Shown piece after piece: positions 1 to 64,000 of a stretch of 64,000 bases of DNA (position 1 is its first letter; every line of letters starts with the position of its first letter). The stretch is taken from assembly GCF_010365285.1 (NCBI RefSeq), contig NZ_CP048286.1, positions 2,189,001 through 2,253,000 of the forward strand, given 5' to 3'. The stretch comes from Paenibacillus rhizovicinus. Lineage in GTDB: Bacteria > Bacillota > Bacilli > Paenibacillales > Paenibacillaceae. The position numbers and the translations under genes are program-made. Below the pieces are notes generated by a model, which had not been told where the DNA came from, searched no databases, and saw only the letters and a program-made list of their open reading frames with translations.

Positions 1-250
1 CAGCTAGAATGTCTTTATTGGCAACGCCTTCAGAACCCCACAAATAATAAACCAGCTTAACCTCTTTGGAAATGTCTACGCCGCCCGCGGTGTTCGCGGA
101 TGCATTCGTCGCATTCGCCGCATTCGACCCATTGGACTCCGCGGACGAAGTGTTGTTGTCATCATTGGATGACCCACACCCGGCCAGCAGGCCGCCCATC
201 ATCGTAAACGCCAGTAAAATGCCTGAAACTTTCTTGCTCTTGTTTCTCAT
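1..250 (-). CDS. Sugar ABC transporter substrate-binding lipoprotein, N-terminal part (cut by window edge)
   Basis: Only the first 83 codons are in the window. The start is ATG at 250, preceded by GGGAGG at good spacing. The product opens with a basic signal peptide ending in the lipobox LLAGC (Cys25, the expected lipidation site). An Asn/Ser/Ala-rich linker of about 35 residues follows, then the first strand of the mature domain (KLVYYLWGSEGVANKD), which resembles the LplA-type family of solute-binding proteins. It should sit outside the membrane and pass a sugar to the two permeases encoded just upstream (319-2178). The gap to the permease is 68 bp, so the three genes are probably co-transcribed. 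The ligand cannot be told from this fragment. Confidence 0.85.
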   Translation of the reverse strand, partial: MRNKSKKVSGILLAFTMMGGLLAGCGSSNDDNNTSSAESNGSNAANATNASANTAGGVDISKEVKLVYYLWGSEGVANKDILA

Positions 251-318
251 TTTCTCGCCTCCCTATTATGGTTGCAAAGCTTTCTATAATAGATGTCCTT
301 TTTGGAGAGGAACATGTA

Positions 319-1218
319 TTAGCCCTTAACCGCGCCAATCGTAAGACCCGATACAAAATAACGCTGAGCAAACGGATACAACAGGATGATCGGACCCGTA
401 GCCATGACCGCAGTAGCCATCTTAATGGATTGCGACGGCAAGTCCGCCGAATTGATGACCGCGCCCTGATTTATAAGCGCTTGCACGTTCGTCTGATTAA
501 TCATGCGCTGCAAGACGTATTGCAACGGAAACTTGTCCGGCGTCTGGATATACAGCATGCCGTTGTACCATTCGTTCCAGAAGCCAAGGGCCGAGAACAG
601 ACCGATGGTCGCAAGCGCCGGAATCGCCAGCGGCATGAAGATTTGCCAGTAGATCCGGAAATCGCCCGCCCCGTCAATGGTGGCTGATTCATACAAGGAA
701 TCGGGAATCGACTTCATGAAATTCCGCATCAGGAAGATCGACCATGCGCCGACGACGCCCGGCAAGATCATCGCGAACAGGCTGTCCTTCAGATGCAAAT
801 ATTTGACCATGAGGATATAACTCGGAATTAAGCCGCCGGCGAAGAGCGTCGTAAAGTAGATCATGAAGGAGAAGAAGTGACGATACTTGAAGTCCTTCCG
901 GTTCAGCACGAACCCTGCCATCGACATCATCAGCAATCCGGCAACGGTACCGATAACCGTAATGAAGATCGTGACGCCGTAGGCCTTGGATAATACCGTC
1001 GAGTTACGGAACAGCAGCTCGTAAGCCTTCAGGGAAAAATGGTTCGGAATGAGCTTGTAGCCTTCGCGAACGATTTCCTGCTCATTCATGAAGGAGGAAG
1101 AAATCATCAGGACGAACGGAAACGCACAAGCCAGAGCGAAGCAAAAGATGCATACATAACTGATCGCTTTAATGAGAAAGCTGCTGAAATCCTCTTTCCC
1201 CACCGTTTTGGTACCCAT
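319..1218 (-). CDS. Carbohydrate ABC transporter permease, LplC/YtcP type
   Basis: A 299-aa integral membrane protein with about six hydrophobic segments. The EAA loop that contacts the ATPase is seen around residues 175-200 (ESATIDGAG followed by IFMPLAIP). The C-terminus (GLTIGAVKG) is the typical end of LplC-like permeases. It is the second permease of a binding-protein-dependent sugar importer and should pair with the LplB-like permease 15 bp upstream. No ATPase is encoded here, as is usual for this family, which commonly borrows a shared MsmX-type ATPase. Confidence 0.92.
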   Translation of the reverse strand: MGTKTVGKEDFSSFLIKAISYVCIFCFALACAFPFVLMISSSFMNEQEIVREGYKLIPNHFSLKAYELLFRNSTVLSKAYGVTIFITVIGTVAGLLMMSMAGFVLNRKDFKYRHFFSFMIYFTTLFAGGLIPSYILMVKYLHLKDSLFAMILPGVVGAWSIFLMRNFMKSIPDSLYESATIDGAGDFRIYWQIFMPLAIPALATIGLFSALGFWNEWYNGMLYIQTPDKFPLQYVLQRMINQTNVQALINQGAVINSADLPSQSIKMATAVMATGPIILLYPFAQRYFVSGLTIGAVKG

Positions 1219-1233
1219 TGTCTTAACCTCCTC

Positions 1234-2178
1234 CTAGAATAAAGCGCTATCCGGCTCGATTTTGCGAACGATTAAATTAACGACCAATACGATGACCAAA
1301 CCGAAGATCGATTGATAGAATCCGACTGCCGCGCCCATGGAGAAGTTGAACTGCCCGACGAGGCTGCGGAAGACGTACGTATCGATGATATCCGTTTGCG
1401 GATAGAGCACCGAGTTGGTGCCGATCAAGTTGTAGAACAGATCGAACGAGCCTTTGAGAATGCCGCCAAGTCCGAACAGCAGCAGCAGAATGAACGTCGG
1501 TTTCAGCATCGGCAAGGTCATGTGGCGGATGCGCTGCCATTTGCTGGCCCCATCCATGTATGCCGCTTCATAGAGCTCATTGCTGATGCCCGTAATCGTG
1601 GCCAGGTAGACGATCATGCCGTAACCGGTTGCGCTCCAAATCTTGAACGCGACGATGATGTACTTCCAAATGTCAGGGTTGGAATAGAACTCGTAGCGCT
1701 CGAAGCCGAGCGAGGTCAGGACCGTATTGACGAAGCCGGAGTCGTAATTGAACATGTTGTAGGCAAATACGCCGACGATAACCATCGAGATGAAGTATGG
1801 AAGCAGGAGAACGGATTGCGTAATCTTCTTGAACCATTTGCCCGAAATTTCGGCGAGCATTACGGCAAAGACGATTTGGATAACGTTGCCCAGCGCGAGA
1901 AATACAAAGTTGTAAAGCAGCGTGTTCTTCGTGATGTTCCACAGATCGCCGTTCTTGAACAGGAATTGAAAATTGTCCAGTCCGACGAATTTGCTGCCGA
2001 AGATGCCGTTCCGGATATTAAAGTCGACAAACGCGACATAAGCCCCCGGCATGACCAAATAGTGAAAAACAACAAAGTATACGATGATGGGCAAAAGCAT
2101 AAGGAACATCACTTTGTTCTTCCAAATCTCCTGCAGTACATTACGGCTATGAAGCTTGACTCTACTGATGACCTGCAT
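1234..2178 (-). CDS. Carbohydrate ABC transporter permease, LplB/YteP type
   Basis: A 314-aa membrane protein. I place the start at ATG 2178 because GGAGGT lies seven bases before it; an in-frame start 15 bases further upstream would overlap that ribosome site. The protein begins with a cytoplasmic basic stretch (WKNKVMFLMLLPIIVYFVVF) and has six predicted membrane spans. Its EAA loop reads ELYEAAYMDGASKWQRIRH then LPMLKP. It ends in RKIEPDSALF, close to the typical LplB-family ending. It is the first gene of the LacI-controlled operon and is preceded by the promoter and operators described separately. Confidence 0.92.
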   Translation of the reverse strand: MQVISRVKLHSRNVLQEIWKNKVMFLMLLPIIVYFVVFHYLVMPGAYVAFVDFNIRNGIFGSKFVGLDNFQFLFKNGDLWNITKNTLLYNFVFLALGNVIQIVFAVMLAEISGKWFKKITQSVLLLPYFISMVIVGVFAYNMFNYDSGFVNTVLTSLGFERYEFYSNPDIWKYIIVAFKIWSATGYGMIVYLATITGISNELYEAAYMDGASKWQRIRHMTLPMLKPTFILLLLFGLGGILKGSFDLFYNLIGTNSVLYPQTDIIDTYVFRSLVGQFNFSMGAAVGFYQSIFGLVIVLVVNLIVRKIEPDSALF

Positions 2179-2239
2179 GCAGCCTACCTCCATTATGGTA
2201 ACGTTCTTCCTAATGCTTAAGATTGCGCTTACAACACTA

Positions 2240-2249
2240 GAAACGTTTC
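2240..2249. promoter_or_regulatory. LacI-type operator (copy in operon leader)
   Basis: Perfect palindrome GAAACGTTTC with a central CpG, the usual form of LacI/GalR operators. It lies 62 bp upstream of the permease start, inside the 5' leader. Its flank (CGATTTTCG) is repeated exactly at the copy at 2533. Confidence 0.75.
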
Positions 2250-2355
2250 GATTTTCGATAATACTTATTGCCTATTTCCTCTTGGAAACAGGAAAATCGA
2301 AGAAAAACCGTTAAGAACTCTCATCATTACCAGTTACACTGTTTAATGCGTCGTT

Positions 2356-2365
2356 GAAACGTTTC
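2356..2365. promoter_or_regulatory. LacI-type operator at the transcription start
   Basis: GAAACGTTTC palindrome lying 10 bp downstream of the proposed -10 box, so a bound repressor would cover the start point. It matches the operator in front of the adjacent lacI gene, which suggests that this LacI regulates the transporter. Confidence 0.8.
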
Positions 2366-2375
2366 TCTAAATCGA

Positions 2376-2404
2376 ATATTACACCATGATTTCATCGAAA
2401 TCAA
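2376..2404 (-). promoter_or_regulatory. Promoter of the sugar-transporter operon
   Basis: TTGATT and TAATAT hexamers separated by 17 bp on the minus strand, a good sigma-A match. Transcription would start near 2368, inside the operator zone, leaving a leader of about 190 nt. The rest of the interval 2179-2621 holds only the three operators and no open frame that I would support. Confidence 0.7.
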
Positions 2405-2532
2405 TCCTTTTTTTGGGATGTATTCGCTCCCAAATTTTGCGTTTTTTCTTGAAATCACGAAAAAAACGCGTCAGAAAAATCCCCGGTCCTGATCAATTCC
2501 CATGCATACAAGCAAGAACCGCATCATCCGGA

Positions 2533-2542
2533 GAAACGTTTC
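2533..2542. promoter_or_regulatory. LacI-type operator (upstream copy)
   Basis: Third GAAACGTTTC palindrome of this interval, about 130 bp upstream of the promoter and near the 3' end of lacI. Together with the other two copies it could support DNA looping by a tetrameric or paired LacI protein. Looping is inference. Confidence 0.7.
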
Positions 2543-2621
2543 GATTTTCGGGCGAATTGAGCCCTTTTTTCCGCGCATAGGAATGCCTGATCAAGGCCAG
2601 GATTTTCGCCCTCGCCTTGCG

Positions 2622-3605
2622 CTACTTGGATGTCCCGACTGATTTCCCCTTCAATAGGGTTACATAGATCCTTTCATTCTCCACCGCATCGCTATTGATA
2701 AGCTTCACCAGCTGTTCCGCGGCAAGCGCGCCCCATTTGCGCTTCGAATAATCGATCGTGGATAAACGCGGCTGGGAATACGAAGCCAGTTCCATATTAT
2801 CGAAACCAATGATATGTATGTGCTCCCCGACCTGTATATCCGAGTGATGCTCCGCGATGTAATTCATCATGCCGATCGCCATCTCGTCATTGAAACAAAA
2901 CACGGCCGCGGCGGCCTGCCCGTCCCGTCTGCCTGCCATGATTGCCTTGGCGGCGAGTTCTCCGCCTTCCTTGTTGAAATCGCCTTCAATAACGTGCAGT
3001 TGAACGCCGGCAGTCCGCTCTACGACTTGCATGACCGCTTGCAGGCGCTGCTTCGAATCATAGGAGCTGCCCGGTCCCGTTACCGCGTAAATCTCCCGGT
3101 GTCCTTCTTCGATCAGATATTCGGTTGCGAGCGTAGCTCCCGCTTTGTTGTCCAGCAGCACTTGGTTGATGTTCGGATGCGCCAGCTCCCGGTCCAGTAC
3201 GACCAGCTTATGCCCGCGGTCCGCGTAGCGAATCAGATCCTCGCTGTCGAAGGTCACGTCCAAGATAATAGCGCCGTCTATCATGCGCTCGGGCAGCATC
3301 CAATGGGACTGCTTGCCGCTGCATACGATGAGCTCGTAGCCTTTGCGAGTCAATGTCTCCTTCGTTCCTTGCAGGAGATCGCCATAGAATGCGCCGCTGA
3401 AATCCGTAAGGAAGATACCGATGATCTTCGTTTCCCTTGTCTTGAGCGATCTAGCAGCAGCGTTCGGAATATAGTTCAATTCTTTCGCGATAGCCAGTAT
3501 TCGTTCCGTCGTCTCGGGAGTCACCTTAGGGCTGCCGTTAAGCGCATAAGAGACAGTAGAGATCGAGACCCCGGCTTGTTTAGCAATATCCTTAATCGTA
3601 GCCAC
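2622..3605 (-). CDS. LacI family transcriptional regulator
   Basis: 327 aa if it starts at GTG 3605, which has AGGGAG eight bases upstream; a GTG at 3614 is also in frame but too close to that site. The N-terminus is a LacI helix-turn-helix (ATIKDIAKQAGVSISTVSYA), followed by the hinge helix region (NAAARSLKTR) and a periplasmic-binding-protein-like effector domain (IGIFLTDFSGAFYG onward). It is a DNA-binding repressor or activator that responds to a sugar. Identical GAAACGTTTC sites lie before this gene and before the transporter operon, so it probably controls both itself and the importer. Confidence 0.93.
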   Translation of the reverse strand: MATIKDIAKQAGVSISTVSYALNGSPKVTPETTERILAIAKELNYIPNAAARSLKTRETKIIGIFLTDFSGAFYGDLLQGTKETLTRKGYELIVCSGKQSHWMLPERMIDGAIILDVTFDSEDLIRYADRGHKLVVLDRELAHPNINQVLLDNKAGATLATEYLIEEGHREIYAVTGPGSSYDSKQRLQAVMQVVERTAGVQLHVIEGDFNKEGGELAAKAIMAGRRDGQAAAAVFCFNDEMAIGMMNYIAEHHSDIQVGEHIHIIGFDNMELASYSQPRLSTIDYSKRKWGALAAEQLVKLINSDAVENERIYVTLLKGKSVGTSK

Positions 3606-3672
3606 TTCATTCACTCCCTATCTTCCATTATCCAACCTTTTATCTTCTTAACCTGTTGAATCGAAACCAATC

Positions 3673-3682
3673 GAAACGTTTC
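3673..3682. promoter_or_regulatory. LacI-type operator of lacI (autoregulation)
   Basis: GAAACGTTTC palindrome about 68 bp upstream of the lacI start and just downstream of its promoter. It is identical to the three sites in front of the transporter operon. Confidence 0.8.
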
Positions 3683-3700
3683 TATTCGTACTTTGTTTGA

Positions 3701-3729
3701 ATTATAAACAATCCAACATGAACCGTCAA
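3701..3729 (-). promoter_or_regulatory. Promoter of the lacI gene
   Basis: TTGACG and a perfect TATAAT separated by 17 bp on the minus strand. The predicted start is near 3695, so the operator at 3673 sits roughly at +13 to +22. The interval 3606-4023 otherwise contains only the terminator of the next operon. Confidence 0.8.
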
Positions 3730-3915
3730 TGATCGTTTCGATCAAGGTTTATCCTTACGAACCGTATTGGAACGGTTCGCGTTCGGACCGGAGATGCGGC
3801 ATACAAGCGTTTTCATTGTTTACATTTCGATATGAGTCGAAAATATCCTTTAATTCCTGGCTCGCCGCGAATGCGTTTGTTCGATGCCCGGCAGCGGGTA
3901 CAAGTACGTCAAACG

Positions 3916-3964
3916 AAACGCAAACGGCCGTCGACGATGAGATCGTTGACGGCCGTTTGCGTTT
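3916..3964 (-). terminator. Rho-independent terminator of the glycerophosphodiesterase operon
   Basis: Two 23-nt arms with a single mismatch and a 3-nt loop (AAACGCAAACGGCCGTC... and its complement). On the minus strand it is followed by a T-rich stretch (TTTCGTTTGACG). It lies 60 bp past the stop codon at 4024, so it ends the long operon that runs from 11.6 kb. Confidence 0.75.
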
Positions 3965-4023
3965 ATTCGGTTCTTTTCTGCCTTTTCTAGCTTTCTTGCC
4001 TTGTCTGCCTTACCGATTACCAG

Positions 4024-4794
4024 TTAACGCTCTATGCGAAGCCGTTCCCGTTCCTGCTTCACTTGCATTAAGGCCGCCACGTTGCGGGACGTGATCGAAT
4101 GCACGCCCCAATCGGCGTATCGGTTCATGAGCGCCTCTTCCTCGACCGTCCACACGTAGACGGGCAGCCCGAGCTCCCCGGCATACGCCACGAATTCCTG
4201 CTGCAGGATGCCATGATAGATATTAATGCCGAAGCAAGAGGCAGCGCGGGCAGCCTCGCATGTTTGAATCATCGCCTCCCGGTAGGGCAAGGACTTGAAC
4301 GGCTCGACATCCGTGTTCAGCAGCTTGGACATCTCCGGCTGCAGCCGCTCGGCCAGCAGCGCCCGTTCCGGATCGCAGCCCGAGAAGAAGGCTTGGTTCG
4401 ACAAGCCGAATTTGCGTACCAGCGCCGCGGCAGGCTCGATGGCCGCATCGACCTTCAAGTCCAAATTCACGATGACGCCGGAAGCTTCCACGAATGGCAG
4501 CATGTCTTCCAGCCTGAGGATGCCGGCCGTTTCGCCGCGCTCCGTTTCGAATCGCAGTTCGCTTAATTCCGCATACGTCATGTCCGCTATATTCACATTC
4601 AACCGTTCCACGGTTAGACATTCATCGTCATGGGCCAGTACCGGGACGCCGTCCCTGGTCACCCGGATATCCTCTTCCACCACATCGGCGCCGAGCTCGA
4701 TTCCGATTCGAATCGAACGCAGCGTATGCGCCGCGGTGTTCATGCTTCCGGCGTGAGCCGTAATCAATGGAAAACTTCGCGTCATTCCATTCAC
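4024..4794 (-). CDS. Glycerophosphodiester phosphodiesterase family protein
   Basis: 256 aa, the normal size for bacterial GDPD enzymes, which hydrolyse glycerophosphodiesters to glycerol-3-phosphate and an alcohol using a TIM barrel. The metal and catalytic set is visible: His14, Glu40, Asp42 (GADVVEEDI) and His55 (DGVPVLAHDD). The usual HRG motif is HAG here, so the arginine that normally contacts the phosphate is replaced by Ala15. This may change the substrate or the reaction. No signal peptide is present, so it should act in the cytoplasm. It is the last gene of an ABC-transporter operon, 30 bp behind a PHP-domain gene, which suggests that it processes the imported compound. Confidence 0.85.
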   Translation of the reverse strand: MNGMTRSFPLITAHAGSMNTAAHTLRSIRIGIELGADVVEEDIRVTRDGVPVLAHDDECLTVERLNVNIADMTYAELSELRFETERGETAGILRLEDMLPFVEASGVIVNLDLKVDAAIEPAAALVRKFGLSNQAFFSGCDPERALLAERLQPEMSKLLNTDVEPFKSLPYREAMIQTCEAARAASCFGINIYHGILQQEFVAYAGELGLPVYVWTVEEEALMNRYADWGVHSITSRNVAALMQVKQERERLRIER

Positions 4795-4824
4795 ACTCCT
4801 GAACGTTTAGTCGAGCAGCCGTTC

Positions 4825-5820
4825 TTATTCCGCTGACGCGTATATCGCATTCGTGAAGGCGATCATCGTGCGTACGCCGCGCACGGTTCCCTTAAGCTCC
4901 GCTCGAACCCATCTCCATGCATCGCCGGGAATAGCGAAGCGATAATCCGACTGCGCCAAGCTTGCCTGCTGTTCGCCAATACTACCTGAATTGCTCATGA
5001 GAACAAGGGTATAACCTGCTTCCGGATACTCCCACAAGCCTGCCCGAACATGAAAATCAATGTTTACGACAGCTTCATAACGCTCGGTTCGATCCTGCTC
5101 CGGCACGCAATCTCCAATGCCATACGCCGCCGACGCCGATCGCAGCTCCACTGTCACAAGCGGCCCCATCGTCACCGATGCCCTGCCTGCGGCCAGCGCG
5201 CGCACCGCTTGTTCCGTCACGCTGCCTTCCGCTTCGTCGAGCAGCAAATACGTAACGGACAGCGGAGTTTCCGTCTGCTCCTGCACATGCCAATCCCGTC
5301 CGGATGTCGCCGCGATCCGGAAGCCTTCGTTCAACCGCTCGGTCCATAGACGGAACGCGCGGGCATTGTCCGTCTTGATCGACGGAAACGTACCTGACCA
5401 TACCTCGATATAATCGAGCTTGTTCCAATCTTGGATCTCGAACTCCCAGAAGCAGCCCGTGCACATCGGACTTCCGATGCGATACGGATGCGCCATGCCG
5501 GCGATCCCGCCGTGCGCGTGCACCTGTTCGATGCCCCTGTCGATATCCCCCGGGCCTGCAGGACGCCAGTCCACGAACTCGGTCAGTCCGATCGTGACCA
5601 TATGCCCGTAGAACGTCGTCCATTCCATGCCCGAAATGATCGTCATGCCGGTCTCTTGCTCGATGCTCTCCCTGTCCTTCAAGCCGGTCATCGTATTGTG
5701 GTCGGTCAGCGCAATGCAGTCAAAGCCGAGCGCCCGCGCTCCCCGCGCAAGCTCCTGCAAGGATTGCCTGCCGTCGCTGTGATCCGTATGACTGTGCAGC
5801 TCGCATGCCATCCAGCGCAT
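4825..5820 (-). CDS. PHP-domain metal-dependent phosphoesterase (CehA/McbA-like)
   Basis: 331 aa. The N-terminus carries the PHP signature LHSHTDHSDG (His9, His11, Asp16) and then ALTDHN near residue 40. Further metal-ligand candidates are MAHPYRIG in the middle and TSGRDWHV in the second half. The C-terminal 100 residues look like a beta-rich accessory domain. PHP proteins are trinuclear-metal phosphoesterases; members linked to transport operons often act on small phosphodiesters or phosphomonoesters. The gene is 5 bp downstream of the 155-aa gene and 30 bp upstream of the GDPD gene. Two metallo-phosphoesterases in a row suggest stepwise breakdown of one imported substrate. Confidence 0.85.
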   Translation of the reverse strand: MRWMACELHSHTDHSDGRQSLQELARGARALGFDCIALTDHNTMTGLKDRESIEQETGMTIISGMEWTTFYGHMVTIGLTEFVDWRPAGPGDIDRGIEQVHAHGGIAGMAHPYRIGSPMCTGCFWEFEIQDWNKLDYIEVWSGTFPSIKTDNARAFRLWTERLNEGFRIAATSGRDWHVQEQTETPLSVTYLLLDEAEGSVTEQAVRALAAGRASVTMGPLVTVELRSASAAYGIGDCVPEQDRTERYEAVVNIDFHVRAGLWEYPEAGYTLVLMSNSGSIGEQQASLAQSDYRFAIPGDAWRWVRAELKGTVRGVRTMIAFTNAIYASAE

Positions 5821-5825
5821 GATTG

Positions 5826-6293
5826 TCAGGCCTCCTCATGATGAATTCGCAACCGGTAACGGCAATCGTCCGTCACGATCGCATGCAGACTTAACGTAAC
5901 TCGCCACAACCCCTCGATCAGTTCGCCGCCGGAAAAACCCGGCGATGCTTCCCGCCCGCCGATGAACAGCAGCTGCTCGGGGTCGTGCCGATGGCCGGCG
6001 CCGCGGTGCCGGTCCGGGTCGTCGACCGAGACGGTTATTAAATTCTTGAGCGGCAGGAACGATTCCCACTTCTCCATGAGACGCTCGCGCTGCGCGGGCT
6101 CGGTATACTTCTCGACGCCGGCCGCGATCAGCGGCAGCGACTGCTCCCGGTCCTCGAGGTTCTTCGGTTCATACGCGAAATCGATCCAGAGCTTGCCTCC
6201 GCGACGGTCCAAATGAAAGCTATACGCAATATGCGTCTTGGAGCAGACCGGCTTGACCAGCCCTTCCGCTTCCAGAACAAGGCGTTTCGTCAC
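5826..6293 (-). CDS. Conserved hypothetical protein, transporter-operon associated
   Basis: 155 aa, soluble, without signal peptide or membrane span. I do not recognise the family. It alternates short beta-like stretches (THIAYSFHLDRRGGKLWIDF, LWRVTLSLHAIVTDDCRYRL), and the middle carries a His/Arg/Asp-rich segment (DDPDRHRGAGHRHDPEQ) that could bind a metal or phosphate. Its start overlaps the permease stop by four bases and its stop is 5 bp from the PHP gene, so it is tightly coupled to both. A small beta-sandwich partner of the PHP enzyme is a possible role, but this is only inference from position and composition. Confidence 0.75.
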   Translation of the reverse strand: MTKRLVLEAEGLVKPVCSKTHIAYSFHLDRRGGKLWIDFAYEPKNLEDREQSLPLIAAGVEKYTEPAQRERLMEKWESFLPLKNLITVSVDDPDRHRGAGHRHDPEQLLFIGGREASPGFSGGELIEGLWRVTLSLHAIVTDDCRYRLRIHHEEA

Positions 6294-7135
6294 GAACGCG
6301 CACCTTCTTCCTTCACCATGCTGCGAATGTAGAAATACCCCATGACCGAACAGAGCAGGAACGTGAAGAACGCCAGCGCGGATGCCTGTTCCTTCTCTTG
6401 GAATACGCCGAAGATCTGCTCCATCGACACGCCCAGCATTTGCGGCGCGTTCGGACCGAGCAGGAATGGCGCGGTAAACGATCCGATGACGCCCATGAAG
6501 ACGAAGGTGACCGCCACGAGCAGCGTCTTATAGGTAAGCGGCAGAATGAACCGGGTAAAGAGGCGCAGCTTCCCCGCTCCTACGTCCTTCGCGCTTTCCA
6601 TGACCGAATCCGGCACGCCCGCCAAGGCGGAGCCGAGCAGCATGGTCGTGAACGGAATGTTAAACCATAAATTCGCGATGATGATGCCTTTCATATCGAA
6701 AATAATGCGCGGAATTTCGCCGCCGCCAAGCAGCAGTACCCAGCGGGACAGCCAGCCGTGGTTGCCCAGCAGCTGAATCAGGCCGTACGTCGCGATGACC
6801 GACGGGATAAAGATCGGAATCATGTACATATTCCGGATCCAAGCGACTAATTTGCCTTTATTGAAACGCATGTAAGCGGCCAGCGCATAGCTGATAATAA
6901 GCACGATCACGACCGAGATAACCGTCACTTCCAGCGAGAATACGATGTTTTGGCGCATCAGCTTGTCGGTGAACAGGTATTTGTAATTCGACAGATCGTA
7001 CCCGCCATCCTTGTTGACCAGACTTTCCTTGAAGGAGACTGCGATCGGAATGACCACCGTGACGAACAGCAGAAGAAAAGAGGGGATGACCAGAAGCAGT
7101 CCCAGTATCCCCATTTTCACTTGTTTCGTCATCAT
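6290..7135 (-). CDS. ABC transporter permease (UgpA/PotB-like)
   Basis: 281 aa with six hydrophobic segments, beginning VKMGILGLLLVIPSFLLLFV. The EAA loop is around residues 185-210 (DSVMESAKDVGAGKLRLF, then FILPLT). It is the first permease half of the importer; the other half is at 9623. Its start overlaps the binding-protein stop by four bases (ATGA). The type matches importers of polyamines, iron or glycerol-phosphate compounds rather than the LplBC sugar class. Confidence 0.9.
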   Translation of the reverse strand: MMTKQVKMGILGLLLVIPSFLLLFVTVVIPIAVSFKESLVNKDGGYDLSNYKYLFTDKLMRQNIVFSLEVTVISVVIVLIISYALAAYMRFNKGKLVAWIRNMYMIPIFIPSVIATYGLIQLLGNHGWLSRWVLLLGGGEIPRIIFDMKGIIIANLWFNIPFTTMLLGSALAGVPDSVMESAKDVGAGKLRLFTRFILPLTYKTLLVAVTFVFMGVIGSFTAPFLLGPNAPQMLGVSMEQIFGVFQEKEQASALAFFTFLLCSVMGYFYIRSMVKEEGARS

Positions 7136-8379
7136 TGCGCAGCTACGTCGCTCTGCCAGCGTTTGTTGATGTCGTCGCCCAGATCGCCGATGTTGAACGT
7201 CCGGAAGCCTTCTGCCACGCCTTTGAAGGAATCCTGGATGTCCTGCGGCATGTTCGACAGCTTGATGCCCGGGAAGCCGTGCATGGCGGTTACGACGACG
7301 GATTGCGCTTCCGGCGACAGGACGAAGTTCAGGAATTCATTAACGGCGTCCTTCTTCTCGGACAGCTTCGGCACCATCAGGTACGTCGGACCGCCGGTGA
7401 AACCCGGCGTGATTTGCGCAAGCTTCGTCGTGGCTGGCAGCTGGCCGTTGCCGATTTGCTCAAGCGCCATATCCGACCAAGCCGGGATCATGTCCACTTC
7501 GCCGCTGATGAGCAGATCGAGCGTGCCTTGGTTTTTCTTCGGGTAGATGCCTTTGCCGTATACGTATTTGCCGAGGTCCTTCAGCGTATTGAAGCCTGTG
7601 TCCCACTGCTTCTCGATGCTCGGATCGGTGTTGTGCAGCGCGTCTTCCGGCAGCGTCTTGTAGAGCGTCGTCGTAACGAACGAGCTTCCTGCTCCGCCGG
7701 TGGACGGATCGTTATAAGCGAATTTCTCCGGATTCGCCTTGATCCAGGCGAACAACTCGTCGAGCGTCTTCGGAGGCGTCTGTACCTTCTCGCTGTTGTA
7801 GGCAAGGATAACGGCGGACGATCGATAAGGAACGGCCAGGTTGGAGACGTCTTTCATCGTATTGGCGTCGATGGAGGCGAGGTTGGCGATTTTAGCCGGA
7901 TCGAGCGTTTCCCACAGATCGTCCTTCTGTCCTTGGGTCACGTTGTTCAGGCCGTCTTCGTACAAGTCGATGTCGCCGGAGCCTTTGCCCGCTTTCTTCG
8001 CCGCGAGAATGCGGTCATACGTCGGCTGCGCGCCCGTGCCGGACGGGATGTATACTTCTTTCACCTTAATGTTCGCATGATCCTTCTCGAACATCGGGAT
8101 CAGCGTGTCCCACAAGTTCTTGACGTTCTCGGAGCCCGTGAAGTAGAAGCTGAATTCAACCGGATCGGCCGTCGTGTTCGCCGGGGCCGCGTTGCCGCTT
8201 GCGTTAGCGGCGGCGTTGTCTGCTGCAGCATTGTCCGCCGCGGCGTTATTCGCTTTGCTGTTGTTTGCCGCGCCGGCATTGGCGTTCTCGGCATTATTCG
8301 AGTTCCCGCATCCGGCGAGAAGAGCGGCGGTAACGGTCGTTACGGTCAATAGAGTCAGAGCGGATTTTTTACGCAGCAT
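7132..8379 (-). CDS. ABC transporter substrate-binding lipoprotein
   Basis: 415 aa. The ATG at 8379 follows a strong AAGGAGG. The signal peptide ends in the lipobox LLAGC, followed by a roughly 45-residue low-complexity Asn/Ala linker and then a family 1 or PotD/AfuA-like binding domain (VEFSFYFTGSENVKNLWDTL...). The long linker is typical of surface lipoproteins in this group of bacteria. It should capture the substrate for the permeases at 6290 and 9623. The two phosphoesterases downstream make a phosphate ester a reasonable ligand, but no residue proves this. Confidence 0.9.
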   Translation of the reverse strand: MLRKKSALTLLTVTTVTAALLAGCGNSNNAENANAGAANNSKANNAAADNAAADNAAANASGNAAPANTTADPVEFSFYFTGSENVKNLWDTLIPMFEKDHANIKVKEVYIPSGTGAQPTYDRILAAKKAGKGSGDIDLYEDGLNNVTQGQKDDLWETLDPAKIANLASIDANTMKDVSNLAVPYRSSAVILAYNSEKVQTPPKTLDELFAWIKANPEKFAYNDPSTGGAGSSFVTTTLYKTLPEDALHNTDPSIEKQWDTGFNTLKDLGKYVYGKGIYPKKNQGTLDLLISGEVDMIPAWSDMALEQIGNGQLPATTKLAQITPGFTGGPTYLMVPKLSEKKDAVNEFLNFVLSPEAQSVVVTAMHGFPGIKLSNMPQDIQDSFKGVAEGFRTFNIGDLGDDINKRWQSDVAAQ

Positions 8380-8452
8380 GCTGATTTTGCCTCCTTGGCA
8401 TTGGAAATTCGTTTGGGATTCTTGTTACGAGATTCGTTAGGGACCGGTAGGA

Positions 8453-9589
8453 CTAAGCTTCCGGATAAGTAATGACTTTCTTGAAACTGACGCGAATCGG
8501 ATCGCCCGAATTCAGCTCTTTGACGGCATCCCGCGGCTGAAAAGCCCGGATAACGCCGTACTCCGGCAATTGAATCGACACTTCGGCATAGTGACCCAGA
8601 ATCATGATCTGTTTGACGACGCCGGGCAATCCCTCTTGTTCTTGACTTGACATCATGACATCTTCAGGCCGGATTGCCAGCCATACCCCGCCGGACAACG
8701 ATTTCGAGTTCGGAAATTTCAACTTCCCTACGGTTACTTGGCCTTCCGAAATCACCCCTTTCAAAAAGTTCATTTTGCCGATGAATTGCGCGACGTACAG
8801 CGTGTTCGGCTGGTCGTAAATCTCTTGCGGCGATGCGATCTGTTCGATGTTGCCGTGATTCATAACGACGATGCGGTCGGAAATCGACAGTGCTTCTTCC
8901 TGGTCGTGCGTGACGAATACCATCGTGAGACCTGTCTCCGATTGAATCTCGCGCAGCTCCTCCCGCATCTCATGGCGCAGCTTGGCGTCGAGCGCGGAGA
9001 ACGGTTCGTCCAGCAGCAGCACGGCGGGCTTCAACAGCAAGGACCGGGCCAGCGCGATACGCTGCTGCTGGCCGCCGGAGAGCTGGCCGGGATATTTGTT
9101 CTGAGCGTCCGGCAAGCGAACCAGCTTCAAGACATCCTCGACGGCTTTGCGGATATCCGCCTTCTTCATCTTGCGTATTTTAAGACCGAATGCCAGGTTA
9201 TCGAACACCGTCATATGCGGCCATAGATTGTAGCCTTGAAACACCATCGAGGTCGGACGTTTCTCCGGCGGCGACTTGAGCACGCTCGCGCCTTCGATCA
9301 GAATGTCGCCGGAATCCGGCTCGAGAAACCCGCCGATGCTGCGCAGCACCGTCGTTTTGCCGCAGCCGGATGGACCGAGCAGCGTCACGAGCTCGCCTTT
9401 GCGCACGTCGAGCGAGATCGATGTAACGCCTTCGCCGGTGCGGTAACGTTTCGACAATTGTTGAACGGAGAGCTGGATCGCCCGCTTGTCCTGCACTTCT
9501 CTCATGTCTCTATTGCCTTGAAGATTCTGACTGTCTTCGTTGTCCAGCCTGTCCGAAATGCGTTTATCTTGAATGCCCTGCATACCCAT
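8453..9589 (-). CDS. ABC transporter ATP-binding protein (PotA/UgpC-like)
   Basis: 378 aa. It has an unusual polar N-terminal extension of about 35 residues before the ABC domain. Walker A is GPSGCGKTT (about 72-80), the signature is LSGGQQQRIALA (about 165-176), Walker B is LLLLDEP and the switch His lies in FVTHDQEEA. A C-terminal TOBE-like domain covers about 290-378. The start at ATG 9589 has AAGGAGG seven bases upstream. It powers the importer formed with the permeases on either side of it in the operon. Confidence 0.93.
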   Translation of the reverse strand: MGMQGIQDKRISDRLDNEDSQNLQGNRDMREVQDKRAIQLSVQQLSKRYRTGEGVTSISLDVRKGELVTLLGPSGCGKTTVLRSIGGFLEPDSGDILIEGASVLKSPPEKRPTSMVFQGYNLWPHMTVFDNLAFGLKIRKMKKADIRKAVEDVLKLVRLPDAQNKYPGQLSGGQQQRIALARSLLLKPAVLLLDEPFSALDAKLRHEMREELREIQSETGLTMVFVTHDQEEALSISDRIVVMNHGNIEQIASPQEIYDQPNTLYVAQFIGKMNFLKGVISEGQVTVGKLKFPNSKSLSGGVWLAIRPEDVMMSSQEQEGLPGVVKQIMILGHYAEVSIQLPEYGVIRAFQPRDAVKELNSGDPIRVSFKKVITYPEA

Positions 9590-9622
9590 AATGGCCTCCT
9601 TAGCCTTGCGATAGTTGCTTCG

Positions 9623-10447
9623 TTACTTCAGCGTAAATCCGCTGGACATGACATCCGCGCTTACGAAACGTTTGGCGGCGAGCAGCAGAATAATCGTCGG
9701 AGCCGTCAAAATGATGGAGAATACCGCCCCGGCGTAGGCCGGGTAATCGCTGATGATGGAATACATGACGATCGGCATCGTTTTGTAATTCGGGATCCCG
9801 ACCAGGAACGTCCCCTGCGCTTCGTCGAGCGAGTTCAGGAACGTGAAGATCGAGGCGACGATTATGCCCGGCAAGGCCATCGGCAGCGTAATCTTGAGAA
9901 ACACCCGGAACGGGCCCGCTCCCACGTCTCTCGCCGATTCTTCCTGCGCTTGATGCACGTTCCGGAAGGCGGCGGTCGGAATCCACGTCATGAACATGAG
10001 CACGTTGATCATATGGATCAGCACGACGCCGAGCAGCGTGTTCATGAGACCCAGCTTGTAGAAGAGCACCGCGATCGAGACGTACAGCCCCATCTTCGGG
10101 AAGGCGTGCGTCAGCAGGAACGAGAACAGGAAGAACTTGCTGAACGGAAACCGAATGCGGGCGAAGGCATAAGCCGCCGGGATGCACAGCACGATGGACA
10201 AGCCCGTTACGATGGCGGCGATCATGAAGGATAGCCCGATCGATTGCGGGATGTCCTCCTGCTTGAAGACGAAGGTCCACCATTTCATGGACCATTGATG
10301 CGGCATCACGTCCGGATAGTTCCATTTTCCCGTGAAGGCCAGAATGGCTAGATTCAGCAGCGGCCCCAGGAAGAAGATGACGAAGAGCACAAGGACGATG
10401 AATTCGACGATTTTTCGCGTTCCCAACGCTTTGAAATACCAGCGCAT
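9623..10447 (-). CDS. ABC transporter permease (UgpE/PotC-like)
   Basis: 274 aa with six membrane segments. The EAA loop is QAQEESARDVGAGPFRVF, then ITLPMALPG. The start ATG 10447 has GGGAGGAG upstream. It is the second permease half of the importer. It is the first structural gene after lacI (103 bp away), and the gap between them is filled with a short tandem repeat. Confidence 0.9.
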   Translation of the reverse strand: MRWYFKALGTRKIVEFIVLVLFVIFFLGPLLNLAILAFTGKWNYPDVMPHQWSMKWWTFVFKQEDIPQSIGLSFMIAAIVTGLSIVLCIPAAYAFARIRFPFSKFFLFSFLLTHAFPKMGLYVSIAVLFYKLGLMNTLLGVVLIHMINVLMFMTWIPTAAFRNVHQAQEESARDVGAGPFRVFLKITLPMALPGIIVASIFTFLNSLDEAQGTFLVGIPNYKTMPIVMYSIISDYPAYAGAVFSIILTAPTIILLLAAKRFVSADVMSSGFTLK

Positions 10448-10480
10448 GAATGGTTGTCGCTCCTCTCGGGTTGGTGTTTG

Positions 10481-10571
10481 GTTAGATGCTTTTCGTTGAG
10501 TGGCTTGTCGTTAGATGATTAGTCGTTAGATGGCTAGTCGAGTTAGATGGCTAGTCGTTGAATGATTGATC
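10481..10571. repeat. 15-bp tandem repeat, about six imperfect copies
   Basis: Six imperfect units of about 15 bp with consensus GTTAGATGGCTAGTC. They fill the lacI-permease gap and run into the last codons of lacI, so the repeat supplies the end of that reading frame. It looks like a minisatellite that grows or shrinks by slippage. Confidence 0.75.
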
Positions 10572-11591
10572 TTTCGCTGAGCATGCGGTCGATTGTCTGA
10601 CGATTAGCCGGGGCTTCAGCTGACCGGGAGGCAAGACGTTCGTTTCCTGCCGGATTAACTGATCCAGCAGCCGGACGGACTGAGTGCCCATCTCAGCGGC
10701 ATCCACCCGAATGGTCGTTAGCGACGGCGAGAACATGGAAGCGAAATCGACGTCATCGAAGCCGGCCACCGACACTTGCTCCGGAATGCGAACCGCCTGC
10801 TCCAGCAGGAATTTCATCGCGCCCATCGCGAGCATGTCGTTCGTGGCGAAGAGTGCCGTATGACCGCCCTTCCGAAAAGCGTCCCACTGGCGGCTCATGA
10901 TCTCGTAGCCATCGCCGAAACTCGAAGTCGCCGCGGCTTGAATGGTCGACTCGGAGTCTTGGATCCCGACATGTCTCATGTAGGTCATGAAGCCCTTCAA
11001 GCGCAAATGATGGCTGCGATGGCTCTGCGGTCCAGCAATGATGAAGATCCGTTCATGCCCGGTTTGCGTCAGATGCTCGGCGACCATCCTTCCGCCTTCT
11101 TCGTCCTCATTGACGATATGAATGACGCCGTCGACGTCCGTCGAGCCGTTCACCATGACGAAGGGGACGCCGAAGCTCGTAATATGATCAATGACGTTCT
11201 GCTGCAGCCGGCTGATGAGAATGAGCCCGTCCACCCGCTTCTCCATCATGAAGTCGGCCGAACGGTATGACATATCGTGATCCGTCGTCACGAAGATGGA
11301 ATAGTTCAATCGCGCCGCTTCCAGCAAGACAGCGTCGACGATTTTCCCGTAGAAGGGATGCGAGGCGATCGGATGATCCCTTCTGAACAAGAGCACGCCG
11401 ATGTTATGCGTTCTTTGCGATACCATGGCTCTTGCGACCGCATTCGGTTTATAGTGCAATTCTTCGATCAGCCCGAGCACCTTATCGCGCGCTTCCGGAC
11501 TGGAATAGCCCTTGCCCGAAATGATCCGCGAAACGGTGGATTTGGACACGCCTGCATGCTTGGCGATTTCTTTGATAGTCGGATTATCCAC
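10551..11591 (-). CDS. LacI family transcriptional regulator
   Basis: I place the start at GTG 11591 (AAGGGAG eight bases upstream), giving 346 aa. The frame stays open far upstream only because it reads through the 75-bp repeats. The N-terminus is a LacI helix-turn-helix (PTIKEIAKHAGVSKSTVSRI), then the hinge (NAVARAMVSQRT) and an effector-binding domain (IGVLLFRRDHP onward). Two near-palindromic TGRGACCGTTCCCA sites sit at its promoter. It heads the operon and probably represses itself and the transporter genes behind it until the ligand appears. Its last codons lie in the 15-bp repeat. Confidence 0.92.
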   Translation of the reverse strand: MDNPTIKEIAKHAGVSKSTVSRIISGKGYSSPEARDKVLGLIEELHYKPNAVARAMVSQRTHNIGVLLFRRDHPIASHPFYGKIVDAVLLEAARLNYSIFVTTDHDMSYRSADFMMEKRVDGLILISRLQQNVIDHITSFGVPFVMVNGSTDVDGVIHIVNEDEEGGRMVAEHLTQTGHERIFIIAGPQSHRSHHLRLKGFMTYMRHVGIQDSESTIQAAATSSFGDGYEIMSRQWDAFRKGGHTALFATNDMLAMGAMKFLLEQAVRIPEQVSVAGFDDVDFASMFSPSLTTIRVDAAEMGTQSVRLLDQLIRQETNVLPPGQLKPRLIVRQSTACSAKDQSFND

Positions 11592-11613
11592 GATGCACTC
11601 CCTTTCAAGACTA

Positions 11614-11643
11614 TGAGACCGTTCCCACATGGGACCGTTCCCA
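11614..11643. promoter_or_regulatory. Paired LacI-type operators
   Basis: Two copies, TGAGACCGTTCCCA (11614-11627) and TGGGACCGTTCCCA (11630-11643), spaced 16 bp apart. Each is a near-palindrome around a central CpG. The second lies about 10 bp past the -10 box. The half-site differs from GAAAC at 2.3-3.7 kb, as expected for a separate LacI protein. Confidence 0.75.
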
Positions 11644-11652
11644 CAACTCAAG

Positions 11653-11682
11653 ATTAGAGCAGCGATGTTCTTTCTGCGTAAA
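11653..11682 (-). promoter_or_regulatory. Promoter of the lacI-transporter-phosphoesterase operon
   Basis: TTTACG and TCTAAT hexamers with an 18-bp spacer on the minus strand, a moderate sigma-A match. The predicted start near 11646 would be covered by the downstream operators. Confidence 0.55.
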
Positions 11683-11734
11683 ACCGAGGCTAAAGAATTG
11701 TAAATCTGGCGGCTTAAATATCCATGAAATGTAA

Positions 11735-11769
11735 AAAAAGACCGAATCAAGTCACGATTCGGTCTTTTT
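11735..11769. terminator. Bidirectional rho-independent terminator
   Basis: Perfect stem AAGACCGAATC / GATTCGGTCTT around a 7-nt loop, with T-runs on both strands. It separates the lacI promoter from the repeat region and would insulate the operon from transcripts arriving on the minus strand. Confidence 0.85.
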
Positions 11770-11843
11770 GTGTAAAGTGTAAAGCCGTTCGGGTCTGATT
11801 GCGGGTCGCATGCATGCGTCCTGCTCGGCTCGGATGCCTCCCG

Positions 11844-12295
11844 AATCGTAACGCGCCTATCGCGCCGAGTGACGCCGATGATTGGCCAGCCAGCTACTTG
11901 ACGCAGACTGTCCGTCGCTAATCGTAACCGCCTATCGCGCCGAGTGACGCCGATGATCGGCCAGTCAGCTATTTGACGCGGACTGTCCGTCGCTAATCGC
12001 AACCGCCTATCGCGCCGAGTGACGCCGATGATTGGCCAGCCAGCTACTTGACGCAGACTGTCCGCCGCTAATCGTAATGCGCCTATCGCGCCGAGTGACG
12101 CCGATGATTGGCCAGCCAGCTACTTGACGCGGACTGTCCGTCGCTAATCGTAACCGCCTATCGAGCCGAGTGACGCCGATGATCGGCCAGCCAGCTACTT
12201 GACGCGGACTGTCCGTCGCTAATCGTAACCGCCTATCGAGCCGAGTGACGCCGATGATCGGCCAGTCAGCTATTTGACGCGGACTGTCCGTCGCT
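11844..12295. repeat. 75-bp tandem repeat, six copies
   Basis: Six head-to-tail units of 75 bp (copies 1 and 4 are 76 bp because of one extra base), differing at a handful of positions. Units fall into types that differ together at linked sites (gattgg/gccagctact against gatcgg/gtcagctatt), which suggests duplication of blocks. Each unit contains a small palindrome GCCGATGATCGGC and GGACTGTCC. Because 75 is a multiple of 3, the minus strand reads as a 25-residue repeat (ATDSPRQVAGWPIIGVTR core), but the 76-bp units break the frame and no ribosome site is seen. There are no spacers, so it is not a CRISPR array. Confidence 0.93.
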
Positions 12296-12344
12296 AACAA
12301 ATCGTATCGCGCTTATTTTCTCATAAACGGGGGTTCAATTAATC

Positions 12345-12436
12345 TAACGAACTCCAGCGTCCTTATTACGTGGAAAACACTCGAAAATGGGTCATTTTCG
12401 AGCTTTTGCTTGAAATAGCGTGTGTGGAGTTCGTTA
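12345..12436. repeat. Nested palindromic element (possible MITE-like or structured RNA element)
   Basis: Outer arms TAACGAACTCCA (12345-12356) and its exact complement (12425-12436) share a centre with an inner hairpin CTCGAAAATG-GGT-CATTTTCGAG (12380-12402). Two perfect concentric inverted repeats in 92 bp are unlikely by chance. No open frame is present and no T-run follows, so it is not a standard terminator. Confidence 0.6.
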
Positions 12437-12740
12437 CAATTTCAAAATGTTACTTTTTAATCAAATAAGGCTTGTAGGATTCGCAGCATTTTGGCGGGGT
12501 GACGGGGTGGCTGCGTGACGAGTTGGCGAGATCACGGGTTGGCAGGGTGGCTGGGTGGTTGGTTGGTGGCTGGTTGGTGGCTGGTTTTGCTTGGCAGCGG
12601 GAACCCAGACTTCGACTTCGGTACCGATAACGTGCACATCGACTCGATTCCATAGCGATCCCGGTATCGGCATACGAACGAATTGGTACTCGAACCGCCG
12701 TCTTCCCTCCGCTTCGCTGCATCCATCTTGTACGCCACTA
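12437..12740. other. Intergenic stretch without a supported gene
   Basis: Contains a G/T-rich simple-sequence run around 12490-12600 (GGGTGGCTGGGTGG, GGTTGGTGGCTGGTTGGTGG). Short frames across it have no ribosome site and overlap one another, so I call none. It forms the downstream flank of the group II intron. Confidence 0.5.
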
Positions 12741-12748
12741 GAGTAAAG

Positions 12749-12810
12749 GGCTGAATTCTTTCAGCCCCTCCTCATCAAACCGTACGTGAGGTTTTCCCTC
12801 ATACGGCTTT
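12749..12810 (-). ncRNA. Group II intron domains V and VI
   Basis: Domain V is 12778-12810: AAGCCGTATGAGG, a GAAA-type loop, then CCTCACGTACGGTTT, which matches the conserved catalytic hairpin of bacterial group II introns. Domain VI is the stem GGGCTGAA/TTCAGCCC at about 12749-12768. This RNA is the catalytic core for splicing and mobility. Confidence 0.85.
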
Positions 12811-12839
12811 CCGATGTTCGTCTTTCATGCGCATGCGAT

Positions 12840-14132
12840 CTACACAAGCGTTTTTAATCCATACGTCTGGCTAAGATGTTTAACTTCATGTCCGAAACCG
12901 CGCCAGTTGCTACGTTGGCGCTTCTTTGCGTACCACTTCGTTAGCCGTTGCCGAATGTACCAGTCTAGCTTGGTCATCCACTTCACGCTGTACGGTGTCG
13001 CGTAGTAGTTCTTCCAACCCTGGATTCTCAAGTTGAGCCAGTTCACGTGTTCTTCAAACGACACTTGCCTCATGTTGGGTGGCGCGAGTCGTTCTTTCAC
13101 GACTTCTCGCACATGCTTCTCTGCTTTTCTGCAAAGCCATTGCTGCGTCGTGTAGTACACTTGGTTCCGGCCCGTCTCTGCTTTCGTCTTTCGGTGGTGC
13201 ATCCCCAGGAAGTCAAATCCTTCTTCTCCCGTCCATAGCCCCACAATCCGCGTCTTCTCTGGGTGCAAGGTCAGTTCCAGTCGCGCCATAATTGCTTGAA
13301 TGAGCTTAAATGCATGCTCCGCTTCTTTCTTTGTCTTGCACACCACGACAAAGTCATCTGCATACCGCGTCAGTTCGCCTACTTCTCTGCCATGCCTTTC
13401 CCATATTAGATCGAAGTAGTTCAAGTAGATGTTCGCCAGCAGTGGTGAGATCACCCCGCCTTGTGGCGTACCAAGGTCCGAGCGTCTTACTTGCCCCTCT
13501 TCCATCACGCCTGCTTCGAGCCATTGCCGGATCAGCTTGAGTACGCGTCTGTCGCTGATGCGCATTTCCACCAGCTTCATCAGCTTCTCTTGGTTGATGT
13601 TATCGAAGTAGCCTTGGATGTCGACGTCGACCACCCAATTCCCTTTGCGGTTGCAGGCTTTACGGATTCGCTCCAGCGCTTGTTTCGCGCTTCGTTTCGG
13701 ACGAAAGCCGAATGAGCATTCCTGAAAATCGGTTTCAAAGATCGGTTCCACAATTAGTTTCGTTGCCATTTGTACGACGCGGTCTCTCACCGTCGGGATG
13801 CCGAGCGGACGCTTGCGTCCATCTTTCTTCGGGATATAGTGGCGGCGTACGGGCTGAGGACGGTAGGTTTTCTGGAGCAACTGTTCTTGGCATTGTGCGA
13901 CGAACTGGTCTTCACCCATCTTCGCAATGTCCGCCATCGTCTCACCATCTACGCCTGCCGCTCCTTTATTTGCCCGCACTCTTCGCCACGCTTCCTGTAG
14001 CACATCGATTCGGTGGACCTTGTCGTACAACGCATGGAACTTTCTACGCTTGTTTCTCTTGGCAGCATGACCTAGCTTCTCTTGGAGTTGTTGAACTTTT
14101 TCCTTCGGTGTCGTTAGCCATTTGGCATTCAC
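12840..14132 (-). CDS. ltrA: Group II intron reverse transcriptase/maturase
   Basis: 430 aa. ATG 14132 follows AAGGAGG. Reverse-transcriptase blocks are in order: RPLGIPTVRDRVVQ, CSFGFRPKRSA, VVDVDIQGYFDNI (the first catalytic Asp), GTPQGGVISPLLANIYLN and the active-site motif RYADDFVVV. A maturase/thumb (X) domain follows (GWKNYY... near the end). The C-terminus stops at about residue 430 without an HNH endonuclease, as in class C introns that target DNA hairpins. It assists splicing of its own intron and copies the RNA into new sites. No frameshift is seen, so the enzyme is probably functional. Confidence 0.95.
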   Translation of the reverse strand: MNAKWLTTPKEKVQQLQEKLGHAAKRNKRRKFHALYDKVHRIDVLQEAWRRVRANKGAAGVDGETMADIAKMGEDQFVAQCQEQLLQKTYRPQPVRRHYIPKKDGRKRPLGIPTVRDRVVQMATKLIVEPIFETDFQECSFGFRPKRSAKQALERIRKACNRKGNWVVDVDIQGYFDNINQEKLMKLVEMRISDRRVLKLIRQWLEAGVMEEGQVRRSDLGTPQGGVISPLLANIYLNYFDLIWERHGREVGELTRYADDFVVVCKTKKEAEHAFKLIQAIMARLELTLHPEKTRIVGLWTGEEGFDFLGMHHRKTKAETGRNQVYYTTQQWLCRKAEKHVREVVKERLAPPNMRQVSFEEHVNWLNLRIQGWKNYYATPYSVKWMTKLDWYIRQRLTKWYAKKRQRSNWRGFGHEVKHLSQTYGLKTLV

Positions 14133-14671
14133 TCACTCGTACCTCCTTGATTAGCTTGAACAAAGCAGGGCCCCTTCCCTCCCGCAGGTTGTGTTGTCCT
14201 GCGTTCTTCGGTACTATGCGCCCCTCGGACTCCCTTCCTGCAGACGGCTCACTTCACCTTTTGGGCTTATAGAGCGCCTCTTTACGGTTTCAAAAAAAAA
14301 AACTTTCCTTCCGTGCAGGGGAGGGTCTCCCCAGTTCACCGCATCTTCTTTCATGCCATGCCGATCCCTTTACGCCGGAGGATTCTTCGCTATCGCTCCA
14401 AGTTCTAGACAGCTTCCTTGGCCTTCGTCCATGTACGCAAGACTCGGCTTCCTCTTGTCCCTCTTGCGAGGCCTTTTTGTCGACGCGGCAGGATTCACTT
14501 CATGTTACGGCCTGACATGTCGCTCGCCCTGTCTCCGACAGGTACTTTTGTCGATACGCTTTTACGCACAGATTTCGCCATACGCAAGTATCCTAGCTAC
14601 GCGGGGGCTTGGCCCCTCCCGCGACCGGACTTTCACCGGCTAGAAGATGCGTGCCTCTGGGCACGCCATAC

Positions 14672-14731
14672 AAAAAAAAAACCGTCTCTTATTAATGGCT
14701 GGGGAGCCCCCCACCTTAATAAGAAACGGTT
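14672..14731 (-). terminator. Rho-independent terminator of leuA
   Basis: Long hairpin with arms of 15 nt (one G-U pair) plus an inner GGTGGGG/CCCCAGCC stem, followed on the minus strand by about ten Ts. It lies 54 bp past the leuA stop codon. The group II intron begins within about six bases of its T-run. Confidence 0.92.
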
Positions 14732-14785
14732 TCTTTGGTTTGCTTTTAATTGCGGTTCACCGGAAACGGAGCAGGTCGAATGACC

Positions 14786-16444
14786 TTAAACGCTCATTTG
14801 ATTCACGGCGCTGAACAGAGCCTTGATCGACGAGGTCATGATATCCACATGAATTCCGCAGCCCCAATACACTTTGCCTTCCGCCGATTTGATGCCGATA
14901 TAAGATACCGCTTGCGATTTCGAGCCTGTTTCCAGCGCGTGCTCCGAGTAAACGAGGTCGGAGTAATTCAAGCCGAGATGCGTTTGCAGCGCATTGCTGA
15001 TGGCATCGAGCCTGCCGTCTCCCGTGCCCGTAATTTCCTTGACGACACTGCCGGTCCGGATGGTGACGGTCGTTTGGAACTCTTCGTCGTCGGAAGAGCG
15101 GAATTTCACGAACTCGACAGGCGTTGTCAGATTCACGTATTCCTTCACGAAAATATCGTAGATCTCGTTCGGCATCAGCTCTTTTTGCTGCTGATCGGAT
15201 ACGTTCTTCACGCAGTAGCCGAAGTGTTCGCGCATTTTCGGCGGAAGGTCGAGGCCGTACTTCTGCTGCAGGATAAATCCGATACCGCCTTTGCCGGACT
15301 GGCTGTTGATGCGAATGATATCCCCCTCGTACTCCCGGCCGATATCCTTCGGATCGATCAGCAGATACGGGACCGCCCAATGTTCCGGATCCACTTCCTC
15401 GCGCCATTTCAGACCCTTGGCGATCGCATCCTGATGCGAACCGGAGAAAGCGGTGAATACGAGTTCGCCGCCGTACGGGTGTCTCTCGCTCACACGCATT
15501 TTGTTCAATCGTTCGTACACGGCAATAATCGCAGGAATGTTCGTGAAGTCCAGCTTCGGATCCACCCCGTGCGAGTACATGTTCAAGGCCAGCGTGACAA
15601 TGTCTACGTTCCCTGTGCGTTCCCCGTTGCCGAACAGCGTGCCCTCGACCCGCTGAGCGCCGGCCAGCATGCCCAGCTCCGCATCCGCTACGCCCGTGCC
15701 CCGGTCGTTGTGAGGATGAAGCGACACGATAACATGCTCGCGGTAGTTCAAGTGGTTGCTCATATACTCGATTTGGCTCGCATAGACATGCGGCATCGAC
15801 ATGGAAACCGTTGCCGGAAGGTTGATAATGACCGGCTTCTCTGCCGTAGGCTGCCATACGTCAAGCACGCTGTTGCAAATATCGAGCGCAAAATCGATTT
15901 CCGTGCCCGTGAAGCTCTCCGGCGAATACTGGAACCGGAAGTTCCCTTCCGTTTCCTCTGCGATCTGCTTGAGCAGTTTGGCACCGGCAATCGCGATATC
16001 GATGATTTCCTCTTTGGATTTGCGGAATACTTGCTCCCGCTGCGCCACGGAGGTCGAGTTGTACAGATGAACGACGGCTTGTTTCGCGCCTTGCAGCGAT
16101 TCGAACGTTTTGCGGATAATGTGCTCTCTCGCTTGCGTCAGCACTTGGATCGTCACGTCGTCCGGAATCAAATTCTGCTCGATCAACGTGCGCAAGAAGA
16201 CGAATTCCGTTTCCGACGCCGCAGGAAAACCGACTTCGATCTCCTTGAACCCGATCTCGACCAGCATCTTGAAGTATTCCAGCTTTTCCTCCAAGTTCAT
16301 CGGAACGACCAGCGCCTGATTGCCGTCGCGAAGATCGACGCTGCACCACGTCGGCGCCTCGGTTACGTATTCTTTCTTCGTCCAATTCAAACTTGTTTCT
16401 GCAGGCATAAAATAGCCTCTGGCGTATTTCTCAACATTTTTCAT
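14786..16444 (-). CDS. leuA: 2-isopropylmalate synthase
   Basis: 552 aa from ATG 16444, chosen because AAAGGA lies nine bases upstream; a farther in-frame ATG overlaps that site. The enzyme condenses acetyl-CoA with 2-oxoisovalerate, the first committed step of leucine synthesis. The HMGL-like TIM barrel opens with VDLRDGNQAL (Arg39, Asp40) and carries the metal-binding SLHPHNDRGTG. A C-terminal regulatory domain of about 130 residues (MPNEIYDIF... to ...FSAVNQMSV) would bind leucine for feedback inhibition. Length and sequence fit the longer, type 2 form. No other leu gene is adjacent. Expression is controlled by the T-box leader. Confidence 0.95.
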   Translation of the reverse strand: MKNVEKYARGYFMPAETSLNWTKKEYVTEAPTWCSVDLRDGNQALVVPMNLEEKLEYFKMLVEIGFKEIEVGFPAASETEFVFLRTLIEQNLIPDDVTIQVLTQAREHIIRKTFESLQGAKQAVVHLYNSTSVAQREQVFRKSKEEIIDIAIAGAKLLKQIAEETEGNFRFQYSPESFTGTEIDFALDICNSVLDVWQPTAEKPVIINLPATVSMSMPHVYASQIEYMSNHLNYREHVIVSLHPHNDRGTGVADAELGMLAGAQRVEGTLFGNGERTGNVDIVTLALNMYSHGVDPKLDFTNIPAIIAVYERLNKMRVSERHPYGGELVFTAFSGSHQDAIAKGLKWREEVDPEHWAVPYLLIDPKDIGREYEGDIIRINSQSGKGGIGFILQQKYGLDLPPKMREHFGYCVKNVSDQQQKELMPNEIYDIFVKEYVNLTTPVEFVKFRSSDDEEFQTTVTIRTGSVVKEITGTGDGRLDAISNALQTHLGLNYSDLVYSEHALETGSKSQAVSYIGIKSAEGKVYWGCGIHVDIMTSSIKALFSAVNQMSV

Positions 16445-16795
16445 GGATGTCATTCCTTTCGAGAGTATCTGCAGTTGATCCGTCCCGATTAGGACGGAAC
16501 GCAAAAAAAGTCTTTCGTCTCCATATAACAGAGACGAAAGACTTTGACGTCTTACGCGGTACCACTCCGAATTCATGCCGAAATTGGCATGCACTTAGCA
16601 GATGCAGGTTCGCAAAGAAGCAAACCCTTATCCTCCTGATTGTAACGGCCAGGCTCCCGGTTCCACCTACTGTATTGATTCAGCGAACAACTCCAAGGCG
16701 AGTTCTGATTTTCTCCACCGCTGTTTCGCACCGTCCAACAGCTCTCTGATTGCTTAGAAAATCGTACTATTCCTTCTCAACGTATTTTGAATATT
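16445..16795 (-). promoter_or_regulatory. T-box leader RNA (leucine) of leuA
   Basis: The minus strand carries GGAGTGGTACCGCG (16556-16569), the conserved T-box that pairs with the acceptor end of uncharged tRNA. It is followed by a terminator hairpin AAAGTCTTTCGTCTC / GAGACGAAAGACTTT with a T-run (about 16502-16546). A stem I-like region lies at about 16690-16770, and the likely specifier is CUC (Leu) at 16700-16702 within GAACTCGCC. Uncharged leucyl-tRNA would favour the antiterminator and so leuA expression. Confidence 0.92.
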
Positions 16796-16801
16796 AATGA
16801 T

Positions 16802-16830
16802 ATTCTATACCACCCCAACCAGCTAATCAA
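16802..16830 (-). promoter_or_regulatory. Promoter of the T-box leader and leuA
   Basis: TTGATT and TAGAAT with a 17-bp spacer on the minus strand, giving a start near 16795 and a leader of about 350 nt. The remaining bases up to the gerA-like gene at 16957 hold no other gene that I can see. Confidence 0.6.
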
Positions 16831-16956
16831 GTACATACCAACGTAAAATACAGAAATTTACGAAATCGCGTCTTCCCCCGGCAGCCGTACTTCCAATGCC
16901 CGCAACCTACATAATTATGGGTGGGATTGCCAATGCTAGAGGTCAGGTGATGGAAA

Positions 16957-18285
16957 ATGCTTGTAAAGCGCAGCAAGACGCAGCGAAAACAAATCGTTGA
17001 GCAACTGGGGCATGCATTGGACTTCCACATTCAGCCCATTCAAATATGCGGGATCTCCTTCGAAATGATCGCTTTGACCAGTCTGGTGGACGTGGCGGCA
17101 ACCGCCCGGCGCATGTCGGAAGCCGGACGGGAACACGCGGCGGATTGGGAGGATCTGCTCGGCAATCTTGGCGCGGAAGCGCCGGGCGGGGACCTGGTCC
17201 TGGGCCTTCTCGAAGGCCGAACGCTTATTCTGCAGCCGGAAGGAACGGGAGCGGCCTGGGTGCAATCGGTAGAGCAGCAGCTGTATCGCCCGATCGGCAC
17301 GCCGAATAATCAGAACATTCTCGTCTCCTCGCAAACCGGCTTCATCGAAGACCTGACGACCAATCTCGGGCTGATCCGGAGCGAGCTTCGTTCCCCGGAT
17401 CTGAAGCAGGCGCATGTCGACATCGGCTCCCGCGAGAAGCGAAGAATCATGGTGCTTTCGCTTGCGCACGCGACGAATCCGGCTTTCGCGGCCGATATCG
17501 AGCAGGCGCTGCGCGCGCATGCGCATATCCCGTTCGCTTCTCTTCAGCAAATTTCGGGCTGGCTGTGCAGAAGGCCCAAATGGAATCCCATGCCTTCGTT
17601 CTTCAAGACGGAGTCGCCGCACGAGGTCGCCTTCTTCCTGAAGAAAGGACGAATCGTGCTGCTCGTCGAGGGCTATCCGGAAGCCGTCGTCGTCCCCGTG
17701 GAGCTGCCCGACCTGTTCATCGCGGATACGGACCGCGAGTACACGCCCGCGATCAAGTTCATGGTCGTCGCGTTTCGGATCCTTGGCGTGCTCATCGCCA
17801 TCACCGCGCCCGCGGCTTATGTCGCTCTTATATCGGTGAATCCGGACGTCATGAAGGTCGAGCTCATTTACTCCATCGCGCTGAGCCGGGTCGGCGTTCC
17901 TTACCCCTCCTTGACGGAGGCGCTTATTCTGCTGTTCATCATCGAAATGTTGTTCGAAGCGCTCGTTCGGCTGCCGAAGAGCATCGGCCCCGCGATGACG
18001 ATGGTCGGCGGCATTATACTCGGACAGGCCGTCGTCGAAGCGAATCTGGTCAGCAGCCTGCTGATTATCATCATTGCCGCTTCTACAATCGCCAATTTCA
18101 CTGTCATCGGGTATCATTTTGCGCTCGTGATCCGGTTATGGCGCTATATCATGCTCTTTTTTGCCTCAATATTCGGACCGCTCGGCATCGTGTGCGGATT
18201 CTATCTTCTGATCTCGCTCATCAGCTCGGCTACGCTGATGCGGCAGCCAATGATCCCTTTCAAGCCCATTTCCAAGAAGGAGTGA
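16957..18285 (+). CDS. Spore germination receptor subunit, GerA family
   Basis: 442 aa, somewhat shorter than the usual 480 or so. The soluble N-terminal half (about 1-240) contains the nucleic-acid- or nutrient-sensing-like lobes seen in GerA-type A subunits. The C-terminal half has about four to five membrane segments, including VPYPSLTEALILLFIIEMLFEA and LPKSIGPAMTMVGGIILGQA, both family hallmarks. It sits in the inner membrane of the spore with the B and C subunits and opens germination when a nutrient binds. The B gene follows after 5 bp. The short N-terminus may mean a later true start or a lineage difference. Confidence 0.92.
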   Translation: MLVKRSKTQRKQIVEQLGHALDFHIQPIQICGISFEMIALTSLVDVAATARRMSEAGREHAADWEDLLGNLGAEAPGGDLVLGLLEGRTLILQPEGTGAAWVQSVEQQLYRPIGTPNNQNILVSSQTGFIEDLTTNLGLIRSELRSPDLKQAHVDIGSREKRRIMVLSLAHATNPAFAADIEQALRAHAHIPFASLQQISGWLCRRPKWNPMPSFFKTESPHEVAFFLKKGRIVLLVEGYPEAVVVPVELPDLFIADTDREYTPAIKFMVVAFRILGVLIAITAPAAYVALISVNPDVMKVELIYSIALSRVGVPYPSLTEALILLFIIEMLFEALVRLPKSIGPAMTMVGGIILGQAVVEANLVSSLLIIIIAASTIANFTVIGYHFALVIRLWRYIMLFFASIFGPLGIVCGFYLLISLISSATLMRQPMIPFKPISKKE

Positions 18286-18290
18286 ACAGC

Positions 18291-19361
18291 ATGAGCCGCG
18301 GAATCAGCGTAGCGACCTTCTATCTCGTGCTGCAGTACGGATTGTTCATGTTCGTGTACCCGCAAAGCGTCATTCAGTCCCAGCCTTCCGGCCACTGGTT
18401 CGTCATCATCCTCGGCTGGCTGTTCCAAGGCATTCTGCTGCGTCTGCTTGTCGGAGGCTTACGCGCCGAGAAGACGGATCTTCTTCTGAAATTCCAGCAA
18501 GCGGGCAAATGGTTTCGCTACTGCTTGGTTTGGCCGTTCATCATTAGCAACATACTGGCCATCGGGGTCATCGTCCGAGGACATGCCCAGATTCTAAGCA
18601 TCCTGTATTTGCCTCACACTCCGTTATGGGTGCTGTTTGCGATGCTGCTCGTTACCGCGCTGAGCGTTTCCTACGCCGGGCGCGATTCGCTGCTCCGGCT
18701 ATCGCTGGTCATCGGCAGCTTCGGTCTTCCTCTTGCGTTCTTAAGCTTCCTGTCCGCCGTGAAATACATGAACATACTCATGATTTTCCCGCTCAAGCCG
18801 ACCCTCGACTTCATGGATGAACCGCGAATTCTGCCGGCGATATCCGTCTTCGTCAATGTCTTCGCCCTGATCGGCTTCTTCGGGCCCTATGCCGCATCCG
18901 AGAAGCGGTGGCTGTGGGGCGCCTGGGTCGTTTCACTCTTCTTATTCTTGTCAAACGTTTATCTCCCGATCAGCGCATTCGGCCAAGAGGTCGCGGATGA
19001 TCTTCGTTTCCCGTTAATCCTGCTGTTGGACACGGTTCGGGTAAAATGGTTTTTCTTCGAGCGGATCTCCCTGTTCTACATCATGGCCATCTTGTTCAGC
19101 ACGTTGATCAACATCAGCGGTCTGCTTTGGCTGACAAGGCAGCTTGCCATTAATTCCTCCATCGTTCCGAGACTGATTACGAATCCGGTAACCGTGGGGG
19201 CGCTTGGGATCGTCGTCGCTTTTTACATTCCCAGTCTGGAAGCTTTGGAACAGTTTTTGCGCTCGGGCGGGCCGCTGCGTTTCGGCTTGCTGTTCATCCT
19301 TTCGATAGCCAGCGTCTATTACCGCAATCGGGCGAAGATCGGAGGACAGCCGCGTGCGTAA
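18291..19361 (+). CDS. Spore germination receptor subunit, GerB family permease
   Basis: 356 aa from ATG 18291, with AAGGAG upstream. Much longer frames in the same phase extend back across the A gene but are shadows. It has about ten hydrophobic segments and lacks long loops, as in the GerB branch of amino-acid/polyamine/cation transporters. It is the B subunit of a nutrient germinant receptor and is thought to carry the ligand pocket. The end overlaps the start of the C-subunit gene by eight bases, so translation is probably coupled. Confidence 0.92.
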   Translation: MSRGISVATFYLVLQYGLFMFVYPQSVIQSQPSGHWFVIILGWLFQGILLRLLVGGLRAEKTDLLLKFQQAGKWFRYCLVWPFIISNILAIGVIVRGHAQILSILYLPHTPLWVLFAMLLVTALSVSYAGRDSLLRLSLVIGSFGLPLAFLSFLSAVKYMNILMIFPLKPTLDFMDEPRILPAISVFVNVFALIGFFGPYAASEKRWLWGAWVVSLFLFLSNVYLPISAFGQEVADDLRFPLILLLDTVRVKWFFFERISLFYIMAILFSTLINISGLLWLTRQLAINSSIVPRLITNPVTVGALGIVVAFYIPSLEALEQFLRSGGPLRFGLLFILSIASVYYRNRAKIGGQPRA

Positions 19362-20436
19362 GCGATTACGAATAGGGGTGCGGCTTCTCGCCGTCTGGCT
19401 CGGCTGCGGCCTGATGACGACGGGCTGCTGGGATTATCATGACATTAATCATCGCACCGTCCCGGTCATTATGGGGATTTCCAAGGGGCAGGAGAAAAGG
19501 TATAAAGTCTCGCTGCAAATCCCGATCCCTGCAGAGCGGAAGCTGAACGTCAAAGTCGTCTCCAGGGAAGCCGCGACGGTCAGCGAAGGCATTGACGTCA
19601 TACGGGTCGATGTCGAGAATTACATCGATCTGCTCAGCATACAGCTCATCGTCGTCAGTCAAGGAATCGCCCAAGAAGGTCTGAAGGATGAAATGGCCAA
19701 TGCCATCCGCTCTACGATGTTTTCCCCGAAGACATTGCTTGCGGTAACCAGCGGCGACATGGTGGAATTGTTAAGCAATACGAAGAACGCCATAACGAAC
19801 GACATCACGACCTTCTACAAATTCGCGAACAAACGCGCCGGATGGACGCCCAAAACGGCGAAAACCAGCTTGATGGAATCTTTCGTCTCGACACGATCCT
19901 ATACGCAGGACATCCTGCTTCCGATCATTAAGCCGGGCCGCGAAACGGTGCTCGAATTCGATGGCTCCGCCCTGATGAAGGAAGGGAAAATGATCGGCCG
20001 CCTGAGCGATCAAGAGACGCTGTTCGTGAACGTGGTCACCAACCGCTATTACGGCGCCGACGTCGAGGTGCTGCAGAATGCAAGCCTCACTATCCTGGCC
20101 GCCCATATGAATTGGAGCAGCAGGATGACCGGGAACGGTCCGGAATTGGTCGGCAAGCTTCGATTGCAAACCTCGCTCTCGGAATCGAGGACCGAGAAGT
20201 CCAAGAGCCAGCATGTATCGGATCTCGAAACGCTGTTCTCGAAAAACCTGAAGCAGGTCACGGACAAGCTGATTCAAACCGGCGCCGATCCGATGGGGAT
20301 GGGCAATCATTTCCGAAGCAAAATCCCGTTCGAGAAGCTCGCGAAGTGGCGAAGCGATTATTATCCGGAATTAAAGGTCCGTTATCACGTACAGGTCGAG
20401 ATAGCGAACTTGGGCAGCCTCGTGCAAGCGGAATAA
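19354..20436 (+). CDS. Spore germination lipoprotein, Ger(x)C family
   Basis: 360 aa. The start is GTG 19354 with GGAGG nine bases upstream. The signal peptide ends in TTGCWD, giving the lipidated Cys and the CWD motif typical of GerC proteins, followed by HDINHRTVPVIMGI. It is the outer-face lipoprotein (C subunit) of the receptor formed with the two preceding genes. This completes an A-B-C operon of standard order. No terminator is obvious in the 3 bp before the converging kynB gene. Confidence 0.93.
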   Translation: MRKRLRIGVRLLAVWLGCGLMTTGCWDYHDINHRTVPVIMGISKGQEKRYKVSLQIPIPAERKLNVKVVSREAATVSEGIDVIRVDVENYIDLLSIQLIVVSQGIAQEGLKDEMANAIRSTMFSPKTLLAVTSGDMVELLSNTKNAITNDITTFYKFANKRAGWTPKTAKTSLMESFVSTRSYTQDILLPIIKPGRETVLEFDGSALMKEGKMIGRLSDQETLFVNVVTNRYYGADVEVLQNASLTILAAHMNWSSRMTGNGPELVGKLRLQTSLSESRTEKSKSQHVSDLETLFSKNLKQVTDKLIQTGADPMGMGNHFRSKIPFEKLAKWRSDYYPELKVRYHVQVEIANLGSLVQAE

Positions 20437-20439
20437 CTG

Positions 20440-21066
20440 CTAAACAAGCTGCTTCAATACGGCTCGCACCGGGCTCCCGTCGGCATGAACCAAGGGCAGC
20501 GGAAGGGCGGCAAGCTCATAGTCTCCCGGCGCCACATGATCCAGGACGAGCCCTTCCAGAATATGAATGCCCTGCTCCGCGAGCGCATGATGGGCGGGCA
20601 GCTCCTTGCTGTCGAGGAGATCGACGGATGGTAAATCAAGCCCGATCAGACGCACGCCGCGCGCCGCCAGGTAAGCCGCCGCTTGTGGTTCGACCGGCGG
20701 AATGCGCTGCGGAAACCGCTGCCGGTCCGTCCACGCATCCGTACGGATCAACAAGCGAACGACGCCCTCCAGGTCGAAACCGGCTAGCACGTCGATTCCG
20801 ATGGAGGCCGCGTCCGGCAAATGCACGACGCGCGCCTTACCCATATAGATGTCAAGGTCCAACTCGGATACCTTCTTGCCCGCTGAATCGAAATGAAACG
20901 GAGCGTCGACGTGCGTGCCGGTGTGAATGCTCATCGTTACGCGGCCGACATTGACGGACCCGCTCTCCGCTTTGCCCCAAGCCACTTCGTAAACGAACGG
21001 CGTATCTCCCGGCCAGACGGCCGTCCGCTCGTCGAGCGGCTGCGAGATATCGATCCATGTGCGCAT
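20440..21066 (-). CDS. kynB: Kynurenine formamidase (cyclase family)
   Basis: 208 aa. The metal-binding signature HTGTHVDAPFHF is at residues 48-59 (His48, His52, Asp54, His58), and the matching downstream pair is HALAEQGIHILEGL. The family hydrolyses N-formylkynurenine to kynurenine and formate. The gene lies 56 bp downstream of tryptophan 2,3-dioxygenase, so the two carry out consecutive steps. Its stop codon is only 3 bp from the converging gerC-like gene. Confidence 0.92.
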   Translation of the reverse strand: MRTWIDISQPLDERTAVWPGDTPFVYEVAWGKAESGSVNVGRVTMSIHTGTHVDAPFHFDSAGKKVSELDLDIYMGKARVVHLPDAASIGIDVLAGFDLEGVVRLLIRTDAWTDRQRFPQRIPPVEPQAAAYLAARGVRLIGLDLPSVDLLDSKELPAHHALAEQGIHILEGLVLDHVAPGDYELAALPLPLVHADGSPVRAVLKQLV

Positions 21067-21122
21067 CGCGGCCTGCCTCCCTGTTAATCGCTATCTATTT
21101 GCGCCGTCATTGGCGAATCCGG

Positions 21123-21938
21123 CTATAACTTCGTTCTCAGACTCCAAAGTTCGGGGAAGAACTGCTGATCCAGCACCCTTTTCAAATACGTCACGCCGGA
21201 CGACCCGCCCGTCCCCTGCTTATGGCCGATGATCCGTTCCACCGTCGTCATATGATTGAACCGCCAAATTTGCTGTTGGCTGCCGATATCGACAAGCTTC
21301 TCTGCCAGTTCATACAGGTCCCAGTACTGGTCCACGTCGCGGTACACCGTCAGCCACGCATCTTCCACGCTCGCGTTCGGCTCATAGTCGAGCGACCAAT
21401 CGCGGTTCAGCGCCGCTGGATCGACGGGCAGTCCGCGCGTCGCCAATGCGCCGATTGCCGCGTCGTACAGGCTCGGCGCCCGAAGCGCCTCCTGCATCTG
21501 CGCGTACAGCTCCGTCTTGTGCCGGAAGACCGCCAGCATACGGGCGTTCTTATTGCCGAGCGCAAATTCGATCAGCCTGTTCTGATGGGACTGAAAGCCG
21601 GAGGACTGCCCCAATGAATGGCGAAAACCCATGTATTCGGCAGGCGTCAGCGTCGAGAGGATGCTCCACGATTGCGTCAGCTGCTGTTGTATGCGCGATA
21701 CGCGCGACAGCATTTTGAACGACGGCTCGAGATCGCCGCCTCGGATGCTCTCGGCGGCGGCATACAGCTCGTGAAGGATCAGCTTCATCCACAGCTCGCT
21801 TGCTTGATGAATAATGAGAAACAGCATTTCGTCGTGGTGACCGGAGAGCCGATGCTGCGCGGACAGAATGTCGTCCAAATGCAGATAGTCCCCGTAAGAC
21901 ATCGCGTCGCTGAAATCGGTCCGGATGTTGTTGTCCAT
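21123..21938 (-). CDS. kynA: Tryptophan 2,3-dioxygenase
   Basis: About 271 aa if translation begins at ATG 21938 (GAGAGGGG about nine bases upstream). ATG 21944, and ATGs about 85 bases further upstream, are alternatives. The enzyme opens the indole ring of L-tryptophan with O2 to give N-formylkynurenine, using heme. The family motifs are clear: [18 protein letters not shown] (distal-side His) and [18 protein letters not shown] (heme-ligand His and the GTGG loop). kynB is encoded next. No kynU was found in the window, so the pathway continues elsewhere or stops at kynurenine. Confidence 0.93.
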
Positions 21939-22094
21939 GGGCATGCCCCTCTCGCCGTAGAAAATTCCCGTCTGCTCTAGCTTATGCCGCGAGGCCGCGA
22001 GTTCGACTTGGCGTTCGTTATTGTACATTGCCACGCCACGCAAAACATGGCATGCTCAAGTTGATGCAACGACTATGCTATTTATGGGGAGGTC

Positions 22095-23075
22095 ATGGGA
22101 GAAATGCGATATCAGTTCATACCGGGTACGGACTTGAACGCTTCCGTCATCTGCATGGGGACGGGCGGCTGCGGGGGAGGCATGTCCCGCGAGGATGCGT
22201 TCCGGCTGTTTGATCTTTATTTGGAGCTGGGCGGCAATTTCATCGATACGGCGCATTCCTACGATAACTGGCTTGGCATGGGAAGAAGCTTGACCGAAAC
22301 CCGGCTCGGCGAGTGGATGAAGGAACGGGGCAACCGCGAGAAGCTTGTTTTCGCCACCAAGGGCGGGCATCCCGAAGAGGAAACGCCGCACCAAGCCAGA
22401 CTCGGACGAGACGTCCTTCATCAAGAGATCGATGAAAGCCTGCAGCTGCTGGGCACCGACTATATCGACCTGTACTGGCTGCATCGCGATGAGCCGAGCA
22501 GGCCTGTCGAAGAAATCATGGAAACGCTCCACAGCCAGGTGCTTGCCGGCAAAATCCGTCATATCGGCTGCTCGCACTGGACCGTGGAGCGGATCAAGAA
22601 AGCGCAGGCCTATGCGGCTGCCAATGGACTGACCCCGTTCGTGGCCAATCAGCCGTATTGGAATCTCGCCGGCTATTATACCGGCTCGGAGACGGATGAC
22701 TTGGAAGCAGACCGGCGCTACTATGCGGAAACCGGCATGGCCGTCATCCCCTTCTCCTCGCAGGCGAACGGCTTCTTCAGCGGCCGGTATGCGCGCGGAC
22801 AAGCAGCGGGTGCGCAAGGAAGCTCGGCCCACGTGGAACGGACCTTCTTTAACGATCGCTGCTTCGATCTCTTGGATCGCGTCCAGCAGCTGGCAAGCGA
22901 GCTCGGAACGACCGGCACCGTCATTGCGCTCGCGTATTTGACGTCGCAGCCGTTCCTTGTCTTCCCGATTATCGGATCGAAGACGCCGGAATACATGCGC
23001 GACAGCTGCACGGCCGGGGATCTGCTGCTGACGCCGGAACAGCTTCGGTTCCTGGAGACGGGTTCTTCCCACTAA
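22095..23075 (+). CDS. Aldo/keto reductase
   Basis: 326 aa, the family's normal size. The NADPH-dependent (beta/alpha)8 barrel shows the catalytic tetrad: Asp and Tyr in FIDTAHSYDNWLG, Lys in VFATKGG, and His in YWLHRDEP. Late motifs that hold the cofactor are FSSQANGFFSGRY and PIIGSKTPEYM. Substrates are probably sugar or other carbonyl compounds. The gene is monocistronic, divergent from kynA, and followed by a terminator. The start ATG 22095 has GGGGAGG upstream. Confidence 0.93.
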   Translation: MGEMRYQFIPGTDLNASVICMGTGGCGGGMSREDAFRLFDLYLELGGNFIDTAHSYDNWLGMGRSLTETRLGEWMKERGNREKLVFATKGGHPEEETPHQARLGRDVLHQEIDESLQLLGTDYIDLYWLHRDEPSRPVEEIMETLHSQVLAGKIRHIGCSHWTVERIKKAQAYAAANGLTPFVANQPYWNLAGYYTGSETDDLEADRRYYAETGMAVIPFSSQANGFFSGRYARGQAAGAQGSSAHVERTFFNDRCFDLLDRVQQLASELGTTGTVIALAYLTSQPFLVFPIIGSKTPEYMRDSCTAGDLLLTPEQLRFLETGSSH

Positions 23076-23093
23076 TCCTTGGAACAAAATAAC

Positions 23094-23118
23094 CCCCGCC
23101 GGCACATCGCCGGCGGGG
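23094..23118 (+). terminator. Terminator of the aldo/keto reductase gene
   Basis: Perfect 10-bp stem CCCCGCCGGC / GCCGGCGGGG with a 5-nt loop, followed by TCTTT, 19 bp past the stop codon. It may also serve the converging GH88 gene on the other strand. Confidence 0.85.
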
Positions 23119-23154
23119 TCTTTGCTCGTATTACGCGTTCAATAAAGTCCAGCC

Positions 23155-24285
23155 TCAGCGCTCGTACCAATAGCCCGGAACACCGCTATTCAGCCGCATC
23201 AACGCTTCAAGGAAGAAATAATCGCCCCAAATGACGAAATCATCGGGCGATGCGCCGCCTCTCACCGAATACGACCCATGACGCAGGAAGCCTTCTTCGG
23301 TCTCGCTCCCCGCCGTAAAATAATGCTCGATCAAGCTGCCCATCGACCGTTGCGCAGCCGCAAGCAATACTTCCCGCTCCGGATCGTCGCCGGATAAATG
23401 ACCGACAATCTCCAGCAGGCCGCAAGCGGTAATCGCGGATGCCGAACTGTCCCGCGGCGTGCCGCCCGTCTGCGGGGCGTCGAAATCCCAGTACGCCACA
23501 TGATCCTCCGGCAGATGCGCGATGAAATAACGCGCCAGCCGTTTGGACGTTTCCAGAAACGCCGGCTCCTGGAAGTAACGGTAAGCAAGCGCGAAGCCGT
23601 AGATGCCCCAAGCTTGGCCGCGCGTCCAAGTAGAGCCGTCTTGAAACCCTTGATGGGTGCCGCCGCGAATGGCATGGCCCGTGTCTGGATCGAAATAAAA
23701 CGTATGGTAGGAAGAATCGTCCCCGCGCACGAGGAAACGCCGGCTTTTCTCGGCATGCATGCGCGCCGCCGCCGCATAATCCGGATTGCCCGTCTGCTCC
23801 GTCGCCCAATACAGGAGCGGGAGGTTCATTAAACAATCGATGATGATGCGTCCGCCGTTCTCCGGATCGCCCTCCGCTCCCCAGGCCTGAATCAATTGCG
23901 AACCTGACCGCCACCGCTTCATCAGCACGTCTGCGGCCTGCAGCGCCAATGCTTTGGCCGCTTCGTCGCCCTCGATGATCCACTGTGCTTTGGCGGATAG
24001 CGAGTACAGAAACCCGATATCGTGATGGTCCAGCTGCTTGTCCTGTTCCAATCGTTCTCGGAAGGAAGCCACGCTTTGGACGGCAGCCTCGCGGAATGCC
24101 TCGTCGTTCGTGTATTCATAGCTCAACCATAAGATGCCCGACCAAAATCCTTCCGTCCAGCTCGTATGGTCCAACAGCTCGTATTTGCCGTCGCCGTTGC
24201 TGACATGCGGGAATCGCGTCTTGAAGCGGCTCAAATTCGCGATCGTCGTGCGAAGCGTCTGTTCGATTGCAGTTGTCCAATTCAT
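23155..24285 (-). CDS. Unsaturated glucuronyl/galacturonyl hydrolase, GH88
   Basis: 376 aa from ATG 24285 (TAGGAGG upstream); longer in-frame starts would cross the divergent promoter region. The (alpha/alpha)6 barrel family removes 4,5-unsaturated uronic acids from the ends of oligosaccharides made by polysaccharide lyases. The two catalytic-type aspartates are in QLDHHDIGFLYS and IIIDCLMNLPLLYWA. Further family blocks are HQGFQDGSTWTRGQAWGIYG and DSSASAITACGLLEI. No signal peptide, so it acts in the cytoplasm on imported disaccharides. It is divergent from an AraC regulator. Confidence 0.93.
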   Translation of the reverse strand: MNWTTAIEQTLRTTIANLSRFKTRFPHVSNGDGKYELLDHTSWTEGFWSGILWLSYEYTNDEAFREAAVQSVASFRERLEQDKQLDHHDIGFLYSLSAKAQWIIEGDEAAKALALQAADVLMKRWRSGSQLIQAWGAEGDPENGGRIIIDCLMNLPLLYWATEQTGNPDYAAAARMHAEKSRRFLVRGDDSSYHTFYFDPDTGHAIRGGTHQGFQDGSTWTRGQAWGIYGFALAYRYFQEPAFLETSKRLARYFIAHLPEDHVAYWDFDAPQTGGTPRDSSASAITACGLLEIVGHLSGDDPEREVLLAAAQRSMGSLIEHYFTAGSETEEGFLRHGSYSVRGGASPDDFVIWGDYFFLEALMRLNSGVPGYWYER

Positions 24286-24408
24286 GAATGGGCGATGCCT
24301 CCTAGTGGATCGAGCTATTTTGCTTTCTTCCTCCAGTATAGGTGCGATCCATCCTAGATTTGTTGTGCTATTATAGAGGTAAATTGCGAATATGAGGGTA
24401 ATCACACG

Positions 24409-25275
24409 ATGGCATACGTTGTTCCGATCGCCTACGAATTCGGCTCCTTTATCTTTAATCACAAGCGAAAGTCAGATCAATCCCGCTATTACCATGCGCA
24501 TCCGGGCATTGAACTGCTGTATATCTACGAAGGCGAGGGAGAGGTCATGCTGGACGGCAGCCATTACCCGATCGGCCAAGGAACCCTGCTCTGGTTGCAG
24601 CCCTATCAGCTTCATCTAGTCGATGTGCCTTTCAACGCCGATATCGCCTACGTGCGCACCAATCTCACCTTTGATCCGCATGTGTTAGCCGCTTATTTGG
24701 CGCCTTTCCCCGGATTGCTGCGATTCTACGAACACATTTGGAAGGGCAATTTGTCAAAGCAAATCTTCACGCTGCAAGCGGAAAACCCGTTAGTCGGGCT
24801 ATTGGAAGAATTTCAGCTCGTCCTCCATGAACCGCCCGAAGAACGCGAGGAAAGCTTCGGTCTCACGATGCTGAAGCTGCTTCGCCTGCTGCAGCGATCC
24901 GTGTTCAAGGAGAGCCTCTCCCAGTCTCAGACGCAGTCGGGCCCGCGGGCATTGAAGCATGTGGAAACCATTATGGAATGGGTGGAGCAGCATTACCGCC
25001 GGCCCTTCCGCTTGGACGAAATCGCCGAGGCGTTGTTCTTATCCCCCTATCACTTGTCCCACTTGTTCAAAGCCTCGACGGGCATGACGTTATCGGACCA
25101 TATTCGGCTTCGCCGGGTCAGAGAAGCTTGTTCGCTGCTCGCCAACACGTCCAAGCCGATTCAAGAAATCGCAGCGGAAGTCGGCGGATTGAGCTCGTCT
25201 TACTTCTGCCAGATGTTCAAGCGGCATAAGGGCGTTACGCCGGAGGAATACCGCAAGACCGTTCGCAAAGCGTAG
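24409..25275 (+). CDS. AraC family transcriptional regulator
   Basis: 288 aa. The N-terminal cupin-like ligand domain (YYHAHPGIELLYIYEGEGEV) is followed by a C-terminal pair of helix-turn-helices (PFRLDEIAEALFLSPYHLSH and PIQEIAAEVGGLSSSYFCQM), ending in the usual FKRHKGVTPEEYRK. It probably activates the divergent GH88 gene, with which it shares a 123-bp intergenic region, on sensing a unsaturated or uronic oligosaccharide. A terminator follows directly. Confidence 0.93.
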   Translation: MAYVVPIAYEFGSFIFNHKRKSDQSRYYHAHPGIELLYIYEGEGEVMLDGSHYPIGQGTLLWLQPYQLHLVDVPFNADIAYVRTNLTFDPHVLAAYLAPFPGLLRFYEHIWKGNLSKQIFTLQAENPLVGLLEEFQLVLHEPPEEREESFGLTMLKLLRLLQRSVFKESLSQSQTQSGPRALKHVETIMEWVEQHYRRPFRLDEIAEALFLSPYHLSHLFKASTGMTLSDHIRLRRVREACSLLANTSKPIQEIAAEVGGLSSSYFCQMFKRHKGVTPEEYRKTVRKA

Positions 25276-25277
25276 AG

Positions 25278-25310
25278 AAAAGGCGTCATCGTTATCCGAT
25301 GACGCCTTTT
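25278..25310. terminator. Bidirectional terminator between araC-like gene and thuA-like gene
   Basis: Perfect 14-bp stem AAAAGGCGTCATCG / CGATGACGCCTTTT with a 5-nt loop. A/T runs on both sides let it serve the converging operons. Confidence 0.9.
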
Positions 25311-25318
25311 CCGCCGGG

Positions 25319-25972
25319 CTACGTCTGCCGCAGCGCCCATAGTCCCGCTTGCTTGATCAATCGACGATAAGCCGGGTTCAGGAAGGACGGGTTATGATGA
25401 CCCGGCATCAGATAGACGACGCGCCCGAGGCCGAACGCGTGCGCCCACGCCGCAGGCCATCTCGCTCCTTCATGTTCGTATTCCATTAGAATCGTCGTCT
25501 CGCCGATCGGGTCCATCTGGAAACGATACGGCTCCTCGTCGATCGTGAAGGGCTCGATGCCTTGCATGATCTCATGCTCGGCCGCTCCTTCGGCAGGATG
25601 AAACGGCAGCGACGTGTATTCGGGATGGCCGGTGAAGCGAGCCCCGATCAGCTGCGCGAGCTCCGGATCGGCTTGCAGCGAGATCCCGTTGTGCATGACG
25701 AGCAGTCCCCCGCCGCCGCTGACGTAGCCAAGCAGTCCTGCGACCTCTTCCCGCGCTTTCTTGCTTCTCCACGCATCGGAATAAGAGACGACAAGGTCGA
25801 AAGGCGCCAGTTCGGAACCGCGCAGGCAGCCGTAATCTTCCGTCACGGTCCATGCCAGTTCCTCCTCTCCGAAGATCGTCCGTATCTCTTCCATCGCCGC
25901 TTGCAAAGGATGGTAACGCGGCGCGGTCAAATCTCCCAATAGCAATGCGCTGCTGGATTCCTTCACGCTCAT
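25319..25972 (-). CDS. ThuA domain protein
   Basis: 217 aa. Recognised by the class I glutamine-amidotransferase-like core of ThuA proteins: FDLVVSYSDAWRS, GYVSGGGGLLVMHNG, GHPEYTSLPFHP and GRVVYLMPGHHNPSFLNPAYRRLIKQAGLWA. ThuA-like proteins are linked to use of trehalose and related disaccharides, but their chemistry is poorly defined. It follows the SDR gene after 15 bp and ends at the shared terminator. It probably modifies a sugar or keto-sugar made by the neighbours. Confidence 0.88.
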   Translation of the reverse strand: MSVKESSSALLLGDLTAPRYHPLQAAMEEIRTIFGEEELAWTVTEDYGCLRGSELAPFDLVVSYSDAWRSKKAREEVAGLLGYVSGGGGLLVMHNGISLQADPELAQLIGARFTGHPEYTSLPFHPAEGAAEHEIMQGIEPFTIDEEPYRFQMDPIGETTILMEYEHEGARWPAAWAHAFGLGRVVYLMPGHHNPSFLNPAYRRLIKQAGLWALRQT

Positions 25973-25987
25973 GCCAGCTTCCCCCTT

Positions 25988-26713
25988 TTACGTCCAGCTC
26001 ATCTCGGAGCCTGCATAGTCCCGAAATGCCGGATGTTCGCGTTCGTTCGTTTCGGCCAAATAGCCGGTTATGACATTCATAATGCCTGCCGACGCTTCAT
26101 CGGACGTGATCGCCGCTTTCTCGTTCAATTTGCCGCTCATGTAGCTCTGCATCCAGCCCGGATGGATAACGAGCACTTTGCCGCCGTGCTTGCGCAGCTG
26201 ATTGTGAAGAATATTGGATTGAATGTTCAAAGCGGCCTTCGACATGCAGTATCCGTACCAGCCTTCGCGCCAGGTTTGGTTGATTTGTCCCGCTTCGGAG
26301 GAGATATTCACCACGAGCTTATCCTCGCCCTGAAGCAGCAGCGCGCCGAGCGCCTGCGTCACCCGCAGCGGCCCCATCGCATTCACGCGGTAAATCTGTT
26401 CGATCTTCTCGTAATCGATGTCGCCGAAAATTTGACCGGCATGATCGCCCGCGATGCCCGCGTTGTTGACGAGCAGATCCAGCCGGCCCGTCCGCTCCGC
26501 GATGCGCGCCGCCGCCTCGCTGACGCTGCTTCCGCTTGAAATGTCGAGCGGAAGCACGACCAATCGCCCGCCCCGCTCATCTTGCAGCTGATGAAGCGCG
26601 GGCCAGTCGGCCAAATAACTCCCCGCGAATACCGCATAGCCCGCATCCAGCAGCCGTACGGTCATCGCATAGCCAAGACCGCGATCCGCTCCGGTCACTA
26701 CCGCATATTTCAT
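25988..26713 (-). CDS. Short-chain dehydrogenase/reductase
   Basis: 241 aa. NAD(P)-binding motif TGADRGLGYA (residues 7-16), LLVNNAGIAG, the catalytic Ser in VNISSEAG, and YGYCMSKAALN with the Tyr-x-x-x-Lys pair. The arrangement is a classical SDR with an intact catalytic triad. The substrate is unknown. Its place between an esterase gene and a thuA-like gene suggests oxidation or reduction of a sugar-derived alcohol. The start is ATG 26713. Confidence 0.92.
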   Translation of the reverse strand: MKYAVVTGADRGLGYAMTVRLLDAGYAVFAGSYLADWPALHQLQDERGGRLVVLPLDISSGSSVSEAAARIAERTGRLDLLVNNAGIAGDHAGQIFGDIDYEKIEQIYRVNAMGPLRVTQALGALLLQGEDKLVVNISSEAGQINQTWREGWYGYCMSKAALNIQSNILHNQLRKHGGKVLVIHPGWMQSYMSGKLNEKAAITSDEASAGIMNVITGYLAETNEREHPAFRDYAGSEMSWT

Positions 26714-26798
26714 CTTGTTCGCTCCTTCGATTTGAAATCATATCGACTTGCAGATCAGCTCCCCGCTTCCCCGATGCACGCTTCCCGCCCTCATGATG

Positions 26799-27608
26799 TC
26801 ACAGCTCTCGGCGAATCGGCAGCCAATCCAGTACATCGCGGATGGCCGCATCCCAATAGCGCCATTCATGACCCTCATTCGGCGCTTCGACGTAGGTGAG
26901 ATCCGCTCTTCCCGCGAATTGGTCGCGAAACGCATGATTGATCGCCAGATTGAAATCCGCGCTCCCGCACGCCTGGAAGAACTTCGGCAGCTTGGCGCCG
27001 CTAGCAAGCAATTGCTCGAGCACATGGGCCAGATCATTATCGCTGCCATCGTATTCCTCCCTCGTCCCGAACGTCAGCCGGGCCATCTGCTGAAGAATCG
27101 GATTGGAGAAACCGAGCATTTCCGAATCCGTCGCGATTCGGCTGCGCTGATTCAAGCTTCCCGACAAGCTCGCCACGGCCGCGAACCGTTCCGGACAGCG
27201 AATGCCAAGCTTGAACGCGCCGTAACCGCCCATCGACAACCCCGCGGCAAACGTATCTTCCCGCCGATCCGAGATCGGGAAATACCCTTTGACGATCTCC
27301 GGCAATTCATCCGCTAGATAGGTGAAATACTTGAAGCCGTGCTTCATATCCGAATAGAAGCTGAATTGAACGTCCGGCATGACGATCACAAGCCCTTTGT
27401 TGGCCGCATACCGTTCGATGGACGTGAATCTCTGCCAGCAGGTATGGTTGTCCGAAGCGCCGTGCAGCAAATAAAGAACCGGATAAGGCGGGCGAATACC
27501 GCCTTGGGCAAGCCCGACCTGGCCTCGCGCCCGCTCCGGCAGAATGACGTCGATCGCGCTTTGCATGCCTAACGTTTCCGAGAAAAATTCCAGATGCGCC
27601 AATGCCAT
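26799..27608 (-). CDS. Esterase family protein (alpha/beta hydrolase, EstA/S-formylglutathione-hydrolase-like)
   Basis: 269 aa. The nucleophile elbow is GLSMGGYGAFKLG and the oxyanion region is YLLHGASDNHTCW. The acid (ADFNLAINH region) and the catalytic His (NEGHEWRYWD) follow in order. No signal peptide, so cytoplasmic. In carbohydrate loci this family often removes acetyl or feruloyl groups from oligosaccharides. It is the first gene of the esterase-SDR-ThuA operon and has its own promoter with a candidate cre site. Confidence 0.9.
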   Translation of the reverse strand: MALAHLEFFSETLGMQSAIDVILPERARGQVGLAQGGIRPPYPVLYLLHGASDNHTCWQRFTSIERYAANKGLVIVMPDVQFSFYSDMKHGFKYFTYLADELPEIVKGYFPISDRREDTFAAGLSMGGYGAFKLGIRCPERFAAVASLSGSLNQRSRIATDSEMLGFSNPILQQMARLTFGTREEYDGSDNDLAHVLEQLLASGAKLPKFFQACGSADFNLAINHAFRDQFAGRADLTYVEAPNEGHEWRYWDAAIRDVLDWLPIRREL

Positions 27609-27679
27609 GTCGGCCTACTTCCTTTCTTCAGGCGAAGATGGGGAATTCATCGTCTTGCCGAACCAAGCTTGTTCACGCT

Positions 27680-27693
27680 TGTTCACGCTTACA
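27680..27693. promoter_or_regulatory. Candidate CcpA cre site
   Basis: TGTAAGCGTGAACA on the minus strand fits 13 of 14 positions of the cre consensus. It lies just downstream of the esterase-operon promoter, where bound CcpA would block transcription in glucose. Confidence 0.5.
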
Positions 27694-27704
27694 TTTCCAT
27701 GAAG

Positions 27705-27733
27705 ATTATAGGCCACGACTATTATTTTGTAAA
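27705..27733 (-). promoter_or_regulatory. Promoter of the esterase-SDR-ThuA operon
   Basis: TTTACA and a perfect TATAAT with a 17-bp spacer on the minus strand. The start would be near 27698, about 90 bp before the ATG at 27608. An AT-rich run lies upstream at about 27730-27790. Confidence 0.75.
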
Positions 27734-27811
27734 CAAATTTTAATTAATGAGATGAAATAATTAAAATAATGAAATTAATTAATTTTTGTTGAAAGACACC
27801 GAACAACACGA

Positions 27812-27856
27812 ACAGCCCTCCAATTTGCTGCGCGTACGCAGCAAACGGCGGGCTGT
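27812..27856 (-). terminator. Hairpin behind the GH78 gene, possible terminator
   Basis: Outer ACAGCCC/GGGCTGT and inner TTTGCTGCG/CGCAGCAAA stems, 52 bp past the GH78 stop. Only a weakly T-rich tail follows on the minus strand, so it may be a weak terminator. Confidence 0.5.
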
Positions 27857-27907
27857 CATCATGCCGTCTATTCGATCTCCGGAACGCCATGCAGCAACAA
27901 TCAACTA

Positions 27908-30805
27908 TCAGCCGATGGCCGCTAAGTCACTCAATATGGCGTTAAACTGCTCCTCCGTCATCGCGGACATCGGATTCTCGAATACCTGCTGCACGCTCAG
28001 CTTCTTCACGAAGTGAATGGCCGGTCCGGTCAGCGCTTGAGGAATATGGCGCTGGAGCACGCCTGCGGCCGCTTCGTCGGCCAACAACTCTTCAAGCTTC
28101 GAATCGGCATTGTAGCGATTGCGGAAGATCTCCCCGTTCTCATAGGCGAACCGATAGGTGCCGGAGCCGATTTCAAGCTTGGCGCCCGTTGGCGTATCGA
28201 CGGCAGAGCGGATCCCTTCAACGGTCCCGACCAGCTGCCCGCCTTCCTTTAAGTCTGCGATTGCCGCTCCGCGCAAGATCACTTCCGCCGTACAATTGGC
28301 CGGAATCCGCACCGTTACTTCGATCTGCTTCCCGTTCTCGATGCCCCAGCCGGATTCGATCCGCCCATACATGGAGAGATGCGAAGTCCTTGCATGCGTC
28401 AGCTTGTTCATGCCGAACATCGGCTCGATCCGAATCCGCTTGAACGCCGGCACGGCTGCATCCATATCCAGTCCCGCTACCTTCCGGTACATCCAGTCGC
28501 CGACCGCGCCGTAGGAGTAGTGATTGAACGAATTCATGTCGTCGCTCCAGAAGGAACCGTCGTCCTTGATGCTGTCCCAGTGCTCCCAAATCGTCGTCGC
28601 GCCTTTGGAAACGGAATACAGCCAGCCCGGGTAGCTCGTCTGCAGCAGCAGCTTCACGGCGGTGTCGTGATAGCCGTTCTGCGACAGCGCGAAGCACAAG
28701 TATGGCGTACCGACGAAGCCGGTCGTCAGATGGCAGCCGTTCTCGGCGATCAGCTCGTTCAAATCCCGGGCAACCCGGCCGCGAACCTGCTCTCCCGCAA
28801 GATCGAACATAAGCGCCAGCACATGGGCGGTTTGCGTCGGCGCAGTCATTCTGCCATTCGGCGACATAAACTCGTCGCGGAATGCCTGCACGACATGCCG
28901 GTGAAGCTCGCCGTAACGCCGAGCATCCTCCGTCCTGCCGAGCACCTGCGCCGCATCCCGCACGATGCGCGCGGAATAGGCGTAATACGCCGTTGCCACG
29001 AGCTCTCTCGGCGTCGCTCCGATGTAGCTGTTCTCCTTGGCATCCAGCGCAAGCCAATCGCCGAAATGAAAGCCCGTGGTCCACAAGTATTCCTGCTCGC
29101 CTTGCGCGCGGATGAACTCCACCCAGGCCTTCATGCTCTCGAATTGCTCCGCCAGCAACCGCCGGTCGCCGTAATATTGATAGACCGTCCACGGACATAT
29201 GACAGCCGCATCGCTCCAGGCCGCCGAGTTCGCGCCGCCGATAACGTCCGGAATAACGAACGGCACGCCGCCGTCCGCATGCTGCTCCGCCTTCAAGTCG
29301 CGCAGCCATTTGGTAAAGAACGGCGCCCCTTGGTAGTTGAACAACGCCGTGCTGATGAACACCTGCGCGTCGCCCGTCCAGCCCAGCCGTTCATCGCGCT
29401 GCGGACAATCGGTGGGCACGTCGAGGAAGTTGCCCCGCTGCCCCCACTTGATATTGGCCTGCAGCCGGTTGACCCTCTCGTCCGAACACTCGAATGTTCC
29501 CGTCGGCTCCATGTCGGAATGCATCACTTCCCCGGCGAAAGCATCCAGCGGAAGCCCGTTCTCCGCACCGGGGAAACCCTCTACCTTGACGTAGCGGAAG
29601 CCCATGAACGAGAAGTGCGGCGCGTAGCTCTCCGCGCCTTCTCCCTTGGCCGTATACGAGACCTGCTGCCTGGCGGAACGCAGATTGCCGAAGTAAATAT
29701 TCCCGTCCTGCCCCAGCACCTCCGCGTGACTGAGCACGATGGACGTGCCGGCCGGCGCGGTAACCGTGAACCGCATGCGGCCGACCATGTTCTGCCCCAG
29801 ATCAAGCACATGGTCGCCGGCCGGCGTCACGAAGCTTGCAACCGGACGAATCGTCTCGGTTACCCGCGTCGGCCAATTCTCCTGCGCCGCCAGCACATCC
29901 GTCTTCAGGTCAAGCGCTTCGACCGGCTTCCACTCGTCCTCGTCGAAATCCGGTCCGGCCCAGCCGGTCAGCTCGCGCCGCGCGTCATAGGTCTCGCCGT
30001 GATAGATCGTGGAATAGAGTACGGGCCCGATCTGCGCTTTCCAGCTGTCATCGGTCGAGATAACGGCTTCCGTACCGTCTTGATAGGCGACATGCAGCTG
30101 CACGAGCGCCGCCCGGTGCTCGCCGTATCGGAAATTCTTCCCTTCGAAGCCTAGGCCGCTCCTGTACCAGCCGTCGCCGAGATGAATGCCGATTGCATTG
30201 CTTCCTTGCCGCAGCAGCCCCGTCACCTCGTACGTCTGATATTGCAGCCGGCTTGAATAACTGGTCCAGCCCGGCGCGAGCAAATCCTCCGAGACCGGCT
30301 CCCCATTGACGAACAGCTCATATACGCCGGCCGCCGTTGCATAGATGCGCGCCGACGCGATTTCCTTATCCAAGGCAAAGCCTTTGCGGAGCAGGTACGA
30401 AGCTTCCGACTGCGGGTCGATCTCGCGCGGATCGGGCGTAATCCAGCGGGCCGTCCATTCATCGCTGCCGAGCAGCCCCGTCTCGAACCAGGAGGTCTCG
30501 CTCCAATCGGACGGATCGCCGGACTGATTCCACGCCATCGCCTGATAGTAATAGCGGGTACGGGATGCCAGCTTCGGTCCGTCATAGGAGAGCTGAATCG
30601 ACTGCTCCGAATCTACGCGTCCGGTATCCCAGAGCGGCGAGCCGAAATCCCCGTCGCTGCCGGCAACCCTGAGCCGATAGGCGCTCTGCTGCGTTCCGCG
30701 GCGGTCCGATTCGATTCGCCAGCTGAATTGCGGGCGCTCCGCGCCGATGCCCAGCGCCTCCGACCGGTATTCGCATGTCACATCCTTGACCATGAACAGT
30801 GCCAC
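27908..30805 (-). CDS. Alpha-L-rhamnosidase, GH78
   Basis: 965 aa. Architecture fits bacterial GH78: an N-terminal Bac_rhamnosid-type beta domain (VTCEYRSEALGIGAERPQFS), a second beta domain with the sugar-binding-like ARIYATAAGVYELFVNGE, the (alpha/alpha)6 catalytic barrel with the hallmark DCPQRDERLGWTGDAQ, and a C-terminal beta-sandwich. It releases terminal L-rhamnose from rhamnogalacturonan, gellan-type or plant glycoside substrates. No signal peptide, so it acts on imported material. It is the last gene of the deoR-acyltransferase-phosphotransferase-GH78 run (31-bp gap). Confidence 0.95.
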   Translation of the reverse strand: MALFMVKDVTCEYRSEALGIGAERPQFSWRIESDRRGTQQSAYRLRVAGSDGDFGSPLWDTGRVDSEQSIQLSYDGPKLASRTRYYYQAMAWNQSGDPSDWSETSWFETGLLGSDEWTARWITPDPREIDPQSEASYLLRKGFALDKEIASARIYATAAGVYELFVNGEPVSEDLLAPGWTSYSSRLQYQTYEVTGLLRQGSNAIGIHLGDGWYRSGLGFEGKNFRYGEHRAALVQLHVAYQDGTEAVISTDDSWKAQIGPVLYSTIYHGETYDARRELTGWAGPDFDEDEWKPVEALDLKTDVLAAQENWPTRVTETIRPVASFVTPAGDHVLDLGQNMVGRMRFTVTAPAGTSIVLSHAEVLGQDGNIYFGNLRSARQQVSYTAKGEGAESYAPHFSFMGFRYVKVEGFPGAENGLPLDAFAGEVMHSDMEPTGTFECSDERVNRLQANIKWGQRGNFLDVPTDCPQRDERLGWTGDAQVFISTALFNYQGAPFFTKWLRDLKAEQHADGGVPFVIPDVIGGANSAAWSDAAVICPWTVYQYYGDRRLLAEQFESMKAWVEFIRAQGEQEYLWTTGFHFGDWLALDAKENSYIGATPRELVATAYYAYSARIVRDAAQVLGRTEDARRYGELHRHVVQAFRDEFMSPNGRMTAPTQTAHVLALMFDLAGEQVRGRVARDLNELIAENGCHLTTGFVGTPYLCFALSQNGYHDTAVKLLLQTSYPGWLYSVSKGATTIWEHWDSIKDDGSFWSDDMNSFNHYSYGAVGDWMYRKVAGLDMDAAVPAFKRIRIEPMFGMNKLTHARTSHLSMYGRIESGWGIENGKQIEVTVRIPANCTAEVILRGAAIADLKEGGQLVGTVEGIRSAVDTPTGAKLEIGSGTYRFAYENGEIFRNRYNADSKLEELLADEAAAGVLQRHIPQALTGPAIHFVKKLSVQQVFENPMSAMTEEQFNAILSDLAAIG

Positions 30806-30836
30806 GACTAACAGCCTCCTTTATAATTCACCGCGG

Positions 30837-31751
30837 TTAGCTCGTTAACGATAGCAGGAATTGCCGCATGTACCGATAGTCCCGGTCCCGTCCCATCTTG
30901 GCAAAGAAACGAAGGCCGTCCAGTCCCTTGAAATAATAGGCGCCGATCATCCGTTTTTGAAAATCCGGAATGTCGATCCCCAGCTTCTCGCTGCATTCCT
31001 GGTAGGCCTTCACGACGTCCGTCTCCCCCATCATGATCTTCAAGGTAGCCACGTCTACGATAAAATCGCCATAGGCGAAGTTGCCGTCGATGATCCCGGT
31101 GATCCGCCGGCCATCCGATAGAATGTTCCACGGAGACACGTCGCCATGGATGAAATGACGATGCGGCTCATTGTAGACCGAGTAGGCCAGCAGCCGCTGA
31201 TAGCATTCATCGACGACGTCTTGCTCCAAGCCGGGGATTTCGCGCCACCCTTCCCAGAACCCGGTTTGTTCGTCGGCAAAGAACGAAACGACATAATCCC
31301 GCCAGGCGGGGAATGCGCCGTTGCCGTCGGGCTGGATCCAGCCGAAGCCGCCGGTCGCCCCGACATCCATATGGTTCATTGCGGTCAGCATGCGAATCAG
31401 TTCGGGCAGCTGAAGCGACTGCTCTTCGGCCGTGCAGTCGACAAGGTTGCGGCCGGGGATGCGCTCCAGAATCGAATACGCCAGCAGGCCGGCCTTCCCT
31501 TGCCCCATGCACCTCGGGAACGGAATGCCTTGCTGTCTGAGCAGTCTCGAGACGTAGCCTTCCGTCTCGTATGCATGTTCCATATCGCTGAATTTAATGA
31601 TATACGCCGCGCCGTTCAGGCTGAACGCGAACACGCTGCTTAAATTCCCGCCGCTTACGGGCGCAATGCCCGTCGCGCCTTCCCCGAGATGATGGCTGAT
31701 CGCGCTGACGATGCCGGCGGTGTCGACCATGGGTTTGACATAAGCGGTCAT
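30837..31751 (-). CDS. Phosphotransferase family protein (aminoglycoside-phosphotransferase fold)
   Basis: 304 aa from ATG 31751, preceded by GGAGGGAG. The kinase core is clear: nucleotide loop GGNLSSVFAF with AYIIKF (ATP-binding Lys), catalytic loop HGDVSPWN, and metal site IIDGNFAYGD. The family phosphorylates small molecules such as antibiotics, sugars, homoserine or choline. Placed directly before a rhamnosidase gene, a sugar or glycoside kinase role is possible, but antibiotic phosphorylation is not excluded. The region before this ATG overlaps the 5' side of no other gene; the acyltransferase stop is 33 bp upstream. Confidence 0.85.
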   Translation of the reverse strand: MTAYVKPMVDTAGIVSAISHHLGEGATGIAPVSGGNLSSVFAFSLNGAAYIIKFSDMEHAYETEGYVSRLLRQQGIPFPRCMGQGKAGLLAYSILERIPGRNLVDCTAEEQSLQLPELIRMLTAMNHMDVGATGGFGWIQPDGNGAFPAWRDYVVSFFADEQTGFWEGWREIPGLEQDVVDECYQRLLAYSVYNEPHRHFIHGDVSPWNILSDGRRITGIIDGNFAYGDFIVDVATLKIMMGETDVVKAYQECSEKLGIDIPDFQKRMIGAYYFKGLDGLRFFAKMGRDRDYRYMRQFLLSLTS

Positions 31752-31783
31752 CGCCCGCTCCCTCCCCTCTTCTTGCTTGCAAG

Positions 31784-32923
31784 TCAATCGAACTTAAGCG
31801 GTTCATTGCCCCATGCAGCCGGCGAATCGACCGCGGGACGCTTTGATTTCTTGGTGATGAGGTCCCTCAGTTTCATGATCGGCACCTCGAAGTAGCGATG
31901 GGCGACGAAGTTAAACGCAATCAGTATGATGAGCGCGAATACGAGCAGATACAAGCTGTGTCCGATGCTGGACGTCGTATTTTCCTTGCTGAACCAGACG
32001 AACAGATTCCAATGAAACAAGTAATAGCCGTAGCTTTGGGCGCTGATGAAACCGATGAAGCCGCGGAGTTTCGGCAGCCGCCCCATGCGCGGGATATGCG
32101 TCTCGAAGACTGCGATCAGCAGCGCGATACACAACGACACCACGCTGAACAGCAGCGTCCGGTCGAACCAGGAATGATCCATCGTCTGCTCCGCTATCCC
32201 TTTGTACACCAAGTAGCCGCTGAAATAGGCAAGCCCCGCAACCGCGATCAGCAAGGACGTCTTGCCGGTAAGATATTTTCGGTAAAAGGCCGCATGGTAG
32301 GTCTTGACCCCTGCCAGCATGACGCCGAACACCAGACTGTCGAGACGCAGCGGGATTTGCTTGCGAACCCCGTAATCCCACAGCGGCTGATTGTTGTGCA
32401 CTTCGAACATTCTGAGGATGGGGAAGAACGCGATGAGCAGCGCCGAGACGACGAAGAAAGCCGCCGGCTTACGGCGGAATTTGCCCGCGAGCAGCAGCGG
32501 TACCGGCATCAGCAGGTAGAACCATTCCTCGATCGATAGACTCCACGAGATCGGCAGGAAGGCCAAATGCGACTCGTTGAAATTTTGCAGGAAGACGAGA
32601 TTCGTCAGATTCATATGGTGCGTGACGAACAGATAGGTGATGGCTACCGCCAGCAAGTAGAGCGGCAGCGTCCGAAACCAGCGGCGAACGTAGAAGGTGC
32701 CCAGCCGGGACAAGGAGCCGTTCTCCACGATCTCCTGCAGCAGGATTCGCCCGATCAAGAAGCCGCTCAGCACGAAAAACAATTCCACGCCCAAATAGCC
32801 GGTCACATAGTTGAGCGGATTCCAATCGTGATAGGACATGAAGAAGAAACCGAGCCCATGGCAGAACAAGACGAGCAGTATGGCGCTGCTGCGGATGATA
32901 TCCAAGCCGGCATTCCGTTCCAT
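31784..32923 (-). CDS. Membrane acyltransferase, acyltransferase 3 family
   Basis: 379 aa from ATG 32923 (AAGGAG nine bases upstream). About ten membrane segments. The N-terminal family motif is LDIIRSSAILLVLFCHG, with the conserved His and Arg, followed by GVELFFVLSGFLIGRIL. Family members transfer acetyl or other acyl groups to sugars of exopolysaccharides, peptidoglycan or antibiotics at the membrane. Here it lies between a DeoR regulator and a phosphotransferase, in an operon that ends with a rhamnosidase. The acceptor is unknown. Confidence 0.9.
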   Translation of the reverse strand: MERNAGLDIIRSSAILLVLFCHGLGFFFMSYHDWNPLNYVTGYLGVELFFVLSGFLIGRILLQEIVENGSLSRLGTFYVRRWFRTLPLYLLAVAITYLFVTHHMNLTNLVFLQNFNESHLAFLPISWSLSIEEWFYLLMPVPLLLAGKFRRKPAAFFVVSALLIAFFPILRMFEVHNNQPLWDYGVRKQIPLRLDSLVFGVMLAGVKTYHAAFYRKYLTGKTSLLIAVAGLAYFSGYLVYKGIAEQTMDHSWFDRTLLFSVVSLCIALLIAVFETHIPRMGRLPKLRGFIGFISAQSYGYYLFHWNLFVWFSKENTTSSIGHSLYLLVFALIILIAFNFVAHRYFEVPIMKLRDLITKKSKRPAVDSPAAWGNEPLKFD

Positions 32924-32937
32924 GATCGCACGCTCCT

Positions 32938-33699
32938 TCAATCCGGCAGCTGAATGACGTCGATGGACCGCCGCCGGAGCTGCTGCACGTATTCGGCGGG
33001 CGTCTGCGCATCCGTGATGAGATGGTCGATCCGGTCCCAGCCGGTTATCGTCGTAAACGCCTGCGTATTGAATTTGCTGTAATCGGCCAGCAGGTACACA
33101 TGCTCCGCCATCCCGACCATCTTCCTTTTCACCCTGGCCTGCAGCTCGTTGGACTCGGAAATTCCGCGCTCCATATGCACGCCTTTGCAGGAAATAAACG
33201 CCTTATCCACGTAATACTCTTCCAGCGATTGCTCCGCCAAAGGGCCGACGAAGGAGAGCGAGTTCGGGACGAGCGTTCCGCCGGTGCTGATGACGACGAC
33301 ATTCTTCTTCTCGCTGAGCACGAACGCGACCTTCAGCGAATTCGTCACCACCGTCAGCGGGATATCCGGCAGCTGCGCGGCAAGATGCCAAGCCGTCGTG
33401 CTTGCATCCAGCACGATCCGTTCGTTAGGTTCGACGAATGTGGCGGCTTCCGTGGATATATGCTGTTTCTCCGTCACATGAACCGTCTCTCTAAGCAAAT
33501 AGGGCGTTTCCGACTGCGGCACGATGCGAATCGCCCCGCCATAGCTGCGAAGCAGCCGGCCTTCGCCTTCCAATCGATCCAGATCGCGGCGAATCGTCTC
33601 CTCCGTAACCTTGCACAATTGACTAAGCTCGGCGACGCGGATGCTTCCTTTCTCGTTTACCATCCGTAGAATGTACTGGTATCTTTCCGCGACGAGCAT
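32938..33699 (-). CDS. DeoR family transcriptional regulator
   Basis: 253 aa. N-terminal DeoR winged helix (RYQYILRMVNEKGSIRVAEL and VTEETIRRDLDRLEGEGRL), then the sugar-phosphate-sensing DeoRC domain (IVLDASTTAWHLAAQL ... VISTGGTL). Effectors of this family are usually phosphorylated sugars, which fits a neighbouring kinase-like gene. It starts 37 bp behind the last gene of the oligopeptide-transporter operon with no convincing terminator in between, so it could also be read from that operon. Confidence 0.92.
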   Translation of the reverse strand: MLVAERYQYILRMVNEKGSIRVAELSQLCKVTEETIRRDLDRLEGEGRLLRSYGGAIRIVPQSETPYLLRETVHVTEKQHISTEAATFVEPNERIVLDASTTAWHLAAQLPDIPLTVVTNSLKVAFVLSEKKNVVVISTGGTLVPNSLSFVGPLAEQSLEEYYVDKAFISCKGVHMERGISESNELQARVKRKMVGMAEHVYLLADYSKFNTQAFTTITGWDRIDHLITDAQTPAEYVQQLRRRSIDVIQLPD

Positions 33700-33736
33700 G
33701 ATCTTCCCCCTTATAACGGGTTGATTCCCGTACTGG

Positions 33737-34198
33737 TCATTGGTCTGAGGGGACCGCCCTCTTCGCTATTAAGACAGACACCATGAACAGCGCCAGCGCG
33801 CAGACGGCTTCGGCGGCAGCCAAGAGCCAATCGTCCCCCGGATTCTTCTTCCGGTCCATGGCGAACACAATCATCTCGCACAAGAACAGAACCGCAAGCT
33901 GCACGGCCAACAGCTTCGTGAACGACGACCAAATCCTGCCCGCGTCGGCCCGTTTCTTCAAATAATGCTGCGCGTAATAGACGAACGCGAGCCAGATGAT
34001 GCCAAGCGTAATGAACGTGCCGTATTCGACCGCTTGCCATGCGTACGGATCCACGCCGATATAGGAGAACACGTCGATGGCGGCCCCCCGTATCGCCAGC
34101 CAGTCGAATATGCCGAGGACGGAGAGGATGACGGTCAGTCCCACGGACAAGAATCCGGCCAGCGTCTGCCTTCTATGTTCCTGCAGTAATGGATCCAT
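33737..34198 (-). CDS. Small four-span membrane protein of unknown function
   Basis: 153 aa with four hydrophobic segments (about 12-35, 57-78, 93-115 and 125-146) separated by short charged loops (YLKKRADAGR, MDRKKNPGDD). I do not recognise the family. Its start overlaps the end of the 135-aa gene by 26 bases, so the two are translationally coupled, and both trail the oligopeptide-transporter genes. It may help regulate or assemble that transporter; this is inferred from position only. Confidence 0.75.
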   Translation of the reverse strand: MDPLLQEHRRQTLAGFLSVGLTVILSVLGIFDWLAIRGAAIDVFSYIGVDPYAWQAVEYGTFITLGIIWLAFVYYAQHYLKKRADAGRIWSSFTKLLAVQLAVLFLCEMIVFAMDRKKNPGDDWLLAAAEAVCALALFMVSVLIAKRAVPSDQ

Positions 34199-34580
34199 CC
34201 CTCACCTCTTCGCTCCACTCGCGAGAAACCTCCCGGATATTGCGCAGCATGAGCTGGCGCGTCTCTTCGTTCTCGACGAGATTGGTTTTCTTGACAAAGG
34301 CCGATAACCGGCGGAGCTTGCGCACGTAACTGCGGGCGGCCAGCCGCTGCGCGATGCCGAGCGCGGCGGCATCCCCCTGCTCTTGCAGACGGATCATCTT
34401 CTTCGTATGCTTGAGCGACCAACGCTCCGGGATCATGCCGGTCGACGTGATATGCTCGAGATCGGCATGCTTCTCGCCGAAGATCTTGGCCATCATGAAG
34501 CGCATGTACCAGATGGAAGCGAGCATGATCAGAAACAAACAAACCATGAAGACGAGCAAAATCAGGGCGATGGCCGTCAT
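34173..34580 (-). CDS. Small membrane-anchored protein of unknown function
   Basis: 135 aa from ATG 34580; a longer frame upstream is a shadow of the ATPase gene. One N-terminal membrane anchor ([20 protein letters not shown]) precedes a charged, helical cytoplasmic tail of about 105 residues rich in Lys/Arg/Glu ([35 protein letters not shown]). The ATGA overlap with the OppF-like gene and the overlap with the 153-aa gene mark it as a true operon member. Its function is unknown; a helical tail of this type could contact the ATPases. Confidence 0.75.
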
Positions 34581-35596
34581 TGGGCGACAGCTCCTTGCAA
34601 TTGCAGCTCGCCCGCGAAGTGGCAGGCGGAATAATGTCCTTCGCCGACCTGCTTCCATTCGGGCGCCTGGCTCTTGCAGATGTCCTGCGCATAGGGACAG
34701 CGCGGGTGGAAGTAGCAGCCGGAAGGCGGCTTCGCCGGATTGGCAACCTCGCCTGCCAGAATGATCCGGTTCGATTTCTTGCGCGGATCCGGCATCGGCT
34801 TGGCGGACAGCAGCGCTTCCGTATACGGATGCTGCGGGTTCTTGAACAATTCCTTCGTCGCGGCGGTCTCCACCATCTTGCCGACATACATGACGCCGAC
34901 CCGATTGGAAATATGCTGTATAACGCCAAGGTCATGGGAGATGAACAGATAGCTTAAATGCAATTTCTCCTGCAAATCCTGCAGCAGATTGATGATCTGG
35001 GCTTGCACGGAAACGTCGAGCGCCGACACCGCTTCGTCGCAGACGATGAATTTCGGATTCGTCGCCAGCGCCCGCGCGATCCCGATGCGCTGGCGCTGCC
35101 CGCCACTGAATGCATGCGGGTACCGCTCCAGATGCCGGCTGTTCAAGCCGACCATTTCCATCAGCTCCATGACGCGTTCCTTGAGCGCGTCGCCCCGGGC
35201 CATGCCGTTGCAAATGAGCGGCTCCGCGATAATGCTGAGCACCGTCATTCGCGGGTTGAGCGAGGAGTACGGGTCTTGGAAGATCAGCTGCATATCCCGG
35301 CGGATCGCCCGCAGCTCGTGGTTGTTCAGCTTCATGACGTCTTTGACTTCGCCTTGCCGGTTCTGGAACAGCGTCGTTCCCGAGGTCGGCTCGATCGCCC
35401 GCAGGACGCACCGTCCGAGCGTCGTCTTGCCGCAGCCGGATTCTCCGACCAGGCCGAGCGTTTCGCCGGGCCGAATCTGAATATGAACATCGTCGACGGC
35501 TCTTACGAAGCCGACGGTTTTCTTCATGAAGCCTTGCTTGATCGGAAAATATTTCTTCATCGAACGGACGTCCAGTACAAACTCCTCTTGCGTCAT
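34577..35596 (-). CDS. oppF: Oligopeptide-type ABC transporter ATP-binding protein, OppF-like
   Basis: 339 aa from ATG 35596, with GGAGGTGG upstream. Walker [16 protein letters not shown], signature [15 protein letters not shown], Walker [15 protein letters not shown] and the switch His in FISHDLGVI. The C-terminal oligopeptide-transporter motif ([20 protein letters not shown]) includes the Cys cluster often seen in OppD/F proteins. It works with the OppD-like ATPase just upstream and the permeases at 36.6-38.8 kb. Confidence 0.93.
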
Positions 35597-35622
35597 GGAA
35601 CCACCTCCGCGAAAGATATATG

Positions 35623-36636
35623 TTAGACCGAGTCCACCAGCAGGCAGCGGACGGAATGCCCCTTCTCCACTTCGATAAGCGGCACGTCGTCGACATTGCA
35701 CACGCCGTCCTTCGCCAGCTTGCAGCGCGTATAGAACCCGCAGCCCTTCGGCAGATTCATCGGAAACGGCACCGTTCCCTCGATCGATTCGAGCCGCTTG
35801 CTCTCCCGCATCACCGAAGGAATGGAGTTGAGGAGCGCCCGCGTATACGGATGCTTCGGATTGTGGAACAGCGTATCGACGTCGGTATACTCCACGACTT
35901 TGCCCAAGTACATCACGGCCACGTCGTCGGACATCTCCGCAATGACGCCGAGATCATGCGTAATGAAGATGACGGACGTATCGTGATTCGACTTCAGGTC
36001 GTTGATCAGCTGCAGCACCTGCGCCTGCACCGTCACGTCGAGCGCCGTCGTCGGTTCGTCGGCAATGAGAATGGACGGGCTGCAGGAGAGCGCCATCGCG
36101 ATCATCGCCCGCTGCCGCATGCCGCCCGAGAGCTGATGCGGATATTCGCTCATCCGCTGTTCCGGATTGGACATCCCGACCTTCTGCAGAATGCCGACGC
36201 CGATCCGGTAAGCTTCCTCTTTGTCATCCGTCGAGTGAAGCAGGATCGCTTCCATGATTTGATTGCCGATCGTATGGATCGGCGAGAACGCCTTCATCGG
36301 TTCCTGGAAGATCATCGCGATTTCGCCGCCGCGAATGTCCCGGATCTCTTTGCCGCGGGCATCGAGCTTGGTAAGGTCAACGACCTCGAAGGTACCGTCC
36401 TTCTTCTTGCGCGTCAGGTTGATCTGGCCCTGCACCTCGCCGGGCTTCGGCACGATCCGCAGCAGCGCCTGGGAAGTAACGCTCTTGCCGCAGCCGCTTT
36501 CGCCGACGATGCCGAGCGTCTTGCCGCGTTTGATGCGCAGGTCGACGCCGTCCACCGCTTTCAGCAGCCCTTCGTCCAATCGAAACTGCACCTTGACGTC
36601 CTTCATTTCCAATATGACGTTGTCCTGCTGTGACAT
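35623..36636 (-). CDS. oppD: Oligopeptide-type ABC transporter ATP-binding protein, OppD-like
   Basis: 337 aa from ATG 36636 (AAGGAG about nine bases upstream). Walker [16 protein letters not shown], signature [15 protein letters not shown], Walker [14 protein letters not shown], then the C-terminal Cys cluster ([18 protein letters not shown]). It forms the ATPase heterodimer with OppF. The gap to the permease gene is 12 bp. Confidence 0.94.
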
Positions 36637-36648
36637 AGGTTCCACTCC

Positions 36649-37809
36649 TTATTTATAAGGATCCGCCGCATCCCGAAGTCCGTCTCCGAGAAAGTTGAAC
36701 ATCAGTACGGTGAGCATGATAAAGGCAGCCGGCCATAGCAGCCACGGATGATGCGCGAGCGTCTCCAGATTCTGGGCATCCTGCAGCAGCACGCCCCACG
36801 ATACCGCCGGCGCCTGCAGCCCGATGCCGAGGAAGCTCAAGGAGGTTTCCCCCAGAATGGTGCCGGGAATCGACAGCGTTACGTTAACGATGATGTAGCT
36901 GGCGAAGGAAGGGAGCAAATGCTTCCGGATGATGCGCAGGTCGCCGGCGCCCGCCAGACGGGCCGCCATCGTGAAATCCTCCTCGCGCAGCGAGAGGATC
37001 TTGCCGCGCACGACGCGGGCCAGGCCGGTCCAGCCGATGATCGAGAAGATGATGATAAGACCGAAGTACATTTTGACGGCCGACCAGTCCCGGGGCACCG
37101 CCGCCGACAGCGCCATCCATAGCGGGATGGTCGGGATGCATATGAGAAAATCGATGATCCGTTGAATGATCGTATCGGATACGCCGCCGAGGTAACCCGA
37201 AATGCCTCCGAGCAGCAGCCCGATGAAGAGCGTCAGAATGATCCCGACAAGCCCGAACGACAAGGAGATTCGTCCGCCGTAGATGATGCGCGACAGCAGG
37301 TCATGCCCAAGCTGATCCGTTCCCATGAGGAACATCGCGGAGCCTTCCTTGTTGCCGATGCCGAACAGATGAATGTTGGACGGGATGAAGCCCCACATCT
37401 TGTAGGACTCGCCTTTCGCGAACAAGCGAATCGGGTATTTCTTCGTCTTGTCCTCGGCGAAGGTCCGCAGGAACGTCTCCTTGTCGATGCTCTCCTTCAT
37501 GCCGTAGACGAACGGCTGGAATTGGAAGCCCGTGTCCGGGTCGACGAAGTGAATCTTCTGCGGCGGCGCGTTCTTATAGGCCGTGAAGCGCGTATCGGAC
37601 AGGTTCGGCGATACGAACTCGCAGAACAGCACGATCAGGTACATTAAGATGAGAATAACGGCCGAAATAACGGCCAGCTTATGCTTCTTGAACTTCCACC
37701 ACATCAGCTGCCATTGCGAGGCGACGTCCATGTCCGGCTGCTCGGCCGACTTCTTCTTCCGGCTGGTCCGGGTGCGCAGTTGATTGATAACCGTCGTTAA
37801 CCCGCTCAT
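36649..37809 (-). CDS. oppC: Oligopeptide-type ABC transporter permease, OppC-like
   Basis: 386 aa. An OppC-type N-terminal membrane span (LAVISAVILILMYLIVLFCE) is followed by a long external loop of about 110 residues (KIHFVDPDTGFQFQPFVYGM...). The transport core then has the EAA motif (AARLAGAGDLRIIRKHLLPS). The loop is longer than in the classic OppC and resembles the branch found beside very large binding proteins. It overlaps the oppB stop by four bases. Confidence 0.92.
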   Translation of the reverse strand: MSGLTTVINQLRTRTSRKKKSAEQPDMDVASQWQLMWWKFKKHKLAVISAVILILMYLIVLFCEFVSPNLSDTRFTAYKNAPPQKIHFVDPDTGFQFQPFVYGMKESIDKETFLRTFAEDKTKKYPIRLFAKGESYKMWGFIPSNIHLFGIGNKEGSAMFLMGTDQLGHDLLSRIIYGGRISLSFGLVGIILTLFIGLLLGGISGYLGGVSDTIIQRIIDFLICIPTIPLWMALSAAVPRDWSAVKMYFGLIIIFSIIGWTGLARVVRGKILSLREEDFTMAARLAGAGDLRIIRKHLLPSFASYIIVNVTLSIPGTILGETSLSFLGIGLQAPAVSWGVLLQDAQNLETLAHHPWLLWPAAFIMLTVLMFNFLGDGLRDAADPYK

Positions 37810-38804
37810 TCACCGACACCTCCGAAGCGGATTCGCGGATCGATCGCCGCCAGCAGAATATCCGATAACAGCGTGCCGAGCACCGTGATGACGCTGGTGA
37901 TGAGGATGAAGCTGCCGCATAAATACATATCCTGCGTCATGAGCGCCTTCAGCAGCATCGGGCCGGTCGTCTGCAGGTTAAGGACGATCGAGACGATGAC
38001 CTCGCCCGATATCAATGCCGGAAGCGTCCAGCCGATCGTGCTGATGAGCGGGTTGATCGCCATCCGGACAGGGTACTTGAAGAGCAATTTGCCTTCCGAG
38101 ACCCCTTTGGCCCGGGCGGTAATGACGTATTGCTTGGACAGTTCGTCGAGCAGCATCCCCCGCGTGACGCGGATGAGCGAAGCGGCCGACGCCATGCCGA
38201 TGACGATGACGGGCAGAATCATCCTCGGCAGCATATCCAGCACCCTCGCCATGCTCCACGGCGCGTCGAGATATTGCTGGGAGAACAGCCCCGTGACCGA
38301 GACCCCGGTTTCGATAAAAATAAAATAGACGAGCACCAGCGCGATCAGGAAGCCAGGGACCGCAACGCCGATGAACCCGATGAAGGTAAACACGTAATCA
38401 AGAATGGAATATTGGTGCGTGGCCGAATAAATGCCGATCGGAATCGCGACGAGCCATACGAATACGAGCGAGATCAGCGAGATCGTCACCGTCAATCCGA
38501 GCCGCGGCCAGATAACGTCCGCCACCGGCATGTTGAATTGGAACGAACGGCCCATATTGCCGTGCAGCACGATGTCCTTGATCCAGTAGATGTACTGCAT
38601 GATCATCGACTGATCCAGGCCGTACTGCTGTTTCAAATTCAAGATGGCGCTTTCCGACACATCGTTGCCCGACAGCTTGAGCTGCTGGATATAGTTGGTC
38701 AGGAAGTCGCCAGGGGGCAGCTGGATGATGACAAACACGATAATGCTAATCGCGACCAGCAGCGGGATCAGCTGCAGTAAACGATAGGAAATATAATTGA
38801 TCAT
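37806..38804 (-). CDS. oppB: Oligopeptide-type ABC transporter permease, OppB-like
   Basis: 332 aa from ATG 38804 (GGGAGGGAA upstream). Six spans, starting ISYRLLQLIPLLVAISIIVF. Family blocks are FLTNYIQQL, LGLTVTISLISLVFVW and the EAA-type ITARAKGVSEGKLLFKYPVR. It pairs with OppC. A strong hairpin lies between oppA and this gene and may lower its expression relative to the binding protein. Confidence 0.93.
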   Translation of the reverse strand: MINYISYRLLQLIPLLVAISIIVFVIIQLPPGDFLTNYIQQLKLSGNDVSESAILNLKQQYGLDQSMIMQYIYWIKDIVLHGNMGRSFQFNMPVADVIWPRLGLTVTISLISLVFVWLVAIPIGIYSATHQYSILDYVFTFIGFIGVAVPGFLIALVLVYFIFIETGVSVTGLFSQQYLDAPWSMARVLDMLPRMILPVIVIGMASAASLIRVTRGMLLDELSKQYVITARAKGVSEGKLLFKYPVRMAINPLISTIGWTLPALISGEVIVSIVLNLQTTGPMLLKALMTQDMYLCGSFILITSVITVLGTLLSDILLAAIDPRIRFGGVGE

Positions 38805-38864
38805 TCGGTTCCCTCCCATTCAAGGTGAAACGGCTGCGCCGCAAACCGGATCGAACGAACTCCG

Positions 38865-38899
38865 GAGCCCAGCCGCGACGGATTCACGCGGCTGGGCTC
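38865..38899 (-). other. Intercistronic hairpin between oppA and oppB
   Basis: 13-bp perfect stem GAGCCCAGCCGCG / CGCGGCTGGGCTC with a 9-nt loop and no T-run after it on the minus strand. Such hairpins commonly protect the upstream message and leave the binding protein more abundant than the permeases; that role is inferred. Confidence 0.65.
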
Positions 38900-38922
38900 T
38901 GCGAGTTACGTGCGCGAGTTCG

Positions 38923-40953
38923 TTATTTGCCGAAGAAGAATTGTTCGCCGCTGAAGTCGGTTGCTATCGCGAAGCTGCTGTCGGCCGGGATGTTATGCAG
39001 CTTGTCGCTCACGATCAGCGGCTGTTTCACGTCGCTGAGCGGGATGAAGTAATACACGTTGTCTTTCATCATTTGCTTCACTTCTTCGATGAGGCGCTTG
39101 GCGTCGTCCGGCTTGGCGGCCATCGCTTCGTCGATCTTCGCGTAGAACTTCTTCACGTCTTCCGGCGGTTCTTTGCCGTTCTTGCCGGAGCTGGAATGCC
39201 ATTGATCCCACACCGGCGCCCAGTTCGCTTGTCCCCAGTCGCCCATGTACCAGAGCGGCGTGTGCGTCCAGATGACGGTCGCTTGGATATCGTTCGCCGC
39301 CAAGCGCGTGCCCCACAGCGTCTGGTCGATCGTCTTCATCGTGACGTTCAGGCCGAGCGCGCGCCACATTTCGGCGATCAATTGCGTGTAAGGAACGATG
39401 TCCGGCGCTTGCGCACCGACTTCGAACGGAATGGTGAATACTTTGCCGTCCGGACCTAAACGTTTGCCGTTGGCGTCCTTCTTCAAGCCCATGTCGTCAA
39501 GCAGCTTGCCTGCTTCATCCAAATCGAACGTCGGATCCTCGATGCTGCCCGGCTGCGCAAAGCCGTAGTAGATCGTATCGATCAGCTCTTGGCGGTTAAT
39601 GGCCATGTTGAGCGCTTTGCGGAAACGGACATCCTGAACGACCTTCTGCCAGTTCGGGTTGTCGTACGTCAAATTGAGGAAGAGGTCTGTCGGCGTCACG
39701 TGCATATTGTTCAGCAAGGCTTTGTACCCGTTCTTCTCGTTTTCTTTGTACAGCGGCATCTTCACGAGCGCTGCCGATTCACGCGAGAAGTCGACTTCGC
39801 CGGCAATGGTCTTCAAGCTGACCATTTCAATGTCGTTGACGAGCGTGCTTTCGATCTTATCGATGTACGGCAGCTGGTTGCCGGCCGTATCGACTTTGAA
39901 GTAATACGGATTGCGTTCATACGTCGTCACGCTCTTCGTCGCTTTCGTAACCATCCACGGGTACAGCACAGGGAAGCCAACCGCTTCGGAATGGTTCAAT
40001 TTCCAGTTCGTGATATCTTTGTAGTTGAACAGGTTGACCCACTCGCCTTTTTTGAATCCGGCTGCCTTGATAGCCGGCTCCATATCTGCAAGCGGCGTGT
40101 ATTTCTTGTGGAATTGCTTCAGGTAGTGAGCAGGCTTGAGCAGCTCCGTATATCCGCGCCAGCCTTGAATGGCCAAGCGAATCAAGAGGCCGCCGTACGG
40201 ACGATCGAACGTAAGCTTGAAGTTGTAGTCGTCAATGACTTCCAGCTTCATCGGCGCGCCTTCCGCTACGCCTCCGGAACGAAGGTACAGCGGGAAGATC
40301 GGGGTCAGCTCCGGATTATTGAGCACGTCCTCGACCGTGAACCGGACATCCTCGGTCGTTACGGGCACGCCGTCCGACCATTTCAGTCCTTGGCGCATTT
40401 GGAACGAGATGGATTTCTGGTCGTCGCTGAGCAAGTAATCCTTCAGCACGTTGCCGGTAATTTTCTCGCCGAGGATACTCGGCGTGTTGAGCAGCGGCTC
40501 GTTATCCATGACGAACACGTCGGCATCCCAGTTCGCTACGGATGTAACCGTTCTCAAAGTTCCGCCGTAAGTACCGACTTCGTATTTCAGCTGATCCTCG
40601 TTCATTTCGTTGGTGATCTTGTAATCGGCAGGCAAACGGTCTTTCACGTCCGGCAGGTTCTTGCCGTCAAAGTAAGAGGATTGATGGAATTCGCTGATTT
40701 GCCCATCTGCAGGTTTGTCCGTTGTTGTGTTGTTCGTTGTGTTGTTCGTGGATGCGTCGTTCGTCGCTGCGTCGTTCGTGGATGCGTTGTTCGTGGTGTC
40801 GGTCGTCGCGGGCTTGTTTGCATCGTTCTTGGAATTGTTCGCCGTGTTCGACTTGGAACCGGAATTCGATCCGCTGTCGCACCCGGTTAGCGCTGCGGTC
40901 AAAATGAGAGCGGTTACAAGAACAGCTGCCAAAAACCTTCTCTTTACCTTCAT
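38923..40953 (-). CDS. oppA: Oligopeptide-type ABC transporter substrate-binding lipoprotein, family 5
   Basis: 676 aa, larger than the usual 540-600. Signal peptide with lipobox LTGC, then a linker of about 65 residues almost entirely Asn/Thr/Asp/Ala/Ser. The mature domain shows family 5 blocks: DQKSISFQMRQGLKWSDG, LTPIFPLYLRSGG, RNPYYFKVDTAGNQLPYIDK and RFRKALNMAINRQELI. It resembles the branch that carries peptides or oligosaccharides; the ligand is not evident. The start ATG follows GGAGG. It is the first gene of the operon that runs to at least 33.7 kb. Confidence 0.93.
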   Translation of the reverse strand: MKVKRRFLAAVLVTALILTAALTGCDSGSNSGSKSNTANNSKNDANKPATTDTTNNASTNDAATNDASTNNTTNNTTTDKPADGQISEFHQSSYFDGKNLPDVKDRLPADYKITNEMNEDQLKYEVGTYGGTLRTVTSVANWDADVFVMDNEPLLNTPSILGEKITGNVLKDYLLSDDQKSISFQMRQGLKWSDGVPVTTEDVRFTVEDVLNNPELTPIFPLYLRSGGVAEGAPMKLEVIDDYNFKLTFDRPYGGLLIRLAIQGWRGYTELLKPAHYLKQFHKKYTPLADMEPAIKAAGFKKGEWVNLFNYKDITNWKLNHSEAVGFPVLYPWMVTKATKSVTTYERNPYYFKVDTAGNQLPYIDKIESTLVNDIEMVSLKTIAGEVDFSRESAALVKMPLYKENEKNGYKALLNNMHVTPTDLFLNLTYDNPNWQKVVQDVRFRKALNMAINRQELIDTIYYGFAQPGSIEDPTFDLDEAGKLLDDMGLKKDANGKRLGPDGKVFTIPFEVGAQAPDIVPYTQLIAEMWRALGLNVTMKTIDQTLWGTRLAANDIQATVIWTHTPLWYMGDWGQANWAPVWDQWHSSSGKNGKEPPEDVKKFYAKIDEAMAAKPDDAKRLIEEVKQMMKDNVYYFIPLSDVKQPLIVSDKLHNIPADSSFAIATDFSGEQFFFGK

Positions 40954-41010
40954 TCACAACCCTCCAATATTTTTGTTTGTTTGTCTGTGAGTTTTTTGGA
41001 CTCACCATCA

Positions 41011-41038
41011 TTATTATGTGGGACATCAAACATTTCAA
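41011..41038 (-). promoter_or_regulatory. Promoter of the opp operon
   Basis: TTGAAA and TAATAA with a 16-bp spacer on the minus strand, about 60 bp before the oppA start. A small hairpin (GTGAGT/ACTCAC, 40987-41005) lies in the 5' leader. Confidence 0.6.
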
Positions 41039-41107
41039 CAGCCTGTCGGCAACAAGCAAAGATCGTCTACTCCATGACAAAATTCGCCAAATTTCGAGAT
41101 TGCGCAA

Positions 41108-41136
41108 ACAAAAAAAGCCCCGCGCGGGACTTTTTT
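41108..41136 (-). terminator. Terminator of the araC-like gene
   Basis: AAAAAAG-CCC / GGG-CTTTTTT stem with one mismatch and a GC-rich loop, 65 bp past the stop codon. It has T-runs on both strands, the longer on the minus strand. Confidence 0.8.
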
Positions 41137-41200
41137 GGGCGCTGCTTATGCGATTGTTTGCAGGGTTGAACACGCGTTTCAAGCCGGTACCGGAACCGGT

Positions 41201-42070
41201 TCATCGTTTGGATGCCTGCTCTCTCAGCTGCAGCGGCGTCAAGCCGTAGTACTGCTTGAACAACTTGTAAAATTGCGATTTATCGTGATAGCCGACGCTC
41301 TTGCCGATCGCGACGGCGCATTCGCCGGACTCGAGCAGCATGCGCTTCGCTTCGCGGAGCCGCACTTCCTGCACGTATTCGGTGAACGTATACCCGCAGT
41401 ACAATTTGAACGTCTTGCTGATATATTGCGGCGAATAATAACTTTCTCTAGCCAGGTCCCGAAGCGTAATCGGCGAGGCGTAATGCTGCTCGATGTAGGA
41501 AAGCAGCTTGGGCAGCAAGTCGTGGAAATCGATCGCCGACTCATGTTCGAAATTGTCCTGCATCCTGCGGAACGCGGATGCCAGCAGCAGCGTCGTGTAA
41601 CCGCGCAGCATCGCGCGATAGCCGTTCTTCTTGGCCGTGTATTCGCTGTACATCGACTCCAGCAGCTCCTCCAGCTCCAGGATCGACTTGCCCTGGAACC
41701 GGATATGGTGGAAAGAACGCTGCAGAGAATGCTGGAATTCTTGAAACATCCGATGGGAGAAGAAGCCGCCGTCAGGGCCCAGCGACGTCAATTGTTCGCT
41801 TAAGAAGTCGGCTTCGATCAGAATATTCATGTACTGCGTGCCCTTCTCCGCCTGGAAGGAGTGTCTGTCCCCGACATTCATCCATATGAAATCGCCTCGC
41901 CTGACATTGTAGCTGTGCTCATTGATACGTTGGATTCCCGAGCCATGCAGGATGTAGACAAGCTCGATAAAATTGTGGGTATGCTCCGGTTCGACTGCGT
42001 GATCGGATATTTTACTCAACGCGATTTTCTCATCTTGCTGTATGCAATCAGCTGCCTTGTAAATATGCAC
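41201..42070 (-). CDS. AraC family transcriptional regulator
   Basis: 289 aa if it starts at GTG 42070, which has GGAGGG seven bases upstream; in-frame ATGs lie 12 codons earlier but without a good ribosome site. N-terminal cupin (EPEHTHNFIELVYILHGSG), then the double helix-turn-helix (PITLRDLARESYYSPQYISK and AVAIGKSVGYHDKSQFYKLF). It is followed by a terminator and by the opp operon in the same orientation, so it may regulate either opp or the glycan operon upstream. A cre-like box sits in front of it. Confidence 0.92.
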   Translation of the reverse strand: MHIYKAADCIQQDEKIALSKISDHAVEPEHTHNFIELVYILHGSGIQRINEHSYNVRRGDFIWMNVGDRHSFQAEKGTQYMNILIEADFLSEQLTSLGPDGGFFSHRMFQEFQHSLQRSFHHIRFQGKSILELEELLESMYSEYTAKKNGYRAMLRGYTTLLLASAFRRMQDNFEHESAIDFHDLLPKLLSYIEQHYASPITLRDLARESYYSPQYISKTFKLYCGYTFTEYVQEVRLREAKRMLLESGECAVAIGKSVGYHDKSQFYKLFKQYYGLTPLQLREQASKR

Positions 42071-42131
42071 CTCATCACCCTCCAACATCATGAGAATTCT
42101 TGTCATCTATATATCTGCCTGGACGCAGTTA

Positions 42132-42145
42132 TGTAAGCGTTTACT
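42132..42145. promoter_or_regulatory. Candidate CcpA cre site before the araC-like gene
   Basis: TGTAAGCGTTTACT matches 13 of 14 cre consensus positions. It lies 62 bp upstream of the GTG start. The surrounding 42071-42327 interval has no gene that I can support. Confidence 0.55.
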
Positions 42146-42327
42146 TTATGTCTTATAATAAGCTTCTGCATCGAAAAAGATGTTCCTTCTTTATTTTTGA
42201 TTGTATTTTTTCCCATAAGTGGAACGCACAGATACATTCGACAACAGCCTGTCAGGATTTGCGCTATATTTCGCCAAAATACGCGTATTTCCGAAAACCG
42301 AAATCGGCTAACCGAATCCAAAGCAGA

Positions 42328-42390
42328 CAAAAATGCACCGTTTGGATCATTCGCTAAACTGTGAGTTTAACGAATGTCCTAGCGGTGCAT
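42328..42390 (-). terminator. Terminator of the glycan-utilisation operon
   Basis: Two stacked stems, ATGCACCG/CGGTGCAT outside and CATTCG-CTAAACT / AGTTTA-CGAATG inside, followed on the minus strand by TTTTTG. It begins 10 bp past the stop codon of the last gene of the long operon. Confidence 0.85.
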
Positions 42391-42399
42391 GGCGCCAAG

Positions 42400-43290
42400 C
42401 TATTCCTTGACGGAACCGAGCGTAATGCCGTGAATGAAGAAACGCTGGATGAACGGGTAGATCAGCATGATCGGAATCATCGAAATGATGATTTTCGCCG
42501 CGTTGAACGTCCGGTTCGATACGGCCATCGCCTGCGCCAGCTGCTCCGGCGACATGCCGGTCATCGCTTGCGCGCTCAGCTGGGCGACCAGCGTCTGGAT
42601 GTACGTTTGCAGCGGATATTGATCCTGCTTGTTCATCAAGATCAAGCCGTCGAAGAACGAGTTCCAATGAAACACGATGCTGAACAGCGTAACCGTCGCG
42701 ATCGCCGGAAGCGACAGCGGAACGAACATGCGAATCATGATGTACCAAGGTCCTGCGCCGTCGATTTCGGCGGCTTCGGACAGTTCCTTCGGCAGGTTGC
42801 GGAAGAAGTTCATCAGCAGGATGACGTTGAACGTCTGCACGGCATGGGGCAGCACGAGCGCCCATATCGAGTTGAGCAGGCCGTACGACTTGACCGTCAT
42901 GAACCACGGCACGATGCCGCCGCTGAACAGCATAGTGAAGACGACGAACCGCATGTAGACGTTGCGCATCCGGAATTGCTTGCTGTCCTTGGCAAGCGCG
43001 AAGGCCATCATGATCGTCAGCACGAAATTCAATAGACCGCCGAGCACGACCCGTTTGATTGAAATATAGAACGAATGGAAGAACTGGCCGTCATCGAGCA
43101 CTTTAGCATAGCTAGCCGTAGTGGCATCGATCGGCGTAAGCAGTACCCGTCCCGCATCGGCCGCGGCCTTATCGCTGAACGAGACGGCAACCGTGTGAAG
43201 AAGCGGAACGAGACAGGCAAGCGAGAAGACGATCAGCCTGCGATCGGACTGGCTTGTTTTGTGTGAAATGGTTTGTGGATGAACCCACAT
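42400..43290 (-). CDS. Orphan carbohydrate ABC permease, LplC type, with shortened N-terminus
   Basis: 296 aa. The body is a clear LplC-type permease: AVSFSDKAAADAG, the EAA loop LSEAAEIDGAGPWYIM then VPLSLPA, and the family ending FFIHGITLGSVKE. No LplB partner or binding protein is adjacent; the neighbour upstream is the GH38 gene, 7 bp away. The start has no recognisable ribosome site, and the first 18 residues (MWVHPQTISHKTSQSDRR) do not look like the usual LplC leader, so the first span begins about eight to ten residues early. It may be the remnant of a deleted transporter or a permease that borrows a partner. Confidence 0.8.
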   Translation of the reverse strand: MWVHPQTISHKTSQSDRRLIVFSLACLVPLLHTVAVSFSDKAAADAGRVLLTPIDATTASYAKVLDDGQFFHSFYISIKRVVLGGLLNFVLTIMMAFALAKDSKQFRMRNVYMRFVVFTMLFSGGIVPWFMTVKSYGLLNSIWALVLPHAVQTFNVILLMNFFRNLPKELSEAAEIDGAGPWYIMIRMFVPLSLPAIATVTLFSIVFHWNSFFDGLILMNKQDQYPLQTYIQTLVAQLSAQAMTGMSPEQLAQAMAVSNRTFNAAKIIISMIPIMLIYPFIQRFFIHGITLGSVKE

Positions 43291-43297
43291 CTACCGT

Positions 43298-46200
43298 CTA
43301 GAAATATACTTTTACCGTCTTGATCTCGAACGGCTTGAAATCCAGCGCATACGCGCCCGAATCGTCCGGAAGAAGCACCTGAATCTCTTCCTCCAGCAGA
43401 TTCGTGACCGCGACCTTGCTCGAAACTAGGCCAAGCTTCAATTTCGCTCCTCTGACACCCGATCGTTCCGCTTCATACAGGCGAAGCACGAATGCATCAT
43501 CGTCCTCCGCCGGTTTGATCGCCTCGATGATTACGTTCGTTGCGTCGACCGCCGCGAGCGAAGGCGCTTCGATTCCGGCTGAGCCGAAGGCAGCCGTAAG
43601 GGGAACGTTCAATTCATACGCCGGACGGATGACCGATTCCGCCGTGAACCCGCCTTCATGCGGCAGAAATGCATACGTGACCTCATGAATCCCTTGATCT
43701 CCCCGCGGATCCGGATGCGTGCCGCCTTTGTGCAAGGTGAGCCGAATATCCGAACCGAAGACGGAAACGCCGTATTTGCAGTCGTTTAACAGGGCAACGC
43801 CGAAGCGATTCTCCGACAAGTCCGTCCACTTGTGCGCGCAGCCTTCGAACATGCCTTGATCGTAAGAGGTATTCGTATGCGTAGGGCGCTCAACGTGGCC
43901 GAATTGCACCTCGTGCCGGGCGCGGTCCGCAAGCACATCCACGTCGAAACCAACCTTCAGCAGCTGATGCTTCTCCTGCCAATCGATTACTGTCTCGAAA
44001 TCGACGCGCGGCGTGTTCGAATGAAACACAATGTCCTGCCTGACGGAGGAAGAATGGCCGATCGAATAAGCTGCACGAATGCGCAGCTGCAACGGACCGT
44101 TGGCAACCACTTCGCGGCTCTGGAGCCCGGTCTGCAATTGGAGCTTGCCGAACACGTCGCGGTCGATGTCCCAATTGTCCCAGGCCCAAGGAAGGTCTTC
44201 GCCCATCAGAAGCGCATTCAAGGGATTCCCGCCCGGTCTTCGCAGCTCGCGGCCCGACTTCTTATCGACGAACGATGCGATATAGCCATCGTTATCGAAC
44301 ACCACGCGCGCGTACGGCGTCTCAATGCTCTCGTCTCCGATGACGAAAGGAGAGGCTGCGCTCATTGTACCCACTGCGCTCCTTGTGCCTGTTGCACTCA
44401 TTGCGCTTGGTACACTCACTGTACCCGTTGTACTCCTTGTGCCTGCTGCGCTCATTGTACCCGCTGCGCTCCTTGCACCATTCTCCAGCCGAACGCGCTT
44501 AGCTCCCATCGCCGGACAACCGACCCCGGCCAAGAGCAGTTTCGTTCTGCCGCTTCCGTCCACGATCCGCTGGCTCACGACCTCGGAATCCGCCGGAACC
44601 AGCCCCTCCGGCACCCCTTCGACCGCAATGGTCTCATCCCGCTGCCAGCCTAATGTATTCCATACCGTAATCGTATCCGCCCGGGATTCATGGTTCGTCT
44701 CCGACAGCAGCGCGGCCGTCGACTCGGCCGCCCCGGCAATGACTTCTCCCACTTCCTGCACGGCACGGTCATGAACTTCGGGAATCGACGTGCCCGGCAA
44801 AATATCATGGAACTGGTTAATGAGCAGCGTCTCGTAATACTGTTCACGGCGTGCTGCCATTCTCTCATCCCATATACCGCTGCTCAGCCTGTTCCATACC
44901 TCCGCGAGTTCCAAATCGCGAAGCGCGAACTCGGCTTTGCGATTATTCCGTTTGATCTGATGCATCTGCGTCAGCGTGCCCCGATGACCTTCGAAATAGA
45001 GCTCGCCGGCATGCACGGGCGGATCGATGAACGACGCCTCCATCTCTTGCATGAACCGGCTGACCGTCGTATGGGCCGCTCTCGGGACACCTTCTAAATC
45101 TTCGACTCGCCGTGCCATCTCCAGCATTTCATACTGAGGTCCCCCGCCGCCGTCGCCGAAGCCGTAGGAGACGAGCCTCTTATTGTTGCGAGGGCGTGAC
45201 CGCTGATCGTTCTGAACGCTCGCGCCGTTGCTTCCGTACGCAGATCCGTATATGCGCTGGATAAGCGACTCCGCATCCGGCCAGCAGTGGATGAAGTTGA
45301 AGTGCGTGAGCACTTCCGTCCCATCGAGCCCACGCCAACGGAATGTATCGTAAGGGAACGAATTCGTGTCATTCCAGGACAGCTTGGTCGTCAGGAAATA
45401 ACGGATACCCACCCCGGCCATGATCTGAGGAATGGCCGCGCTGTAGCCGAACGTGTCCGGCAGCCAGAACGTGTCGGCCGTGTAGCCGAAGTGCTCCCTC
45501 GTATAACGCTGTCCTTTGATGAATTGCCGCACAAGCGTCTCGCCGGATACGAGATTGCAGTCGCTTTCCACCCAGACGCCGCCGTTCGGTTCCCAGCGGC
45601 CTTCCGCGATTCTGCGCTTCATGCCTTCGAAGATATCCGGGTAATGGCGCCGCATCAATTCCGCATGAAAGGCCGAACTTTGAATAAACGTATATTCCGG
45701 ATATTGCTCCATTAACGAGAGCGCGTTGGCGTACGTTCGGGCGCATTTCCGTATCGTCTCGTCCCTCGTCCACAACCATGCCGTATCCATGTGGGAATGG
45801 CCGATGATACCGGCGATCGGGCCGGATTCGCCCCCTCGCTTGTCAAGCAGAGGCGCCATGATCGCGCGGGCTTCCTTGAGCAGCGGCCGCCACTGCGCTT
45901 CCGTCGCATCCTCCGGCGACTGCAGGACGATCTCGAACACTTTTAGAAGCTCTTGAACGAGCTGCCCCCTTCTGAACTCGTCGACGGCCGGAGCGTTCGC
46001 CAATTGATTCAGCGTCCGCAGGTCGAACACGAACGCCTGGACGTCCTCCCGGCACAGCATGACGTCGATGGAACGATAGACGCGATCGAACCGATAGTGG
46101 TAACCGTCATTCGATTCATAGGTTTGAAGGGGCTGCGTTCCGAAGCAGGGGTGGCCGGCATAGGCCTCGAACGCCAGCTCGTAGCCGCGTCCCGCTTCTG

Positions 46201-46588
46201 CCGAAGCGGTCAACAGCAGCGTATGATGGTTCCCCCGATTATCCGCTTCTTTGACATGCGTGAATATACCGGAAGGTTTGCCGTCTACCCAGAAGAACGA
46301 CTCCACGCCATCCGTCTCCGCCCGGATGTAGATGTTCTTCCCCGCGAGCCGATCCGGAATGGAGTAGCTTCCTTTGAACCACGCCGAGCCCCAAGCTTTG
46401 CCCCACTCCTGTCCGCTCGCGGCCGGAATCCAGGCTTCATTCTCGGTCGGCACCTGATAGAGATGCTCGTCGGTCTCCCAGAATCGAACCTCGAGCTCGT
46501 CGACTTTCTCGAAGATGTAGGGCCAATAAATCCCCTCCAGGCGCCTAAGCTTATCAAGCGTCTTCTGGATATGCCTTGTATGAATCAC
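43298..46588 (-). CDS. Alpha-mannosidase, GH38
   Basis: 1096 aa, near the usual size. The N-terminal region holds the GH38 catalytic domain: GHSHMDTAWLW (zinc ligands His and Asp), SSAFHAELMRRHYPDIF, then WLPDTFGYSAAIPQI with the likely nucleophile Asp. The mid and C-terminal beta domains follow (PRVDFETVIDWQEKH, FGVALLNDCKYGVSV). No signal peptide: it removes alpha-mannose from oligosaccharides inside the cell. A run of seven hexapeptide repeats interrupts the protein near residues 700-745. It lies 17 bp behind the GH95 fucosidase gene, so both enzymes probably trim the same imported glycan. Confidence 0.94.
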   Translation of the reverse strand: MIHTRHIQKTLDKLRRLEGIYWPYIFEKVDELEVRFWETDEHLYQVPTENEAWIPAASGQEWGKAWGSAWFKGSYSIPDRLAGKNIYIRAETDGVESFFWVDGKPSGIFTHVKEADNRGNHHTLLLTASAEAGRGYELAFEAYAGHPCFGTQPLQTYESNDGYHYRFDRVYRSIDVMLCREDVQAFVFDLRTLNQLANAPAVDEFRRGQLVQELLKVFEIVLQSPEDATEAQWRPLLKEARAIMAPLLDKRGGESGPIAGIIGHSHMDTAWLWTRDETIRKCARTYANALSLMEQYPEYTFIQSSAFHAELMRRHYPDIFEGMKRRIAEGRWEPNGGVWVESDCNLVSGETLVRQFIKGQRYTREHFGYTADTFWLPDTFGYSAAIPQIMAGVGIRYFLTTKLSWNDTNSFPYDTFRWRGLDGTEVLTHFNFIHCWPDAESLIQRIYGSAYGSNGASVQNDQRSRPRNNKRLVSYGFGDGGGGPQYEMLEMARRVEDLEGVPRAAHTTVSRFMQEMEASFIDPPVHAGELYFEGHRGTLTQMHQIKRNNRKAEFALRDLELAEVWNRLSSGIWDERMAARREQYYETLLINQFHDILPGTSIPEVHDRAVQEVGEVIAGAAESTAALLSETNHESRADTITVWNTLGWQRDETIAVEGVPEGLVPADSEVVSQRIVDGSGRTKLLLAGVGCPAMGAKRVRLENGARSAAGTMSAAGTRSTTGTVSVPSAMSATGTRSAVGTMSAASPFVIGDESIETPYARVVFDNDGYIASFVDKKSGRELRRPGGNPLNALLMGEDLPWAWDNWDIDRDVFGKLQLQTGLQSREVVANGPLQLRIRAAYSIGHSSSVRQDIVFHSNTPRVDFETVIDWQEKHQLLKVGFDVDVLADRARHEVQFGHVERPTHTNTSYDQGMFEGCAHKWTDLSENRFGVALLNDCKYGVSVFGSDIRLTLHKGGTHPDPRGDQGIHEVTYAFLPHEGGFTAESVIRPAYELNVPLTAAFGSAGIEAPSLAAVDATNVIIEAIKPAEDDDAFVLRLYEAERSGVRGAKLKLGLVSSKVAVTNLLEEEIQVLLPDDSGAYALDFKPFEIKTVKVYF
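44355..44480. repeat. 18-bp tandem repeat inside the GH38 gene, seven units
   Basis: Seven contiguous 18-bp units (consensus GCTGCGCTCATTGTACCC), two of which are identical. Since 18 is divisible by 3 the frame is kept, and the units encode a hexapeptide repeat of the form G-T-(M/R/V)-S-(A/V)-(A/T/P). The insert lies between the linker after CPAMGAKRVRLENG and the beta domain beginning SPFVIGDESIETPYARV. Confidence 0.9.
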
Positions 46589-46605
46589 GGGTTAATCCTC
46601 CTCAT

Positions 46606-48948
46606 TTATAAATGCCGGCGGAGCCTATATTCAATCCCTGCCTCCGCCTGCCAGCGCACGAGCCCCGCTTCCAGCGCCTCGATCGCGATTTCCTGCCCAT
46701 TCGCAGTTACCGTTACGGGACAATCCGTACGAACGACGCAGCATCCGCCGACTGTCGGGCGAATGACCGCCTGCGTCAGCTTGCCGTCCGCCCAAGCGAT
46801 ATCGACTTCGAAGCCGCCGCGCGCGCGCAAGCCTGCGATCTGCCCTTCCGCCCAGGCTATCGGCAGCGCCGGCAGCAGGTGAATCGCTCCCGCATGGCTT
46901 TGCATGAGCATTTCCGCAACGCCCGCCGCGCCGCCGAAGTTGCCGTCGATCTGGAACGGAGGATGGTTGTCGAGCAAATTCGGAAGCGTCGAATGAGACA
47001 GCAGCGCCTGCACGTTCCCGTGCGCTTGCTCTCCGTCTTCAAGACGCGCCCACATGTTGATGATCCATGCGCGGCTCCAGCCCGTATGGCCGCCGCCATG
47101 CGCCAACCGGCGCTCCAGCGTAACGCGTGCCGCAGCCGTCCATTCCGGCGTCTCGCGAACCGTGAATCTCGTGCCCGGATGCAGGGCGAACAAGTGCGAG
47201 ATATGCCGGTGGCCGGGTTCCGCCTCTTCATACTCTTCCATCCACTCCAGCAATTGCCCGTGCCTGCCGACTTGAGGCTCCGGCAGCTTCGCTCTCAAGC
47301 CCGCGAGCTGCGCAGCGAATTCCTCGTCCACGCCGAGCAATTCCGCCGCACGCATGCATGCCGAGAATAATTCGGCCAAAATCTGGCTGTCCATCGCCGG
47401 ACCTTGGCATAGCGTGCCGGACTCTCCGTTCGGATGCACGTACGTATTCTCCGGAGACGCCGACGGTGAAGTGACGACATATCCGTCCTTCGTCTCGATC
47501 AAGAAGTCGATGAAGAATGTAGCTGCTTCCTTCATCGTCGGATACGCTTGCTGCAAGAACGCGCGGTCTTGCCCGTAGGCATAATGTTCCCACAGATGCA
47601 GGCAGAACCAGGCAGCGCCCATCGGCCAATACGTCGCCGGCGCATAGATATCCTGCGGCGCCGTGTCCGCCCAGATATCCGTGTTATGATGGGCGACGAA
47701 CCCGCGCGCGCCGTACATGACCTTCGCCGTATGCCTGCCCGGTTCGCGCATTCTTTCCAGCAGATCGAACAGCGGCTCGTGGCACTCGGCCAGATTGCCG
47801 GTTTCAGCCGGCCAATAGTTCATCTGCGTATTGATGTTGATCGTATATTTGCTGTCCCAAGGCGGCATCATCTTGTCGTTCCAGATGCCCTGCAGGTTCG
47901 CGGGCAGCGACCCCGGACGGCTGCACGATACGAGCAAATACCGGCCGAATTGATAATAGAGCGGTATGAGGCCGATATCGGACCGGCCGTCATGAACGCG
48001 CTTTAATCTCTCGTCGATCGGCAGATTCGCTATTTCCCCCTCCTCCGATTCGCTCGCCTCCGAAGAAGCCAGAGAGAAGGATACGCGGTCCATCAGCGAG
48101 CGGAAGTCGGCGGCATGGCGGGCTCTCAGCGATTCATAGGATTGTTCCGACGCGGCGTCCAGCGCCCGCAGCGCTTCCGCCTCCGGATCGGCATGGCGGA
48201 ACGAAGTTGCCGCCGCGATGAGCAGCGTCACGCTGTCGGCTTGCTCGACAAGCATCGTCTCGCCGATCAGCTTGACGCTGCCTCCATCGGCGACGGCCCG
48301 GAAAGCGGCGCGAAAATCCGAGCCGCCGGTACCGCCGCAATTGCCGCGCATGACGATCGTCGAGGCGTCCGCTTGCGCGAGGGCGTCGTAGTATCGGTTA
48401 TTGCCGCGTGTCATGCGCGCCTTGAACGATATCCCGCCGGCGACGCTGCTCGTAAATCTGACGACGATGACATGATCCGGGAAGCTGGCGAACGTCTCGC
48501 GCGTATACCGAACATCATCCGTGCGGTACGATACGCGAACTATCCCTTCGGACAGATCGAGTTCGCGCGAATAATCCGTCACTTCTCCAGGGGCAAGACG
48601 CATACCGAATGATAAATCACCGAGCGGCATATAGTGGCGCTGCGACTCCGGCACGCCGGATAGCGCCATCGCCGCCAGCTCCTGCGCATCGCGCAGGCGG
48701 CCTTCCCCGATCATCTCGCGGATGACGTCCAGATGGGCTTTCGCATCGGGATTATTGCGGTCGCTCGGACCGCCGTACCAGACGCTGTCTTCATTGAGAG
48801 CCAGCTTCTCCTTGCGGGGATCTCCGTACACCATGGCGCCCAGCTTGCCATTACCGATCGGATGCGCCTCTTCCCATCGGGATGCCGGCCGGTCGAAGCG
48901 AACGATACCCGCCGAGCTCTGCAGTTGTTTCGCGATGACAATCAACAC
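46606..48948 (-). CDS. Alpha-L-fucosidase, GH95
   Basis: About 780 aa. The start is unsure: GTG 48948 (next to AAGAAAGG) is used here; TTG 48945 and TTG 48999 are also in frame, and the last overlaps the permease stop by 26 bases. GH95 blocks are present: [69 protein letters not shown] and [17 protein letters not shown]. The family removes alpha-1,2-linked fucose, or in some members L-galactose. No signal peptide, so it is intracellular. Placed between permease and mannosidase genes, it points to a fucosylated, mannose-containing glycan. Confidence 0.93.
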
Positions 48949-48973
48949 CTTTCTTATGCGATTCTCAACTACA

Positions 48974-49966
48974 TTACTCCACGATACCCGTTCTTTCAAT
49001 ACCGGTGACGAACCAGCGCTGCAGGAACATGAACACGATGATCGGCGGCGCGATAATCAAGAAGGCTGCGCCCATCTTCGCGCTCTCGGTCGTCGGATCG
49101 ACATCCGACTGCACCGTATTGGCGCCGAACGGCGACGGGTTCAGCACTTCCTGCAAGTGATCGAGCCTGATCGAAAGCGGCGTGAAACTGTTCGTGAGGA
49201 ACATGCCCGGCTCGTAATATAAATTCCAGTACCAGATGAACGAGAACAAGAAGACGACCAGGCACGCCGACCGCGCGAGCGGCAGCATGATGAAGAAGAA
49301 CAACCGGAACGTCGAGGCTCCGTCAAGCTTCGCCGCTTCTTCCAGACTGATGGGCTGCGCCTTGAAGAACTGGCGGAAAATTAAGATGAACAGCGCGCTC
49401 TTGACGCCTTGGCCGAAGACGGCCGGCACCAGGAATACCCAAATCGTGCCGAGCAGATGCAGCTTGCTGTAGATGACATAGAGCGGAATGATAATGACTT
49501 GCGGCGGAATCAAGAAGGACAGGATGATCATCGCCGAGAAGAAGCCTTTGAACGGCACGTTCATCTTCGCCAGCGCGTAACCCGTCACCGCGCAGATGAA
49601 CACTTGAACGATCGAACAGGATACGGACAGCAAAGCCGTATTGCGAATCGCCTCCCCATACACCAAGCCCCTGTACGCGGTGTGCATATTCTCCCAGGTC
49701 AGCTCCCTCGGAATCAGGCCGACCGTCGGATCGAGCAGATCGTTAAGCGGCTTGAGCATCGTACTGACCATGTAGATCAGAGGCTGCATGTAGAGATAGC
49801 CGACGATGGACAGCAGCACGCAGAGCACGAGCTTGGCGATCAATCCGTCCGAGAGGCTGCGGCCGAGCAGGAATACTTTGATCCGCTGCGAGGTCCGGCT
49901 CCAGAAGATGCCTTTTACCGTTTGGCTGACTTTCTCGGCCCTTTCCGTCCATACTCCGGTACTCAT
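48974..49966 (-). CDS. Carbohydrate ABC transporter permease, MalG/LplC-like
   Basis: 330 aa with a long N-terminal cytoplasmic leader of about 40 residues, then six spans (ADGLI...[20 protein letters not shown]). The EAA loop is [18 protein letters not shown] then MLPLARSA. It overlaps the preceding permease gene by four bases (ATGA). It forms one of the two permease pairs of the long operon. Confidence 0.92.
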
Positions 49967-50859
49967 GAACGAACACTCCTTCTACTCATGCTTCGGCTGA
50001 AGAACCACATGACAATCGCGATCAGGACGAAGATAAAGCCGAAATAAATCCAGGCAAGGGCGTTCGCATAGCCGTATCCGGTATCGATCTTGACCATATT
50101 GTTCTTAATGTGCTTGATAATCGGGTTATCCGGGAAGGTGAACAGGTCGATGATCGTATACAGCATGTTCAAGCTGATGAACGGCACGCTGGCCGGCAGC
50201 GTAATCTTCCAGAAGCTGTCCCATGGAGACGCCCCGTCGATGCGAACCGCTTCGTAGATCGAAGGCGATATCGTCTGGAAACCGGCGATGAAGATCAGAA
50301 TCTGCACGCCGGAATACCACAGAATCAAGATCACCTTGCCCAGAACGTACATGACGGTATCCGCGAACTCGCGCCCGACGTACTTCTGAATGAGCGGTCC
50401 GAGGTTGTATTGGTCGACGAACGGAATATCGCCGGCGCCCTGCGCGAACAATTCCGTTAATACTTGACCTGTGGCGAAGATAACGGGCAAGAAGAAGATC
50501 GCGCGGTAAATGAACCGGCCCGGGAACTTCTGATTCAGCATGAGCGACATCAGCAGCGCGAATATCACGATAATGGGCACCATGAGCAGCATCTGCTGGA
50601 AGAACGAAATCAAGTCGATCGGAAACTCGTTGTCGACGACGAAAGCGTCATGGAAATTCTTCAAGCCAAGCCAGTGATACTGAAAGCCGTCCGGACCAAT
50701 GTCGACCTTATGCAGCGACATGAACATCGAATAACCGACCGGATAAGCGACGAACGCAGAGAACCCGATGATCCAAGGAAGCATGAACAGCATGCCGACC
50801 CCGTATTTTTTGAATAGATACAAATAACGCTGGCGAGCGATATCTAGCGGCTTGTTCAT
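49963..50859 (-). CDS. Carbohydrate ABC transporter permease, MalF/LplB-like
   Basis: 298 aa with six spans, starting YGVGMLFMLPWIIGFSAFVA. The EAA loop is SIYEAVRIDGASPWDSFW then ITLPASVPF. The first codon overlaps the stop of the DUF5696-like gene. It pairs with the permease at 48974. Confidence 0.92.
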   Translation of the reverse strand: MNKPLDIARQRYLYLFKKYGVGMLFMLPWIIGFSAFVAYPVGYSMFMSLHKVDIGPDGFQYHWLGLKNFHDAFVVDNEFPIDLISFFQQMLLMVPIIVIFALLMSLMLNQKFPGRFIYRAIFFLPVIFATGQVLTELFAQGAGDIPFVDQYNLGPLIQKYVGREFADTVMYVLGKVILILWYSGVQILIFIAGFQTISPSIYEAVRIDGASPWDSFWKITLPASVPFISLNMLYTIIDLFTFPDNPIIKHIKNNMVKIDTGYGYANALAWIYFGFIFVLIAIVMWFFSRSMSRRSVRS

Positions 50860-53012
50860 TGGCTTCCCCCTCCTTCGACGACGAATGTCCCTTTGTTATA
50901 GTCGACGACCACGCGGGTCCCGTCTTCATACGTTGTCGCGAATACGTTGCTGCCCGTCTCCTCGTGGCCGACGATCTTCTGATTGTACAGCTTCGCGAGC
51001 GAGTCGAACTGCCGGTACTCTTCGCCGATACGGTCGGCCCACTGCGAATATTGACTGCTGTACAGCCAGTTAAAGCCGGTATCCTTCAATTTGCGCGTCT
51101 CGTCGTACGTGAGGAAGAACGACGGAATCGCTCCGTATTCGATTTCCTTCAGGAACTCCGTCTTCACGTCGTTCCGCAAGTTGCCCTCGTCGAACGTATA
51201 CGATACGAAGCCGTGCGCGACCGCCGGATAGAACGGTACCGTCTCGTCGATCATGAAGTCGTAGCTGGAGTCATGCGGGAAATTAACGACCATGGAGGAT
51301 TCCTTCAGCGAATAATCGTTCCCTCTGAATACGCCTGCTTGGCCAAGCTTCTCACGCGTGTACTTCAACAGGCCCTGATAGATTTCGTTCGTATCCTGGC
51401 GAGTCAGATACGTCTTCTTGTCGTAATCGTTGAACGTCGTATCGCCGAGCGCTTCGAACAAGATGCCGGATACGCCGATCGACTTGAGCTTGTTGATGGT
51501 GTCGTACGCCATATCAACCGTTCTTGCCGGCTTGCTGAAGTACCAGCCGTCGTAGACGGTCGTTATGCCTTCAATGCCGCGGATCCCGTTCGCGCTTGCC
51601 GAGAGACTCGACTTCGTCGAAAGATTGAGATAATCGTCATAGAACAGCACCGGCACGTTAAGCTTCTTCGCCCCGGCGATGAACCTCTTGGCGGCGGATG
51701 CCCCGCCGAGACTCGGCTCGATCGGGAAGCGGTCGTAGCTGTCTTTGCCCCCTAGATGCTGCCAGCCGTAGTAGGCGACCGTCATATTAGCTACGCCTTT
51801 GTCCTTCAAGCCTTGGACGATTTCGGCCGCTTGCGGGAACGTGGTCGCCGCGACGTACTTCGTCTTATTGAATTGCGAGGAGTAGCTTCCGCCTTCCAAT
51901 TCCAGCAAGAGCGGAATATGGTCCGTCTGCTGAAGCTGCGGACGAATCTCGTCGTTCTCCTGCAAATAGTCCCTGTACGCGCCAGCCATGCCGATATAGT
52001 TCGCCTGGTCGCCGTTCAAGAAGCGGTATTGGACTTCGCGATCCGTGTCGAGACGATCCGGCTGCACGTCTTCGATCGGAGGCGTGTTCCGCGTGCGGTA
52101 GTAGAGGTACTTCTCGCGGTAACTCATGACCGAACCGACGTTGAACAAATTCGTCGACACTTTGGAACCTGGCGGGTTAGCCGCAATGCTCGCCGAACCC
52201 CCGCCCTTGGAGAGAATCGCCACGAAGGCATGATCGTCGCGTTTCACGCCGAAGACGCCGTACGATACCTGCTCCCTGCGCGAGTACGATGTCTTCGTGT
52301 AGTTGTTATCGTTCGTAATTTCCCCGCCGTATACCTGGTTGAGATAACCTTGCGTGAGATTCATATGCGCCTTGTCGAATTTCACGATTCCGCCGGGTCC
52401 GTCCGGCAGCAGCAAGTAACCGTTCTCGCCGCTGGACGCCGCGCCGAAGTACGGCAGCAAGCTGACCGTATAGACGACGTACTTATCTTCTTCTTTGATG
52501 CCGTCCGTCGGAATCCGGGCCGTCAAGCCCGCCTTCGTCAATTCGTATTGGATCGAGAGGCTGAGACCGACTTTGGGGAAGCGATAATTGACTTGCAGCG
52601 CGCGATCCGTCTTCACCGCCGATTTCTCGACGGTCTTATCGACGGCGTTCACGGTCTTCTCGAGCGTTTGGTCTTTGCCTTCGTTCATGACGTAGGTCAG
52701 AACGAACGTCGATTGCATGTTTTGGAGCGGCGTTCCTTTGACCGCCTCGTTCGCCAATTGGGCTTCGGACGGATTACTCGTCCAGCGCGCTCCCGATTTC
52801 TTGTCGACAACCGCGATCTGGGTATTGTCCGGCCGGTAATAGAGCGCATACTCTTCATTCTCCAGCGCTTTGGCGTAGCCGTCGGCTTCCGCTGCCGGCT
52901 GCCATGCTTCTCCCGTGTAGAGCGGAGCGTGATCGTTCGCCGGCTCGGGTATGCCCGCGTTGGCTAACGCTTGATCGAACGGCGTTTCTCCCCCGCTCAG
53001 GATGAGCAGCAC
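50856..53012 (-). CDS. DUF5696-like membrane-anchored protein, possible unrecognised glycosidase
   Basis: 718 aa from the first conventional start, GTG 53012. That start would cut into a hydrophobic anchor: the frame is open to 53093 and upstream encodes a basic then hydrophobic stretch (KLLSLRVKLIAAAVVVVLV), with GAGGTG at 53095-53100. The true start may therefore be non-canonical. The outer part has an N-terminal beta domain (EYALYYRPDNTQIAVVDKKS, MQSTFVLTYVMNEG) and then a region I read as a TIM barrel (HIPLLLELEGGSY, VPVLFYDDYLNL, GVSGILFEALGDT, DFMIDETVPFYP, GFVSYTFDEGNL). Acidic residues end several strands, as in glycosidases. I recall this domain only as DUF5696; the enzymatic role is inferred. 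Confidence 0.75.
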   Translation of the reverse strand: MLLILSGGETPFDQALANAGIPEPANDHAPLYTGEAWQPAAEADGYAKALENEEYALYYRPDNTQIAVVDKKSGARWTSNPSEAQLANEAVKGTPLQNMQSTFVLTYVMNEGKDQTLEKTVNAVDKTVEKSAVKTDRALQVNYRFPKVGLSLSIQYELTKAGLTARIPTDGIKEEDKYVVYTVSLLPYFGAASSGENGYLLLPDGPGGIVKFDKAHMNLTQGYLNQVYGGEITNDNNYTKTSYSRREQVSYGVFGVKRDDHAFVAILSKGGGSASIAANPPGSKVSTNLFNVGSVMSYREKYLYYRTRNTPPIEDVQPDRLDTDREVQYRFLNGDQANYIGMAGAYRDYLQENDEIRPQLQQTDHIPLLLELEGGSYSSQFNKTKYVAATTFPQAAEIVQGLKDKGVANMTVAYYGWQHLGGKDSYDRFPIEPSLGGASAAKRFIAGAKKLNVPVLFYDDYLNLSTKSSLSASANGIRGIEGITTVYDGWYFSKPARTVDMAYDTINKLKSIGVSGILFEALGDTTFNDYDKKTYLTRQDTNEIYQGLLKYTREKLGQAGVFRGNDYSLKESSMVVNFPHDSSYDFMIDETVPFYPAVAHGFVSYTFDEGNLRNDVKTEFLKEIEYGAIPSFFLTYDETRKLKDTGFNWLYSSQYSQWADRIGEEYRQFDSLAKLYNQKIVGHEETGSNVFATTYEDGTRVVVDYNKGTFVVEGGGSQ

Positions 53013-53079
53013 GAGAACGAGAACGACGACAACCGCGGCCGCTATGAGTTTGACGCGAAGGGATAGAAGCTTGATGAAG

Positions 53080-55095
53080 TTAACGATACATACTCACCTC
53101 TTTGTAAAGCTGGTAGAAGAAGTCGTACAGGTTCGTCGACAGGCCGAAGATGATGAAGCCGAACAGCCAAATGATCGAGATCGCGAACACGGTGATCAGC
53201 GAGTTCTTGATCGTTTGCACGAACTCGAAGTTATGAATGACCTGCGTCATCACGAAGAACATCGAGAGCATCCACAGCATCATCACGGAGGAAAGCGAAT
53301 GGATCAGCACGCTCTCGTTCAGCGACAGGATGTTGGACAAGATCAGAATCGGTATGGAGAATGCGAGGTACGGAGCCAAGGCGTACGTGCTGCCCTGAAT
53401 GACTTCGCGGAACTTCCCCTCGCCGTCTTTGACGCTGCAGACGAGATAGTTCGCGATCACCCATGTTACCCATGGCGCGACGAATAATCCCAGGTCCTTA
53501 TACAGGTCCAGCTCCGACAGATCGACGGGATGGAACAGGAAGCCGGTATAATACGTTGCTATCACCTTCATCGCCACGACTGCTACGAGCAGTATGATGA
53601 TAATCCATGGAGCGACGCGCGCTTCCTTCATTTGATAGAACCCCTCGTACGGATGGAACATCGTGTAGAAGAAGTTCCTGATATCCGCAAGCGGCCTGTC
53701 GAACGACTTCGGCAGCGGCTTCCGCTTCAGCAGCCTGCGCACCGTTCTAGGGAGGTAAGTCAGGATGACGGCGATGATCACGATTCCGATCAGCAGCGCC
53801 AGGAAGTGATGCTGCAACCAGTCAAGCCGAATCTCCCAGAACGCTTCGGAGTACCCTTTCGTATCGAAAGATTCCTTCATATAATCCAGCGCTTTGGCGT
53901 TGTCTCCCTCTTCCAGGTACACTTGCCCGAGGCCTTGGTAGGTGCCGGTAAACATCTCGTTGCGTTCGAATACGCGATCCCAGTAAGGCTTGCTGTCCTC
54001 GTAGCGGCCATCCGCATACATGACGAGCGCCTGCATGACATCGTTGCCAAAATCCGTTCTTCGGAATTTATGAACCGTACTCGTCCCGCTGTCCGCGACC
54101 CAGATGTTGTTCTTCGAGTCGATCGCAATGCTGGTCGGGAATCCGAACACGCCGAACTGCTGCGTGTTCACGTTCGTCATGCCGAAGTCGAACAGCACGT
54201 CGCCGTTTCGGTCAAAGACATTGATTCCGCCAAAGTCTTGGTCGATGTTGTACATGAAACCATTGCCGTCAATCGCAACGTCGACGATACCATGGCTATG
54301 CTGAAACTCTCTTCCGTTGAAGGCGTCCACGCCCCCGGCGTTCAGCTTGCGTATCGCCGCCTTGCCGAAATCGCCGCCCGACGTCGTGTAGATGAATCCG
54401 TCCGCGTCGATCGATACGTTCGCGATCGGCTTCGGCAGGCTGGGCGTTTCCTTCTTCAGCTGTTCCTTGTTCAGGACAAGCTTCTTGATCCAGTTCATGA
54501 ACGATTGATGCGCCTTGTTCGCTCCGAAGTAGCCCATGAATTGCCCTTTCGGATTGATCCGGATCAGCCCTTGGTAAGATGCCTTCATGTTCACGTACAT
54601 GACGCCGCGCCGGTCTACGACGAGCTTGGTCGGGATGAAAGGATCGCTGGCAAGCAGCGGCGAATCGGGCTTCGCGTACGCTTGGAGGAACGTGCCGTCG
54701 CTCTTGAACACGGCGATCCGCCCGTTGCCGGTATCCGCGACATAGATCTTGCCGTCGGACGCGACGAACACGCCTTCCGGAGCATCCAGCGAGCCTGGTC
54801 CGTCTTTCGCGTAAATCGTCGTGATCAGCTTGCCGTCATCGTCGAGCACGAAGACGGAGTCGCTGCCTTTATCGACCACGTACACCTTATCGCTGGCGTC
54901 GATTTGAATGTCGACAGGCTCGTCGAATCCATCATTGAAGGCATTGACAGGCTTGTAGAAATCCTGAATGCGCGTCCATGTGCCTTGATTCTTGTCGAAG
55001 TAGGTGGTCACATAGGGGAGCCGGGCATAAGCCTCGCTTGGCACGGCCAGCACTGTAATCACTGCCAGAAGCAGGAAAACAAGCAATCTCTTCAT
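53080..55095 (-). CDS. NHL-repeat propeller with C-terminal YIP1-like membrane domain
   Basis: 671 aa. A signal peptide (LLVFLLLAVITVLAVPSEAYA) is followed by about six NHL-type blades, for example DEPVDIQIDASDKVYVVDKG, DAPEGVFVASDGKIYVADTG and FPTSIAIDSKNNIWVADSG. A short TPR-like helical stretch follows (QGLGQVYLEEGDNAKALDYM). After a membrane span near residue 425 a YIP1-like domain with about five more spans begins (FYTMFHPYEGFYQMKEAR). An outward sensing or scaffolding propeller joined to a membrane domain fits an accessory subunit of the transporter. It sits between the two permease pairs and is followed by the DUF5696-like gene. Confidence 0.88.
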   Translation of the reverse strand: MKRLLVFLLLAVITVLAVPSEAYARLPYVTTYFDKNQGTWTRIQDFYKPVNAFNDGFDEPVDIQIDASDKVYVVDKGSDSVFVLDDDGKLITTIYAKDGPGSLDAPEGVFVASDGKIYVADTGNGRIAVFKSDGTFLQAYAKPDSPLLASDPFIPTKLVVDRRGVMYVNMKASYQGLIRINPKGQFMGYFGANKAHQSFMNWIKKLVLNKEQLKKETPSLPKPIANVSIDADGFIYTTSGGDFGKAAIRKLNAGGVDAFNGREFQHSHGIVDVAIDGNGFMYNIDQDFGGINVFDRNGDVLFDFGMTNVNTQQFGVFGFPTSIAIDSKNNIWVADSGTSTVHKFRRTDFGNDVMQALVMYADGRYEDSKPYWDRVFERNEMFTGTYQGLGQVYLEEGDNAKALDYMKESFDTKGYSEAFWEIRLDWLQHHFLALLIGIVIIAVILTYLPRTVRRLLKRKPLPKSFDRPLADIRNFFYTMFHPYEGFYQMKEARVAPWIIIILLVAVVAMKVIATYYTGFLFHPVDLSELDLYKDLGLFVAPWVTWVIANYLVCSVKDGEGKFREVIQGSTYALAPYLAFSIPILILSNILSLNESVLIHSLSSVMMLWMLSMFFVMTQVIHNFEFVQTIKNSLITVFAISIIWLFGFIIFGLSTNLYDFFYQLYKEVSMYR

Positions 55096-55122
55096 TGTTC
55101 CGACTTCCTTTGCTGGAGTTAA

Positions 55123-55992
55123 TTACTTGATTCCGGAATGGACCATCGTCTCGAGCACTTTCCGCTGGAAGAGCAAGAAGATGATCAAGTTCGGGATGAA
55201 CATCAGCAAACCCGCCGCCGCCGCCATATTCTGGCCGGCAACGCTATTCTGAAGACCGCTCACCAAGCTGTTGACGTAGAAGGCGAGCGTTCGCATCGTC
55301 TCGCTCTGCATGAAGAGCGTCGAGGTTTCGACATCGCCCCACATGCCCTGGAACGTGAAGATCGAGATCGTGGCGATCGCGGGCACCGTAAGCGGCAGCA
55401 CCATCCGCATGAAGATGCCGAGCTGGCTTGCACCGTCGATCTTGGCCGCTTCGAGCAGCTCGTTCGGAATTTGCGAGATGAAGCCGATCAGCATGAACAC
55501 CGCGAGCGGCGATGCCAAGGCAGGCAGGACATGGCCGAAATACGTATTGTTGATATGCAGCCCGCTGATGATCAAATATCTCGGGATGCTGACCGTTTCC
55601 GGCGCGAACATCAGCGACAGCGTAATGAGCCCCATGATGAGACCCTTGAAATGGAAGTTGTACTTCGCCAGCACGTAGGCCGCCATCGTACTGACGATGA
55701 TGACGCTGGGGAGCGTTATTCCCGTGACAAGAAAACTGTTGAACAAGTACCGGGTGAACGGCACCGCCCCGTTGCTCGCATGCAGGAACAGGATTTCGAA
55801 GTTGTGCCAGGTCGGATTATGGACCCAGAATCTCGGCGGGAACAAGAACAGCTCGTTCTGCGGCTTGAACGCATGATTGAGAATGAAGATAAGCGGAAGC
55901 GCCATGAACGCGGCCAGCCCGGTGAAACAAACCGTCAGGATGATTTGGAAAGGCGTCACTTTACGCATTCGTCTTCTAAAGGTTGCGATCAT
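55123..55992 (-). CDS. Carbohydrate ABC transporter permease, MalG-like
   Basis: 289 aa from ATG 55992, preceded by GGAGGAGATG; a longer frame is a shadow. Six spans, starting FQIILTVCFTGLAAFMALPL. The EAA loop is ELLEAAKIDGASQLGIFM then MVLPLTVPA. It is the second permease of the pair formed with the gene 4 bp upstream. Confidence 0.92.
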   Translation of the reverse strand: MIATFRRRMRKVTPFQIILTVCFTGLAAFMALPLIFILNHAFKPQNELFLFPPRFWVHNPTWHNFEILFLHASNGAVPFTRYLFNSFLVTGITLPSVIIVSTMAAYVLAKYNFHFKGLIMGLITLSLMFAPETVSIPRYLIISGLHINNTYFGHVLPALASPLAVFMLIGFISQIPNELLEAAKIDGASQLGIFMRMVLPLTVPAIATISIFTFQGMWGDVETSTLFMQSETMRTLAFYVNSLVSGLQNSVAGQNMAAAAGLLMFIPNLIIFLLFQRKVLETMVHSGIK

Positions 55993-55996
55993 CGGG

Positions 55997-56971
55997 CTAC
56001 ATCTCCTCCTTCGACCCGAACAGCCGATACGCGAATCGCATCGCGAAATAGCTGACGAGCAGCAGCATGACGGAGATCGACGAGGCATAGCCGAGTTCAA
56101 ACCGAATGAAGGCGTAATCGTCAATATGGTTGACGATGAGATGCCCTGCATATTGCGGCGTAACCGGCATCCCCGTCAGCTGCGTGGAGATGGCGCCGGC
56201 CTTCAGCGTGCCGACGATGGTCATGACGGCGCTGAACAACAGTTGAGGCTTCATCGACGGCAGCGTAATATAGAACACTTGCTGCAGGCGGTTGGATACG
56301 CCGTCGATGCTCCCCGCTTCATACAGCTCCCGGTTAACGGTCTGCAACCCGGCCAGCATGGCCAGGAAGCCGACGCTGAAGCTCATCCACAGGGATACGA
56401 GAATCATTACTTTAAGCAAATAATCCGGATTCTGAAGCCATATGACCGGACTGTCGATCAGGCCGAATTTGAGCAGGAACCGGTTGACGTATCCGACGCG
56501 GTCGCCGCTGAACGCCGCGATCCATACGACCGACAACGCGACGGCGCCGGCCATCGACGGCGCGTAGAAGGCCAATGTGTAATAGTCGCGAATCCGGATC
56601 GGCAGCTGATGGATCAGCCAAGCGAACAGGAACGCCAACGCATAGCCGCCCGGTCCTACGATGAGCGCGAACAAGAATGTGTTCGGCAGCGCTTTGGTCA
56701 AGAAGATGATGTCGTTCGTGAACAGCATGAGATAGTTGTCGAACCCGATAAAGTGCAGGGAGCCGAACCCGTTATACGACGTAAATCCGAGCGTGCCGGC
56801 CATGAAGACCGGAATGACGATGAAGATCATGAAGCAGATCAAGAAGGGCGCGATGAACAAGTACGCGAACGTGTCGCGCTTCAGTTCTTTGAAGAATCGG
56901 CCAAGCTTGGTACCAAGGCCGGACTTGCGTCCAACCTTGGCCAGCGCGGGAGAAAGCTCCGTATTGATCAT
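55997..56971 (-). CDS. Carbohydrate ABC transporter permease, MalF-like
   Basis: 324 aa from ATG 56971 (GGAGGAATCTCA upstream). A cytoplasmic leader of about 35 residues precedes six spans (FAYLFIAPFLICFMIFIVIP). The EAA loop is ELYEAGSIDGVSNRLQQV then ITLPSMKP. Its start overlaps the stop of the large binding-protein gene, so this permease pair most likely serves that protein. Confidence 0.92.
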   Translation of the reverse strand: MINTELSPALAKVGRKSGLGTKLGRFFKELKRDTFAYLFIAPFLICFMIFIVIPVFMAGTLGFTSYNGFGSLHFIGFDNYLMLFTNDIIFLTKALPNTFLFALIVGPGGYALAFLFAWLIHQLPIRIRDYYTLAFYAPSMAGAVALSVVWIAAFSGDRVGYVNRFLLKFGLIDSPVIWLQNPDYLLKVMILVSLWMSFSVGFLAMLAGLQTVNRELYEAGSIDGVSNRLQQVFYITLPSMKPQLLFSAVMTIVGTLKAGAISTQLTGMPVTPQYAGHLIVNHIDDYAFIRFELGYASSISVMLLLVSYFAMRFAYRLFGSKEEM

Positions 56972-59910
56972 TGAGATTCCTCCCAATTAAAAGGTTTCTT
57001 AATTTGCGGGACATGCAGGTCGTCGGTTTTCTTAATGCCGAAGTCGACCTGCCTGCGGTCCATTTCCCGTTGAATCTCCGTTTGCGCTTTCTCTAACGCC
57101 TCTTGCGCGGGCACGCGGTCGAATACGGTACTGTTCCAAGCGAAGTCCATTTCCCGCGAGAGGAAGTAGTAGCCTGGCACGTAAGGCATGTTCTTCGCCC
57201 ATTTGCTCTGCTCGCGCAGCACGGCGATATCCTCGTTCGACCAAGGGAGCGTCTTCATCGCGTTCGTGTTCGCTGAATTCCAGCGGTATTCCATGCCGTA
57301 ATACGACTCGATGTCTTTCGCGTAATGCGCTTGAACCTCGTCGGACGTCCACCATTGGAGGAATTTCCAGGCTTCGTCCTTGTTATCGCTTTTCTTCATG
57401 ATCATGCCGGCCGAGATCCCCTGCGGAGACCATCTGGCGACCGTGCCGTCCGCTTGCTTCACGCCGGGCAGCGGAGCGATCTTCCAGTGACCGGTAATTT
57501 CCGGAGCCGCGACGAGCAGCTGGACGTACGTGTTAAAGTCCGCGATCCCGATCGGAATGTCCCCGTTGCGGAAATGCTGGAAGAAGGCCGGAATATCGAT
57601 CGGCAGATTGTACTTCAAGTACAGGTCCGTCCAGCGTTTGAATGCAGCCATGCCCTCGGGCGTCGTAAGCGTGCTCTTCAACCCGTTAGGCGCGTACAGC
57701 TCGGCGCCGTTCTGGAAGAACATCGTGGTGAAGTCGGCCTTCGGATAGCTCATCGTCATGTCGTTCTCTTGCAGCGTCGGCAAGATCGTGAACAAGTCGT
57801 CCCAGGTGTCCGGAGCTTTCAAGCCCAGGCTGTCGAATATATCGGTACGATAGAACATTACGCTGAAGTTCTGCGTCTCCGGCAAGCCGTAAGTGCCGCC
57901 GTCGTATGCCATGGCGCGGAACGTGCCCGGGATGAAGCGTTTGGCTACATCCTCGAAGCCGGGATATTTGGACAGATCCTCCACCGCGTCCCGCATGGCA
58001 TAGTCGGCCGGCGTCGCTTCGCCGATACCGAGCGCTACGTCCGGCACTTCGCCGGCGGCGTTGCCCAGGATGAGCTGGTTCGCGTTCGGCATTAAGCTGA
58101 CGTTTACATGAATGCCGGTCTTCGGCGTGAAGTCCGTATCGATCATTTCGTTAAGCAAGTCGACGTAATCGCGTCCGCGGGACACCCAGATCGTCAGCGA
58201 ATCCTTGTCGTTCTTCTTGCTGACGTCGTAGTCCATATAGAAGGAACGGGCGAAATCTTTGATCGAGTACGGGATGCGGGACCATGCGGTCGGCACCTTG
58301 AAGCCCGGATCGGTATCCGGCGTGCGGACCGTAATGAAGTCGAGCAGCAGCGACTGCTGCGTGAGCGTCGTCATCCACGTGCCGATATTGCTCTGAATCG
58401 TCGAGAACGTATCGATCTTGTTCGGAATTTCGTCGACGTTCTTGCGGAGCTCCTTCAGCAGGTCGATCGAGCTTAGAATCCCTTCCGCGAGATCCGAATC
58501 GATGCCGTTGACGCCGTTGATATAATCGCGGATGTCCGACAAGCGATTGATAAAGCCGTCCATCGTCTGCTCCACGTTCGGATCGTACTTCTTCATGTCC
58601 CACGTTCTCGTCGTATCCAGATTCGCATCGAAGGAGCTGACGCTATACGCGCCCGTCAGCAAGCGGATTTTACGGTCATAATCGGATAATGCCTGAAGCT
58701 CGTTATTCAAAGCCAGTTGAATCGGCTGCATCTCCGAAGCGTCAGCCGTCATCTTGAGCCTGTGGTCGCCCTTCGTCAAATAAAACCGGTAAGGCTTGTC
58801 GTCCTTGTCGCGAATCGTCTCGACCGTGAATTCGCCGTTGAATCGCAGCGGGTAATGCAGCATCTCGCGAAACGGAACCGCGCCGTCGATCTCGATCGTG
58901 CGGTAGGCTTTGAATCCATTGCGATAATTCTGGTAGGCTTTCAGATCGATCTCGTACCACCCGTCCGCCGGCACGTTGATCGTCCACTCGATCGCCTCGC
59001 CGGGGTTGCGCCATCTGTCGCCGCCGATGACGTTATACGTCGTGCGGCCTTTCGGATCCGGAGAGATATAAGGCTCCGACCAGTGATCCGTCTGAATCAT
59101 CAGACTCGACTTGTCGAGGAAGTTCTCCCCTTCGACGTTCCCGTACCATTCCTTCTCCCTCGACGGAGCCGGGTTCGCCGTTTGATACTCCGCATACGTC
59201 TTGATCGCCTTCTTCGGCTTGAAGGTCAACGAGCGAAGCGCAACTTTCTCCTTGTTGCCGACAAGACGAAGCGTATGCTTCCCGGCTTCAAGCCGGTACA
59301 GCAGCGGTTCGGATGAGGTCGTGAAATCGCTGACCGCCTTCTCGTTCCAGCCGGCGATCTCGACCTGCTCCGGCCGGACTTGCATGCCGATCTCGTTGCG
59401 GTCGTACGGGTATTTCGCGTCTTTCCAATGACGCTCGAGCTCGACGTGCTGCGATTCCGAGAACGGATATTTGCCGTCGATCTGGATGCCGCGGATGACC
59501 GAGTCGTTGCCGCCCGGAAGCGGCATATAATCGATATCGAGTTCGTACCAGCCGGCGGTCGCGACGTCGAAGCTCCACTCCACCCACCCTTGGTCGCTGT
59601 TCCAATGCAGCGACTCGCCGTCCGCATCGTTCGTCTTCTCTGCTTGCGCGTCAGGCGCGGAATCGCTGAATTCGCTCGCCTTGATCGCAATCGGCGCGCC
59701 GGATGACGATTCGGCAGTCACTTGGTTGTCGGCCATCACCTTCGCGTAGGGAAGCAAATCTCCCGCAGCCTTGTACGTCAGCATATTTGCGGCGGTAAGG
59801 GTCGAGGCGTAAGTGACCGGTTCCCCGCCATAAGCCCAGCGATAGCCGCCGAAGAGGATGACGAGAATCGGCGCGAGCCGGATGGCGATTCGAGTCCGCT
59901 TCTTCCTCAT
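56968..59910 (-). CDS. Giant membrane-anchored solute-binding protein with two carbohydrate-binding-like domains
   Basis: 980 aa, about twice the normal length. The N-terminus is a signal anchor (IRLAPILVILFGGYRWAYGG) without a lipobox Cys. Two beta-sandwich-like modules follow, about 40-245 and 255-410. They share the pattern GWVEWSFDVATAGWYELDID / EAIEWTINVPADGWYEIDLK, then IQIDGKYPF / IEIDGAVPF and an H-x-L-x-L turn near the end, which resembles CBM6/35-type folds. A helical linker (about 430-570) leads to a complete family 1 solute-binding domain (SLTIWVSRGRDYVDLLNEMI ... AWKFLQWWTSDEVQAHY). It overlaps the ATPase gene upstream and the permease gene downstream. It may hold polymer chains near the transporter. 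Confidence 0.9.
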   Translation of the reverse strand: MRKKRTRIAIRLAPILVILFGGYRWAYGGEPVTYASTLTAANMLTYKAAGDLLPYAKVMADNQVTAESSSGAPIAIKASEFSDSAPDAQAEKTNDADGESLHWNSDQGWVEWSFDVATAGWYELDIDYMPLPGGNDSVIRGIQIDGKYPFSESQHVELERHWKDAKYPYDRNEIGMQVRPEQVEIAGWNEKAVSDFTTSSEPLLYRLEAGKHTLRLVGNKEKVALRSLTFKPKKAIKTYAEYQTANPAPSREKEWYGNVEGENFLDKSSLMIQTDHWSEPYISPDPKGRTTYNVIGGDRWRNPGEAIEWTINVPADGWYEIDLKAYQNYRNGFKAYRTIEIDGAVPFREMLHYPLRFNGEFTVETIRDKDDKPYRFYLTKGDHRLKMTADASEMQPIQLALNNELQALSDYDRKIRLLTGAYSVSSFDANLDTTRTWDMKKYDPNVEQTMDGFINRLSDIRDYINGVNGIDSDLAEGILSSIDLLKELRKNVDEIPNKIDTFSTIQSNIGTWMTTLTQQSLLLDFITVRTPDTDPGFKVPTAWSRIPYSIKDFARSFYMDYDVSKKNDKDSLTIWVSRGRDYVDLLNEMIDTDFTPKTGIHVNVSLMPNANQLILGNAAGEVPDVALGIGEATPADYAMRDAVEDLSKYPGFEDVAKRFIPGTFRAMAYDGGTYGLPETQNFSVMFYRTDIFDSLGLKAPDTWDDLFTILPTLQENDMTMSYPKADFTTMFFQNGAELYAPNGLKSTLTTPEGMAAFKRWTDLYLKYNLPIDIPAFFQHFRNGDIPIGIADFNTYVQLLVAAPEITGHWKIAPLPGVKQADGTVARWSPQGISAGMIMKKSDNKDEAWKFLQWWTSDEVQAHYAKDIESYYGMEYRWNSANTNAMKTLPWSNEDIAVLREQSKWAKNMPYVPGYYFLSREMDFAWNSTVFDRVPAQEALEKAQTEIQREMDRRQVDFGIKKTDDLHVPQIKKPFNWEESQ

Positions 59911-61040
59911 CCTTGATCTCCTCCAACCGCCAACGATACGCCTGTATGGCTATCGAAGAAGTGCACCTTGTTCATGTTAAAGCCGATTGCGGGCTCCTCT
60001 TCGCTGAGGTACGAATCGCTTGGATCGGTGCGTACGATCAGCTTCGAATCGCCGACGGTGAAATAGACGTAGCTGTCCGCGCCCGTCACTTCCGAGAATT
60101 GCACGCTTCCCTGCACGTAGCCATTCCGTTCGTCCGCCTCGGAATACGCCGGCTTAATGAGCAAGTGCTCCGGCCTTACGCCGAGCACGACGTTGCGAAC
60201 CGCGCCGTTCATGCGCGCTATATTCCGGTCATGCTCTCTCGGAATGAGTAGCTTCATTCGTTTGTTGTTGAAGTAGTAACGGCCGTCCTCAAGCGTGATG
60301 TTGCCGGTGATGAAGTTCATCTGCGGCGAACCGATGAATCCCGCGACGAACATGTTGGCCGGTCGATCGTACAGCTGACGCGGCGGGGCGACTTGCTGAA
60401 TGACGCCGTCCTTCATCACGACGATGCGCGTGCCCATCGTCATGGCTTCGACTTGGTCGTGGGTCACATATACGGTCGTGCGCTTCAAATCCTTCTGGAG
60501 CTTGATGATCTCCGCGCGCGTCTGCGCTCTCAGCTTCGCGTCCAGGTTCGACAGCGGTTCATCCATCAAGAATACTTGCGGCTCGCGCGCGATTGCGCGG
60601 CCGAGCGCTACCCGCTGCTTCTGGCCGCCGGACAATTGATTCGGCTTGCGGTCCAGCAAGTGCGCAATCTCCAGAATGCGCGCAACGCGGTTAACCCGAA
60701 GCTCGATATCGAACATCGGCGTCTTGCGCAGCTTCAAACCGAGCGCGATATTCTCGTACACCGTCAAATTCGGGTACAGCGCATAGTTCTGGAATACCAT
60801 CGCGATGTCTCTGTCCTTCGGCGAAGTGTAGTTAATGAACTTGCCGTCGATATACAGGTCGCCGCTCGAGATCTCTTCCAATCCGGCAAGCATGCGCAGC
60901 GTCGTAGACTTCCCGCAGCCCGAAGGCCCGACCAGGACGAGGAATTCCCCTTCTTCGATCGTCAGATGGAAATCGTTCACGGCCGGGCGCGATTCGCCTT
61001 TGTATTGTTTGAACACGTGGTTGAATGTGATGCTTCCCAT
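59907..61040 (-). CDS. ABC transporter ATP-binding protein, MsmX/UgpC-like
   Basis: 377 aa. Walker A GPSGCGKSTTLRMLAG, signature LSGGQKQRVALGRAI, Walker B VFLMDEPLSNLDAKL, switch His in YVTHDQVEAMTMG, and C-terminal TOBE-type regions (VVLGVRPEHLLI). It is the sugar-importer ATPase and, being the only ATPase of the long operon, probably drives both permease pairs. It may also serve other LplBC-type transporters of the genome. ATG 61040 follows AGGTGAG. Confidence 0.94.
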   Translation of the reverse strand: MGSITFNHVFKQYKGESRPAVNDFHLTIEEGEFLVLVGPSGCGKSTTLRMLAGLEEISSGDLYIDGKFINYTSPKDRDIAMVFQNYALYPNLTVYENIALGLKLRKTPMFDIELRVNRVARILEIAHLLDRKPNQLSGGQKQRVALGRAIAREPQVFLMDEPLSNLDAKLRAQTRAEIIKLQKDLKRTTVYVTHDQVEAMTMGTRIVVMKDGVIQQVAPPRQLYDRPANMFVAGFIGSPQMNFITGNITLEDGRYYFNNKRMKLLIPREHDRNIARMNGAVRNVVLGVRPEHLLIKPAYSEADERNGYVQGSVQFSEVTGADSYVYFTVGDSKLIVRTDPSDSYLSEEEPAIGFNMNKVHFFDSHTGVSLAVGGDQG

Positions 61041-61210
61041 CCTAACTCACCTCTAGTAAAGTCTGGTCTGCCGCTTCTTCCCTGCTTCCGCGGCATGCCG
61101 GCCCGGGCAATCCCGGGCACGGCGCCTTCTGACAAGTAACGAGACTTCCGCAGCATGCCGTGCTAGCGATCACACAACAGCCGCAACAGCCACAACAACC
61201 GAGGAATCGG

Positions 61211-62653
61211 CTACTTCAACGCCGCGCGCACTTCTTGCGTTCGCTTGTTCCAGCCTTCGGCCGATGCGATCAGTTCGCTGGTGTCTCCGTCCTCGAAAAT
61301 AATCTTGTTGCCGAGTCCGTTCCATTGATATTCGCCGAACGCCGGAATCATATAGCCCATTTCCGGGATGCCGTTCTCTTTGGAGATACGGACCGCGTCC
61401 GTGTTCTTGTCTTTCCACAGCGGGATTTGGTCATAGTAAGCATCCAGTTCCGGATCGATGATCGCCGGGTTGTTGCCTTGCTCCATTTTCCACTTCTGAA
61501 TCTCTTTCGAGAATTGGAAGCTGATGTACAGGAACGCTTCCGCTTTGTGCTTCGAGCCTGCGAGCAGCGTCATCGGGCCCCAGATACTGTAGCTAGGCTG
61601 GCCTTTCGTGCCTCTCGGGAACGGCAGAACGTCCCAATCGAAGTTCGCTTTGCTCCGGAGCTCGGGAATGTTCCAGCTTCCGCCGATCGCGAAGCCGGTT
61701 TTGCCGTTCAGGAAGTTCGACATGGCATCGCCTTTGGCTTTGGCGTCGGCATAATTCAGCATCGAGCCGTCTTTCGTCACGAACTCTTTAAGCCACTTGA
61801 ATTCATCCACGACTCCCGGAGTTCCCATCATGCTTTGCGTCAGGTCCGTGTTCATGAACTGCAGGTTGTTCGCGTAACCGTCCGCGATCGACTTCGTGCT
61901 GAGGAGACGCATTTGCCATTCCGGCATCGTCGTCATGCCGTATTCGCCCGCATCCGGATTGGTCATCTTCTTCGCATCCTCGCGGAGATCGTCATACGTC
62001 CAGTCGTTAGGCGGCATGTCGAGACCGTTCTTGGCAAGCAGGTCCTTGTTGACGAGAATCCACATCGGCACGTCTACGAAAGGAACGGCTACGCGTTTGC
62101 CGTTGATCTTGAACGTATCGAGCAAACCGTTCTTCAATTGCACGCTTTGCATCGTCGGATCCGTATCGAGGTACGGGGTCAGATCCTCGGCGACGCCGTT
62201 TTGTTCGAAGGAGTATAAGTCTTGGTCAACCCACGACAAGTCGGCAGGCGTTCCGGCCGCTTGGTTCGCAGCCACGACTTCGAGAATCGACTTGCCGTTA
62301 ACCGGTACGTTCTCGATCGTGATCCATGGGTACTTCTCGTGGAATTTCTGGTAGAGCGGCACATAGTCGTCTCCTGCCCAGCTGACGATTCGAAGCGTAA
62401 CCGGGTCGTGTTTCACTTCCGTTGCTGCCGCCGCATTCGTATCGGAAGCGCTTTCCGTATCTGCCGCATTAGCGTTCGCCGTGCTGTTAGTGCCAGCGTT
62501 GTTGGTTTTGTCGGCGCTGCCTGCATTGCTGGCTTTGTTCGTATCGTTCGCGGTGTTGCTGCTGTTGTTGTTCGTTCCTCCGCAAGCGGAAAGGACAAGG
62601 GTCAAGCTCAAAAGCATGCTGCTTAGCATAGCGAGTTTGTTTCTTGTTTTCAC
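61211..62653 (-). CDS. Sugar ABC transporter substrate-binding lipoprotein, family 1
   Basis: 480 aa from GTG 62653, chosen because GGAGGAGAAACA lies directly before it; earlier in-frame codons fall in the leader. The lipobox LSACGG gives the lipidated Cys, then an Asn/Thr/Ala-rich linker of about 55 residues. The mature domain is a family 1 sugar-binding protein (VTLRIVSWAGDDYVPLYQKF ... YWDGLGNKI-type end). It is the first gene of the long operon. A 170-bp gap to the ATPase gene holds a small GC-rich hairpin (61101-61118) but no terminator. It most likely serves the permease pair at 48974/49963. Confidence 0.92.
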   Translation of the reverse strand: MKTRNKLAMLSSMLLSLTLVLSACGGTNNNSSNTANDTNKASNAGSADKTNNAGTNSTANANAADTESASDTNAAAATEVKHDPVTLRIVSWAGDDYVPLYQKFHEKYPWITIENVPVNGKSILEVVAANQAAGTPADLSWVDQDLYSFEQNGVAEDLTPYLDTDPTMQSVQLKNGLLDTFKINGKRVAVPFVDVPMWILVNKDLLAKNGLDMPPNDWTYDDLREDAKKMTNPDAGEYGMTTMPEWQMRLLSTKSIADGYANNLQFMNTDLTQSMMGTPGVVDEFKWLKEFVTKDGSMLNYADAKAKGDAMSNFLNGKTGFAIGGSWNIPELRSKANFDWDVLPFPRGTKGQPSYSIWGPMTLLAGSKHKAEAFLYISFQFSKEIQKWKMEQGNNPAIIDPELDAYYDQIPLWKDKNTDAVRISKENGIPEMGYMIPAFGEYQWNGLGNKIIFEDGDTSELIASAEGWNKRTQEVRAALK

Positions 62654-62772
62654 TGTTTCTCCTCCTGATCGAATCGAATTTGAATGATTGCGGTTGGTGC
62701 GGACGTGCATGCAGACGAATAGCCGACTCCCCTTAAGCCGATCTCATCACACCTCTCGAAAGGTGATAAATC

Positions 62773-62786
62773 AGAAAACGTTCGCA
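62773..62786. promoter_or_regulatory. LacI-type operator in the leader of the glycan operon
   Basis: TGCGAACGTTTTCT on the minus strand, an imperfect copy of the main operator with the half TGCGAACGTT intact, about 60 bp downstream of it. Confidence 0.6.
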
Positions 62787-62829
62787 CAAGATACAACGTA
62801 TGTAAATGCCTTCATCATGCAATATTCTT

Positions 62830-62843
62830 TGCGAACGTTCGCA
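62830..62843. promoter_or_regulatory. LacI-type operator at the glycan-operon start site
   Basis: Perfect 14-bp palindrome TGCGAACGTTCGCA. It begins 7 bp downstream of the -10 box, so a repressor bound here would cover the transcription start. Confidence 0.85.
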
Positions 62844-62849
62844 TAAACA

Positions 62850-62878
62850 TCTTAAATCCACGCTGTATTTTTTGTCAA
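62850..62878 (-). promoter_or_regulatory. Promoter of the glycan-utilisation operon
   Basis: Perfect TTGACA and TTAAGA with a 17-bp spacer on the minus strand. The start is near 62843, giving a leader of about 190 nt before the GTG at 62653. Confidence 0.85.
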
Positions 62879-63174
62879 CGCTTTCTTTTTTTGGCGCTGA
62901 TGCCCATCTTGAACGGTATGCTCCGTCTCTCGGCCTATGGACTCATGCGGTTTCGGCCCCAAAGACGCAAAAAAAAGCATCGTTCGCCAAATCAGCGCAC
63001 GACGCGGTTTTGTTTGCTTTTTTCCTCGCCTCGACGACGGCGGCGTGAGCGGCTGCGCGGTGGGGGCGGCGAGGTGCCGGTTGCGCGGCAGATGCATCGA
63101 TTGTCGCGGAAATCGCGGTCTGGCGCGCATTTCCTTATGGAGACTAATGCTTCGCAGCACGATGACCGAACAGC
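62879..63174. other. Intergenic stretch without a supported gene
   Basis: GC-rich sequence with overlapping short frames on both strands, none with a ribosome site or a recognisable product. It could be the eroded remainder of the lacI-like gene that seems to begin at 63344; one minus-strand frame (CSVIVLRS near 63150) vaguely recalls the LacI core, too weakly to claim. Confidence 0.4.
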
Positions 63175-63344
63175 GGAAGCGGATTGCCGCTTCCCAGGCG
63201 ACCCTTGTACACGACCCTTGCAGGCCGTTTCTTAAGGCGCCCGCGAAACGCCTGCGCGGCGCGCATGTCCGGCTTTCAACGAACGAAACACCCTCGCCGC
63301 GGAAGCCCCGAGCTCCGCCGCAAATCTTTGATCGCAACCGCCAT
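63175..63344 (-). pseudogene. Remnant of a LacI family regulator
   Basis: ATG 63344 opens MAVAIKDL, the usual LacI start, and then meets a stop after about 22 codons. Moving to another frame continues AELGASAARVFRSLKAG, which aligns with the LacI helix-turn-helix pattern (AxLAGVSxATVSRxL). A third frame at about 63180-63235 reads LKKRPARVV then SGNPLPLF, like the hinge and first strand (LKKRRSRVIG... SNPFF). A piece of about 15 codons between them is missing. An operator half-site just upstream (63371) supports a former autoregulated lacI. Each match is short, so chance similarity cannot be excluded. Confidence 0.4.
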
Positions 63345-63370
63345 CCTTCAACACCTTCTCCAATATTTCG

Positions 63371-63384
63371 GATTAACGTTCGCA
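63371..63384. promoter_or_regulatory. LacI-type operator before the lacI remnant
   Basis: TGCGAACGTTAATC on the minus strand, sharing TGCGAACGTT with the two sites at the glycan-operon promoter and lying 27 bp before the remnant's ATG. Confidence 0.55.
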
Positions 63385-63440
63385 CAAAGCATTGATTTGA
63401 GGTTCCCAGGCCGGCGGCTTCTCCCTCAATTTTCGCGACA

Positions 63441-63467
63441 AAAACCGCGGCTCTCGATAAGCCGCGG
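63441..63467 (-). terminator. Terminator behind the degraded gene at the right edge
   Basis: 8-bp stem CCGCGGCT / AGCCGCGG with a 7-nt loop, followed on the minus strand by TTTTTG, 15 bp past the last stop codon of the remnant at 63482. Confidence 0.8.
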
Positions 63468-63481
63468 CGCCCCTTTCGCCA

Positions 63482-64000
63482 TTACGAAACGCCTGCCTCC
63501 ATGAACGGCCGAACCACCATCCACGCATCGAAACCGCTTCGTCCATACGTCCAATATCGGAGGTTTATGCCGTCGTCCAAGATGCCCGGACGAACCGGAT
63601 GGCGCGGTCCGCGGGCGAAATCGAATGTGCCTGGCGCGATCCGCTCGCGCTCGTCCTATACGTCTGCCGGGTACGGACCCGATATAACCGGCCTCCCGGC
63701 TGCCTGTCGAATGCGGCGGCGAATTCACGTTCAAGCCTCGTTAGAATCCGGCCGCACTCTCGCTCATCGTATCGGAATATGCGTCAGCAACCGATCTTTT
63801 CCGACTGCGGACCATGAACGAAATTGATGAGATCGATCATGGAGCATGGCTAGTATCCCATCGTATGCAATGCCGTCCGGATCGAGCGGCGCGCCTGCCA
63901 GCTCGGCGTACCAAGCTCTCACCTCGCGTTCGAGCCGCTGCGCGGTCTCCGCGTGTGTACAAGAGATTTTCTTAAATCCTCTAACCTTTCTGCCGAAACG
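63482..64000 (-). pseudogene. Degraded protein-coding gene running off the right edge
   Basis: Three protein-like stretches lie end to end in three frames on the minus strand. 64000 to about 63764 reads ...EREVRAWYAELAGAPLDPDG... and ends TGA. About 63780 to 63660 reads RILTRLEREFAAAFDRQPGG... The last, about 63660 to 63482, reads ...GILDDGINLRYWTYGRSGFDAWMVVRPFMEAGVS and ends TAA. Two frameshifts would join them into one product with a normal C-terminus, and a terminator follows directly. I do not recognise the family. It could also be sequencing error in one real gene. Confidence 0.5.

Follow-up and report, generated by a model that had tools for sequence, protein, structure and literature searches.

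A conserved cassette, probably a twin ABC importer, with variable glycosidase cargo in a twelve-gene operon of Paenibacillus rhizovicinus

Introduction

MalEFGK-type (CUT1) importers comprise a solute-binding protein (SBP), MalF/MalG-type permeases with an EAA loop, and a MalK-type ATPase. The operon that we describe here, from Paenibacillus rhizovicinus, resembles them by family: it encodes a family-1 SBP, MalF/MalG-type permeases with the EAA loop, and a MalK-type ATPase, and saccharide import is its putative function. It departs from the CUT1 plan in its number of parts, with SBPs and permease pairs each present twice and a further permease left unpaired, and in the architecture of one SBP (SbpB), in which an N-terminal anchor is combined with two CBM-like domains.

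By analogy, the nearest known kinds of system appear to be the gpPULs and the pneumococcal NgtS importer, each compared through part of its published description. The gpPULs of Roseburia and E. rectale (PMC5320581), as portrayed in the available sections, resemble our operon in combining glycoside hydrolases with a transporter (mostly ABC) and a regulator, without SusC/SusD. In contrast, the twin importer, NHL-YIP1, and DUF5696 belong to the present operon, its enzymes come from two cytoplasmic exo-type families, and no regulator lies inside it; those sections of the gpPUL paper make no mention of YIP1 or DUF5696. Of the components by which gpPULs are recognized, a carbohydrate transport system is present here by family, and a regulator is present as an AraC-type gene (41201–42106), which adjoins the operon past its terminator and has putative control over it. 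The NgtS-P1-P2 importer of Streptococcus pneumoniae (PMC5215778) is similar in its lipoprotein SBP and two permeases, and NgtS imports mannose-rich oligosaccharides. That paper names GH38 five times; in its available portion, the importer has one SBP and one permease pair, and no CBM-bearing SBP, NHL-YIP1, or DUF5696 is mentioned.

DUF5696 is predicted to have its overall fold in common with the GH129 enzymes NagBb and ZgGH129 (PMC8106489 and PMC5698469, as far as their available excerpts describe them). It differs from both in its membrane anchor, its importer partner, and, in the window, the non-acidic equivalents of D435 and E478. None of the open-licence PMC papers searched names DUF5696 or PF18952, and broader searches of the same papers returned none that describes the cassette in its title or at the start of its abstract, among the matches listed.

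Here, we propose that a conserved cassette, comprising twin ABC importers with surface docking proteins and a shared type of ATPase, is represented by one copy in this operon, with glycosidase cargo and LacI control. We consider this reading probable, though not strongly so.

Operon structure and gene content

The window is a stretch of 64,000 nucleotides from contig NZ_CP048286.1 (positions 2,189,001 to 2,253,000). Twelve ORFs run along its minus strand from 62710 to 42400, and neighbors overlap or are separated by fewer than 70 bp; the sole larger spacing, 170 bp, lies between sbpA and atp (61211 versus 61040). Their products are, in order, SbpA, a MalK/UgpC-type ATPase, SbpB, PermA1, PermA2, NHL-YIP1, DUF5696, PermB1, PermB2, GH95, GH38, and PermC. 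These coordinates agree with the tight packing described in the initial annotation, and the twelve-gene operon is confirmed at the level of sequence. Upstream of it lie araA, an FGGY kinase gene, and a gene for a GntR-type regulator.

A candidate sigma-70-like promoter (TTGACA-18-TAAGAT; 62849–62878, minus strand) matches the consensus at 10 of 12 positions. The site proposed earlier as a strong promoter is thus present, though such sites are no more common in the 20-kb region than chance predicts (11, against 10.4 ± 3.0 in shuffles). The terminator placed at the other end held up well: RNA folding predicts a bipartite hairpin (42328–42390, minus strand), and the stretch from 42320 to 42400 folds at −36.7 kcal/mol (z −6.6), with none of 200 shuffles equally stable. 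A terminator pattern scan did not include this 42.3-kb terminator in its list. A stem-loop in the gap between sbpA and atp was considered and found unconvincing (145-nt piece, z −1.85; 3 of 200 shuffles as good).

The lipoprotein SBP gene sbpA (61211–62653) has been assigned, on our own reading, a GTG start after AGGAGG. Its family signal is weak: it has no Pfam match at E 0.001, and a UgpB-type NCBIfam match (E 1.4e-6) is far under the cut-off. The ATPase encoded by atp (59907–61040) is MalK-type with OB/TOBE domains, as seen in profile matches, and scores over the cut-off for the UgpC subfamily. The second SBP gene, sbpB (56968–59910), encodes 980 amino acids, in which Pfam and a predicted structure locate a helix/anchor (residues 2–27), a helical spacer (392–513), and an SBP domain (586–861; SBP_bac_1, E 1.9e-28). 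Residues 74–232 and 256–389 form two CBM6/35-like jelly rolls in the predicted structure; against the CBM_35 profile, the N-terminus scores 15.4 bits, below the cut-off of 28. The prediction for SbpB is a membrane-anchored protein that bears two CBM6/35-like domains.

Two MalF/MalG-type pairs are encoded on either side of NHL-YIP1 and DUF5696. The MalF/UgpA-type permA1 (55997–56971) scores 22.9 bits in Pfam, under the cut-off of 26.4, and is called from other profiles and alignment. Profiles and alignment likewise identify its MalG/UgpE-type partner permA2 (55123–55992, with its start at about 55992 rather than 56151), as well as permB1 (MalF/UgpA-type; 49963–50859) and permB2 (MalG/UgpE-type; 48974–49966). 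All four retain the EAA loop, the element by which permease and ATPase are coupled, in alignments that include the window (n = 77, 78, 80, and 80 for permA1, permA2, permB1, and permB2). Its first E is present in 77/77, 76/78, 80/80, and 72/80 sequences, respectively, and is D in the other eight of permB2. The DG pair of the loop is nearly always kept, with E replacing D in 26 of the 80 permB1 sequences. By these sequence features, both permease pairs look like working importers.

Between the pairs, the NHL-YIP1 gene (53080–55095) encodes, from Pfam matches and hydrophobic segments, a signal peptide, an NHL β-propeller, one TM segment, and a YIP1 membrane domain with five hydrophobic segments. 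The DUF5696 gene (50856–53087, with a possible AUC start at 53087–53085) encodes an N-terminal hydrophobic anchor and a predicted GH129-fold domain. This protein, called “DUF5696-like” in the initial annotation, is a full match to the family (50856–53012; E 2.5e-159; PF18952, 532.1 bits against a cut-off of 25.6).

The last three genes encode two enzymes and a permease. The GH95 glycosidase (46606–48999; catalytic domain E 8.8e-183) has 2rdy (BH0842) and 7kmq as its nearest solved relatives. The GH38 protein (43298–46588) belongs to an Ams1-like α-mannosidase family, with N, middle, and C domains all present and Ams1-type proteins as the nearest solved relatives. Both calls are from profile matches. 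Neither enzyme shows a signal peptide or any hydrophobic N-terminal segment, in agreement with the initial annotation. The final gene, permC (42400–43290), matches BPD_transp_1 and encodes a fifth, MalG-like permease, which has no MalF-type partner anywhere in the operon; we presume it to be LplC-like. The initial annotation thus correctly recognized a Gram-positive uptake locus whose anatomy includes a pair of binding proteins, two pairs of permeases, a single ATPase, and a pair of cytoplasmic glycosidases, but its list named eleven proteins and left the unpaired PermC uncounted.

A conserved seven-gene core

Seven of these genes recur in the order sbpB-permA1-permA2-NHL/YIP1-DUF5696-permB1-permB2. 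All five PF18952 matches in the P. rhizovicinus genome lie within this arrangement; in two of the five copies, NHL and YIP1 are encoded separately. Among relatives (the best 80 of at least 571 genome-contig matches to DUF5696), 76 of 80 loci keep the seven genes adjacent to one another, on a single strand and in this order; in the remaining four, the cassette is cut by a contig end. Judged by ORF length, NHL and YIP1 form one fused gene in 51 of the 80 loci and are split or short in the other 29. Immediately ahead of the core, 44 of 76 loci have an ATPase gene, and cassettes without their own would presumably borrow one.

Because these 80 loci were chosen by DUF5696, we chose a control set by sbpB, taking one full-length match from each of 20 genomes of the same genus (drawn from 22 genomes, leaving out P. 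rhizovicinus itself and G113, with no full-length match among the matches listed). The whole core was present in order in 20 of 20, with DUF5696 in every one. Ten further sbpB matches, in five of the control genomes, each had all seven genes, and in two of these ten (L191 and L192) sbpA sits between permA2 and NHL-YIP1. The same seven functions are also found, by existing annotation names, on plasmids of Paenibacillus cellulosilyticus and Butyrivibrio fibrisolvens.

Genes of the operon thus travel together elsewhere, contrary to one of the two conditions named as refuting the initial annotation, but its assignment of NHL-YIP1 and DUF5696 to an accessory membrane module has to be reversed: both lie inside the conserved core, and it is the enzymes that vary. 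The recurring core order across relatives likewise rules out DUF5696 as an accessory gene of the window operon alone.

DUF5696 exceeds its profile cut-off in 96 of the 147 Paenibacillaceae genomes sampled and in 39 of the 398 sampled from Bacillota, two of the latter only through short matches of about 26 bits. From these 39 genomes, we hand-picked 20 distant loci outside the family Paenibacillaceae for family spread. The NHL, YIP1, DUF5696, permB1, and permB2 genes occur together in all 20, and the cassette is also present in Clostridia. The sbpB-permA1-permA2 genes come before them in 12 loci (with permA2 in two pieces in L156) and after them in four (L157, L161, L163, and L167); in the remaining four, they are weak in L150 and unseen in L151, L152, and L166, where the stretches for L152 and L166 span only 13 kb.

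Since the position of one gene set relative to the other varies in the rearranged loci, these data suggest two units: M1, of sbpB, permA1, and permA2, and M2, of NHL, YIP1, DUF5696, permB1, and permB2. They also suggest two importers, one formed by SbpB with the PermA pair and the other by SbpA, NHL/YIP1, and DUF5696 with the PermB pair, where SbpA and PermB are paired only by gene position. An sbpA or sbpX gene adjoins M2 in L161, L163, L191, and L192.

Cargo and substrate

Cargo was counted in fetched stretches reaching up to 10 kb on each side of DUF5696, and all counts are lower bounds. At least 10 of 80 loci carry GH95 (scoring over 100 bits) and at least 4 of 80 carry GH38 (over 60 bits); an additional, more distant GH38 occurs in L063. 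GH95 and GH38 follow the core together in only one of the 80, that of Cohnella zeiphila (L057). Twenty other neighboring proteins, picked by hand, include GH26, GH42, pectate-lyase-like proteins, DUF3502 SBPs, kinases, a chemotaxis receptor, and SLH proteins. In one plasmid copy, the cargo consists of LLM flavin oxidoreductases; therefore, not every copy need import a glycan. On this gene content, GH95 and GH38 are variable cargo of the cassette, and the cassette itself does not fix the substrate, because cargo differs between copies.

GH95 and GH38 are exo-type families. In the operon, both lack signal peptides, and there is no secreted endo-acting enzyme. A fucosylated, mannose-bearing oligosaccharide is a plausible substrate, as judged from the GH95 and GH38 families only.

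Surface proteins and the proposed mechanism

If the cassette works as we propose, SbpB and PermA1/A2 would form a first importer, in which SbpB would grip the glycan through its two CBM6/35-like domains. A second would be built from PermB1/B2, the NHL propeller/YIP1 protein, and DUF5696, to which gene position adds the lipoprotein SbpA; here, anchored, GH129-fold DUF5696 and the NHL propeller may act as surface docking proteins. The MalK-type ATPase could drive both importers, with an ATPase borrowed where the cassette has none, and GH95 and GH38 would trim the imported oligosaccharide in the cytoplasm.

A bolder, tentative version, which we would not favor as it stands, is that the cassette is one integrated surface machine and a Gram-positive counterpart of the Sus system. 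SbpB, the NHL propeller, YIP1, and DUF5696 (as a dead-enzyme glycan guide) would hold two coupled ABC importers together, allowing the capture of long or branched glycans and their transfer between the two; this would make it a widespread, uncharacterized Bacillota import system with interchangeable enzyme cargo. Should the cassette prove to be a single machine, it would partly account for the way in which complex glycans are retained on the surface of Gram-positive bacteria of soil and gut ahead of ABC import. It would also give a testable role to the DUF5696 and bacterial YIP1 families, and an annotation marker for many loci now listed as plain sugar transporters.

DUF5696 might instead be catalytically active: a surface glycosidase that trims the glycan ahead of import by means of acids other than those of GH129. 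Its predicted overall fold, with a barrel, is GH129-like, although the pLDDT of the model is only 66.5, the catalytic residues are mapped from remote alignments, and families absent from the list of the structure comparison are not thereby excluded. Pfam PF11308 (GH129) gives no match to the window protein at E 0.001, or to those of relatives L003 and L004 at E 1. We take E478 to be the second catalytic residue of NagBb. The other is D435, and ZgGH129 is active though it keeps only one of the two (PMC5698469, in its available part), which favors an active DUF5696. The window protein has F at both registers and appears, by alignment, to lack both GH129 catalytic residues. Neither register is conserved as acidic among 85 family members: E occupies the D435 register in five and the E478 register in 11, and both in only two (L084 and L089). 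This minority can nonetheless be read in favor of activity, as can the D or E that 25 of 85 members, with E520 of the window among them, have at the position adjacent to the D435 register, since a one-residue alignment slip there would restore the acid. Other acids (D204, D529, and E625) are kept in 83 to 84 of 85. Against activity, cargo varies between copies, yet none of the 20 sbpB-picked loci lacks DUF5696. We regard an active enzyme as unlikely.

NHL-YIP1 and DUF5696 could also be sensors, which detect a surface glycan and signal to the permeases or to nearby kinases and chemoreceptors rather than feed an importer. Histidine kinase, AraC, or MCP genes are found near some copies, and NHL propellers and YIP1 domains are not known to have a transport role. 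However, these kinases and receptors vary where the link to the permeases is constant, and Pfam finds no cytoplasmic signaling domain in either protein, so that a sensory role seems quite improbable. Separately, PADLOC gives no match for NHL-YIP1, DUF5696, or SbpB, and a defense role was set aside.

We give very little credence to the view that this is a Gram-positive glycan locus of the ordinary kind, where two unrelated ABC importers have come to lie side by side and NHL-YIP1 and DUF5696 are incidental. Every part does resemble common families, the order of the modules can swap, and M1 is unseen beside M2 in some distant loci, but the fixed order, seen in 76 of 80 loci, also holds in all 20 that were picked independently of DUF5696, and the arrangement reaches Clostridia.

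Regulation

The twin importer cassette in the window may be under the control of a LacI-type repressor. A perfect palindrome, TGCGAACGTTCGCA (62830–62843), lies 5 nt after the −10 element and is a candidate operator, presumably LacI-type in view of its central CG. It has two exact sites in the 7.5-Mb genome, where about 0.03 would be expected for a random 14-mer at equal base frequencies, and five genome sites within one mismatch, against two for a reversed control. A second, imperfect operator-like site (62773–62786) lies 57 bp downstream, with three mismatches, which on its own is at chance level. Among 194 loci, exact copies of TGCGAACGTTCGCA occur in own-genome loci only. Of 16 loci searched for a shared palindrome in ortholog promoters, only L054, L056, and L074 had one, of different sequence.

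The other exact site has the same geometry (TTGACA, 18 nt, TATATT, 5 nt, operator). It precedes GFO/IDH/MocA oxidoreductase genes and is just downstream of a LacI-family gene (L018). The GntR-type regulator of the upstream arabinose genes was rejected as the owner of the operator: the exact operator is absent from the arabinose stretch (L022), and the LacI gene in L018 is therefore preferred as the candidate owner. On these sequence grounds, the operon is probably controlled, along with the GFO/IDH/MocA oxidoreductase set, by a LacI-type repressor whose gene lies elsewhere and which may sense a breakdown product. GFO/IDH/MocA-like genes are also found near 8 of the 80 cassettes, including L057, where they lie between GH95 and GH38, and in 3 of the 20 sbpB-control stretches.

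The DUF5696 frame lacks an ATG, GTG, or TTG codon ahead of its membrane anchor in 9 of the 82 loci that we examined. Such a start codon is present in 69 of the others, and four could not be judged. The start-less frames are those of the window, the comparison loci L052, L057, L058, L059, L060, L062, and L064, and the paralog at L013 in the same genome. In the window, an ATC codon (53087-53085, minus strand) lies 6 nt past a conserved GAGGTGA and is a candidate start. The ATC position of the start-less loci is occupied by ATG in four relatives (L054, L055, L056, and L074). This arrangement might be either a conserved non-AUG start that overlaps the NHL-YIP1 stop or a frameshift fusion.

The operon ends with an orphan MalG-like permease gene (42400-43290, minus strand). 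Among the 80 loci most similar in DUF5696 (of at least 571), only L124 has a relative of this permease (>80 bits) nearby, where it adjoins another permease. Immediately downstream of the operon terminator sits a gene pair (38923-42106) encoding an AraC-type regulator and an SBP_bac_5 (oligopeptide-type) binding lipoprotein.

The candidate operator of the operon promoter is shared with the promoter of several tandem GFO/IDH/MocA oxidoreductase genes elsewhere in the genome (L018:6726-13729, at 4.29 Mb), which are followed by an AraC-type sensor.

In one region of a Paenibacillus cellulosilyticus plasmid (L195:6936-27412), genes for four LLM flavin-dependent oxidoreductases and for a further two binding proteins lie behind a copy of the cassette, which hints at a non-glycan cargo.

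Elsewhere, the window carries group II intron domains (12737-14642) and a T-box leader (16527-16789; 116 bits), both on the minus strand.
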